This document shows positions 1-64,000 of a stretch of DNA of 64,000 bases, piece after piece (position 1 is the first letter of the stretch; the number at the start of each line of letters is the position of its first letter). This DNA is from Steromphala cineraria (taxonomy: Eukaryota; Mollusca; Gastropoda; Trochida; Trochidae): positions 33,116,301-33,180,300 of the forward strand of contig OU744734.1 of NCBI GenBank assembly GCA_916613615.1. The letters are read 5' to 3'. A program made the position numbers and the translations under genes. The notes under the pieces were generated by a model that saw only the letters and a list, made by a program, of their open reading frames with translations, was not told the origin of the DNA and ran no database searches.

Positions 1-982
1 ATTTGGTTATTTGTTATCGGCGTTCAATTCAAAAACAGAAGAAGTTATCACTAATAAAAATAGAGCCAGTGGCTCTGTAGCTCATCAGGCTTCATATCAA
101 TTTTGCTTTAGGGTGTAGCAAATGTGGTTCCTCCCTTACTTTGGACCACAGGGTCACCAAATGTACAATTTGGATTCCTCTTTATCTAACTTAGAAGTTT
201 CAGCTTTCTATGCCTTATGCTTCTTGTGAAAAGATGAAATTAGGTTAACGGGTGTGGTCCCTGAGGCCCTCATTAGGGGCCACAGGGTCACAAAAGCTAT
301 AAATCATAATCCTCCGAGTCAAAGAGTATATTTACAAGGTTTCAGCTTTCTGGGCCTATTGCTTCTGGAGAAGGAGATGAAAATAGGTTTTAAGGGCGTG
401 GTCCCTCTGGCCGTTAATAAGGGTCAAAGGGCCACCAAAGCTACAATTTATAATCCTCACTACTAGTCAAGGAGTCTGTACACCAAGTTTCAGCTTTCTA
501 GGCCTTATGGTTCTGGAGAAGGAGATGAAAATAGGTTTTAAAGGCGTGGTCCCTCTGGCCCTTAATAAGGGTCAAAGGGCCACCAAAGCTACAATTTATA
601 ATCTTCACTAGTCAAGGAGTCTGTACACCAAGTTTCAGCTTTCTAGGCCTTATGGTTCTGGAGAAGAAGATGAAAATAGGTTTTAAGGCTGTGGGGGTCT
701 CTCTGGCCCTTAATAAGGGTCAAAGGGCCACCAAAGCTACAATTTATAATCCTCACTAGCCAAGGAGTCTGTACACCAAGTTTCAGCTTTCTAGGCCTTG
801 TGGTTCTGGAGAAGAAGATGAAAATAGGTTTTAAGGGTGTGGCCCCTATGGCCCTTTATTAGGGGTCACAGGGCCACCAAAGCTACAATTTATAATCCTC
901 ACTAGTCAAGGAGTCTGTACACAAAGTTTCAGCTTTCTAGGCCTTATGGTTCTGGAGAAGAAGTCGAAATTCCACAAAGTTT

Positions 983-1025
983 ACGGACGGACGGATGGAC
1001 GGACGGACGGATGGACGGACGGACG
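983..1025 (+). repeat. (ACGG)n/(ATGG)n microsatellite
   Basis: About ten tetranucleotide copies mixing ACGG and ATGG, placed between the last core monomer and the terminal hairpin of the element at 1-1083. Confidence 0.9.
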
Positions 1026-1048
1026 CCGGACACCATGCCATGCCATAA

Positions 1049-1077
1049 GCCCATCGGGCCTTACAGGCCAGATGAGC
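1049..1077 (+). repeat. Terminal hairpin of the pearl/Helentron-like element
   Basis: Arms GCCCATCGGGCC and GGCCAGATGAGC pair at 10 of 12 positions around a TTACA loop, followed by TAAAAA. A 3' stem-loop near the terminus is characteristic of Helitron/Helentron-type elements. Confidence 0.65.
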
Positions 1078-1083
1078 TAAAAA

Positions 1084-2002
1084 GTGATGATTGGTCATGT
1101 AAGTTAGTCATAGCTTGGGTGACGGGAGAAGTATCACTTTACGTTACTTTGTTGCTCTTTCAAAAGGTTTTTTTCTCGCGGTTTGTCAGCTACCTATTTC
1201 GGCTTCCATTACTCACAGAATGTCTGACTAAAATATCAGCCAACACCGCCAAAAACTATTTTCAATTTCTTGAAAAGTAATTCATTTGTACACTGACAAC
1301 TCCTGAAATATACGCTTTCTCCTTAACTCAATTATACTTGTGTCATATGATAAAAAACACACTGTTTTCAAAATGACTCACAACACAGTTTATTTTCATT
1401 GATAGATAGAGGGTACTAAAGTAATTTTCCCTTTTTATCTATTTCATTGAATGTAATGGATAACGTTGATATGTCACGTGATGAAATAAACCCCCTATTT
1501 GGAAAACTACATTAAGTACTCTATAAAACGTTGTTACTGAAATATGTAATTAAAACCACTTAATAACAGTTAAGTAACTCATATTTATTCACAAAGTGAA
1601 AGTAGTTCCGTCACTTGACAATTTATATCGTCATTTATCACAGTGAAAATATCATATATCGCAACTGTGGCCTGGTGATGATAACCAGTTTATGTCACTG
1701 ACAAGAGCTAGTATTTCACCGCTATTCATATATATAGTAAACACTTTGTCCATGTGATAACGAGGATATTAGTGAAAATGAGACATGTGTAAAAATATAT
1801 CTATATTAACTACGAAAGATGTGCAAGGTTACATTCAAATGTATTTAACGCCGCACTTTTGATAAAAATTGTTGAAATGAAAACAAAATCCACGTCATCA
1901 GATAATTTTTTTCTGTTTGTAAGGACCACAAACATGTCTTTCTGTTTAGGGCCTTAGTCTTACTTAGTGACGAACTATTGTAGCCACCATCACGATACAT
2001 AC
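1084..2002. other. Intron downstream of exon 14, nothing coding recognised
   Basis: AT-rich DNA between the element at 1-1083 and exon 14. It has several short TCAC/GTGA-rich stretches (about 1450-1700) that look like old repeat debris. No later exon of the receptor gene could be recognised on the minus strand. Confidence 0.5.
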
Positions 2003-2121
2003 CATCAGAGTCCAACGATATGTCGGAGACACTCGACAACCCGGATGAGACTAAAGTGGAGACACTGTTCCCGGACATGTCCGCTTGCTTGATGACCAAG
2101 TTCTCCCCCCACAGCAGTAAT
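2003..2121 (-). CDS. Exon 14: propeller 3, blade 4 (last exon in the window)
   Basis: Acceptor GTTGTCAG|ATTACT, donor TGATG|GTATGT; 119 nt, phase 2 in and phase 1 out. It encodes LLLWGENLVIKQADMSGNSV and the loop SSVSDISLDSD. Two blades of propeller 3 and all downstream domains are missing, so further exons must lie beyond position 1. Confidence 0.78.
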
Positions 2122-5100
2122 CTGACAACATGTGATACATATATTGTCATGTATACTCTGCATGTTTTATAGTGTCACTACCACTTTAACATTATCCATA
2201 CGTCATGTAGCGTTGGGATGACGTCATACCGTCACCATGATCGCATGTGCACTCGGTTGTTCCCTGGTCTGTTCAGGGTCTTTTCCTGCTTGTTTAAAGC
2301 ACAGTGACTACTCTGACTAGACAAATTAAAGTTGTTGTTGAATGTTATGCCATATTTCTATTTTCTTCTCTTTATATAAACCATTGGTTCTTAGCTCTTT
2401 ATTTGAATAAAATGCAGCAACGATGATGTAAGGAAACCTACTGTAAACACAACAGTCGATTCAATATATACAATACGGTTTATATAAACTTAATCATGAT
2501 ACACATTTTAGTGAAAGTGGTTTTAAATTTTAGTGAGTATCGAATCCAGAAATGCCGAGTTTCTGAAAATCCTAGTTGAGATAGACTTTATGGAAAAGAA
2601 GATAACATAATATTTACATAAATAGGCTTATGTTTTACCCTTGGTTTCAAAATGACAAGAGACACATACGTTAAGAATGTAAATAATTCTCATTTCATTC
2701 GTCTTTCGGCTATTGTCTTATTGTACAAAAACCTAAACAAAACTATTCTTTACAGCAAAACATTCACTTGTAAGTGTAGAAAATGATACTGACCCCTTCT
2801 TGGGGTAGACGAGGATTGGTCCCGGCTGTGTTGTGGTGTTGACCACTGTCCGGCTGACTGACCCGTCGTGTGTGACCACCCTGATGTACCCGGCCTGGTT
2901 TGTAGATGACGTAGTCATGCTGTAGAAGATGTTGCTAGTGGATGAATCAACATCCATCCCACTCACGGTAAACCCCTCTGTAGAACAATGTTTACACTTA
3001 CATCTCATCTATGAAGTATTCGAAATAAACTAGTGTCCAAAAGAAACGCTACCATACAAATCGCAAGATAACTCAATCCGCTGCAGATTGATACGACTAT
3101 ATAACATAGTTTTATCATTTCTTCAGAAGTCAACTAACTTCTATGCAAAAAATTAAAACATTATTTTTTTCATGATCGCGAGAATCACGCATTTAAATAA
3201 ATCATCTATCTGGAATCTCCGTAACTAGGCGAGATAGCAGAGAGAAATTGGACACTTTTGTTTGTTTTAAAACGTTTTAGGGCAATAGCGCATCAATAAT
3301 TTGTGTCAAATAAAGTGCTATATATCGACAATATTGTTTTCTTACCTAAATTTATTGATTTACAAATTTTAAACTGAAATGACGACAATTCTGTGCAAAG
3401 AACAATTTGAAATTTCGATTTATGTACCCCATGTGTGTTTGAAGATATACCAAATCAAAAGTATCTTTTCTTGAATAATGAAAATGTGCATAATTGTTCA
3501 CAAGACATATGCCTGTCAGATACACTTAAAGTCAACTTTGTCAGAATAAAATATTTGGTTTTGGACGACGTTGAAAACTAGGTAGCGTTTTTTTGGACAC
3601 TAGTTTAAGTATTGTACCTTTAGTTACATCATTTAATTCTTCGGGTTTTTTCACGTGTAATCAGTCTGTTTGAATGAGAACGTAGACTGTATCGAAGGCT
3701 CCTATATAATACATAAAGCAGGATTAACAAATGTTCATAATGTTACATTTTTTGTTATTGCTTGGTGCCCCAAAGGGCACCAAGTATTATGATTTGATTT
3801 CTCTAAAACTTTTCTGAATTCTCTCTATATTACTCTTGATATTTTCAAAGGGAAGCCGCGCCAATCACATGTGTTGTATCCAAATCAAAAGACCAATGAA
3901 CAGAGCTGTAGCAAAAAATGCATTACGTCACCATGTGGGTAATACAAAATATTTGGCACATTAAACTGTGGAATATGATTTCGCTTTAAATGTTATATTA
4001 AAAGAGAAACAATGTTTTATATTAAAGATGCTGATAAATGTTAACAGACTCAATCAAAAACATCTTCATTTGAAGAAGAGTCTGCATTTGTTCCAGATAA
4101 AGCATTAATTATTTCGCATTCAATAATCGCAGAATCCACTTTTTTATAACCCACGGGATTTAATTTCACGCTGGGCTCGCCTGGCGAATTAAAAGTAATG
4201 TTTGTGTAAGTACGATGGTGACATCGAAATAAGACTTATGTTTACTAATAGGTAGATCACTTACGACCACGTGACAAGTCATACTTAACGATGTCACTAA
4301 ATGTTTACGTTGAAAACATGTATTTATTATCAGAGTACTGAAATTGACTCATGCTATATTTAGAATATGACCTACATCGCTGGTTCCAAACGTCAGCTCA
4401 GCGGACCTGGGTTGAAATCCCGTCAGATCATCGGAAAGTTTTTTCTTTATTATCTGTTATACTACTGTTAGTAATCAACCAGCATGACAAGGAGATATCG
4501 TTTTGGCAGTACGTTTTGCACAATTTCCTGTCATTGTCAACGCTTCATGGCAACACAGTGCTTTTACTTCAAGTAACTACATCACAATGCCACAACATCA
4601 TAAACATAGTGACCTCACTATGTAATAACATCACTGTCTTGAAAATCTAGTGTTGTTGTGTTCCGAGATTTAATTTTTTTCTCTGAGATGTCAAAAAGAG
4701 TGAATTTGGATGATAAATAGATTGTCACCCTCGTGTATTTTGATATGAAATATACCAACAATCGTTGATGAATGTAAAAAATATTCATAACGTTCAGCAA
4801 TTGGTGTTGATAGAAATTAATTTTGTGAAGTTAACTTTGAGTAAAACTTGTGTTAATATTAGTGCTGTTATCCAGTGTTGTATATTTCACTTATCCCCCG
4901 AATTGTTCGACAAATCACAATCTCCTTCATCTGCCTATGTGGCACCAAGCATGCCTTTTTAAAGGCTTTTCTTGTTACACGAGTGTTGAGTCTTGATATT
5001 GCACAAGATCAAAGTATTATATGTATTTCCAGTCGAAAATCATAAATGTCTTTTTAGCCACATTGAGTTAGCGAAATGAACAGTTCTTTGAAGATGTCAG

Positions 5101-8100
5101 ATTGTGGAGTGCAGTTGAGTTTATATGATAGGGAGAGAACGCATCCAGCATTACGAAAGCGAAACGCCCCTATACAATCCATCCATTTTTCGATCTGCTT
5201 AAGTATACGTACACAACTATACGGATATGCATTATGTTATTGAAATGTTATCTTTTAACTGATAAAATACAGCAAGCTAAAGCAAAACTTTATGTCAATA
5301 CATGACTTACATTTGCAATGTTTTTGTCGAATGAATGTTCGATATTATCATGCTGAAGCTTTAGAATCTAAGCAAGCCAATCATTACCAACAGAAACATG
5401 TTTAAACATGATGTAGGAAATAATGGGTATTCAAACTGCAGTTACGTCTGAAGCGGAACCCCCCTCTAATGTACACAAAATATACCCCACGTGTACCCCC
5501 CTTTTTGTATTATTTAATTTATTCGAATGCTTTATTTTCAAATAACCAGAGATTATATACATCTGTATATATAGTCTCTGAAATATCTCACCAGTGCCGA
5601 TGACAACTCTTTCCTCGGAGCCATTAAGGAACCCCCTCATTATAAGGCCTCGAGTCTCGTCATACCACACTACCTGGCGTCTCAACCAATCATAGCGCAC
5701 AATGGTTGGTTTATTAGACGGCAATACCCCCACTCCGTTCACAGTGTTGTCTTGGAGTACTTGGTAGATGCTGTTGTCGGATCCATCGATCACCAGGCTG
5801 AAGTCCTCCTCAACTACATCTGATGTAAGAATAAAGAATGACAAATATAGGTATAGAAGTCCTCCTCAACTACATCTGATGTAAGGATAAAGAATGACAA
5901 ATATAGGTATAGAAGTCCTCCTCAACTACATCTGATGTAAGAATAAAGAATGACAAAAATAGGTATAGAAGTCCTCCTCAACTACATCTGATATAAGGAT
6001 AGAGAATGACAAATATAGGTATAGAAGTCCTCCTCAACTACATCTGATATAAGAATAAAGAATGACAAATATAGGTATAGAAGTCCTCCTCAACTACATC
6101 TGATGTAAGAATAAAGAATGACAAATATAGGTATAGAAGTCCTCCTCAATTACATCTGATGTAAGAATAAAGAATGACAAATATAGGTATAGAAGTCCTC
6201 CTCCACTACATCTGATGTAAGAATAAAGAATGACAAATATAGGTATAGAAGTCCTCCTCAACTACATCTGATGTAAGGATAAAGAATGACAAATATAGGT
6301 ATAGAAGTCCTCCTCAACTACATCTGATGTAAGAAAAAGAGAGCAAATATAGGTATAGAAGTCCTCCTCAACTACATCTGATATAAGAATATACAGAGCA
6401 AATATAGGTATAGAAGTCCTCCTCAACTACATCTGATATAAGAATATACAGAGCAAATATAGGTATAGAAGTCCTCCTCAACTACATCTGATGTAAGAAT
6501 AGAGAATGACAAATATAGGTATAGAAGTCCTCCTCAACTACATCTGATGTAAGAATAAAGAATGACAAATATAGGTATAGAAGTCCTCCTCAACTACATC
6601 TGATGTAAGGATAAAGAATGACAAATATAGGTATAGAAGTCCTCCTCAACTACATCTGATGTAAGAATAAAGAATGACAAATATAGGTATAGAAGTCCTC
6701 CTCAACTACATCTGATATAAGAAAAAGAGAGCAAATATAGGTATAGAAGTCCTCCTCAACTACATCTGATATAAGAATATACAGAGCAAATATAGGTATA
6801 GAAGTCCTCCTCAACTACATCTGATGTAAGAATAAAGAATGACAAATATAGGTATAGAAGTCCTCCTCAACTACATCTGATGTAAGGATAAAGAATGACA
6901 AATATAGGTATAGAAGTCCTCCTCAACTACATCTGATGTAAGAATAAAGAATGACAAATATAGGTATAGAAGTCCTCCTCAACTACATCTGATGTAAGAA
7001 TAAAGAATGACAAATATAGGTATAGAAGTCCTCCTCAACTACATCTGATATAAGAATAAAGAATGACAAATATAGGTATAGAAGTCCTCCTCAACTACAT
7101 CTGATGTAAGAATAAAGAATGACAAATATAGGTATAGAAGTCCTCCTCAACTACATCTGATATAAGAATATACAGAGCAAATATAGGTATAGAAGTCCTC
7201 CTCAACTACATCTGATATAAGAATAAAGAATGACAAATATAGGTATAGAAGTCCTCCTCAACTACATCTGATATAAGAATAAAGAATGACAAATATAGGT
7301 ATAGAAGTCCTCCTCAACTACATCTGATGTAAGAATAAAGAATGACAAATATAGGTATAGAAGTCCTCCTCAACTACATCTGATATAAGAATAAACAATG
7401 ACAAATATAGGTATAGAAGTCCTCCTCAACTACATCTGATATAAGAATAAAGAATGACAAATATAGGTATAGAAGTCCTCCTCAACTACATCTGATGTAA
7501 GAATAAAGAATGACAAATATAGGTATAGAAGTCCTCCTCAACTACATCTGATGTAAGAATAAAGAATGACAAATATAGGTATAGAAGTCCTCCTCCACTA
7601 CATCTGAAGTAAGAATAAAGAATGACAAAAATAGGTATAGAAGTCCTCCTCAACTACATCTGATGTAAGGATAAAGAATGACAAATATAGGTATAGAAGT
7701 CCTCCTCAACTACATCTGATATAAGAATAAAGAATGACAAATATAGGTATAGAAGTCCTCCTCAACTACATCTGATATAAGAATAGAGAATGACAAATAT
7801 AGGTATAGAAGTCCTCCTCAACTACATCTGATATAAGAATAAAGAATGACAAATATAGGTATAGAAGTCCTCCTCAACTACATCTGATGTAAGAATAGAG
7901 AATGACAAATATAGGTATAGAAGTCCTCCTCAACTACATCTGATGTAAGAATAGAGAATGACAAATATAGGTATAGAAGTCCTCCTAAACTACATCTGAT
8001 ATAAGAATAAAGAATGACAAATATAGGTATAGAAGTCCTCCTCAACTACATCTGATGTAAGAATAGAGAATGACAAATATAGGTATAGAAGTCCTCCTCA

Positions 8101-11100
8101 ACTACATCTGATGTAAGAATAAAGAATGACAAATATAGGTATAGAAGTCCTCCTCAACTACATCTGATGTAAGGATAAAGAATGACAAATATAGGTATAG
8201 AAGTCCTCCTCAACTACATCTGATGTAAGAATAAAGAATGACAAATATAGGTATAGAAGTCCTCCTAAACTACATCTGATATAAGAATAAAGAATGACAA
8301 ATATAGGTATAGAAGTCCTCCTCAACTACATCTGATGTAAGAATAGAGAATGACAAATATAGGTATAGAAGTCCTCCTCAACTACATCTGATGTAAGAAT
8401 AAAGAATGACAAATATAGGTATAGAAGTCCTCCTCAACTACATCTGATGTAAGGATAAAGAATGACAAATATAGGTATAGAAGTCCTCCTCAACTACATC
8501 TGATGTAAGAATAAAGAATGACAAATATAGGTATAGAAGTCCTCCTCAACTACATCTGATGTAAGAATAGAGAATGACAAATATAGGTATAGAAGTCCTC
8601 CTCAACTACATCTGATGTAAGAATAAAGAATGACAAATATAGGTATAGAAGTCCTCCTCAACTACATCTGATATAAGAATAAAGAATGACAAATATAGGT
8701 ATAGAAGTCCTCCTCAACTACATCTGATGTAAGAATAGAGAATGACAAATATAGGTATAGAAGTCCTCCTCAACTACATCTGATGTAAGAATAGAGAATG
8801 ACAAATATAGGTATAGAAGTCCTCCTCAACTACATCTGATGTAAGAATAGAGAATGACAAATATAGGTATAGAAGTCCTCCTTAACTACATCTGATGTAA
8901 GGATAAAGAATGACAAATATAGGTATAGAAGTCCTCCTCAACTACATCTGATGTAAGGATAAAGAATGACAAATATAGGTATAGAAGTCCTCCTCAACTA
9001 CATCTGATGTAAGAATAAAGAATGACAAATATAGGTATAGAAGTCCTCCTCAACTACATCTGATACAAGGATAAAGAATGACCAATATAGGTATAGAAAT
9101 CCTCCTCAACTACATCCGATGTAAGGACAAAGAATGACAAATATAGGTATAGAAGTCCTCCTCAACTACATCTGATATAAGAAAAAGAGAGCAAATATAG
9201 GTATAGAAGTCCTCCTCAACTACATCTGATGTAAGAATAAAGAATGACAAATATAGGTATAGAAGTCCTCCTCAACTACATCTGATATAAGAAAAAGAGA
9301 GCAAATATAGGTATAGAAGTCCTCCTCAACTACATCTGATATAAGAATAGAGAATGACAAATATAGGTATAGAAGTCCTCCTCAACTACATCCGATGTAA
9401 GGACAAAGAATGACAAATATAGGTATAGAAGTCCTCCTCAACTACATCTGATATAAGAAAAAGAGAGCAAATATAGGTATAGAAGTCCTCCTCAACTACA
9501 TCTGATGTAAGAATAAAGAATGACAAATATAGGTATAGAAGTCCTCCTCAACTACATCTGATATAAGAAAAAGAGAGCAAATATAGGTATAGAAGTCCTC
9601 CTCAACTACATCTGATGTAAAAATAAAGAATGACAAATATAGGTATAGAAGTCCTCCTCAACTACATCTGATGTAAGGATAAAGAATGACAAATATAGGT
9701 ATAGAAGTCCTCCTCAACTACATCTGATGTAAGAATAAAGAATGACAAATATAGGTATAGAAGTCCTCCTAAACTACATCTGATGTAAGGATAAAGAATG
9801 ACAAATATAGGTATAGAAGTCCTCCTCAACTACATCTGATGTAAGGATAAAGAATGACAAATATAGGTATAGAAATCCTCCTCAACTACATCCGATGTAA
9901 GGACAAAGAATGACAAATATAGGTATAGAAGTCCTCCTCAACTACATCTGATATAAGAAAAAGAGAGCAAATATAGGTATAGAAGTCCTCCTCAACTACA
10001 TCTGATATAAGAATATACAGAGCAAATATAGGTATAGAAGTCCTCCTCAACTACATCTGATGTAAGAATAAAGAATGACAAATATAGGTATAGAAGTCCT
10101 CCTCAACTACATCTGATGTAAGAATAAAGAATGACAAATATAGGTATAGAAGTCCTCCTCAACTACATCTGATGTAAGAATAAAGAATGACAAATATAGG
10201 TATAGAAGTCCTCCTCAACTACATCTGATGTAAGAATAAAGAGTGACAAATATAGGTATAGAAGTCCTCCTCAACTACATCTGATATAAGAATAAAGAAT
10301 GACAAATATAGGTATAGAAGTCCTCTGCAACTACATCTGATGTAAGGATAAAGAATGACAAATATAGGTATAGAAGTCCTCCTCAACTACATCTGATATA
10401 AGAATATACAGAGCAAATATAGGTATAGAAGTCCTCCTCAACTACATCTGATGTAAGGATAAAGAGAGCAAATATAGGTATAGATGTCCTCCTCAACTAC
10501 ATCTGATGTAAGAATAAAGAATGAAAAATATAGGTATAGAAGTCCTCTTCAACTACATCTGATGTAAGAATAAAGAATGACAAATATAGGTATAGAAGTC
10601 CTCTTCAACTACATCTGATGTAAGGATAAAGAATGACAGATATAGGTATGGAAGTCCTCCTCAACTACATCTGATGCAAGGATAAAGAATGACAAATATA
10701 GGTATAGAAGTCCTCCTCAACTACATCTGATGTAAGAATAAAGAATGACAAATATAGGTATAGAAGACCTCCTCAACTACATCTGATGTAAGGATAAAGA
10801 ATGACAAATATAGGTATAGAAGTCCTCCTCAACTACATCTGATGTAAGAATAAAGAATGACAAATATAGGTATAGAAGTCTTCCTCAACTACATCTGATA
10901 TAAGAAAAAGAGAGCAAATATAGGTATAGAAGTCCTCCTCAACTACATCTGATATAAGAATATACAGAGCAAATATAGGTATAGAAGTCCTTCTAAACTA
11001 CATCTGATGTAAGAATAAAGAATGACAAATATAGGTATAGAAGTCCTCCTCAACTACATCTGATGTAAGGATAAAGAATGACAAATATAGGTATAGAAGT

Positions 11101-14100
11101 CCTCCCCAACTACATCTGATGTAAGAATAAAGAATGACAAATATAGGTATAGAAGTCCTCCTCAACTACATCTGATGTAAGGATAAAGAATGACAAATAT
11201 AGGTATAGAAGTCCTCCTCAACTACATCTGATATAAGAAAAAGAGAGCAAATATAGGTATAGAAGTCCTCCTTAACTACATCTGATGTAAGAATAAAGAA
11301 TGACAAATATAGGTATAGAAGTCCTCCTCAACTACATCTGATGTAAGAATAAAGAATGACAAATATAGGTATAGAAGTCCTCTGCAACTACATCTGATGT
11401 AAAGATAAAGAGAGCAAATATAGGTATAGATGTCCTCCTCAACTACATCTGATGTAAGAATAAAGAATGACAAATATAGGTATAGAAGTCCTCCTCAACT
11501 ACATCTGATGTAAGAATAAAGAATGACAAATATAGGTAAAGAAGTCCTCCTCAACTACATCTGATGTAAGAATAAAGAATGACAAATATAGGTATAGAAG
11601 TCCTCCTCCACTACATCTGATGTAAGAATAAAGAATGACAAATATAGGTATAGAAGTCCTCCTCAACTACATCTGATGTAAGGATAAAGAATGACAAATA
11701 TAGGTATAGAAGTCCTCCTCAACTACATCTGATGTAAGAAAAAGAGAGCAAATATAGGTATAGAAGTCCTCCTCAACTACATCTGATATAAGAATATAGA
11801 TTGACAAATATAGGTAAAGAAGTCCTCCTCAACTACATCTGATGTAAGAATAAAGAATGACAAATATAGGTATAGAAGTCCTCCTCAACTACATCTGATG
11901 TAAGAATAAAGAATGACAAATATAGGTATAGAAGTCCTCCTCAACTACATCTGATGTAAGAATAAAGAGAGCAAATATAGGTATAGAAGTCCTCCTCAAC
12001 TACATCTGATGTAAGAATAGAGAATGACAAATATAGGTAAAGAAGTCCTCCTCAACTACATCTGATGTAAGGATAAAGAATGACAAATATAGGTATAGAA
12101 GTCCTCCTAAACTACATCTGATATAAGAATAAAGAATGACAAATATAGGTATAGAAGTCCTCCTCAACTACATCTGATGTAAGAATAAGGAATGACAAAT
12201 ATAGGTATAGAAGTCCTCCTCAACTACATCTGATGTAAGAATAAAGAATGACAAATATATGTATAGAAGTCCTCCTCAACTACATCTGATGTAAGAATAA
12301 AGAATGACAAATATAGGTATAGAAGTCCTCCTCAACTACATCTGATATAAGAATGAAGAATGACAAATATAGGTATAGAAGTCCTCCTCAACTACATCTG
12401 ATGTAAGGATAAAGAATGACAAATATAGGTATAGAAGTCCTCCTAAACTACATCTGATATAAGAATAAAGAATGACAAATATAGGTATAGAAGTCCTCCT
12501 CAACTACATCTGATGTAAGAATAAGGAATGACAAATATAGGTATAGAAGTCCTCCTCAACTACATCTGATGTAAGAATAAAGAATGACAAATATAGGTAT
12601 AGAAGTCCTCCTCAACTACATCTGATGTAAGAATAAAGAATGACAAATATATGTATAGAAGTCCTCCTCAACTACATCTGATGTAAGAATAAAGAATGAC
12701 AAATATAGGTATAGAAGTCCTCCTCAACTACATCTGATGTAAGGATAAAGAATGACAAATATAGGTATAGAAGTCCTCCTCAACTACATCTGATGTAAGG
12801 ATAAAGAATGACAAATATAGGTATAGAAGTCCTCCTCAACTACATCTGATGTAAGAATAAAGAATGACAAATATAGGTATAGAAGTCCTCCTCAACTACA
12901 TCTGATGTAAGAATAAAGAATGACAAATATAGGTATAGAAGTCCTCCTCAACTACATCTGATATAAGAATATACAGAGCAAATATAGGTATAGAAGTCCT
13001 CCTCAACTACATCTGATGTAAGAATGAAGAATGACAAATATAGGTATAGAAGTCCTCCTCAACTACATCTGATGTAAGAATAAAGAATGACCAATATAGG
13101 TATAGAAATCCTCCTCAACTACATCCGATGTAAGGACAAAGAATGACAAATATAGGTATAGAAGTCCTCCTCAACTACATCTGATATAAGAAAAAGAGAG
13201 CAAATATAGGTATAGAAGTCCTCCTCAACTACATCTGATGTAAGAATAAAGAATGACAAATATAGGTATAGAAGTCCTCTGCAACTACATCTGATGTAAG
13301 GATAAAGAGAGCAAATATAGGTATAGATGTCCTCCTCAACTACATCTGATGTAAGAATAAAGAATGTAAAATATAGGTATAGAAGTCCTCTTCAACTACA
13401 TCTGATGTAAGAATAAAGAATGACAAATATAGGTATAGAAGTCCTCTTCAACTACATCTGATGTAAGAATAAAGATTGACAAATATAGGTATAGAAGTCC
13501 TCCTCAACTACATCTGATGTAAGGATAAAGAATGACAGATATAGGTATGGAAGTCCTCCTCAACTACATCTGATGTAAGAATAAAGAATGACAAATATAG
13601 GTATAGAAGTCCTCCTCAACTACATCTGATGTAAGAATAAAGAATGACAAATATAGGTATAGAAGTCCTCCTCAACTACATCTGATATAAGAATAAAGAA
13701 TGACAAATATAGGTATAGAAGTCCTCCTCAACTACATCTGATGTAAGAATAAAGAATGACAAATATAGGTATAGAAGCCCTCCTCAACTACATCTGATGT
13801 AAGAATAAAGAATGACAGATATATGTATAGAAGTCCTCCTCAACTACATCTGATGTAAGGATAAAGAATGACAAATATAGGTATAGAAGTCCTCCTCAAC
13901 TACATCTGATATAAGAAAAAGAGAGCAAATATAGGTATAGAAGTCCTCCTCAACTACATCTGATATAAGAATATACAGAGCAAATATAGGTATAGAAGTC
14001 CTCCTCAACTACATCTGATGTAAGAATAAAGAATGACAGATATATGTATAGAAGTCCTCCTCAACTACATCTGATATAAGAATGAAGAATGACAAATATA

Positions 14101-17100
14101 GGTATAGAAGTCCTTCTCAACTACATCTGATATAAGGATAAAGAATGACAAATATAGGTATAGAAGTCCTCCTCAACTACATCTGATGTAAGAATAGAGA
14201 ATGACAAATATAGGTATAGAAGTCCTCCTCAACTACATCTGATGTAAGGATAAACAATGACAAATATAGGTATAGAAGTCCTCCTCAACTACATCTGATA
14301 TAAGAATAAAGAATGACAAAAATAGGTATAGAAGTCCTCCTCAACTACATCTGATGTAAGAATAAAGAATGACAAATATAGGTATAGAAGTCCTCTTCAA
14401 CTACACCTGATATAAGAATAAAGAATGACAAATATAGGTATAGAAGTCCTCCTCAACTACATCTGATATAAGAATAAAGAATGACAAATATAGGTATAGA
14501 AGTCCTCCTCAACTACATCTGATGTAAGAAAAAGAGAGCAAATATAGGTATAGAAGTCCTCCTCAACTACATCTGATGTAAGAATAAAGAATGACAAATA
14601 TAGGTATAGAAGTCCTCCTCAACTACATCTGATATAAGAATATACAGAGCAAATATAGGTATAGAAGTCCTCCTCAACTACATCTGATGTAAGAATAAAG
14701 AATGACAAATATAGGTATAGAAGTCCTCCTCAACTACATCTGATGTAAGAATAAAGATTGACAAATATAGGTATAGAAGTCCTCCTCAACTACATCTGAT
14801 GTAAGAATAAAGAATGACAGATATATGTATAGAAGTCCTCCTCAACTACATCTGATGTAAGGATAAAGAATGACAAATATAGGTATAGAAGTCCTCCTCA
14901 ACTACATCTGATATAAGAAAAAGAGAGCAAATATAGGTATAGAAGTCCTCCTCAACTACATCTGATATAAGAATATACAGAGCAAATATAGGTATAGAAG
15001 TCCTCCTCAACTACATCTGATGTAAGAATAAAGAATGACAAATATAGGTATAGAAGTCCTCCTCAACTACATCTGATATAAGAATGAAGAATGACAAATA
15101 TAGGTATAGAAGTCCTCCTCAACTACATCTGATGTAAGGATAAAGAATGACAAATATAGGTATAGAAGTCCTCCTAAACTACATCTGATATAAGAATAAA
15201 GAATGACAAATATAGGTATAGAAGTCCTCCTCAACTACATCTGATATAAGAATAAAGAATGACAAATATAGGTATAGAAGTCCTCCTCAACTACATCTGA
15301 TGTAAGAATAAAGAATGACAAATATAGGTATAGAAGTCCTCCTCAACTACATCTGATGTAAGAATAAAGAATGACAAATATAGGTATAGAAGTCCTCCTC
15401 AACTACATCTGATGTAAGAATAAAGAATGACAAATATAGGTATAGAAGTCCTCCTCAACTACATCTGATATAAGAATATACAGAGCAAATATAGGTATAG
15501 AAGTCCTCCTCAACTACATCTGATGTAAGGATAAAGAATGACAAATATAGGTATAGAAGTCCTCCTCAACTACATCTGATGTAAGAATAAAGAATGACAA
15601 ATATATGTATAGAAGTCCTCCTCAACTACATCTGATGTAAGAATAAAGAATGACAAATATAGGTATAGAAGTCCTCCTCAACTACATCTGATATAAGAAT
15701 AAAGAATGACAAATATAGGTATAGAAGTCCTCCTCAACTACATCTGATATAAGAATGAAGAATAACAAATATAGGTATAGAAGTCCTCCTCAACTACATC
15801 TGATGTAAGGATAAAGAATGACAAATATAGGTATAGAAGTCCTCCTCAACTACATCTGATATAAGAATAAAGAATGACAAATATAGGTATAGAAGTCCTC
15901 CTCAACTACATCTGATGTAAGAATAAAGAATGACAAATATAGGTATAGAAGTCCTCCTCAACTACATCTGATGTAAGAATAAAGAATGACAAATATATGT
16001 ATAGAAGTCCTCCTCAACTACATCTGATGTAAGAATAAAGAATGACAAATATAGGTATAGAAGTCCTCCTCAACTACATCTGATATAAGAATATACAGAG
16101 CAAATATAGGTATAGAAGTCCTCCTCAACTACATCTGATGTAAGAATAAAGAATGACAAATATAGGTATAGAAGTCCTCCTCAACTACATCTGATGTAAG
16201 AATAAAAAATGACAAATATAGGTATAGAAGTCCTCCTCAACTACATCTGATGTATGAATGAAGAATGACAAATATAGGTATAGAAGTCCTCCTCAACTAC
16301 ATCTGATGTAAGAATAAAGAATGACAAATATAGGTATAGAAGTCCTCCTCAACTACATCTGATGTAAGGATAAAGAATGACAAATATAGGTATAGAAGTC
16401 CTCCTCAACTACATCTGATGTAAGGATAAAGAGTGACAAATATAGATATAGAAGTCCTCCTCAACTACATATGATATAAGAATATACAGAGCAAATATAG
16501 GTATAGAAGTCCTCCTCAACTACATCTGATGTAAGAATAAAGAATGACAAATATAGGTATAGAAGTCCTCCTCAACTACATCTGATGTAAGAATAAAAAA
16601 TGACAAATATAGGTATAGAAGTCCTCCTCAACTACATCTGATGTATGAATGAAGAATGACAAATATAGGTATAGAAGTCCTCCTCAACTACATCTGATGT
16701 AAGAATAAAGAATGACAAATATAGGTATAGAAGTCCTCCTCAACTACATCTGATGTAAGAATAAAGAATGACAAATATATGTATAGAAGTCCTCCTCAAC
16801 TACAGCTGATGTAAGAATAAAGAATGACAAATATAGGTATAGAAGTCCTCCTCAACTACATCTGATATAAGAATATACAGAGCAAATATAGGTATAGAAG
16901 TCCTCCTCAACTACATCTGATGTAAGAATAAAGAATGACAAATATAGGTATAGAAGTCCTCCTCAACTACATCTGATATAAGAATATACAGAGCAAATAT
17001 AGGTATAGAAGTCCTCCTCAACTACATCTGATGTCAGGATAAAGAATGACAAATATAGGTATAGAAGTCCTCCTCAACTACATCTGATATAAGAATAAAG

Positions 17101-20100
17101 AATGACAAATATAGGTATAGAAGTCCTCCTCAACTACATCTGATGTAAGAATAGAGAATGCCAAATATAGGTATAGAAGTCCTCTTCAACTACATCTGAT
17201 GTAAGGATAAAGAATGACAAATATAGGTATAGAAGTCCTCCTCAACTACATCTGATGTAAGAATGAAGAATAACAAATATAGGTATAGAAGTCCTCCTCA
17301 ACTACATCTGATGTAAGGATAAAGAATGACAAATATAGGTATAGAAGTCCTCCTCAACTACATCTGATATAAGGATAAAGAATGACAAATATAGGTATAG
17401 AAGTCCTCCTCAACTACATCTGATATAAGAATAAAGAATGACAAATATAGGTATAGAAGTCCTCCTCAACTACATCTGATGTAAGAATAAAGAATGACAA
17501 ATATAGGTATAGAAGTCCTCCTCAACTACATCTGATGTAAGAATAAAGAATGACAAATATATGTATAGAAGTCCTCCTCAACTACATCTGATGTAAGAAT
17601 AAAGAATGACAAATATAGGTATAGAAGTCCTCCTCAACTACATCTGATATAAGAATAAAGATTGACAAATATAGGTATAGAAGTCCTCCTCAACTACATC
17701 TGATGTAAGAATAAAGAATGACAAATATAGGTATAGAAGTCCTCCTCAACTACATCTGATGTAAGGATAAAGAATGACAAATATAGGTATAGAAGTCCTC
17801 CTCATCTACATCTGATATAAGAATAAAGAATGACAAATATAGGTATAGAAGTCCTCCTCATCTACATCTGATATAAGAATAAAGAATGACAAATATAGGT
17901 ATAGAAGTCCTCCTCAACTACATCTGATATAAGAATAAAGAATGACAAATATAGGTATAGAAGTCCTCCTCAACTACATCTGATGTAAGGATAAAGAATG
18001 ACAAATATAGATATAGAAGTCCTCCTCAACTACATATGATATAAGAATATACAGAGCAAATATAGGTATAGAAGTCCTCCTCAACTACATCTGATGTAAG
18101 AATAAAGAATAACAAATATAGGTATAGAAGTCCTCCTCAACTACATCTGATGTAAGAATAAAGAATGACAAATATAGGTATAGAAGTCCTCCTCAACTAC
18201 ATCTGATGTAAGGATAAAGAATGACAAATATAGGTATAGAAGTCCTCCTCAACTACATCTGATGTAAGAATAAAGAATGACAAATATAGGTATAGAAGTC
18301 CTCCTCAACTACATCTGATGTAAGAATGAAGAATGACAAATATAGGTATAGAAGTCCTCCTCAACTACATCTGATGTAAGAATAAAGAATGACAAATATA
18401 GGTATAGAAGTCCTCCTCCACTACATCTGATGTAAGAATAAAGAATGACAAATATAGGTATAGAAGTCCTCCTCAACTACATCTGATGTAAGAATAAAGA
18501 ATGACAAATATAGGTATAGAAGTCCTCCTCAACTACATCTGATGTAAGAAAAAGAGAGCAAATATAGGTATAGAAGTCCTCCTCAACTACATCTGATATA
18601 AGAATATACAGAGCAAATATAGGTATAGAAGTCCTCCTCAACTACATCTGATGTAAGAAAAAAGAATGACAAATATAGGTATAGAAGTCCTCCTCAACTA
18701 CATCTGATGTAAGAATAAAGAATGACAAATATAGGTATAGAAGTCCTCCTCAACTACATCTGATGTAAGGATAAAGAATGACAAATATAGGTATAGAAGT
18801 CCTCCTCAACTACATCTGATGTAAGAAAAAGAGAGCAAATATAGGTATAGAAGCCCTCCTCAACTACATCTGATATAGGAATATACAGAGCAAATATAGG
18901 TATAGAAGTCCTCCTCAACTACATCTGATGTAAGAATAAAGAATGACAAATATAGGTATAGAAGTCCTCCTCAACTACATCTGATGTAAGAATAAAGAAT
19001 GACAAATATAGGTATAGAAGTCCTCCTCAACTACATCTGATATAAGAATAAAGAATGACAAATATAGGTATAGAAGTCCTCCTCAACTACATCTGATGTA
19101 AGAATGAAGAATGACAAATATAGGTATAGAAGTCCTCCTCAACTACATCTGATGTAAGAATAAAGAATGACAAATATAGGTATAGAAGTCCTCCTCCACT
19201 ACATCTGATGTAAGAATAAAGAATGACAAATATAGGTATAGAAGTCCTCCTCAACTACATCTGATGTAAGAAAAAAGAATGACAAATATAGGTATAGAAG
19301 TCCTCCTCAACTACATCTGATGTAAGGATAAAGAATGACAAATATAGGTATAGAAGTCCTCCTCAACTACATCTGATGTAAGAATAAAGAATGACAAATA
19401 TAGGTATAGAAGTCCTCCTCAACTACATCTGATGTAAGAAAAAGAGAGCAAATATAGGTATAGAAGTCCTCCTCAACTACATCTGATGTAAGAATAAAGA
19501 ATGACAAATATAGGTATAGAAGTCCTCCTCAACTACATCTGATGTAAGAATAAAGAATGACAAATATAGGTATAGAAGTCCTCCTCAACTACATCTGATG
19601 TAAGAAAAAGAGAGCAAATATAGGTATAGAAGTCCTCCTCAACTACATCTGATATAAGAATATACAGAGCAAATATAGGTATAGAAGTCCTCCTCAACTA
19701 CATCTGATGTAAGAATAAAGAATGACAAATATAGGTATAGAAGTCCTCCTCAACTACATCTGATGTAAGAATAAAGAATGACAAATATAGGTATAGAAGT
19801 CCTCCTCAACTACATCTGATGTAAGGATAAAGAATGACAAATATAGGTATAGAAGTCCTCCTCAACTACATCTGATGTAAGAAAAAGAGAGCAAATATAG
19901 GTATAGAAGTCCTCCTCAACTACATCTGATATAGGAATAAACAGAGCAAATATAGGTATAGAAGTCCTCCTCAACTACATCTGATGTAAGAATAAAGAAT
20001 GACAAATATAGGTATAGAAGTCCTCCTCAACTACATCTGATGTAAGAATAAAGAATGACAAATATAGGTATAGAAGTCCTCCTCAACTACATCTGATATA

Positions 20101-23100
20101 AGAATAAAGAATGACAAATATAGGTATAGAAGTCCTCCTCAACTACATCTGATGTAAGAATGAAGAATGACAAATATAGGTATAGAAGTCCTCCTCAACT
20201 ACATCTGATGTAAGAATAAAGAATGACAAATATAGGTATAGAAGTCCTCCTCCACTACATCTGATGTAAGAATAAAGAATGACAAATATAGGTATAGAAG
20301 TCCTCCTCAACTACATCTGATGTAAGAATAAAGAATGACAAATATAGGTATAGAAGTCCTCCTCAACTACATCTGATGTAAGAAAAAGAGAGCAAATATA
20401 GGTATAGAAGTCCTCCTCAACTACATCTGATATAAGAATATACAGAGGAAATATAGGTATAGAAGTCCTCCTCAACTACATCTGATGTAAGAATAAAGAA
20501 TGACAAATATAGGTATAGAAGTCCTCCTCAACTACATCTGATGTAAGAATAAAGAATGACAAATATAGGTATAGAAGTCCTCCTCAACTACATCTGATGT
20601 AAGGATAAAGAATGACAAATATAGGTATAGAAGTCCTCCTCAACTACATCTGATGTAAGGATAAAGAATGACAAATATAGGTATAGAAATCCTCCTCAAC
20701 TACATCTGATATAAGAAAAAGAGAGCAAATATAGGTATAGAAGTCCTCCTCAACTACATCTGATATAAGAATATACAGAGCAAATATAGGTATAGAAGTC
20801 CTCCTCAACTACATCTGATGTAAGAATAAAGAATGACAAATATAGGTATAGAAGTCCTCCTCAACTACATCTGATGTAAGAATAAAGAATGACAAATATA
20901 GGTATAGAAGTCCTCCTCAACTACATCTGATGTAAGAATAAAGAATGACAAATATAGGTAAAGAAGTCCTCCTCAACTACATCTGATGTAAGGATAAAGA
21001 ATGACAAATATAGGTATAGAAGTCCTCCTCAACTACATCTGATGTAAGAATAAAGAATGACAAATATAGGTATAGAAGTCCTCCTCAACTACATCTGATG
21101 TAAGGATAAAGAATGACAAATATAGGTATAGAAGCCCTCCTCAACTACATCTGATATAAGAATAAAGAGAGCAAATATAGGTATAGATGTCCTTCCAACT
21201 ACATATGATGTAAGAATAAAGAATGAAAAATATAGGTATAGAAGTCCTCTTCAACTACACCTGATGTAAGAATAAAGAATGACATATATAGGTATAGAAG
21301 TCCTCCTCAACTACATCTGATGTAAGAATAAAGATTGACAAATATAGGTATAGAAGTCCTCCTCAACTACATCTGATATAAGAATAAAGAATGACAAATA
21401 TAGGTATAGAAGTCCTCCTCAACTACATCTGATGTAAGAATAAAGAATGACAAATATAGGTATAGAAGTCCTCCTCAACTACATCTGATATAAGGATAAA
21501 GAATGACAAATATAGGTATAGAAGTCCTCCTCAACTACATCTGACATAAGAATGAAGAATGACAAATATAGGTATAGAAGTCCTCCTCAACTACATCTGA
21601 TGTAAGGATAAACAATGACAAATATAGGTATAGAAGTCCTCCTCAACTACATCTGATATAAGAATAAAGAATGACAAATATAGGTATAGAAGTCCTCCTC
21701 AACTACATCTGATGTAAGAATAAAGAATGACAAATATAGGTATAGAAGTCCTCCTCAACTACATCTGATGTAAGAATAAAGAATGACAAATATAGGTATA
21801 GAAGTCCTCCTCAACTACATCTGATATAAGAATAAAGAATGACAGATATAGGTATAGAAGTCCTCCTCAACTACATCTGATTTAAGGATAAAGAATGACA
21901 AATATAGGTATAGAAGTCCTCCTCAACTACATCTGATATAAGAAAAAGAGAGCAAATATAGGTGTAGAAGTCCTCCTCAACTACATCTGATATAAGAATA
22001 TACAGAGCAAATATAGGTATAGAAGTCCTCCTCAACTACATCTGATGTAAGAATAAAGAATGACAAATATAGGTATAGAAGTCCTCCTCAACTACATCTG
22101 ATGTAAGAATAAAGAATGACAAATATAGGTATAGAAGTCCTCCTCAACTACATCTGATGTAAGGATAAAGAATGACAAATATAGGTATAGAAGTCCTCCT
22201 CAACTACATCTGATGTAAGAAAAAGAGAGCAAATATAGGTATAGAAGTCCTCCTCAACTACATCTGATATAGGAATAAACAGAGCAAATATAGGTATAGA
22301 AGTCCTCCTCAACTACATCTGATGTAAGAATAAAGAATGACAAATATAGGTATAGAAGTCCTCCTCAACTACATCTGATGTAAGAATAAAGAATGACAAA
22401 TATAGGTATAGAAGTCCTCCTCAACTACATCTGATATAAGAATAAAGAATGACAAATATAGGTATAGAAGTCCTCCTCAACTACATCTGATGTAAGAATG
22501 AAGAATGACAAATATAGGTATAGAAGTCCTCCTCAACTACATCTGATGTAAGAATAAAGAATGACAAATATAGGTATAGAAGTCCTCCTCCACTACATCT
22601 GATGTAAGAATAAAGAATGACAAATATAGGTATAGAAGTCCTCCTCAACTACATCTGATGTAAGAATAAAGAATGACAAATATAGGTATAGAAGTCCTCC
22701 TCAACTACATCTGATGTAAGAAAAAGAGAGCAAATATAGGTATAGAAGTCCTCCTCAACTACATCTGATATAAGAATAAAGAATGACAAATATAGGTATA
22801 GAAGTCCTCCTCAACTACATCTGATGTAAGAATAAAGAATGACAAATATAGGTATAGAAGTCCTCCTCAACTACATCTGATGTAAGAATAAAGAATGACA
22901 AATATAGGTATAGAAGTCCTCCTCAACTACATCTGATGTAAGGATAAAGAACGACAAATATAGGTATAGAAGTCCTCCTCAACTACATCTGATGTAAGGA
23001 TAAAGAATGACAAATATAGGTATAGAAATCCTCCTCAACTACATCCGATGAAAGGATAAAGAATGACAAATATAGGTATAGAAGTCCTCCTCAACTACAT

Positions 23101-26100
23101 CTGATGTAAGAAAAAGAGAGCAAATATAGGTATAGAAGTCCTCCTCAACTACATCTGATATAAGAATATACAGAGCAAATATAGGTATAGAAGTCCTCCT
23201 CAACTACATCTGATGTAAGAATAAAGAATGACAAATATAGGTATAGAAGTCCTCCTCAACTACATCTGATGTAAGAATAAAGAATGACAAATATAGGTAT
23301 AGAAGTCCTCCTCAACTACATCTGATGTAAGAATAAAGAATGACAAATATAGGTAAAGAAGTCCTCCTCAACTACATCTGATGTAAGGATAAAGAGAGCA
23401 AATATAGGTATAGATGTCCTTCCAACTACATCTGATGTAAGAATAAAGAATGAAAAATATAGGTATAGAAGTCCTCTTCAACTACACCTGATGTAAGAAT
23501 AAAGAATGACATATATAGGTATAGAAGTCCTCCTCAACTACATCTGATGTAAGAATAAAGATTGACAAATATAGGTATAGAAGTCCTCCTCAACTACATC
23601 TGATATAAGAATAAAGAATGACAAATATAGGTATAGAAGTCCTCCTCAACTACATCTGATGTAAGAATAAAGAATGACAAATATAGGTATAGAAGTCCTC
23701 CTCAACTACATCTGATATAAGGATAAAGAATGACAAATATAGGTATAGAAGTCCTCCTCAACTACATCTGATATAAGAATGAAGAATGACAAATATAGGT
23801 ATAGAAGTCCTCCTCAACTACATCTGATGTAAGGATAAACAATGACAAATATAGGTATAGAAGTCCTCCTCAACTACATCTGATATAAGAATAAAGAATG
23901 ACAAATATAGGTATAGAAGTCCTCCTCAACTACATCTGATGTAAGAATAAAGAATGACAAATATAGGTATAGAAGTCCTCCTCAACTACATCTGATGTAA
24001 GAATAAAGAATGACAAATATAGGTATAGAAGTCCTCCTCAACTACATCTGATGTACGAATAAAGAATGACAAATATAGGTATAGAAGTCCTCCTCAACTA
24101 CATCTGATGTAAGAATAAAGAATGACAAATATAGGTATAGAAGTCCTCCTCAACTACATCTGATGTAAGAATAAAGAATGACAAATATAGGTATAGAAGT
24201 CCTCCTCAACTACATCTGATGTAAGAATAAAGAATGACAGATATATGTATAGAAGTCCTCCTCAACTACATCTGATGTAAGGATAAAGAATGACAAATAT
24301 AGGTATAGAAGTCCTCCTCAACTACATCTGATATAAGAAAAAGAGAGCAAATATAGGTATAGAAGTCCTCCTCAACTACATCTGATATAAGAATATACAG
24401 AGCAAATATAGGTATAGAAGTCCTCCTCAACTACATCTGATGTAAGAATAAAGAATGACAAATATAGGTATAGAAGTCCTCCTCAACTACATCTGATGTA
24501 AGAATGAAGAATGACAAATATAGGTATAGAAGTCCTCCTCAACTACATCTGATATAAGGATAAAGAATGACAAATATAGGTATAGAAGTCCTCCTCAACT
24601 ACATCTGATGTAAGAATAAAGAATGACAAATATAGGTATAGAAGTCCTCCTCAACTACATCTGATGTAAGGATAAAGAATGACAAATATAGGTATAGAAA
24701 TCCTCCTCAACTACATCCGATGTAAGGATAAAGAATGACAAATATAGGTATAGAAGTCCTCCTCAACTACATCTGATATAAGAAAAAGAGAGCAAATATA
24801 GGTATAGAAGTCCTCCTCAACTATATCTGATATAAGAATATACAGAGCAAATATAGGTATAGAAGTCCTCCTCAACTACATCTGATATAAGAATAAAGAA
24901 TGACAAATATAGGTATAGAAGTCCTCCTCAACTACATCTGATGTAAGAATAAAGAATGACAAATATAGGTATAGAAGTCCTCCTCAACTACATCTGATGT
25001 AAGAATAAAGAATGACAAATATAGGTATAGAAGTCCTCCTCAACTACATCTGATGTAAGAATAAAGAATGACAAATATATGTATAGAAGTCCTCCTCAAC
25101 TACATCTGATGTAAGAATAAAGAATGACAAATATAGGTATAGAAGTCCTCCTCAACTACATCTGATATAAGAATAAAGAATGACAAATATAGGTATAGAA
25201 GTCCTCCTCAACTACATCTGATGTAAGAATAAAGAATGACAAATACAGGTATAGAAGTCCTCCTCAACTACATCTGATGTAAGGATAAAGAATGACAAAT
25301 ATAGGTATAGAAGTCCTCCTCAACTACATCTGATGTAAGAATAAAGAATGACAAATATAGGTATAGAAGTCCTCCTCAACTACATCTGATGTAAGGATAA
25401 AGAATGACAAATATAGGTATAGAAGTCCTCCTCAACTACATCTGATGTCAGAAAAAGAGAGCAAATATAGGTATAGAAGTCCTCCTCAACTACATCTGAT
25501 ATAAGAATATACAGAGCAAATATAGGTATAGAAGTCCTCCTCAACTACATCTGATGTAAGAATAAGGAATGACAAATATAGGTATAGAAGTCCTCCTCAA
25601 CTACATCTGATGTAAGGATAAAGAATGACAAATATAGGTATAGAAGTCCTCCTCAACTACATCTGATGTAAGAATAAAGAATGACAAATATAGGTATAGA
25701 AGTCCTCCTCAACTACATCTGATGTAAGAATAAAGAATGACAAATATAGGTATAGAAGTCCTCCTCAACTACATCTGATGTAAGAATAAAGAATGACAAA
25801 TATAGGTATAGAAGTCCTCCTCAACTACATCTGATAAAAGAATAAAGAATGACAAATATAGGTATAGAAGTCCTCCTCAACTACATCTGATGTAAGAATA
25901 AAGAATGACAAATATAGGTATAGAAGTCCTCCTCAACTACATCTGATGTAAGGATAAACAATGACAAATATAGGTATAGAAGTCCTCCTCAACTACATCT
26001 GATGTAAGAATAAAGAATGACAAATATAGGTATAGAAGTCCTCCTCAACTACATCTGATGTAAGAAAAAGAGAGCAAATATAGGTATAGATGTCCTTCCA

Positions 26101-29100
26101 ACTACATCTGATGTAAGAATAAAGAATGAAAAATATAGGTATAGAAGTCCTCCTCAACTACATCTGATGTAAGGATAAAGAATGACAAATATAGGTATAG
26201 AAGTCCTCCTCATCTACATCTGATATAAGAATAAAGAATGACAAATATAGGTATAGAAGTCCTCCTCAACTACATCTGATATAAGAATATACAGAGGAAA
26301 TATAGGTATAGAAGTCCTCCTCAACTACATCTGATGTAAGAATAAAGAATGACAAATATAGGTATAGAAGTCCTCCTCAACTACATCTGATGTAAGAATA
26401 AAGAATGACAAATATAGGTATAGAAGTCCTCCTCAACTACATCTGATGTAAGGATAAAGAATGACAAATATAGGTATAGAAGTCCTCCTCAACTACATCT
26501 GATGTAAGGATAAAGAATGACAAATATAGGTATAGAAATCCTCCTCAACTACATCCGATGAAAGGATAAAGAATGACAAATATAGGTATAGAAGTCCTCC
26601 TCAACTACATCTGATATAAGAAAAAGAGAGCAAATATAGGTATAGAAGTCCTCCTCAACTACATCTGATATAAGAATATACAGAGCAAATATAGGTATAG
26701 AAGTCCTCCTCAACTACATCTGATGTAAGAATAAAGAATGACAAATATAGGTATAGAAGTCCTCCTCAACTACATCTGATGTAAGAATAAAGAATGACAA
26801 ATATAGGTATAGAAGTCCTCCTCAACTACATCTGATGTAAGAATAAAGAATGACAAATATAGGTAAAGAAGTCCTCCTCAACTACATCTGATGTAAGGAT
26901 AAAGAGAGCAAATATAGGTATAGATGTCCTTCCAACTACATCTGATGTAAGAATAAAGAATGAAAAATATAGGTATAGAAGTCCTCTTCAACTACACCTG
27001 ATGTAAGAATAAAGAATGACATATATAGGTATAGAAGTCCTCCTCAACTACATCTGATGTAAGAATAAAGATTGACAAATATAGGTATAGAAGTCCTCAA
27101 CTACATCTGATATAAGAATAAAGAATGACAAATATAGGTATAGAAGTCCTCCTCAACTACATCTGATGTAAGAATAAAGAATGACAAATATAGGTATAGA
27201 AGTCCTCCTCAACTACATCTGATATAAGGATAAAGAATGACAAATATAGGTATAGAAGTCCTCCTCAACTACATCTGATATAAGAATGAAGAATGACAAA
27301 TATAGGTATAGAAGTCCTCCTCAACTACATCTGATGTAAGGATAAACAATGACAAATATAGGTATAGAAGTCCTCCTCAACTACATCTGATATAAGAATA
27401 AAGAATGACAAATATAGGTATAGAAGTCCTCCTCAACTACATCTGATGTAAGAATAAAGAATGACAAATATAGGTATAGAAGTCCTCCTCAACTACATCT
27501 GATGTAAGAATAAAGAATGACAGATATATGTATAGAAGTCCTCCTCAACTACATCTGATGTAAGGATAAAGAATGACAAATATAGGTATAGAAGTCCTCC
27601 TCAACTACATCTGATATAAGAAAAAGAGAGCAAATATAGGTATAGAAGTCCTCCTCAACTACATCTGATATAAGAATATACAGAGCAAATATAGGTATAG
27701 AAGTCCTCCTCAACTACATCTGATGTAAGAATAAAGAATGACAAATATAGGTATAGAAGTCCTCCTCAACTACATCTGATGTAAGGATAAAGAATGACAA
27801 ATATAGGTATAGAAGTCCTCCTCAACTACATCTGATGTAAGAATAAAGAATGACAAATATAGGTATAGAAGTCCTCCTCAACTACATCTGATGTAAGGAT
27901 AAAGAATGACAAATATAGGTATAGAAATCCTCCTCAACTACATCCGATGTAAGGATAAAGAATGACAAATATAGGTATAGAAGTCCTCCTCAACTACATC
28001 TGACATAAGAAAAAGAGAGCAAATATAGGTATAGAAGTCCTCCTCAACTATATCTGATATAAGAATATACAGAGCAAATATAGGTATAGAAGTCCTCCTC
28101 AACTACATCTGATGTAAGAATAAAGAATGACAAATATAGGTATAGAAGTCCTCCTCAACTACATCTGATGTAAGAATAAAGAATGACAAATATAGGTATA
28201 GAAGTCCTCCTCAACTACATCTGATGTAAGAATAAAGAATGACAAATATAGGTATAGAAGTCCTCTGCAACTACATCTGATGTAAGGATAAAGAGAGCAA
28301 ATATAGGTATAGATGTCCTTCCAACTACATCTGATGTAAGAATAAAGAATGAAAAATATAGGTATAGAAGTCCTCTTCAACTACACCTGATGTAAGAATA
28401 AAGAATGACATATATAGGTATAGAAGTCCTCCTCAACTACATCTGATGTAAGAATAAAGATTGACAAATATAGGTATAGAAGTCCTCCTCAACTACATCT
28501 GATGTAAGGATAAAGCATGACAAATATAGGTATAGAAGTCCTCCTCAACTACATCTGATGTAAGAAAAAGAGAGCAAACATAGGTATAGAAGTCCTCCTC
28601 AACTACATCTGATATAAGAATGAAGAATGACAAATATAGGTATAGAAGTCCTCCTCAACTACATCTGATGTAAGAATAAAGAATGACAAATATAGGTATA
28701 GAAGTCCTCCTCAACTACATCTGATGTAAGAATAAAGAATGACAAATATAGGTATAGAAGTCCTCCTCAACTACATCTGATATAAGAATGAAGAATGACA
28801 AATATAGGTATAGAAGTCCTCCTCAACTACATCTGATATAAGAATAAAGAATGACAAATATAGGTATAGAAGTCCTCCTCAACTACATCTGATGTAAGAA
28901 TGAAGAATGACAAATATAGGTATAGAAGTCCTCCTCAACTACATCTGATGTAAGAATAAAGAATGACAAATATAGGTATAGAAGTCCTCCTCCACTACAT
29001 CTGATGTAAGAATAAAGAATGACAAATATAGGTATAGAAGTCCTCCTCAACTACATCTGATGTAAGAATAAAGAATGACAAATATAGGTATAGAAGTCCT

Positions 29101-32100
29101 CCTCAACTACATCTGATGTAAGAAAAAGAGAGCAAATATAGGTATAGAAGTCCTCCTCAACTACATCTGATATAAGAATATACAGAGGAAATATAGGTAT
29201 AGAAGTCCTCCTCAACTACATCTGATGTAAGAATAAAGAATGACAAATATAGGTATAGAAGTCCTCCTCAACTACATCTGATGTAAGAATAAAGAATGAC
29301 AAATATAGGTATAGAAGTCCTCCTCAACTACATCTGATGTAAGGATAAAGAATGACAAATATAGGTATAGAAGTCCTCCTCAACTACATCTGATGTAAGG
29401 ATAAAGAATGACAAATATAGGTATAGAAATCCTCCTCAACTACATCCGATGAAAGGATAAAGAATGACAAATATAGGTATAGAAGTCCTCCTCAACTACA
29501 TCTGATATAAGAAAAAGAGAGCAAATATAGGTATAGAAGTCCTCCTCAACTACATCTGATATAAGAATATACAGAGCAAATATAGGTATAGAAGTCCTCC
29601 TCAACTACATCTGATGTAAGAATAAAGAATGACAAATATAGGTATAGAAGTCCTCCTCAACTACATCTGATGTAAGAATAAAGAATGACAAATATAGGTA
29701 TAGAAGTCCTCCTCAACTACATCTGATGTAAGAATAAAGAATGACAAATATAGGTAAAGAAGTCCTCCTCAACTACATCTGATGTAAGGATAAAGAGAGC
29801 AAATATAGGTATAGATGTCCTTCCAACTACATCTGATGTAAGAATAAAGAATGAAAAATATAGGTATAGAAGTCCTCTTCAACTACACCTGATGTAAGAA
29901 TAAAGAATGACATATATAGGTATAGAAGTCCTCCTCAACTACATCTGATGTAAGAATAAAGATTGACAAATATAGGTATAGAAGTCCTCCTCAACTACAT
30001 CTGATATAAGAATAAAGAATGACAAATATAGGTATAGAAGTCCTCCTCAACTACATCTGATGTAAGAATAAAGAATGACAAATATAGGTATAGAAGTCCT
30101 CCTCAACTACATCTGATATAAGGATAAAGAATGACAAATATAGGTATAGAAGTCCTCCTCAACTACATCTGATATAAGAATAAAGAATGACAAATATAGG
30201 TATAGAAGTCCTCCTCAACTACATCTGATATAAGAATATACAGAGCAAATATAGGTATAGAAGTCCTCCTCAACTACATCTGATGTAAGAATAAAGAATG
30301 ACAAATATAGGTATAGAAGTCCTCCTCAACTACATCTGATGTAAGGATAAAGAATGACAAATATAGGTATAGAAGTCCTCCTCAACTACATCTGATGTAA
30401 GGATAAAGAATGACAAATATAGGTATAGAAGTCCTCCTCAACTACATCTGATATAAGAATGAAGAATGACAAATATAGGTATAGAAGTCCTCCTCAACTA
30501 CATCTGATGTAAGGATAAACAATGACAAATATAGGTATAGAAGTCCTCCTCAACTACATCTGATATAAGAATAAAGAATGACAAATATAGGTATAGAAGT
30601 CCTCCTCAACTACATCTGATGTAAGAATAAAGAATGACAAATACAGGTATAGAAGTCCTCCTCAACTACATCTGATGTAAGGATAAAGAATGACAAATAT
30701 AGGTATAGAAGTCCTCCTCAACTACATCTGATGTCAGAAAAAGAGAGCAAATATAGGTATAGAAGTCCTCCTCAACTACATCTGATATAAGAATATACAG
30801 AGCAAATATAGGTATAGAAGTCCTCCTCAACTACATCTGATGTAAGAATAAAGAATGACAAATATAGGTATAGAAGTCCTCCTCAACTACATCTGATGTA
30901 AGAATAAAGAATGACAAATATAGGTATAGAAGTCCTCCTCAACTACATCTGATGTAAGGATAAAGAATGACAAATATAGGTATAGAAGTCCTCCTCAACT
31001 ACATCTGATAAAAGAATAAAGAATGACAAATATAGGTATAGAAGTCCTCCTCAACTACATCTGATGTAAGAATAAAGAATGACAAATATAGGTATAGAAG
31101 TCCTCCTCAACTACATCTGATGTAAGGATAAACAATGACAAATATAGGTATAGAAGTCCTCCTCAACTACATCTGATGTAAGAATAAAGAATGACAAATA
31201 TAGGTATAGAAGTCCTCCTCAACTACATCTGATGTAAGAAAAAGAGAGCAAATATAGGTATAGATGTCCTTCCAACTACATCTGATGTAAGAATAAAGAA
31301 TGAAAAATATAGGTATAGAAGTCCTCCTCAACTACATCTGATGTAAGGATAAAGAATGACAAATATAGGTATAGAAGTCCTCCTCATCTACATCTGATAT
31401 AAGAATAAAGAATGACAAATATAGGTATAGAAGTCCTCCTCAACTACATCTGATATAAGAATATACAGAGGAAATATAGGTATAGAAGTCCTCCTCAACT
31501 ACATCTGATGTAAGAATAAAGAATGACAAATATAGGTATAGAAGTCCTCCTCAACTACATCTGATGTAAGAATAAAGAATGACAAATATAGGTATAGAAG
31601 TCCTCCTCAACTACATCTGATGTAAGGATAAAGAATGACAAATATAGGTATAGAAGTCCTCCTCAACTACATCTGATGTAAGGATAAAGAATGACAAATA
31701 TAGGTATAGAAATCCTCCTCAACTACATCCGATGAAAGGATAAAGAATGACAAATATAGGTATAGAAGTCCTCCTCAACTACATCTGATATAAGAAAAAG
31801 AGAGCAAATATAGGTATAGAAGTCCTCCTCAACTACATCTGATATAAGAATATACAGAGCAAATATAGGTATAGAAGTCCTCCTCAACTACATCTGATAT
31901 AAGAATATACAGAGCAAATATAGGTATAGAAGTCCTCCTCAACTACATCTGATGTAAGAATAAAGAATGACAAATATAGGTATAGAAGTCCTCCTCAACT
32001 ACATCTGATGTAAGAATAAAGAATGACAAATATAGGTATAGAAGTCCTCCTCAACTACATCTGATGTAAGAATAAAGAATGACAAATATAGGTAAAGAAG

Positions 32101-35100
32101 TCCTCCTCAACTACATCTGATGTAAGGATAAAGAGAGCAAATATAGGTATAGATGTCCTTCCAACTACATCTGATGTAAGAATAAAGAATGAAAAATATA
32201 GGTATAGAAGTCCTCTTCAACTACACCTGATGTAAGAATAAAGAATGACATATATAGGTATAGAAGTCCTCCTCAACTACATCTGATGTAAGAATAAAGA
32301 TTGACAAATATAGGTATAGAAGTCCTCAACTACATCTGATATAAGAATAAAGAATGACAAATATAGGTATAGAAGTCCTCCTCAACTACATCTGATGTAA
32401 GAATAAAGAATGACAAATATAGGTATAGAAGTCCTCCTCAACTACATCTGATATAAGGATAAAGAATGACAAATATAGGTATAGAAGTCCTCCTCAACTA
32501 CATCTGATATAAGAATGAAGAATGACAAATATAGGTATAGAAGTCCTCCTCAACTACATCTGATGTAAGGATAAACAATGACAAATATAGGTATAGAAGT
32601 CCTCCTCAACTACATCTGATATAAGAATAAAGAATGACAAATATAGGTATAGAAGTCCTCCTCAACTACATCTGATGTAAGAATAAAGAATGACAAATAT
32701 AGGTATAGAAGTCCTCCTCAACTACATCTGATGTAAGAATAAAGAATGACAGATATATGTATAGAAGTCCTCCTCAACTACATCTGATGTCAGGATAAAG
32801 AATGACAAATATAGGTATAGAAGTCCTCCTCAACTACATCTGATATAAGAAAAAGAGAGCAAATATAGGTATAGAAGTCCTCCTCAACTACATCTGATAT
32901 AAGAATATACAGAGCAAATATAGGTATAGAAGTCCTCCTCAACTACATCTGATGTAAGAATAAAGAATGACAAATATAGGTATAGAAGTCCTCCTCAACT
33001 ACATCTGATGTAAGGATAAAGAATGACAAATATAGGTATAGAAGTCCTCCTCAACTACATCTGATGTAAGAATAAAGAATGACAAATATAGGTATAGAAG
33101 TCCTCCTCAACTACATCTGATGTAAGGATAAAGAATGACAAATATAGGTATAGAAATCCTCCTCAACTACATCCGATGTAAGGATAAAGAATGACAAATA
33201 TAGGTATAGAAGTCCTCCTCAACTACATCTGATATAAGAAAAAGAGAGCAAATATAGGTATAGAAGTCCTCCTCAACTATATCTGATATAAGAATATACA
33301 GAGCAAATATAGGTATAGAAGTCCTCCTCAACTACATCTGATGTAAGAATAAAGAATGACAAATATAGGTATAGAAGTCCTCCTCAACTACATCTGATGT
33401 AAGAATAAAGAATGACAAATATAGGTATAGAAGTCCTCCTCAACTACATCTGATGTAAGAATAAAGAATGACAAATATAGGTATAGAAGTCCTCCTCAAC
33501 TACATCTGATGTAAGAATAAAGAATGACAAATATAGGTATAGAAGTCCTCTGCAACTACATCTGATGTAAGGATAAAGAGAGCAAATATAGGTATAGATG
33601 TCCTTCCAACTACATCTGATGTAAGAATAAAGAATGAAAAATATAGGTATAGAAGTCCTCTTCAACTACACCTGATGTAAGAATAAAGAATGACAAATAT
33701 AGGTATAGAAGTCCTCTGCAACTACATCTGATGTAAGGATAAAGAGAGCAAATATAGGTATAGATGTCCTTCCAACTACATCTGATGTAAGAATAAAGAA
33801 TGAAAAATATAGGTATAGAAGTCCTCTTCAACTACACCTGATGTAAGGATAAAGAATGACAAATATAGGTATAGAAGTCCTCCTCAACTACATCTGATGT
33901 AAGAATAAACAATGACAAATATAGGTATAGAAGTCCTCCTCAACTACATCTGATGTAAGAATAAAGATTGACAAATATAGGTATAGAAGTCCTCCTCGAC
34001 TACATCTGATGTAAGGATAAAGAATGACAAATATAGGTATAGAAGTCCTCCTCAACTACATCTGATATAAGAATGAAGAATGACAAATATAGGTATAGAA
34101 GTCCTCCTCAACTACATCTGATGTAAGGATAAACAATGACAAATATAGGTATAGAAGTCCTCCTCAACTACATCTGATATAAGAATAAAGAATGACAAAT
34201 ATAGGTATAGAAGTCCTCCTCAACTACATCTGATGTAAGAATAAAGAATGACAAATATAGGTATAGAAGTCCTCCTCAACTACATCTGATGTAAGAATAA
34301 AGAATGACAAATATAGGTATAGAAGTCCTCCTCAACTACATCTGATGTAAGGATAAAGAATGACAAATATAGGTATAGAAGTCCTCCTCAACTACATCTG
34401 ATGTAAGAATAAAGAATGACAAATATAGGTATAGAAGTCCTCCTCAACTACATCTGATGTAAGAATAAAGAATGACAAATATAGGTATAGAAGTCCTCCT
34501 CAACTACATCTGATGTAAGAATAAAGAATGACAAATATATGTATAGAAGTCCTCCTCAACTACATCTGATGTAAGAATAAAGAATGACAAATATAGGTAT
34601 AGAAGTCCTCCTCAACTACATCTGATATAAGAATAAAGATTGACAAATATAGGTATAGAAGTCCTCCTCAACTACATCTGATGTAAGGATAAAGAATGAC
34701 AAATATAGGTATAGAAGTCCTCCTCATCTAAATCTGATATAAGAATAAAGAATGACAAATATAGGTATAGAAGTCCTCCTCAACTACATCTGATGTAAGA
34801 ATAAAGAATGACAAATACAGGTATAGAAGTCCTCCTCAACTACATCTGATGTAAGGATAAAGAATGACAAATATAGGTATAGAAGTCCTCCTCAACTACA
34901 TCTGATGTCAGAAAAAGAGAGCAAATATAGGTATAGAAGTCCTCCTCAACTACATCTGATATAAGAATATACAGAGCAAATATAGGTATAGAAGTCCTCC
35001 TCAACTACATCTGATGTAAGAATAAAGAATGACAAATATAGGTATAGAAGTCCTCCTCAACTACATCTGATGTAAGAATAAAGAATGACAAATATAGGTA

Positions 35101-38100
35101 TAGAAGTCCTCCTCAACTACATCTGATGTAAGGATAAAGAATGACAAATATAGGTATAGAAGTCCTCCTCAACTACATCGGATGTAAGGATAAAGAATGA
35201 CAAATATAGGTATAGAAGTCCTCCTCAACTACATCTGATGTAAGAATAAAGAATGACAAATATAGGTATAGAAGTCCTCCTCAACTACATCTGATGTAAG
35301 AATAAAGAATGACAAATATAGGTATAGAAGTCCTCCTCAACTACATCTGATATAAGAATGAAGAATGACAAATATAGGTATAGAAGTCCTCCTCAACTAC
35401 ATCTGATGTAAGGATAAAGAATGACAAATATAGGTATAGAAGTCCTCCTCAACTACATCTGATATAAGAATAAAGAATGACAAATATAGGTATAGAAGTC
35501 CTCCTCAACTACATCTGATGTAAGAATAAAGAATGACAAATATAGGTATAGAAGTCCTCCTCAACTACATCTGATGTAAGAATAAAGAATGACAGATATA
35601 GGTATGGAAGTCCTCCTCAACTACATCTGATGTAAGAATAAAGAATGACAAATATAGGTATAGAAGTCCTCCTCAACTACATCTGATGTAAGAATAAAGA
35701 ATGACAAATATAGGTATAGAAGTCCTCCTCAACTACATCTGATGTAAGGATAAAGAATGACAAATATAGATATAGAAGTCCTCCTCAACTACATCTGATG
35801 TAAGGATAAAGAATGACAAATATAGATATAGAAGTCCTCCTCAACTACATCTGATATAAGAATATACAGAGCAAATATAGGTATAGAAGTCCTCCTCAAC
35901 TACATCTGATGTAAGAATAAAGAATGACAAATATAGGTATAGAAGTCCTCCTCAACTACATCTGATGTAAGAATAAAGAATGACAAATATAGGTATAGAA
36001 GTCCTCCTCAACTACATCTGATGTAAGAATAAAGAATGACAAATATAGGTATAGAAGTCCTCCTCAACTACATCTGATGTAAGAATAAAGAATGACAAAT
36101 ATAGGTATAGAAGTCCTCTGCAACTACATCTGATGTAAGGATAAAGAGAGCAAATATAGGTATAGATGTCCTTCCAACTACATCTGATGTAAGAATAAAG
36201 AATGAAAAATATAGGTATAGAAGTCCTCTTCAACTACACCTGATGTAAGAATAAAGAATGACATATATAGGTATAGAAGTCCTCCTCAACTACATCTGAT
36301 GTAAGAATAAAGATTGACAAATATAGGTATAGAAGTCCTCCTCGACTACATCTGATGTAAGGATAAAGAATGACAAATATAGGTATAGAAGTCCTCCTCA
36401 ACTACATCTGATATAAGAATGAAGAATGACAAATATAGGTATAGAAGTCCTCCTCAACTCCATCTGATGTAAGGATAAACAATGACAAATATAGGTATAG
36501 AAGTCCTCCTCAACTACATCTGATATAAGAATAAAGAATGACAAATATAGGTATAGAAGTCCTCCTCAACTACATCTGATGTAAGAATAAAGAATGACAA
36601 ATATAGGTATAGAAGTCCTCCTCAACTACATCTGATGTAAGAATAAAGAATGACAAATATATGTATAGAAGTCCTCCTCAACTACATCTGATGTAAGAAT
36701 AAAGAATGACAAATATAGGTATAGAAGTCCTCCTCAACTACATCTGATATAAGAATAAAGATTGACAAATATAGGTATAGAAGTCCTCCTCAACTACATC
36801 TGATGTAAGGATAAAGAATGACAAATATAGGTATAGAAGTCCTCCTCATCTACATCTGATATAAGAATAAAGAATGACAAATATAGGTATAGAAGTCCTC
36901 CTCAACTACATCTGATGTAAGAATAAAGAATGACAAATACAGGTATAGAAGTCCTCCTCAACTACATCTGATGTAAGGATAAAGAATGACAAATATAGGT
37001 ATAGAAGTCCTCCTCAACTACATCTGATGTCAGAAAAAGAGAGCAAATATAGGTATAGAAGTCCTCCTCAACTACATCTGATATAAGAATATACAGAGCA
37101 AATATAGGTATAGAAGTCCTCCTCAACTACATCTGATGTAAGAATAAAGAATGACAAATATAGGTATAGAAGTCCTCCTCAACTACATCTGATGTAAGAA
37201 TAAAGAATGACAAATATAGGTATAGAAGTCCTCCTCAACTACATCTGATGTAAGGATAAAGAATGATAAATATAGGTATAGAAGTCCTACTCAACTACAT
37301 CTGATGTAAGGATAAAGAATGATAAATATAGGTATAGAAGTCCTACTCAACTACATCTGATGTAAGAATAAAGAATGAAAAATATAGGTATAGAAGTCCT
37401 CCTCAACTACATCTGATGTAAGAATAAAGAATGACAAATATAGGTATAGAAGTCCTCCTCAACTACATCTGATGTAAGGATAAAGAATGACAAATATAGG
37501 TATAGAAGTCCTCCTCAACTACATCTGATATAAGAATAAAGAATGACAAATATAGGTATAGAAGTCCTCCTCAACTACATCTGATGTAAGAATAAAGAAT
37601 GACAAATATAGGTATAGAAGTCCTCCTCAACTACATCTGATGTAAGGATAAAGAATGACAAATATAGATATAGAAGTCCTCCTCAACTACATCTGATGTA
37701 AGGATAAAGAATGACAAATATAGATATAGAAGTCCTCCTCAACTACATCTGATATAAGAATATACAGAGCAAATATAGGTATAGAAGTCCTCCTCAACTA
37801 CATCTGATGTAAGAATAAAGAATGACAAATATAGGTATAGAAGTCCTCCTCAACTACATCTGATGTAAGAATGAAGAATGACAAATATAGGTATAGAAGT
37901 CCTCCTCAACTACATCTGATGTAAGAATGAAGAATGACAAATATAGGTATAGAAGTCCTCCTCAACTACATCTGATGTAAGAATAAAGAATGACAAATAT
38001 AGGTATAGAAGTCCTCCTCAACTACATCTGATGTAAGAATAAAGAATGACAAATATAGGTATAGAAGTCCTCCTCAACTACATCTGATGTAAGGATAAAC

Positions 38101-41100
38101 AATGACAAATATAGGTATAGAAGTCCTCCTCAACTACATCTGATGTAAGAATAAAGAATGACAAATATAGGTATAGAAGTCCTCCTCAACTACATCTGAT
38201 GTCAGGATAAAGAATGACAAATATAGGTATAGAAGTCCTCCTCAACTACATCTGATATAAGAATAAAGAATGACAAATATAGGTATAGAAGTCCTCCTCA
38301 ACTACATCTGATGTAAGAATAGAGAATGCCAAATATAGGTATAGAAGTCCTCCTCAACTACATCTGATGTAAGAATAAAGAATGACAAATATAGGTATAG
38401 AAGTCCTCCTCAACTACATCTGATGTAAGAATAAAGAATGACAAATATAGGTATAGAAGTCCTCCTCAACTACATCTGATGTAAGAATAAAGAATGACAA
38501 ATATAGGTATAGAAGTCCTCCTCAACTACATCTGATGTCAGGATAAAGAATGACAAATATAGGTATAGAAGTCCTCCTCAACTACATCTGATATAAGAAT
38601 AAAGAATGACAAATATAGGTATAGAAGTCCTCCTCAACTACATCTGATGTAAGAATAGAGAATGCCAAATATAGGTATAGAAGTCCTCCTCAACTACATC
38701 TGATGTAAGAATAAAGAATGACAAATATAGGTATAGAAGTCCTCCTCAACTACATCTGATGTAAGAATAAAGAATGACAAATATAGGTATAGAAGTCCTC
38801 CTCAACTACATCTGATGTCAGGATAAAGAATGACAAATATAGGTATAGAAGTCCTCCTCAACTACATCTGATATAAGAATTAAGAGAGCAAATATACCTA
38901 CTTCTCTAGTCACGAGTTCTTGCATCGTCTAAACTTATTTGAGAATAAAATCTTGCTGATGTTGTATCGTATTTACAATGTTACTATGTTAAGTAATATG
39001 AATAAGCAATTTAGTTACACAATAATATGATATTATATATAAATCCCAGACGTCCAACGTCACATAAAGATGGTTTGACATTGAAAGATTATGTTCCTTG
39101 TGATAAAGAGTGTGTACGCCAAATTAAATTCCATTGTGAGTGGGAAGATCATGTTTCAATTGTTTGAATTGTATCTTCCTAAAAACTTAGCATATAAAAG
39201 CTAGTAACGACTCAACTACCCACCGGTGTACATGGTCTATAGAGTCATTGTGCCAATTCGATTGTGTTATAGCAGCTTGTTACACAGAATTCACGAGAAT
39301 CAGAATATTCTTTAAAACTAAATCAAAAAACCGATTAAATCGGCCAACAAATATCAAGATGGGTGGGTTACCCGATTCCTTGCTGAATGTAGTGAGAGTT
39401 TGAAGGGTGATTCCCTGGTCCACACTGAGACACGAGCTTAATAATGTGCATTCTAAATGTGCCTCTGTTCACCCAGCAGTATTAATTGGGTACCTGGTGA
39501 AAGTTGTGTCAAGTTTTAATCACCCTTCTCATGTATAAATGTTGCATTCTACTATACCGGAAATGCATCTCTTTTCGGCAAGCAACCGGAAGCCGAATTT
39601 ACAGCCGCATGCATTCCCGGCGTCTCGTGGTAGACAAACTTGATCGCATCCTCCATTGTCTCTGACACACCCGTCTGAAATAAGGAGAAACGTTTCCAAA
39701 AAGTGGTTTTCCCTTTAAAGTTGTGATGTTGTAAGGTGATTTCATTTCACGAAGGCTCTCAATTGGTACGTTTATGACATCTGACATTGATATTTTAGTT
39801 ATGATAAAAATATGTAACTTTAAACTGCGCAGGCTTCGGTTACTTACACTATCTATCAAAACAATTATTTAAAAATCTAAATTAACGAAAACAAGATACA
39901 TGCCATTCAAATAAAATAACGTACTTGAAGATTTCTGTCATAAGTAATTATGTTATGGATAAGAAATGATAATAGGGAATTATTATGAATAAGGATGTTT
40001 GGCCGTGCAATTTTGCCTAATGGACATAGGTCCGACGTAAAACCACGAGGGCAAACATTCATATTCTTGATGATGCTCATTGATCATGTTTTATCTATTT
40101 TAAAACTAATAAACTAAATTTCAATTCCGTTGATTTTACTGATGCCAAGAAGATTAGTAAGTACAACCGTTACTACCAAAACTTGAACCTTTGTTACAAG
40201 AGGGCCTAACAAAATGTTCAGCTCAGCTCAGCCCAGTGGCCCAGTCTTATGAGCGTTGAGCTCAGACAGTTGGAGTGTGAATATTAGTTCGAGACGGCAT
40301 ATCACCAAAACAGATTCTAAAAGTCATACATTCGGACAGAACATTCTATCGTTCAAAAAACGTTATTTGAAGAGGGATAATTTATCGCTGTCCTTAGCGA
40401 CTGTGTTTATATTAACACGCATCCGAGGGCCTTTGCTCAAATAATTCCCTTGTCGCGTGAGGCAGAATGATAGAAGAACATGACGTCACTTATGAAAGAC
40501 TGAGAAGATGGGTTCAACAAACAACCTGTGTCTCTTTTATATTCGTCGGCGTCGAAGACAACTATATCGGTAACCATGGTGATGTCGGGTATTGTGAATG
40601 TTGTTGGCTCTGCGATGTTGCCGTTGTCCTGGATGACAGACACACTCATGTTGACGCTGTTTGTTGTTGTTGTAACCGTCCATGCTAGGTAATCCTGGAA
40701 TGATAAATATATTTACCTTGTAGGTACACCAAAGAACTATCAGTTGAAATATTCATAGTATACAAAACTAGGTGAACACATGATCGAGTACCGTTTGAGG
40801 TAATTATTTGTCTTGATGAGAGTTTTTGATTACATAATTATCAATAACGGCTGTCAAAGTCATGTTCTACACTGTAGGGTTACCGTATTTAGCGGTATGC
40901 AGCGCAGTGAGCGCACATTGAGTTATGAAACTTTAGGTTAATAAAGCTGTCTGCGAATGGGCAATGCTAAAGTCCCTACGCTTATTTACAGAACACACAC
41001 GACTCCATTCTCGATTATCCAGAGTTTACGTTCCGATAATATCTCCACTAACCTCTGGAACCAATATGGACAAAACGCGATTCACAAATTACCTGCCCTT

Positions 41101-44100
41101 AGTTTCATGACCGTCTTTCATTAGCCAATCAGATAGGCCTTTAGTCAGAGTCAGAAATAGGAAAGAAATCATAAAGGCAGATAAACGGCGAATGAGTAAG
41201 TTCGGATTAAACATACAATCAGCAATTTTTTCAGCTATTAAACATGTGGATTGGCCATCAAAAAGACAGAAGATCGGAGAGAAATAAGTTTGACAGGATG
41301 AGAGAACAGACGAAAAAGAGGGATAGAAAGCAGGTTTTAGAACGACACAAATTTGGTCTGATTTCTTCCAATTGACTTTTTAAGCTTGGGTGACCCTACC
41401 AAGAGCATGCCAGCTCCATTTGGCATAGCTCAAGGGTCGGGGAAGCACACAAGCCACCACACCGCAATAACGTTTTGAGTCAAGTGGGATGGCATATAAT
41501 CAAGTTAAAAACATTCCACAATAAATGAAGTTACTAAATCTACCTACCATCGGTTATTTATGCAAAACTTGTGTTGTAATTTTCCTTACACAGTTTTTTC
41601 TCTCGGATCTGTTAACTCTTAAATTTAGATGGCAGCATGTTTTATAGCTGGAATACTGCTGACACCACGTTAAACCCCAACTCACTCACTATTTCATAAA
41701 TAAAATCAAAGGCCATGCGATAAAAATTGTACAGTCCAGAGGTATTCTCTTGACGAGAACTGGGAATGCTAGGTAACAATTCATATACCCCACCCGTTTT
41801 AATAGACAAAAACACTAAAATACAGTCTTGCAATCCATCTCTTTGGATGTCGTTTCTGTTTATTGACGAAACGGGGGTGTGTCATGAAAGAAGCCATGCG
41901 ATTGGTACGCTGCTGAAGGCAGCGTAGATACCTCATTGGACAATATGCCACTAAGGGCAGGTAATTTGTGAATCGCATTTTGCCTATATTGGTTCCAGAG
42001 GTTAGTGGAGATATTATCGGAACGTCAACTCTGGATTATCGAGAATGACACGACTCCTACCTTGAAGACTGCCACGCCTATATATGTAGGGAGGTTGCGG
42101 AGAGCCTGGGTGTGTCGGCCCGAACCATCTGCTGCAATAGAACCCAGCTTTCCGTCCTCCGTCCAGTACAACCTGAAAATAGTCAGTCAAGTATGATAAT
42201 GATGGGGTGGAGGGAGAGGGGGGGGGAGGGATTTTGTATTTTATAAGCTCGATAGCTAGATAGTCATGACTGGTCTTACACCTAGTTCCTCATACACTCA
42301 TTGTTAAACTGAATTATATGCAATGAATTCAGGATATGCAGTTGATTCAGTATAAGATTAGGAGATTAACATACTGTGATTGGATATCAGCGGTATGTAA
42401 CGGAATACTTATAGCTCTGTACTTTGTACTTTGGGCAGGAGGCCCAGTTACAGTTACTGTTACAGTAATAAAAATCGTGAATCTTGAATTATAGCTCTCA
42501 ATTTTATTTAAAGTCGAACGAGTAGCGTGAGGCTTTACATTGATAATTTAGAGCTATGATAATTTCGTTATATGCCGCTGATTTCCAAACACTGAATGTT
42601 TATCTTCATTCTATCAAAGCAACGATTCAAAACTGAACTATATATTCTATCGCATTGACTCGGAGATGTTGTGTCATGATGCCCGTGCACGATTTACACG
42701 GACCGACATTCAAACAGTATTGACATATTTGGGAATCTTGAATGACGTTATTTGCAGTAGGTCTCGGACATAACCGACATTATCCAAATGCTCTAAAGGA
42801 GCACACTGTAGTCAGGAGACGTTAGTATTTCGTTCGTTAGTCGGTATTGTGGCATTGCTGTTACAGATAAATTCGAGGTAAGTTTAATCCGTATTTTGAT
42901 TGATATTTGTAAGGTATAATGTCCAATTAAACCAATTCGATACCGTTTAGATCTACCGCGATGAGTTACGAGATGAACCCTGCCAACAGGAAATCTAACT
43001 GTTGTCGTGTAGTTTGCAGGATTTATAGCATTCAGCCGTTTTAAATTTAAAATGTTTGAGTAAATTTGATACATATTGTGCACAAGAACACCATAAAGGT
43101 AATAGTTTCTTAAGATGTCCGACACATCAATTTTGATGCAGTAGTACAATCCAGGAAAGTTCTAGATATAAGTTGTATAGACAATATAAAAGCCTCCTAG
43201 TACCTGAGAAATATCTCACGTTATTGACTAATAAAAAACATAGAAATATCTTTATAAGGATTAGAGCGGGTATTTCTTAAAATAAAAACAAACGAGGGAC
43301 GGTGCCTGGGAATTAATCACAATCAACGTACGCGTTTATGTTAATTGTGCAACATAGGAATCGAGGATGAATTTCATTTTATATTGATTTGTAAATATTA
43401 TGCTAACTTGAGAAGCCTTTATGTGCCACAACTGTATTATGAAAACCCATCAATCTATAAATTTAATCAACTATTATCCTCTACATCTGGAGAATTACTG
43501 AACAATGTATGTAGATATTTATGTCTGAGTTTTGAATTAAGGCAAAATCACCTTGCTAGCTAATTCTTATGTGTCAAGCCCTACATGTTAATGAACTATT
43601 TCAAACTTGTATTATGTATGTATTGTATTCACTACCTATAACTATGTATTCTTGTATATGGGCCGATGGCCTTCATACAAATAAAAGACTTGACTTGACT
43701 TGAATCTTTTTTTGAAAACTACTGTTGCAATACAACAAGTTGAATACAAGTTCTACCTGTTTCTCTTTTATCGAATAAAAGTTACCTGTTTCTCTGGGGG
43801 TCGAATGTGAGACGCTGGGGTTGAGCGAGGTTTGTGCTGACCAGGACCGAGACTGCCCCCCCTGTCAGCCCCCCGGTTTCTATCCGGGAGGGGGGTGGGG
43901 TGGACACCCAGAACAGTCGCCTTGTAACGGAAAGAACACTGCATAATAAAGGGTTATAACCTTCTCTCAAGAAGGTAGTTTTTACTAAAACAAGACATAG
44001 AATTTCTTGAACGGTTTGAAACAGATTTTGTTTAACATCATTGAATTTGAACTAATACAAGGTAAGATATATTGATACTATCGTGACTATATCTGATTTC

Positions 44101-47100
44101 TGAAAATTGAAAACATCACACTTAAAGAAAAGGCGTAAGTTCTATGACAACAGGCTAAAGACTTAAATTTCTTATTTCCGGAGGTTTTTTTCAAGGCATT
44201 TCACATCAATGTGAAACACATTTTTATAGTCGTACAAAAGACCTACTTCGATGTTGGACAATACATGTAACATAATGCTCGATAAGAACTTTGCGATAAA
44301 CCAGCTGATTTTGTCATGCTCAAACAGTGTACTCTCTTTTAGACGGGTTAGTCGTTAAGGTGCTATATCAAGGGGAAGTCGTGTAGCTATTGAAGGTCAC
44401 CTGTTCTTGACATCGATAGCAATGTCGCCCGGAGCTCGAAGCCCCGTGTAGAGGTCTGTAGGTTTGCTGTTGGTACTGATACCCGAGGTTTGTATCAGCC
44501 CTTCCTCCGCTACTGTCCACAGCACCTTCCTACCCTCCGTATCCAGAACCAAACCTGAGATGGAACTTGGTCTCAACTCTTTGATTCAACACAATCACAA
44601 ATCATTGACCTTAGTCATATTTCATTGGTTCAGATATTACAAAAACTTCATTATTATTGAAATTAAGAAACTGTATTGGTAATATTGATAAGGGACTTTT
44701 CATCATACCACGATGTGTTTTTGAACAAAGAAAGAAATAATAATTACTCCGAAAGTCCGATAAGAAAGCCTTTTAGACAGCAAGCATGAATGTACGTATG
44801 TAAAATTGATTACATTACATACATCAACGATAAGATATTATAACATTTCACATCATAATTCTAATCGTAAAGGTCCGATTAGGATCAACCATGTCCTGAC
44901 AGAGGATTTCGCTTTAAAGGGTAACTGACCCGACCGAGGTTTTGGGGAGTTCTCGCCTCTGACTTGGATCTAACGATGAACGCTAATGATGAAGCATCTT
45001 GTCGTTTAGCGAATTGTGCTTGATTCTCACCGGTTATCTCTTTGGAAGCAGACGTCACTGTGAACTCTACTCCACCAATCGCCTTCCGTCTAATTCGGCT
45101 TCCGGTCGCAAAAAAAAGGGTGTTTGTTTGGCTGTCAGTTGCTAGGAAAGTGACATTGACCCCTGATGTCAAGGTCGTAACCTCGATTGCAACATACGGG
45201 TGGCTGTTGAAGGTCGTTACAGGAATCGCCCGGATGTTGGTTCCATCGGAATAGACAAGTGACTTCCAAACTGCGTCGCTTGGAGATACTGGAATTTTAG
45301 GTGAACGACAAATGATTAGTTTTTTTTTCATATTGTGAATTATGCTAAAAACTATTGTAGATCTATCTAATACAAATATTGGATGGTTGGTAAGTTTCTA
45401 AGGGACCAGAGGGAGTGATTGAAATTGAAATTAAACTGCTAACAGAGTGAAGCTTTCGGTGTGTAGGTTTTATCGTTAAACAAATATCGTCCATCATTGT
45501 CGAAAAGGTACGGCATATATTCAGGGTCCTTTCGAATCATGAATTGAGGGGGTCATCGATGACGATACTTATCTAAGAATATTGGGTTTTTTCAACATGA
45601 ATTAGATTGAGACATTTATAATTCAGGTATGGTAGATACTGCGCTGACCAAACGTCAGTAGCACTAACCCGTGCATGACTTGTCGTTGGCAGAGAGAGTA
45701 AACCCGCCATCACACAAACATTCCGGCCCCTGTGACGTCTCGATACAAATATGGTCGCACCCATGGCTGTCACATGCACCTTGAAATAGAACAGACATTG
45801 ATTGCTTATGTGAATATGTTTCAATCAAAATCTCACAGCCGATTCAAAAACTATTCTATTGCATTTTGCATGAAAAGTGTATTTTTCAAATTGGGTCATA
45901 CCCTCACTATCATATACTCACTGGTACTGAATGGCTGAGATGTTTCCGAGAACACTGTCAACCCTTCCACATCACCATCTAGGTCGAGGTCAGGCGCTGA
46001 TTGGACGCCTGTTAGCTTTGACATAGCATGGATATTTTGTTCCTCCGCTTCTGTGTAGATCACGCTGTTCTGATATCAAAAACAACAGTAAAATCAGTCT
46101 TTTAAGATCCTCGATATTAATTTACCTCTCACCTCATGATCACGCTATCTAGTGACTTCTAATCAGGCCTCCATCTTGATATTTAATTCCGAGGGCTTTT
46201 ATTGACTCATATTTCACGTCACCTACTTAGCATTTGGAATTAAATATTTAGGCGTAAGGTTTGAACCGAAACTCAAAAAGCATGATAATTAATATGTATC
46301 TAAGAATGATAAGATTCTAGACATGAATTTCACATTAAACATGTAAGTAACTTTTAACGTTCATTGTTGTTTTACTGGCAGAAATAAAACTGAATTTAAA
46401 AATGTGTAAGTGCTTTAACCCTTGTATGATCTAGTATCTATTTAAAAGATAAGCCTTTATATTCAAATGGTTTGGGTTTTTATTTGGGAAAACAATAATT
46501 ATCTACCTCAAAAACTGTAAGACTTGTTAGACTGAAGCCAATCCGTTGGAGTACGACACGTCGACCTTGACCTTGAAAGTCGCATGTTTCAATGGTTGCC
46601 CTTGCAAGGTCGACCCAGTATAGGTCAGAGGTTGCGGGGTCAACTGCGATAGATACTGGTGTCTTGACCGCCATCCATACCAGCGTTATTCTGTCCTCCC
46701 CTTTAAGGTTGGAGCGTTCTATCCGGGGGTGTTCACCGTGATCGGTCCAGAAGAGATATCTGATTACACAAACATTATGTACCATACAAACGAGAGCTAA
46801 GAATTATGATAAGGGAATGTAGCTAAAGAGATGTCCAGACTGCCGTTACAAGATTCGGAAGATACGACGTTCTACAGGAAGTTGGTCTTGTAGGCCTGTA
46901 ATTTTAGAAACCTTCCTCTTTAAAATGATATATATTTTACTTTGACAAAAGGTCCAACTGTTATTATTCTGTACCATGATCGATGAATCAGTTCGACTAA
47001 ACCTTCATAGTCAGACACTTGGCAATAATAGTTTGAAGCACATGTCATCTACAACATCTCTGATCAGAGATACCAGCGGCAGTGACTATTTATGTTCTAT

Positions 47101-50100
47101 TTATTCAAATAAGATGTAAATATTTTGAATACATCTAAATATGCAGTTCTTATATCAAGAGCTTGTTTGTTAAACTGACATTTCCTATTTGTGAATGTGT
47201 ATGATATCTCAGTATGCTAACATCACATTACGTACCTCTGTTGCGGGGAGACAGCAAGACCACTTGGCTTCTTCAAGGATTTCTCCACCACAATACGCTG
47301 CTTATCGTTGTTAACAATGTTGCCGATATTACGTGGAAATGCTTGCAGGCCGATCCAAGAGTAAATACTATCAGTCCAGTAAATGTTGAAATTCACCCAA
47401 TCAACGGCAAGTTCTCCGATGCCTTCGGACACGCCCACATGCGCATAAACACCAATAACGTTTGGTTTGTCCTGATATAGAAAAATTGTCTTCGTTCCTT
47501 TGTCAGCAAAGACTAAAGAGTTTTCACGAAATAAAAAAGACGAAGAAACAAGATGTGAATCAGGATGCTGGACGTTGACTCGTTGCGGAGCTATACCTGA
47601 AGCATCACCTCCGAGCCACCGTTTCGTAATATTTATATGAAGAAATGACCCCCCGGCACAGAATACCAGACTGTCATCTTGTACAGCTGAAACACAAATG
47701 AAAATATCAGCATTACCGGCTCAGTCAAACTGAGATAGCCAGTCGTTACACTCGGAACATACAGATTTGAAGAATGCTGGTGATTGCATTATCACATGTG
47801 AACATCCCTTCGCCAGCATTTACGCTTAAAGAATTAAGGATCTTAGACCTGAAACGTGTTGTTAAATGTCGTCAGCGTTGAAATCATCACGACGGCGCAG
47901 AATATGTACTGGCCACTTCAGAATGTTTATACGTATGACTTTATTAGGCTACCGGTTTATTTGCCAGGAGTTTGGTTTGTTTCTCTAGAGATTCCCCAAA
48001 CGTTCCACCTAAAGTGTCTCACGATAAACATTCGCCATCCACACAGGTAAACCAATCTGAGCGCTCACTGAGTCCTACAAAAAGGTATTATTGATAGGCC
48101 AATGTACGTTGTTCAACAAGGTTGGTATTCTTGATCAATGAGCAAAACAAGAAAAATATAAAGTGAATAAAATGCTAGTATTAGTAACTTCTGTATATAT
48201 TCTCTAAAGAAAGTGTGTTCATTCTTGTCTCACAGTTCAGGCTAAAGAAAATAAGAGTTTCCAGATATAAAGTGAAAACGTTAGAAGGGTAGCTCCGTCA
48301 CAATATGTTGCTGAGACTTAATTAATACACGTATGACAGTGAGGAAATACCAATATCATATCATAACACTGAATCATATAAACCAAACTCTAAGCGAATG
48401 CTTGACAAGAGTGATTTATGTAAATGCATACAAACGCCGACGGCATTACTTTATTTTTCAATTTTGCGTCGTATGCAAATAATCTTATTATGTTTCTTCT
48501 TTGTAGGTGAAGGAACTGTTATGCCATAGATGTCCGCATGTGTCCGCGATTTTAAAATGGAGATTTATCATGTGTCGAGGTACTGCTGCACGGTACTTGA
48601 CGATATAGCAAATAGTCGTTATTTATAGGACAAAGGACAAGGGGGATAACTCTTGACATTAGGACGTTATACCCCAGTCACACCAAACGCGTTCTTACTA
48701 CGTTCTAATAAAACGGACTCGAACTGTGGCAGAACGGAATGGACCTAATGTCAACTGTTTACGAACTCAACAGACAGGTTCGGACGTTTTTTAAACGGAA
48801 GGGTGATCTAACTCGACCATAATACGTCAATAGGCAGTTATGTTTTCGTCTAAATATGTTGAATACAAATAAATAATCATGAAGAAATTGTTTTAGAAGG
48901 TTCCTACACAGGTCGGAAATTTCACACAAGTATCCGTTGTTAGTGCGCTTGAAATATTCTCACATAGGTCTTACTACTTTGGCAGTGCCAATTGAATGGA
49001 CGGATATAAATTCATGGATCACTCATTGAGATTTGATCACTAATAAATGAATACCTTTGCAGCTTGAATAGAGGGAATGTCGGTTAATTTGTTGAAAACA
49101 ACATGTGTATCAAACTAAATATCATACATGCGCATGAATATATTTTTCAGTTGATAAACAATTTTTCACGACTGTTTTATATGAATATATGATGTTAACT
49201 AAATATCAATGTTGGTTTCATTCCATTTTGTTGAAAGCAGGGCAACATTGCGCTGTACTTGTTAAGGCAAGAACGAAAAAAGAAAAGAAAAACACTTTTT
49301 GGACAGGATATTTAAATAAACTTGATTATTTTTAATTTTTTTTATTTTGACACTGTGGTCAGGATTAATAACAGTCAAGAACTTGCTCGGTCATTATAGA
49401 AAACGGACAAGGACATGATAATTGTACAAATCTACGGACCGAATGAGAACGTAGTGAAAACTTGAAGAACTCTCTGAAAACAAGATTGTCAGTTTAAGAC
49501 GAGCTAGAAGGGGATAGCGCGTATGAAGGCCGACAGAGGTCTAGTTGATAACGGGTAAGTACTGCCCGACGCCTGGATTGAACTGACTGAAAACGTATTC
49601 CAAACGTATTCCATACTGTCACGAGACGGGATACACCCGAGGTTGACGTACTGAGAACTGTGAATAAACGTTCTGGCGTTGTAGTTTGATAAAATATAAA
49701 CAAAAGTTACTCGTTTCTATCTCGATGGAGGTCGTTTGTGATTATTTTAGGACGGAATAGAAGGTTGTAAAAACAACCTTGGTGTGACTCAGGCATTGCC
49801 TTTTACTAGGGGAGCCGGTGGTCAGTTTGACAGAAGAAGATATACCTTCGGAACGTGACCGGTTTTAATCAATAGTAAGCAATGTCGACGTCGCTGTGCA
49901 ATTCGAGAAACATTTTCTTATATCAGTTGACTAGACCTTGGAATGTATGATATCATAGACACTCCTTGAGAGGAACTTATGAAAGTCTTTCACATTCATT
50001 GAAAAGAATATTATATCGAGCGAATGAGGGCACGAGCAGTGCACAGGAAGACACCAAGTCTTTGTTATGGAGAACTATCTATGCAACCAGGCGTTGACGC

Positions 50101-53100
50101 TACGTTTCGAGCACGTGCATAGAAAGACAAGACGTCTTTGTTATGGAGAACTCTCAGTGCAACCAGGTGTTGATGTTCCCATTCCCAATGCAGTGTAGAG
50201 ACCAACTTCCTTGTTGGGGTGCTGAGTCCATTGGCTGATCCACAAGTAACAGGTAGGTAACAACTATCATTCTTACTTGTAATATGAATGAAGAAATTGT
50301 TTGTTGCTATTCAGAGGTTCAGTTGTATTGTGCTATTGTCCACGCATGAAGTAATGTAGATCAAAGTACTGAGAGACGTTTTCAAACGCTTTGTTGAATA
50401 TTTCAAAGGCTAGATCTCAATGTTTAGAGCTCTGAGTGAAAACCGTATGATTTATTCCAGTTTGGATACAAAAGGCATTGCTTTCACAATACCACTTTTG
50501 TTGAAGTTATTTAATAGCAATCAGGAAGTCACGATCTTTTTATTTCAAGGAATGTTTGGTTACAAAACTATCCGTCTTTGTTAATTTTAATATGCGTTGA
50601 ATTAATTATACAGCTGCGTATCTTAAGTTTGTTCACTTACCTGCGTGTTTAGTGAAAATATAATGTAATTTGAAATGTCTTTTGGGCATCCTACCATTGC
50701 GAAAACGAAACTGATAATGTTGAAATTTGATAACATAAGTTGACATTCAGTTTGCGTTAACATATGCGTATGTCATACCTTAAAGATAACCGTAACTAAT
50801 TTGGCAGGGCATTGAAATGACAACAGGTCAAACTTTCGAAAACAACATTTTTTTCTACAAAACCCCTCATTAGTGATAAATAGCTTTATACTTGTTCCTT
50901 TGCATTAATGCAATGGAATTATACTGATTTCGTTCTTACATAGTTTATATGGAATATTTAAATCGACATTTAAGAAATCGGAATTTGACAAATATGACCC
51001 CTTCTGTTTATTTAATCATGCCAAATATCTAAAATCAGTACCAGTGACAAGACGAGCCCGAAATAGGGTTTCGGAATGATTATTTTACTAATGAATAATT
51101 GGTTGTCGTTTGTAGGTGTTCCTGGATTAATTTTATTGACGTCAAAATGAAACTCAATTTATATGATATTTGCACTAAGATACACAAGCAAGTGAACAAA
51201 CTTAATATACGAAGCTGTAGTGATGGATATTATGAAGCATTTTATTTTCCCTCAATGTTAATAGTTAATGGTCTCTATTCAAATCTTTTAAATCTTACAT
51301 ATATTTCCTTTAATCGTTTTTAAGGAATAAAGAATTAAATGCTTATAATATTGCTGTTATCGTCAAAAATTGAGAGGATTGAATGCTTTATTCCCCTCAG
51401 GGTATTGTAGAAGTGATACGGAATCTCCTTTAGGAAATAGTCTCTATTCATTTTGTAAATCTTATATTTATTCTATCGAATTGTTTTCCTATTTCACCCA
51501 TAAAGAATTAAATGCTTAAAATATTACTTGTTCCTTGAATAATGCATGTTTCAATCTATGGCACGTTATTATGATTATCCAAACACACGCAGTTTATCTG
51601 GAGAGGTTCAAACAAGACTTACTAGATGTAGGAATGTACATCTACATTTAACTTTCAAAACAGTTTTCATGTTGAAGTCTAAACATTGACAAAATCTCTG
51701 TTGTCTAGTCGTCATGACAGTGGTATTTCACTTGTATTGTAGTCGCCATGACAGTGGTATTTCACTGGTATTATACCATCTTTCACAACTTGTGCTCATT
51801 TGTACATGTCATCGTAGTCGATATATTCAAATACTTTGACTACTCGCTCAATGCTATACAAAGTTTTATACTTATCATGAGTTCATTTAACAGTTAATCT
51901 TAGTGGGGAACCTTAGGTCACAGACAGTGTGGTCTGTGCTGTGTGGGTTTCGTTTCGACTTCATTAAATTACTGCATAACTAGTTAACTGAAGCAGACTT
52001 AGTAAATCAGAAGCACCTATAGAAGCATGTATACGTATATATATATACAGTGTACGGCAGCGTCGCAATTCGGTTTCATATAGCATATATCACATAATTA
52101 TTTGATGCGGTATATTCAGACCCTAAACATAAGCTAAAGATAAAAGGAGCCTCCTTTAGTCTAGAAATATTGGCAAATCAAGATGCCTCAGAAGAAATTA
52201 AGTATTTTTCCTTTCCATTTTATTCTAGATTAAAATAATAAAACTAGTCACAGACTCCTTTTGTCAGGGACTATATGTTAGTCTAGCGTTTATAACTAAC
52301 GTTCAAATCTGCTTCTTGAAGACGTTTATCATCAATATAGTTGATAAATTTGTATGTTAAAACGTCTTTGTGTTAAGATAAACGGCAGTTGTTTCATCTA
52401 CCCTTCAACTGCGTCTCCCAAAATACGTTTAAACAGGAAGAGTGTAAGGTGATACCCGACCCTCCAGTATGTTGCTAGATGAAATAAATACCCCAGGTCC
52501 CATCCTGGGGTCACAGCAAGGCACGTTTAGAGGTGAAAATGTGTTGCAATTACGTTTAGAAAAGGGGAATACATCGTAATATATGCGATCATCAAATATG
52601 AACACATTCAGACATTGTAGAAAGAAATATGGAAGGAATTTAATTGGTTTCTCCACATGATCAGTTTTTCAAAGTGTAAATGTTTATTTAAAATATTGGA
52701 GGTTCCCTTGTTAATCATTATGAAAGTCTACTTGGTCATTTGAATCTTCTTTATTCATAAATGTTTAAACCGTAAATCTCCACGAAGATGTTTGAATAAT
52801 TAAACGATGATGATATATTACGTACTCGTAAAGTGATAAGAGCTCTACATATAGAAATGATATAAGGGGCTGGAACATAGTTTAATATGAGTACTGTACA
52901 AGTATAAATTATAAAATGAATACTGCCAAGGTAATGTACAGGGTTCTAAGTGGTTATCAGGTGAAAATTATTCAAGGCTGATACAAATTGGAAATCGACA
53001 AGGTAAATGATGCAATTCAATCCCTTGGAAATTGTTACAACATTTTCACATGTCCTACTAAGTTTCTTTTAGGAAAAGAAAATTAACTCTTTTGCGGACA

Positions 53101-54608
53101 TACGAGCACAATGCATATATATTTATTCTTTAGACTAATGCCGATTATTTGCGAAGGTGGAGTTGTTACGTTTGTTACTAGATAATGTGTACTATCACTA
53201 GAATATGATTTATTTTGCTGTTAAGTTGGTAACTGATACGGTCAAAGCGGTCTAGGCCTATGTTTATTCACGAAAATTGAAGCACATAATTTGTTCGATA
53301 GCCGATATTGTTAGCTGCATATCCTTATAATTTTTGGTGTAAACTCAGGTTGAAAACAACTTAAAATGCTTCGATAACTAAGCTATTTCTAAAATACGAA
53401 TGTGTGATAAGTTTACCCTGACGGATTTTGTTTACGAATTATTATACATCAAAAATCACAAACAGAAAACTCCCGATGACGTTATCAATGGTCAGTGACC
53501 GGTATAGGACTCGCATGACATGCATGGAGTTTTGAGAAAATAGTTCGTGTTATGACCTAATTTGCAGCTTTATCAGATTTTTAGGCAAATCGGATACCAA
53601 GTTTATAAGATAGCTTTATTACACCTATAAAACCCTCCATTATATGATAAAAGGTAATTTTCCAGTTTACTAAAGGTAATCACACAATTGAAAGGACAAT
53701 AAAGGTTAAGTAGTGTTATCACAAGGTAAGTTGACTTCCCTCTTGGGATGGTATGTTTTCAAAATCAATTTACCAGAAAATCGCCGACCTAACGCTCACC
53801 GGTATATGGAGTTTGCTGTTGGTGTTTGGTTTCTTGTGTACAGACTAGCTGAGTTGTAGTCGCGATTTGGGCCAGATTAGAATCAGAGCAAGACCGGATA
53901 TCATCTAACGGTTTATGCTTGTGTTGGGCAGCGTTCTTTCTCATATATGAAACTTTCGCATTTGTCCTTTTCATTGACATACATAATCGTCTCATATATG
54001 CACATTCCTTTGAATAAAGATTGTTTTGTGATTGTTGTTGTTGGTCATACATGAAAGATTACATTATGTCATATGTAACTTCAGTCATCCATGACTCAAA
54101 ACTTCCCATTTGAAAATCACATGTGAAGACGGAGAGTTAGAACGTAATCATAACATACAAGTCACAAAACCAAGCTAGATTTACATTAAAGCATGACAGT
54201 AACTACAGGTTGTACATCGTGCTCGAGATCAATCGTTGAAAACGACACGTTCGAAACATTGAGATGATAACCATCTTAGAAATATAGACAAGGTTCCTTT
54301 TAAAAAGTTAACCAATGCACTATTTTGTGAATTAAATGCTCTACATGCTTATGAACATTACATATACATGGGTATGTCTAACCTTTGTAGGACAATACAA
54401 GAAAAGGAAGACCGTTTACATGATTAAATTCTCCACTATGTGTTACTGAATTTACGTGAACTTTAATGTACAAGTTTTAGGGTTGTACCTCAATTGAAAA
54501 CTGTTGCATCGTCATTAAACATGGAATTAGAAAAGCATCAGACTCACCTTCAGTGCTTGCAAACAAGATCAAACCTAGCGCCTTGAAGAACACACATCTG
54601 TACGCCAT
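2003..54608 (-). CDS. LRP5/6-like YWTD-propeller/EGF receptor gene, 14 coding exons, 3' end outside window
   Basis: Spliced minus-strand gene assembled from exons listed separately; all borders are GT/AG and all phases agree. It gives about 833 residues: signal peptide (1-20), propeller 1 (about 22-304), EGF 1 (305-341), propeller 2 (342-617), EGF 2 (618-656) and propeller 3 (from 657, four blades seen). Blade cores such as NIYWTD, YLFWTDHG, DLYWVDLA, RLFWV and RLYWTEDG are visible. Each EGF has six cysteines, and N-glycosylation sequons (NIT, NVT, NMS, NGS) fit an extracellular protein. Alternating propeller and EGF directly after the signal peptide, with no LDLR class A repeat, is the LRP5/6/arrow ectodomain order; those proteins are Wnt co-receptors. 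The blades are divergent, so the Wnt role is not established, and another LRP or nidogen-like protein is possible. No membrane segment is in the window. Intron 11 holds the 33-kb minisatellite. Confidence 0.85.
2122..2793 (-). other. Intron 13
   Basis: 672-nt phase-2 intron of the receptor gene with GT/AG ends. No transposon or RNA gene recognised. Confidence 0.75.
2794..2977 (-). CDS. Exon 13: propeller 3, blade 3
   Basis: Acceptor TTCTACAG|AGGGGT (the downstream AG would break the frame), donor GAAGGG|GTCAGT; 184 nt, phase 1 in and phase 2 out. It encodes EGFTVSGMDVDSSTSNIFYS and AGYIRVVTHDGSVSRTV, ending ILVYPKKG, the standard loop before the next blade. Confidence 0.8.
3761..3784 (+). 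repeat. Perfect hairpin, 10-bp stem
   Basis: CTTGGTGCCC, loop CAAA, GGGCACCAAG. It is flanked by AT-rich DNA (TTGTTATTG before, TATTATGATTTG after). It resembles the 3' stem-loop of a Helitron-type element, but no matching 5' end was identified. Confidence 0.6.
4355..4430 (+). repeat. Possible decayed tRNA-derived SINE head
   Basis: GGGTTGAAATCCCG near 4410 resembles a pol III B box (GGTTCRANNCC). The upstream A box is poor and no tail is clear. Confidence 0.2.
5592..5819 (-). CDS. Exon 12: propeller 3, blades 1-2 (source of the minisatellite unit)
   Basis: Acceptor TTACATCAG|ATGTAG, donor CACTG|GTGAGA; 228 nt, phase 1-1. It opens DVVEEDFSLVIDGSDNSIYQ, mirroring how exon 6 follows EGF 1, then RRQVVWYDETRGLIMRG and an NGS sequon. 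The first 20 nt (5800-5819) and the adjoining intron acceptor are the part amplified in the 33-kb array. Joining to exon 11 keeps phase, so the gene probably continues across the array. Confidence 0.85.
5800..5850 (-). promoter_or_regulatory. Authentic 3' splice site of intron 11
   Basis: The last acceptor before unique exon sequence: pyrimidine-rich CATTCTTTATTCTTACATCAG, then exon 12. It cannot be told from upstream array copies by local sequence; only the downstream exon body past 5800 differs. Confidence 0.75.
12085..12760 (-). repeat. Local six-unit higher-order duplication in the array
   Basis: The rare unit with CCTCCTAAAC followed by a unit with AATAAGGAATGAC appears twice, about 336 bp (6 x 56) apart. 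A similar five-unit (280-bp) duplication of the same marker lies at 7981 and 8261. Confidence 0.7.
25239..28400 (-). repeat. Array higher-order block, copy 1
   Basis: A run of variant units that recurs at 30639-33690 in the same order at an offset of 5.17-5.4 kb. Shared markers include the AAATACAGG unit (25241/30639), the GATGTCCTTCC unit (26091/31266) and a 3-bp deletion AAGTCCTCAAC (27091/32320). The offset changes by about one or four units inside the block, so units were gained or lost after duplication. Confidence 0.75.
30639..33690 (-). repeat. Array higher-order block, copy 2
   Basis: Second copy of the block at 25239-28400. Parts occur again further right: the 222-nt stretch 28159-28380 encodes the same peptide as 33444-33665 and 36012-36233, and a close version is at 33610-33831. 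Confidence 0.75.
38897..39557 (-). other. Unique 5' part of intron 11
   Basis: 661 nt between the exon-11 donor and the first array unit: ordinary AT-rich intron DNA. It is the only non-repetitive part of the 33.7-kb intron. Confidence 0.75.
39558..39674 (-). CDS. Exon 11: EGF-like domain 2
   Basis: Acceptor TTATTTCAG|ACGGGT, donor TTTCCG|GTATAG; 117 nt, phase 1-1. It encodes a six-cysteine EGF: GCVRDNGGCDQVC, then LPRDAGNACGCKFGFRL and a final Cys. The next exon lies 33.7 kb away on the far side of the minisatellite. Confidence 0.87.
39675..40525 (-). other. Intron 10, with a possible tRNA-like SINE
   Basis: 851-nt phase-1 intron. On the plus strand TGGCCCAGTCT (40237-40247) resembles a pol III A box and AGTTCGAGAC (40286-40295) a B box, about 50 nt apart. 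This spacing fits a tRNA-derived SINE head. No tail or target duplication was found. Confidence 0.55.
40235..40300 (+). repeat. Possible tRNA-derived SINE head
   Basis: A-box-like and B-box-like motifs at tRNA spacing within intron 10, as described for the intron. It is not a functional tRNA: no complete cloverleaf is evident. Confidence 0.3.
40526..40694 (-). CDS. Exon 10: propeller 2, closing blade 6
   Basis: Acceptor CATTCCAG|GATTAC, donor GACACAG|GTTGTT (a weaker donor); 169 nt, phase 0 in and phase 1 out. It encodes DYLAWTVTTTTNSVNMSVSV, a degenerate closing blade with an NMS sequon, and ends DADEYKRDTG just before EGF 2. Confidence 0.75.
41006..41102 (+). repeat. MULE left TIR
   Basis: 97-bp terminal inverted repeat. 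The inverse copy is at 41951-42047; differences from it are scattered single bases. Confidence 0.88.
41951..42047 (-). repeat. MULE right TIR
   Basis: 97-bp inverse of 41006-41102, immediately followed by the 9-bp target duplication and the exon-9 donor region. Confidence 0.88.
42061..42172 (-). CDS. Exon 9: propeller 2, blade 5
   Basis: Acceptor ATTTTCAG|GTTGTA, donor TTCAAG|GTAGGA; 112 nt, phase 2 in and phase 0 out. It encodes RLYWTEDGKLGSIAADGSG, an excellent YWTD blade, then LRNLPTYIGVAVFK. Its donor is only 13 nt from the end of a Mutator-like transposon. Confidence 0.87.
42204..42230 (+). other. G-rich tract, possible G-quadruplex
   Basis: Four or more G runs (GGGG, GGG, a run of nine G, GGG) just upstream, in the gene's sense, of the exon-9 acceptor. 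In the pre-mRNA it is a C-rich pyrimidine tract that may help define that acceptor. Confidence 0.5.
42418..42490 (+). repeat. LINE-like 3' tail remnant
   Basis: GGGCAGGAGGCCC is a small stem-loop followed by AATAAAAATC and imperfect GAATCTTGAATT, resembling the tail at 43660-43702 (GGGCCGATGGCC, then AATAAA and short repeats). No coding part is visible. Confidence 0.3.
43130..43702 (+). pseudogene. LINE ORF2 C-terminal fragment with 3' tail
   Basis: Degenerate plus-strand coding remnant of a non-LTR retrotransposon. Pieces around KHRNIFIRIRAGIS, KTNEGRCLGINHNQRTRLC and then LCNIGIEDEFHFILIC with a following LRSLY and PSIYKFNQLL give the C-terminal zinc-knuckle region of such reverse-transcriptase proteins (C-x2-C, then H-x4-C). 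Stops and at least one frameshift break it. The frame ends at the TAA at 43561-43563. The tail contains GGGCCGATGGCC, AATAAA and three GACTT repeats (43688-43702), typical of target-primed insertion. It is 5' truncated and antisense to the receptor gene. Confidence 0.7.
43786..43920 (-). CDS. Exon 8: propeller 2, blade 4
   Basis: Acceptor GTTACAAG|GCGACT, donor AAACAG|GTAACT; 135 nt, phase 2-2. It encodes RRLFWVSTPPPSRIETGGL and the loop AQPQRLTFDPQRN. Long C and G runs in the middle create a Pro-rich and then a Gly-rich loop and a strong hairpin (see 43869-43895). Confidence 0.8.
43869..43895 (-). other. Strong GC hairpin inside exon 8
   Basis: On the plus strand CCCCCCGG, a 7-nt loop, then CCGGGAGGGGGG forms a stem with one bulged A. 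In the mRNA it joins a C-rich and a G-rich run within coding sequence, beside a further run of seven G (43854-43860). Confidence 0.6.
44401..44554 (-). CDS. Exon 7: propeller 2, blade 3
   Basis: Acceptor CATCTCAG|GTTTGG, donor GAACAG|GTGACC; 154 nt, phase 1 in and phase 2 out. It encodes LVLDTEGRKVLWTVAEEGLI and the inter-blade loop LRAPGDIAIDVKN. The split AG|G codon yields the Arg before the next blade, the same arrangement as at the exon 2/3 and 8/9 borders. Confidence 0.8.
45031..45288 (-). CDS. Exon 6: propeller 2, blades 1-2
   Basis: Acceptor TTCCAG|TATCTC, donor TAACCG|GTGAGA; 258 nt, phase 1-1. It encodes blade cores KSLVYSDGTNIRAI and NTLFFATGSRIRRKAIGG, and an NVT sequon. The true exon begins at the acceptor; open frame upstream of it (an apparent MKKK start) is intron read-through. 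Confidence 0.83.
45669..45779 (-). CDS. Exon 5: EGF-like domain 1
   Basis: Acceptor TTTCAAG|GTGCAT, donor CACGG|GTTAGT; 111 nt, phase 1-1, the usual phase of a shuffled extracellular module. It encodes a complete six-cysteine EGF: CDSHGCDHIC, then a loop, then CLCDGGFTLSANDKSC. The GCDHIC and CDGGFTL segments are typical of the EGF that packs beneath an LDLR propeller. Confidence 0.88.
45922..46069 (-). CDS. Exon 4: propeller 1, closing blade 6
   Basis: Acceptor GATATCAG|AACAGC, donor TACCA|GTGAGT; 148 nt, phase 0 in and phase 1 out. It encodes NSVIYTEAEEQNIHAMSKLT, the sixth blade, and the linker DVEGLTVFSETSQPFST that leads to the EGF module. It completes the six blades expected of an LDLR-type propeller. 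Confidence 0.82.
46507..46759 (-). CDS. Exon 3: propeller 1, blades 4-5
   Basis: Acceptor TAATCAG|ATATCT, donor TTTGAG|GTAGAT; 253 nt, phase 2 in and phase 0 out. It contains two strong YWTD-type blades, YLFWTDHGEHPRIERSNLKG and DLYWVDLARATIETCDFQG, with VSIAVDPATS as the standard inter-blade loop. This is the clearest family signature in the gene. Confidence 0.9.
47236..47686 (-). CDS. Exon 2: propeller 1, blades 1-3
   Basis: Acceptor TTTCAG|CTGTAC, donor CAGAG|GTACG; 451 nt, phase 1 in and phase 2 out. The 149 full codons are open, and internal GT/AG look-alikes (near 47596 and 47473) are not needed because the frame reads straight through. It encodes blade cores around LVFCAGGSFLHIN, NSLVFADKGTKTIFLY and NFNIYWTDSIYSWIG, ending in the loop KKPSGLAVSPQQR. 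One NIT sequon is present. This is the largest exon of the gene. Confidence 0.85.
48670..49795. mobile_element. Tentative short-TIR DNA element
   Basis: TACCCCAGTCACACCAA at 48670 and, inverted, TGCCTGAGTCACACCAA ending at 49795 share the 11-bp core AGTCACACCAA. Both halves also carry ACTACGTTCT in mirrored positions. No target duplication was found, so the limits are uncertain. Confidence 0.35.
50046..50190 (+). repeat. 76-bp imperfect direct duplication
   Basis: TCTTTGTTATGGAGAAC at 50059 recurs at 50135, with matching flanks (GCACAGGAAGAC/GCATAGAAAGAC before, TGCAACCAGG after). Confidence 0.65.
51265..51525 (+). repeat. Diverged local duplication
   Basis: GTCTCTATTC at 51271 and 51440 each begins an AT-rich stretch that ends AAAGAATTAAATGCTTA, about 169 bp apart. 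Low complexity makes this modest evidence. Confidence 0.45.
51706..51773 (+). repeat. 34-bp tandem duplication
   Basis: Two adjacent copies of a unit beginning TAGTCGYCATGACAGTGG (51706-51739 and 51740-51773) with few differences. Confidence 0.85.
54548..54608 (-). CDS. Exon 1: start codon and signal peptide
   Basis: ATG at 54608-54606 opens MAYRCVFFKALGLILFASTE, a classic short signal peptide: basic residues, a hydrophobic core and small residues before the likely cleavage site. The exon ends in phase 1 at the consensus donor GAAG|GTGAGT. Joined to exon 2 it gives STE-A-VQDDSLVF. No upstream in-frame alternative start is needed. Confidence 0.8.
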
Positions 54609-56767
54609 AGTAGACACGACGGAATTGGTCGGGGGAGATAAGGTTCATTTGTACTTGAACGAAAGAGGAAGTATACTGCAACCCTGTCCTACCCACCTAT
54701 CAGAGTCCTAAATACGACAAGGACCAACCGATACGCTAGGGTATATGCGTCAACAAAGGTTATGAACACTGAGGCGTGACAACTCAAAGGTGAGGGGTTC
54801 CTGAATGTAGCTGGCAAGCCGAACGATCCGATCAAATGACGTCTATTAAGAAGTGTATCATAGAATAGTTGGATAGTTTCTTAACTTTCTTTTGGAAGCA
54901 GTAATTATGTTATTCCATATATTACTCTGTTAACAATTTTGGTGTCCTTGTGTTGACATGAGTTTGTAAAGTGACGGAACATGATACTTTCGGTGTACCT
55001 GTATACCCGACCCATGTCCCAGTGATTGCATGTATACCCCATTGTTCGTTTTGGAGTGAGAGTGGTTCACTGCGCATGCATTAAATTCAGTTACGTCTTC
55101 ATTTACGTGAGTACGTGCTGATATGCAAGATTAATATGAAATAGAATGCTAGGAAAATGCACAACACAATGTAAATGTAAATACTGTTTGAGTTGTTAAT
55201 GTTAGATTGAGTTTCAGATAATTTAAAAGAAATATTAAATAAATATTTTCGTTTCATGCAGACATGATGTGGTTAAATAATGATCCTTATTTGTCCCGCG
55301 TCGCAACCTAGAACGATGGACATTGTTTTCAGCGGCGTTCGTACGTCCGTCAGTATTCTTGTTAACGCGATATCTCATGAACCGTTGCACTCAAAGTCTT
55401 CCTATTTAGTCACAGCCTTAATTTTGGGATTACGCAGACCTAATTTAAAAACTCTTTTTAACGTGATATATTTTGAAGATGACGGTCAAAATCAAACTGA
55501 ACCGTACCAATCCGTCGAAAATGCTTATGGGGTTTTGTACCGATTGATCGAATTTTGACGAACAAAGACACATGGAGAGGCTAAGATGACCAAAGAAGGG
55601 ATGCACATGCAGATTGTTTCACAAGTACTAGTGTATTTACATAATATGCCACATGTCTGGTTGCAATTACTCACCAAAATGGCACATAATATATATAACA
55701 CAATGCGTGGAACCACAAACTGGCTAATTACACAATTTAAAACATATGTTTCACACTTAATAAACGTTCGAATATTGTCGTTAAACATATGCGAATCGTT
55801 GACAGTTCTCGTCTTTTAAAAATACTCTAAATCGAAGAAACGAAAATAGTTGTGTTCATTCATATATCATAAACAGAAACTTGACATTATCAATTAAGTA
55901 TCAAAGGAACAATTAGTTGAGAATAAATGAAATGCACTGGGTTTTACCGATCCTTTGGAAACTTGTAACGGAACAATCTCTTGTTTTATGGAATTCGTAA
56001 ATGGTGACGAAATTAAGATTTTAAATCAATCTTGAGGGTCCTTGTAGAGCCTCCTAGGGTTAACACAAACCCTTAAACCGGGTGATACGATTCGGAAAGA
56101 TCCTTTAAAGTATTATGTGACTAGAAGATTCATAGAATGCGGCTTGTGACAAAGAATACACAAATTCTTTCTTTATTTGTTATTTTGGACTGTCTAAACA
56201 CGAATAGAGTCTTCAAATAGCAATTTCAACGCTTGTATGAAAAGAATGTTAAGATTTTTTAAAGATTGAATTTGAGTTGGTTAGTTATAAAATTATGTTG
56301 CCGATATAACGCACTATATTGAACATCAATTCGTTCTTAAATCTATCTGATTTTTCTTGTCGTAACTCTACTTTGGAGAAATAAATATTATATAATATAT
56401 ATTACTATATTTCAATCACACCAATCACTATTTTATGTATATAACGTTAAGTATATCATGGTGACACAGTCACCTGGAAGAGCTGCATGTCGTATGTTTG
56501 ACCACTGACATGTGTATCAGAGAGCAAATATGATGTAGCAGCACTTTACACCGTCCAATTTAGAATATTCCTGTCACTAGTGTCAGAACCCAGCTTTGAC
56601 CCAGACTGTAGGATAAGGTGAATTAGCAAACTGTTTCCGACGTTTTAATATAGCCAACGAACATGACATCTTCTCAAATGAATTAATAATAACATTCGTG
56701 CCCAAAGAGTTTCTTTATGGAGTGGACAGAACGTACCTTAAAACCCTTCAAACCCTATGATCGTTTG
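54609..56767 (-). other. Upstream region and presumed promoter of the receptor gene
   Basis: 5' flank of the start codon. No clear TATA box or CpG-rich core was seen, and the transcription start cannot be placed. About 55315-55400 has the mollusc-repeat-like string TCGTACGTCCGTCAG followed by ATATCTCATGAACC, a probable fragment of a dispersed element. Open frames of 80-90 codons here lack recognisable domains. Confidence 0.4.
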
Positions 56768-56771
56768 TTAA

Positions 56772-57115
56772 AGGGGCAGTAGCACGGTTTTTTTCCAAAT
56801 ATTTCACCGATAAATGTAAGTTAATGCTAAATGTATGAATTTGACAGTGCCATAAATCAAATTACACAAACCAATCATCCATAGTCAGAGGACAAAGTAT
56901 GGAGATTCACATAAAATCCATTGGCGGCCATTTTGTGTGAACACCTTTAATTCATTTTGTGTAAGAAAAGGGAATCGCATGGTTAAACTTTACGTTATAT
57001 ATTTGAATTAGTACTGCGTCATTTAGTTTTAAAATATTGTCTTTCAAATGGAACCATTAATTTTCATTTTCCTGACATTACCTTATATTCCCCATAAAAA
57101 CGTGCTACTGCCCCT
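56772..57115. mobile_element. TTAA-flanked MITE with 15-bp perfect TIRs
   Basis: The ends are AGGGGCAGTAGCACG and its exact inverse CGTGCTACTGCCCCT, bordered by TTAA at 56768-56771 and 57116-57119. Size 344 bp with no coding capacity. A TTAA target duplication is typical of piggyBac-type transposition, though the TIR start differs from canonical piggyBac (CCC), so the superfamily is an inference. Confidence 0.8.
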
Positions 57116-57119
57116 TTAA

Positions 57120-59844
57120 ACAATGATTTCTTTGAATTGAGATAAATGCTGAAACTTTAACGTTTAATTTGCAAGCCGAAATGATGGGAAACTGCAGTAT
57201 TTATTGTACTTTTTCTCATTCAAAGTGATAATCACGTACGTTTTCAATGAAAACCAACTAACGCATGGGCCAAGTAGCAGATCTTTTACAGCTGCTTCAA
57301 TGCACAGTATCGGAACTAAGAACATCAAATCAGAAGTGTACACTCACGAGCAACAGAACATCTCCATACAAGCTTCTTCTTTAGAACTTTGAGATCAAGG
57401 TCAATAAGAACGTTACATATTAGATATGGACATTCTGAGTATATTGTACTCGAAGATTTGTTAACACAGCGATCAGGGTCGATTCAACAGTCACGTAATC
57501 AGGTCAAATAGGAGGGTCTATTGTCTGCCATGTAACAAGAAACACAACACAATATGAACAGTTACAAATGGCTACAACGTCCCAGATATTGTTGTATTGA
57601 GTTGGAAATTATACCTTATCGCGTGATTTCTAAACCCTTAAGTTTCCATTTTCATTTTCCAGAGCAATTCTAGTCATTAGGAAATGTTATACGTTGTTTT
57701 CCCGACTTCCGATGTGGTCCTGTAGGTGCACTATTGGAGACGTCTCGGGAGATTCAGCTGGTAGTGCATATCACCAATGATCTTCGGCTTAAACAAGTAT
57801 CTTGTGTCAACAGCTTTGTAAGGAGTGTCTTTGTCTCGGTATAGGATAGTTAACAGGATAAAAGGATTCGGTCTAAGAGGAGACAGAACAACATGCTGTG
57901 AAACAAGTCGAACATTTCGAGATATATGAATGAGAACAAATCTGTTTTCCTGTTGTCATTATGTCCCCGAGAATGATCACTCTGCTTTGTCCATGAATTT
58001 CATTTTCTGAATGTGTTTGAGAGAAGTTCTCAAAGCTCAATATATTTTTCAGACTATTTGAAAACATTTAACATCTATTTTGAGGACGTTTCTTTTGCTT
58101 CTGGTGGAAGATCCTCCTCATCATGGTAAAACACAATGAATTCTATTTTCTTATCTATCTCTTCCCCTTCTACTCCTATATTGTTACATCCAAGACCCAA
58201 CAAAAATCATCGAACCCTATTTAAATACTTAGCTTTGAGGACAAACTGAAACCCCATTGGGCCTGCTTTCCGCCCGCGTCAGTTTCGAACTCATAAAAGC
58301 CTGTTTAGATGTTGTCAAGAGGGAAATAATTAAACTTCATTCTCGTACCTTAGATAAAATTTAAACAAGGACTTTTAGAATGCAACTTGTTTCTGGGGAA
58401 GTTTTGAATAATATGTAATCTGTTGCAAGAGAATGAAACATATTTGTAGTGATTTGGGGTTTTGGTGGCAACTCTTTGATGCACAGTTTTTAAGCTCTTT
58501 TTTGGCAGACGTGGCCTATAGGAACGAACCATTAAGGCGCAATATGGCAATGGTGAACATTCTGATCCCAGACTCCCGTAAATAATCATGAATCTTCAGT
58601 TTCAATTTCACGTACGACAACCTTTCAATTTCTGACACTGACATAATGATCACTTTTGTTTCATGTAAAATTGAATAACACAAATTGAAACAACGAGTTC
58701 CTGTGGTAGAAATTGAAACAACGAGTTCCTGTGGTAGGTAAAAGGGTCCACAGGATCGAGCGTTTACTCTGAAATCTGCTTTAAACGTTTTTTAATTGAT
58801 GTTTTTGCAAAAACACTTTAAATAAATCTCAAATAAGCAAAAAGTTTACAATGTTCGGGTTTGTGCACTGAGGTTGTAAAGAATCATACAACAAGGCCGT
58901 TTTGGGAGCAAATATCATATTTGTATTGTACTATTGGTTTATACATACATTCTCAAAAAGAGCTATGCGTTACCTTTTTGGAAGAGTATATATAATAATG
59001 AAATGATTTATATTTTAAAAATAAAGGGAGGCAATACCGAAACATCGCTTTGTTGAATTTCCTTTAATGAATCGGAGGATACAAAAGTATTGGTTAAATT
59101 ATATTCCATCGCGAAATTCCTTTTCTTTGAAGGATATCGAACTTTTGGTCATTGGCCATTTCATTTTGTATGGTAAAATTAGTCTTTGTTGTTTATCCCT
59201 TACACCTCCTGAATAATATTTAGATCAACGACCAAGCAACATCAAAAGTAAACTGTAAGAACTTCAAATAATCTTTTCATTTACTGATCACGCATACCTT
59301 GAGCAAATATATTCTTTCATGTCTTGGTTGGTAAAGGTTGGCTCTGTCCATGGACTCTGAATGTGTACTTAAGGAATACTGTCAACCTGCATTATGTCTG
59401 TAAACATTTCTGACAACATATATTATAATGAAGCAATTTTGAAAAATGGTGGTTGACTAGATGGGATTCCATGATTATATATCAGTTATTGCAGAAAATA
59501 TTATTCAAAAACGAACAATGCTTAATAAACAGTTAATTCGTCAAAACCAAACTCTTTTCTTTCTTAATAACTCAGTGAATACAATGTTCACCATATCAAC
59601 GTTCTAGCAATGTTTCTTTGCATTGTATCCCAATTTTAAAAAATTCGTTCCTTTTTTCCTCAGATATTCATGGCCGGTCGGGGGGTATTGCGGCTGGAGA
59701 ACGTGAATGACATTGAGAATGAGAATGAGAATGAGAAAGTTTTTAAGTTATTCAATCATGAATCAAGATATAAGGCTGAACATCAAAGTTGTTGATAATT
59801 GTATCATTTCAATTGAAACTTTTAAGTAGACAAGTATTTGTCAC
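57120..59844. other. Intergenic DNA, no gene recognised
   Basis: AT-rich sequence with only short chance frames. A perfect 28-bp tandem duplication lies at 58682-58737 and a short GAATGA run near 59715-59737. Confidence 0.6.
58682..58737 (+). repeat. Perfect 28-bp tandem duplication
   Basis: Two identical adjacent copies of a unit beginning AAATTGAAACAACGAGTTCC and ending TGTGGTAG; being identical it is probably recent. Confidence 0.9.
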
Positions 59845-60192
59845 AAAGGTGACAAGATCCCCCGCCGCAAATTAATGTTAACAAAAAGCATAATGTATAC
59901 ATAGAAACACTTGTCTACACGTGTCATGCTACTAGATGTCATTTAGACCACAACAAATCAACTGGTCCCTGGGTCTTCCAAAAAAGAAGCCTTGTGCAAA
60001 AAAAAGAAGAGAATATAGAGAACAGTTCTTAACATATCAGTCTTCTAATAAGCTTTAAATGCATATTGGCTTCACTGTGACTTGAAAATAATGTGAAAGT
60101 CACCAAAACCAAATTGGCTCGATGTTTACCTAAAATAGATTCATAAAAGAATCCAGTGAATGACTCTTGAGAAATCACACTAGCAAACTTAA

Positions 60193-61204
60193 AGGCCCAT
60201 AATCAGAATTTTAGTAATATAGATAATTTTTTAAGTTTTTTTTACGTATTCTCTGAATATTCAGAAATACAACCAAACCTGAAATCAGATTATTATTCGT
60301 GAAATAAGAATTAAGAAATCGAAACCGCTTTTCCGAACCGGCAGGTTGCTATAAATAGAAAGGGGCGTATCTTTTGCAATGTCGTGCAAAGGGTTGTGGG
60401 AAGTGAACACGTGACGTAACTTTGCAGGCGATTTTACTTATCAATAAATTAAATACTTTCAAATACATTGATATCATTTGCATGTTACGTGCATTTTGCA
60501 AGGCGGGAACAAAATGAGTTCATATGCCTTAGCCATTGTCAACAAGAATCTTTCTAATTTGCATAAATAAGTTGTAAGGCATAACATGATAGTCAGAAGG
60601 ACGCAAATTTTGTTTTGTTCGCAGATTTAGACTTCCTTATATGTAAGCAGGTTTATGGTTAAAAATATTCAGCCATTTGAACAGAATTTTCCTCTATTTT
60701 TATGAATTATAGTCTCTTATTTTGGTTAGTTCATAACCAAAACTACTTTCTAAGAAAATAATTGAAATAATAACGATCGGGTGTAATCTTTGTATTGGTC
60801 GCTTAGTCAAAATTACCGTTACATGTTTTCTGTAAAATTGGTGATATGACAGCAAGTAATTAAAATAATGCACATGTTTGAAATTTGTACTTAAGAGTCT
60901 GTAGCCAGTCGGAGCGAAGCGTAATACACTCAGGGAACCTGAATGGCCATGATTTCGATAAACAGGAAATGAGGTGAATTCTACGCATGAAACAGTGATG
61001 TCACTGATTGTGGGGTCGTTTAAGGCTACGGCAAGTTTTTGAGGGTGATAAACTTCAAAATTCAAGTTAGGTACATTCCCGTTTGTCAAACAATCTGATT
61101 TTGGTATCAAATATTTCCTGAATGGTTTTTCTACCCGACTATGTGCTTCTGTGTCACAATTTTTCGGAAGGCTTAGCTGGATATGCTAGTCTGAACAAGG
61201 GACT
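60193..61204. mobile_element. TTAA-flanked DNA element nested in a pearl monomer
   Basis: TTAA at 60189-60192 and 61205-61208 flanks a 1012-bp insert with imperfect ends: AGGCCCATAATCAGAATTTT, and from the other side AGTCCCTTGTTCAGACTAGC. Removing the insert and one TTAA restores a monomer across the site, matching intact monomers at AAGCTTAAAATGCAGG. That independent evidence supports the borders. A 136-codon minus-strand frame inside (60700-61110) has no recognisable domain. Confidence 0.75.
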
Positions 61205-61977
61205 TTAACACGCAGGTAAATTGACGATAAATCAAAAGTTCTGCTGTGACCTTGAAAACAATGTGAAGTCCATCAAAATTGACTTTGCCCTGCGTCTTCC
61301 CTATAAGATGGTTTGCAGAAGTTGTGAAGATAATCTAGTGAACATTTCTAGAGATATCCCGCTGACAAAATTAAAATGCAGGTTTCAATTCTGAAATTTT
61401 AAAAGCCTCACTGTGACCTTGAAAATAATGTGAAAGTCACCAAATTCGACTGGGCCTGGTGCCTTCCCAATAAGTTGCTTTGTTTAAATTATGAAGAGAA
61501 TCCAGTAAATGGTTTTATGAGATATCCGCTGACAAGCTTAAAATGCAGGTTTCAATGCTGAAATTTTAAAAGCCTCACTGTGACCTTGAAAATAATGTGA
61601 AAGTCACCAAATTCGACTGGGCCTGGTGCCTTCCCAATAAGTTGCTTTGTTTAAATTATGAAGAGAATCCAGTAAATGGTTTTATGAGATATCCGCTGAC
61701 AAGCTTAAAATGCAGGTTTCAATGCTGAAATTTTCAAAGCCTCGCTGTGACCTTGAAAATAATGCAAGATGCACTGTGTAAGTTATGAAGAGAATCCAGT
61801 TAATGGTTCTTGAGATATCCCGCTGACAAGGGTAAAATTGTAAAGTTTCGTTATGACCTTGAAATGAAGGTCAAGGTCATGAACCTCTATAGGGACCTCA
61901 CTTTCATGGCGATGAAGCTACATACAAAAAATTTAAAGAATCCGGTCAACAGTTTATGAGTTATTCAATTTCATTTC

Positions 61978-62002
61978 ATACGTACGTACGGACGGACGGA
62001 CG
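61978..62002 (+). repeat. (ACGT)n/(ACGG)n microsatellite
   Basis: Short tetranucleotide run at the 3' side of the pearl-like core, equivalent to the run at 983-1025. Confidence 0.85.
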
Positions 62003-62050
62003 CTGCCCAATACTATATCTCCCGCTTTGCGCTAAACGCGCGGCGGCGGA

Positions 62051-63561
62051 TAATAAATTATCAATGTATTTATTGGTAAAAAGTGTGTATGTGAGAACTT
62101 AATTTGGATTTTGCCTTGACCATACATGTATCTTATGTATTTAAGATACTTAATTCATTTATACTCGATTAAAATTGTATATGAATGATTCAAAATAAAA
62201 AGATATACCTCAGTCTATCTGTTTTGCTCAAAACATACCACTTATAAATGTCTTAAGGACCTCCATATTTTGTTCTTCTCATATTTTTCTTTTATCTTAA
62301 ATTCACATTTCTTATTAGATAGTGAAGAAACAACGATAACGAGCCACCTCAGCACTCTCGCTACCGCTCGCGGGTGATATCACAGCTAACACCTTCTGCT
62401 GAGGTCGCTATTTCACCCATATCACGTGACAATATGACTTCTGTCTTGCAATCTATAATCAGGGGGTACTCGACTGTACATGCAAACCGGAAGTTGCACC
62501 TCTACAACTACCAATTTTCCTATGTACAGTTTTAGAGGTAGAACCCCTACAGCACGTTTACGGTTACTTTAAGTTCATTCCTAACTTTGTATCATTTCTT
62601 TACATGTTCGCAATGACATTATTAGGATTATGTTTCTATATATTTTTTGTCATACATGCCCATGTCAAGTGGCTGCCCGATAGAAGCTGGCATAGCGATC
62701 GCGATAGCGCCGTTTTTACTCATCTGATAACTTTAGTAATGACAATATATATCTTTAAGTAACATGAAATAAAGAGTTTCTACAATCTCCAGTTTGATGT
62801 AACATTTCAACGTATATCTCCATGTAATGAATGAGAAAATAGACAAAATAGTGACTATACGCTCAAATGGTAGTTGCACAGGCACTGTACCTAAAGTTGC
62901 AGAAAGTAGTATTTTCTCTGTACGGGAAGTTGGTATGATAGGAATCTGTTATTACACATCAATAGCGTTACAATTTACTTTACTTTTCAGGCTAAATGAG
63001 AGGTGTATACATCATACTCCTGATGACAACGTGTCATTGTTACTACTGTGATTTGTCCTCGGACTTTGTAAACGTGATTGAAGATGGACTGAAATGCCAT
63101 ATGGAAACTTTCGGGATTCATAAAAACGGGATAGCCATTTGACATTGACTCAACTTGAAAATTTTGAAATCGACCTAGTAACGGCTCAATTACGACTTTA
63201 TAAATACACCGCCTAATTAGGCCGGCGAACAGAATAAAATGCGCTGAAACGTGACTGCCTCGTGACGTACGCGTGTTAGTAGGTATGGGATTCCCTCGAT
63301 GTATGCCCTCGTTATGTAAAACAACACAAGCTAATAGTAAAAGCCCAAAGTAAAACCGTTGATTAAACATACTAAACATCCTCCAAATATCTCAAACTTT
63401 CAACAAATCGGTAGTTCAAGTTAGTCATCTTGCAATTTCTCTTTATGAATATGTAAGACAATGAATGAAACGATGGTGTGCGCATAATCCTACACTGTAA
63501 CAGCATGCAGCTTGTCTCGCCTCATAATACTGAACGTGAGAAGCCGGATGTGAATTATTAT
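62051..63561. other. Intergenic DNA
   Basis: No convincing gene. Contains one 130-codon minus-strand frame with a signal-peptide-like start (listed separately). TGCTGAGG near 62400 is the inverse of CCTCAGCA near 62348, a weak hairpin only. Confidence 0.5.
62987..63379 (-). CDS. Doubtful 130-codon frame with signal-peptide-like N-terminus
   Basis: Starts MFSMFNQRFYFGLLLLACVV, which looks like a secretion signal, but the rest shows no domain, cysteine pattern or repeats. A donor-like CGC|GTACGT near 63270 would allow it to be a first coding exon. It lies between transposon remnants and may equally be chance or part of a dispersed repeat. Function unknown. Confidence 0.2.
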   Translation of the reverse strand: MFSMFNQRFYFGLLLLACVVLHNEGIHRGNPIPTNTRTSRGSHVSAHFILFAGLIRRCIYKVVIEPLLGRFQNFQVESMSNGYPVFMNPESFHMAFQSIFNHVYKVRGQITVVTMTRCHQEYDVYTSHLA

Positions 63562-63595
63562 AGAAGAAGAAGAAGAAGAAGAAGAAGAAGAAGAA
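63562..63595 (+). repeat. (AGA)n microsatellite, probable LINE tail
   Basis: About eleven AGA copies. On the minus strand this is a (TTC) run directly after AATAAAATAATATTC, i.e. at the 3' end of the LINE at 63596-64000. The poly-Arg frame it creates is not a gene. Confidence 0.9.
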
Positions 63596-64000
63596 TATTA
63601 TTTTATTTGAGTGTCACACACATTAAAAGTGTCCGGCCAATGTGGTCTATGAGACACTAAAATCTTCATGATGCAAATTTAAAATATAATATTATAGACA
63701 GATATAAAATACAAATTATATCACACAATCAAATAATACATATGTATAATGATAAATTATTACATTAATGGCTCATTTTCCTTAGAGTAAACATACTGAA
63801 CACCGTTGCGGCGATGAATTTGATATGAATCCTGTCGGATAGTAAATATATTGCCTTGTTGATTGGCGATAAAGTGTTGAAAGACCTATCATAAATACTT
63901 AATTTATCAAAAAGCTCTGTTCTGATGTCCTTATAGAAACTACACTCAACAAGGAAGTGAACCTCGTCTTCGATTGAGTCACTGTTGCAGAATTTGCATA
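63596..64000 (-). mobile_element. LINE 3' end: ORF2 C-terminus plus 3' UTR (cut by window edge)
   Basis: The minus-strand frame from the window edge to the TAA at 63767-63765 encodes 77 residues with an intact zinc-knuckle pattern, CKFCNSDSIEDEVHFLVEC (C-x2-C, H-x4-C), then YKDIRTELFDKL and a C-terminus ending FTLRKMSH. It matches in layout the fragment at 43130-43702 (LCNIGIEDEFHFILIC) but has no stop, so it is the younger-looking copy. The 169-nt 3' UTR has AGTGTC and GACACT arms that can pair, then AATAAA and the (TTC) tail. The reverse-transcriptase domain, if present, lies beyond 64000. Confidence 0.8.

Follow-up and report, generated by a model that had tools for sequence, protein, structure and literature searches.

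The LRP-like receptor gene around the array

The window, a 64,000-nt stretch of Steromphala cineraria DNA, carries on its minus strand an LRP-like receptor gene, one intron of which is almost entirely filled by a tandem array. The gene model was made by hand by choosing in-phase GT–AG sites and has 13 exons (a–m), all with open frames that join in phase and are collinear with abalone (Haliotis) proteins. Matches (tblastn) to one Haliotis protein, P0001, run in order from residue 17 to residue 1215 of 1222, flanking the array on either side and continuing past the window. Both the exon model and a P0001 match define exons a (47236–47686) and b (46507–46759), which encode YWTD propeller sequence, as well as c (45922–46069), the EGF-like d (45669–45779), e (45031–45288), h (42061–42172), l (2794–2977), and m (2003–2121), past which further matches leave the window. 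The acceptors of model exons f (44401–44554) and g (43786–43920) were set by alignment with Haliotis, and exon i (40526–40694) combines the model with a match to P0001 only.

Immediately upstream of the array intron lies the EGF-like exon j (39558–39674), defined by Haliotis alignment, exon model, and P0001 match. On the other side is exon k (5592–5819; 228 nt), called exon 12 in the earlier sequence-only reading, which has an open frame entered in phase 1, ends at the donor CTG/GTGAGA, and matches residues 655–730 of P0001 at 42%. Intron j/k (5820–39557; 33,738 nt; donor CCG/GTATAG) is a phase 1 intron and the model contains 0 stops in 812 codons, in agreement with the earlier claim that phase is preserved across the flanking exons. 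The query for the homologue alignment was an 826-residue protein from an earlier model, in which the acceptors of exons f and g had been placed too early.

Anatomy of the array

TRF reports a single tandem array in the window, at 5800–38896 on the minus strand, with a period of 56, 593.9 copies, and 94% matches. Upon splitting, the array yields 594 units (479 of 56 nt, 70 of 55, 42 of 54, 2 of 53, and 1 of 49). Such head-to-tail repetition of a unit of tens of nucleotides makes it a minisatellite and a candidate VNTR, and at 33 kb chance is not an issue. The array directly adjoins exon k and accounts for 33,077 nt of the 33,738-nt intron j/k.

On the minus strand, each unit comprises the last 36 nt of the intron, AG included, and the initial 20 nt of the following exon, with the consensus TATACCTATATTTGTCATTCTTTATTCTTACATCAG (36 intron nt) followed by ATGTAGTTGAGGAGGACTTC (20 exon nt). 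The unit next to the exon is identical to this consensus; it consists of the predicted true acceptor (TATACC...CATCAG, 5820–5855) and of 20 coding nt (5800–5819) that encode (D)VVEEDF. At the opposite end, the exon-distal unit (38848–38896, 49 nt) lacks the TATACC start and shows the flank GAAGTAGG/TATATTTG. The sequence-only reading had described the unit correctly as the acceptor AG plus the first 20 nt of its exon 12, at 5800–5819, and its estimate of about 590 copies was close to the count; its array end at 38896 stands, whereas the start has to be moved from 5820 to 5800, as the exonic 20 nt form part of the array. The splice site of the adjoining exon thus lies inside the unit (the array covers 5800–5821), and the start of exon k, on which this placement depends, was fixed by homology and phase, i.e., predicted. 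The repeated site is an acceptor, not a donor as in the CBS and ABCA7 VNTRs, and its AG is kept in 579 of the 594 units. Rfam returned 0 matches at the gathering score.

Mean pairwise identity among the units is 94.8%, with 107 distinct aligned types, and the exonic 20 nt are unchanged in 505/594. The longest exact repeat within the array is 939 nt. The array is longer than the average sequenced fragment of 12 to 20 kb (PMC11074690), as might be expected if a few real copies had been inflated during assembly or allelic arrays had been joined. Against such an artefact, HiFi reads and hifiasm were used (PMC11074690), and 12-kb reads should be placeable because of the 107 unit types and the 939-nt limit on exact repeats, which makes an artefact very unlikely.

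Origin of the repeated coding sequence and single-locus status

The peptide (D)VVEEDF aligns with VVxKDF, which immediately follows the EGF domain in each of the three Haliotis homologues, and this makes the exonic 20 nt old coding sequence, ancestral at least back to the abalones. VV..DF is not shared by the other three of the six aligned homologues (Mytilus, Pocillopora, and Ruditapes). The protein comparison also suggests that a single copy of the acceptor was the ancestral state.

An exact 30-mer of the unit occurs 352 times in the genome, all 352 in the window. With up to three mismatches, a 31-mer from the intronic part has 490 matches in the 1.27-Gb assembly, of which 490 lie inside the window, i.e., there is no further match elsewhere at this stringency; nor do 12-mers of the unit occur elsewhere in the window. 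Since all intronic matches fall here, the array is a single-locus minisatellite and not a satellite family, which would have many loci or large heterochromatic blocks. The old coding origin of the exonic 20 nt and the lack of matches to the unit elsewhere support the earlier proposal of a duplicated and amplified intron/exon border. Genomes of this kind commonly contain tandem repeats, but given the same lack of matches and the homology of the exon start to Haliotis, it is extremely unlikely that the acceptor and the beginning of the exon came from an older satellite or transposon.

A paralogue with a single-copy border was rejected, as the non-self matches among those listed are only distant YWTD relatives. 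These make up 19 of the 32 matches listed (23–46% identity), the other 13 being this gene itself, and both counts are lower bounds with 56 of 98 candidates scored.

Growth of the array

Identical blocks of variant units extend over up to 16 units, compared with 5 to 7 in 20 shuffles. A higher-order repeat of one period was rejected: the best 25 of 199 lags have identities of 0.950 to 0.952 against a mean of 0.948, values so close to the mean that they speak for block duplications only. Divergence shows no significant polarity along the array (Spearman 0.08, p = 0.052; block-permutation p = 0.066 and 0.19).

Read on the opposite strand, the six TATACC nucleotides at the junction match GGTATA at the far edge of the array and also part of the donor of this intron. 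The 7-nt complement in the donor may be due to chance. A templated insertion is possible, which one junction cannot show.

Acceptor copies and their reading frames

Identical 56-nt sequences, from –36 to +20, are shared by 175 of the 594 units, the true one included. Among the 579 AG-intact acceptors, the exon-adjacent one alone is open through exon k; the other 578 hit a stop after 3 to 75 codons. Splice sites were scored with matrices built from 12 to 13 hand-chosen sites of this one gene, by which 438 of the 2346 sense AGs within the array reach or exceed the score of the true acceptor, which is counted among them. Only 4 of 593 decoys would give an exon of ≤500 nt with the donor of exon k, and 13 of 593 one of ≤1000 nt.

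The 13 gene donors score between 2.24 and 9.12 (leave-one-out), and the lowest value belongs to CCG/GTATAG of intron j/k. The commonest sense GT in the array, GAT/GTAGTT (559 sites), scores 1.34, below all 13 gene donors. Two other motifs run against the idea that the array has no usable donor: CAG/GTGTAG, which is donor-like, occurs in 10 units, and at 6.02 outscores 8 of the 13 gene donors, and the single site GAG/GTCTTC, which scores 2.41, above the weakest gene donor.

The weak donor and the hundreds of decoy acceptors could be taken to mean that the array disabled the gene, which would now be a decaying pseudogene. Given the absence of stops from the model, the in-phase GT–AG sites that could be chosen for 13 exons, and homology that runs nearly to the end of the protein, we find this rather improbable. 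The 10 AG/GT units might also act as ratchet points for recursive splicing, each regenerating a donor, CCG/GTGTAG, that differs from CCG/GTATAG at one position, so that the array would be removed stepwise. However, 584 units lack AG/GT, the 10 that have it (between units 154 and 546) look like one mutation spread by block duplication, and positions +4 and +5 of CCG/GTGTAG do not fit the donor consensus; recursive splicing thus appears highly unlikely.

The exonic 20 nt in the decoys show no extra conservation (Mann–Whitney p = 0.35 and 0.36), and 5 synonymous and 16 nonsynonymous substitution types were seen there, of 11 and 49 possible. Selection on the decoys was rejected: their exonic 20 nt and AG positions are as variable as the remainder of the unit, with no coding constraint visible. 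In local folding, the unpaired probability at the AG is 0.126 for the true acceptor and 0.058 on average for decoys, and three 112-nt folds gave z values of –2.83, –0.91, and –2.35. The true acceptor ranks only 73rd of 594, and secondary structure as its sole discriminator was rejected.

These data bear on the idea that the array is a splicing rheostat, in which decoy choice or slow passage past the acceptors sets receptor output, tuned by array length. The dead-end frames of all 578 AG-intact decoys and the many high-scoring AGs would suit such a device, and lengthening of the ABCA7 donor VNTR is associated with reduced expression and altered splicing (PMC5954066). The AG and the exonic 20 nt of the decoys, however, are no less variable than the other positions, which gives no sign of selection on decoy function, and we consider the idea unlikely. 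A working splicing attenuator, in which the hundreds of identical dead-end acceptors would tie receptor output to the length of the array, with the AG/GT units as correction points and with homogenization rewriting the acceptor and seven codons by concerted evolution, seems to us just as doubtful.

Discussion

The array is probably a minisatellite that arose at this one locus, from the 3' splice site of the LRP-like gene, and that is tolerated with its exon-adjacent acceptor used by virtue of exon definition. The first event would have been the tandem duplication of a 56-nt stretch across the intron/exon border, and unequal exchange or slippage, acting in blocks, would have expanded it to 594 copies. 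Because every added copy lies upstream of the intact acceptor–exon junction, growth of the array makes only the intron longer and does not affect the coding sequence. Judging from the sequence, the spliceosome would pick the exon-adjacent acceptor, since this alone closes the 228-nt exon with the downstream donor GTGAGA and nearly all decoys lack a usable donor within exon-definition range. We propose that the array is tolerated because the copy beside the exon stays intact and is chosen in this way. Use of a decoy would lead to an early stop, and the message should therefore be degraded; leakage would appear as isoforms of +56, +112, and +168 nt, made with the few decoys closest to the exon.

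Several points count against this reading. Plain duplication does not account for the six TATACC nucleotides at the junction. First-come splicing would favor the decoys, as their transcription precedes that of the true acceptor by up to 33 kb, and exon definition alone does not exclude the nearest three to four decoys.

Splice-site VNTRs are already known (donors in CBS and ABCA7, and two acceptors in CBS 844ins68), and the present array is an extreme form. The minisatellite of IFI6 (6-16/G1P3) reportedly involves donor sites, a short unit, and a small array, compared with acceptors, a 56-nt unit, and 594 copies here. A reference title in PMC2572611 describes the IFI6 repeat as giving multiple splice sites in one transcript. 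In humans, the ABCA7 intron 18 VNTR starts at the functional splice site of the neighboring exon, as does our array at a predicted one; it differs in having a 25-bp unit on the donor (GT) side, without exonic sequence as described, an allele of 9711 bp, and frame-shifting one-unit retention (PMC5954066), as opposed to 56 nt, an acceptor, 20 coding nt, 594 copies, and 33 kb. The 31-bp VNTR of human CBS, c.1444_1467+7(16_21), likewise spans an exon/intron border, with by its name 24 exonic and 7 intronic nt, but on the donor side and in 16 to 21 copies (PMC2630376, PMC1395315) rather than as an acceptor array of 594. In CBS 844ins68 the intron 7/exon 8 junction is duplicated and the distal copy strongly favored (PMC2630376), a precedent for the predicted use of the exon-adjacent acceptor here. 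This site, called a “donor” in that report and a 3' splice site in a title it cites (Romano 2002), is a duplicated acceptor as in our array, in two copies only.

Internal tandem repeats in human duplicated genes include minisatellites at exon–intron boundaries that alter introns (PMC2812944); with averages of 30-bp units, 4 copies, and 160 bp (exonic and boundary cases pooled), they are far smaller. The gigantic introns of the Drosophila Y genes kl-3 and kl-5, which require splicing, resemble intron j/k in being mostly tandem repeats (PMC6508621). They are of megabase size, which the 33,738-nt intron does not reach, and the available part of that report does not state a splice site within their repeat unit. 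A C. elegans minisatellite linked to splicing regions is not a close match (PMC4039745). The claim that no such satellite family had been described thus has to be narrowed: the array is a single-locus minisatellite, and splice-site minisatellites have been described. What stands is that no acceptor-based array of such size was found in the literature searched, which is weak evidence from titles and the beginnings of abstracts, mostly outside subscription journals.

The locus indicates that the frame can survive when a minisatellite starts from a coding border, since a tandem duplication that spans an acceptor leaves one junction intact. It also constitutes a natural experiment on acceptor choice, in which 175 of 594 acceptors share their 56 nt and only one serves the protein. 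Provided that splicing of the gene is correct, neither local sequence nor first-come order can account for the choice, and exon definition, kinetics, or recursive steps must decide which acceptor is used.

The gene and the border of exon k

Manual modelling of the minus strand gave 13 exons (a–m) with GT–AG sites, which join into 812 open codons. The modelled protein matches the Pfam families LDL-receptor class B and FXa_inhibition (EGF-like); in the PDB, LRP2, LRP4, and LRP6 rank highest, ahead of VLDLR, LRP8, and LDLR. Six homologues were found, the top three being LRP4-like proteins of Haliotis asinina, Haliotis rufescens, and Haliotis rubra (45–46% identity, 97% of the queried part covered). 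A tblastn search with one Haliotis homologue (P0001) gave ordered matches, ten before the array, three after it within the window, and more past the window to −4948, spanning residues 17 to 1215 of 1222 with some short stretches unmatched. Residues 960–1024 of P0001 match twice downstream (L021; window coordinates −1409 to −1585 and −3814 to −4008), perhaps reflecting a duplicated exon. A second query (P0003) gave one EGF cross-match out of order.

The propeller begins with exon k, directly after an EGF exon, and the start of exon k, (D)VVEEDF, aligns in the three Haliotis homologues with VVQKDF, VVRKDF, and VVQKDF, and this argues that the exonic third of the repeat unit is old coding sequence and that the intron/exon border is real. 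The VV..DF pattern is absent from the Mytilus, Pocillopora, and Ruditapes homologues in the same six-homologue alignment. These data uphold the sequence-only reading that an intron/exon border was amplified while the gene stayed in phase; its numbering of exon k as exon 12 would fit one signal-peptide exon upstream.

The donor of the array-bearing intron j/k (CCG/GTATAG, position 39558) has the lowest score of the 13 modelled, 2.24. Intron h/i holds 103-nt inverted repeats (41006–41108 and 41945–42047; 93% complementary, 836 nt apart) that look like a terminal-inverted-repeat element, with approximately 13 nt between its end and that of exon h.

Array anatomy and genomic distribution

The array is a single tandem array of 33,097 nt (5800–38896) with 594 units and a consensus length of 56 nt. 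On the minus strand, each unit has 36 nt whose last bases are TTCTTACATCAG; these run into ATGTAGTTGAGGAGGACTTC, the 20 nt with which the exon (5819–5592) starts. The exon-adjacent unit matches the consensus exactly and is one of 175 units among the 594 that do so, in agreement with the earlier description of an array of intron end plus 20 exonic nt abutting the exon. These 20 nt are intact in 505 units and the acceptor AG in 579. Decoys, i.e., array acceptors other than the exon-adjacent one, are conserved in their AGs and exonic parts no better than the rest of the unit, and this speaks against a selected function.

The consensus unit contains, on the sense strand, CTATACC, whose 7 nt are perfectly complementary to GGTATAG at the donor of the array intron itself; this may be chance. 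In antisense (plus strand), the unit carries AATAAA and the donor-like GAT/GTAAGA (301 sites, score 3.66); antisense transcripts of the array would encounter poly(A) signals and donor-like sites in large numbers. Two further tandem arrays lie in the window, at 195–963 (period 148, 5.3 copies) and 61244–61764 (period 167, 3.1 copies).

We searched the assembly (281 contigs, 1,270,125,005 bases), which includes the window at 33116301–33180300; the published total for xgSteCine2.1 (18 chromosomes, 283 scaffolds, 1,270,504,078 bp) differs slightly from this copy (PMC11074690). All 352 exact matches to a 30-mer across the AG, and all 490 matches to an intronic 31-mer with up to three mismatches, fall within the window, where no 12-mers of the unit occur outside the array. 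By these probes, the array is not a satellite family.

Growth of the array

Blocks of 8 to 16 units recur with their variants in unchanged order, the two longest being offset by 93 and 94 units; in 20 shuffled arrays, ordered blocks reached 5–7 units at most. The recurring blocks are the mark of block duplication, presumably by unequal exchange or slippage. The far edge of the array, GAAGTAGG/TATATTTG, lacks the TATACC start, and the first junction therefore includes six nt beyond what plain duplication explains. The longest exact repeat inside the array (939 nt) is short relative to the PacBio HiFi reads, assembled with hifiasm, whose fragments average 12–20 kb (PMC11074690).

Acceptor choice

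Each unit was read as an acceptor joined to exon j. Of the 579 AG-intact acceptors, only the one adjacent to exon k gives an open frame across that exon; the remaining 578 run into a stop after 3–75 codons, the distance being 20 codons in 462 cases. Scored with a matrix built from the gene's 12 other acceptors, 438 of the array's 2346 sense AGs, counting the true acceptor, reach at least the latter's score (8.39), compared with 1.4% of the 1584 sense AGs outside the array, training sites among them. Local sequence therefore cannot single out the correct acceptor, nor does predicted structure: the true AG ranks 73rd of 594 in openness.

Exon definition has a size limit, taken here as 500 nt. 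The true acceptor pairs with the donor CTG/GTGAGA to give a 228-nt exon k, only 4 of the 593 decoys would form an exon of ≤500 nt with that donor, and the common sense-strand GT sites in the array score lower than all 13 gene donors; exon definition would hence discard almost every decoy, though it would leave the three or four closest ones. We infer that the exon-adjacent acceptor is used in this way. A duplication spanning an acceptor keeps one junction intact, so the array could expand without damage to the frame. In human CBS 844ins68, the intron 7/exon 8 junction is duplicated and splicing uses the distal copy (PMC2630376).

Ten units carry CAG/GTGTAG, a donor-like site immediately after the AG; with a score of 6.02, it outranks 8 of the gene's 13 donors. 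These ten units, which probably go back to a single copied mutation, could act as ratchet points or poison donors.

Relation to known splice-site minisatellites

The sequence-only reading knew of no satellite family of this scale built on a functional 3' splice site. This claim has to be narrowed, as minisatellites at splice sites are known. According to the cited excerpts, a 25-bp VNTR in ABCA7 contains the exon 18 donor and reaches 9711 bp in one allele, longer alleles being associated with reduced expression and with more frequent skipping of exon 19 (PMC5954066), and a 31-bp VNTR in CBS spans the exon 13–intron 13 border in 16–21 copies (PMC2630376, PMC1395315). Excerpts from other work describe repeats modifying human duplicated genes (mean 160 bp), some at exon–intron boundaries (PMC2812944), and propose tandem duplication of proto-splice sites as an origin of new introns (PMC2891723). 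Compared with the ABCA7, CBS, and duplicated-gene repeats, as far as these excerpts describe them, the present array differs in lying on the acceptor side, in containing coding sequence, and in size. It is an extreme acceptor-side relative of splice-site minisatellites and merits an RNA test.
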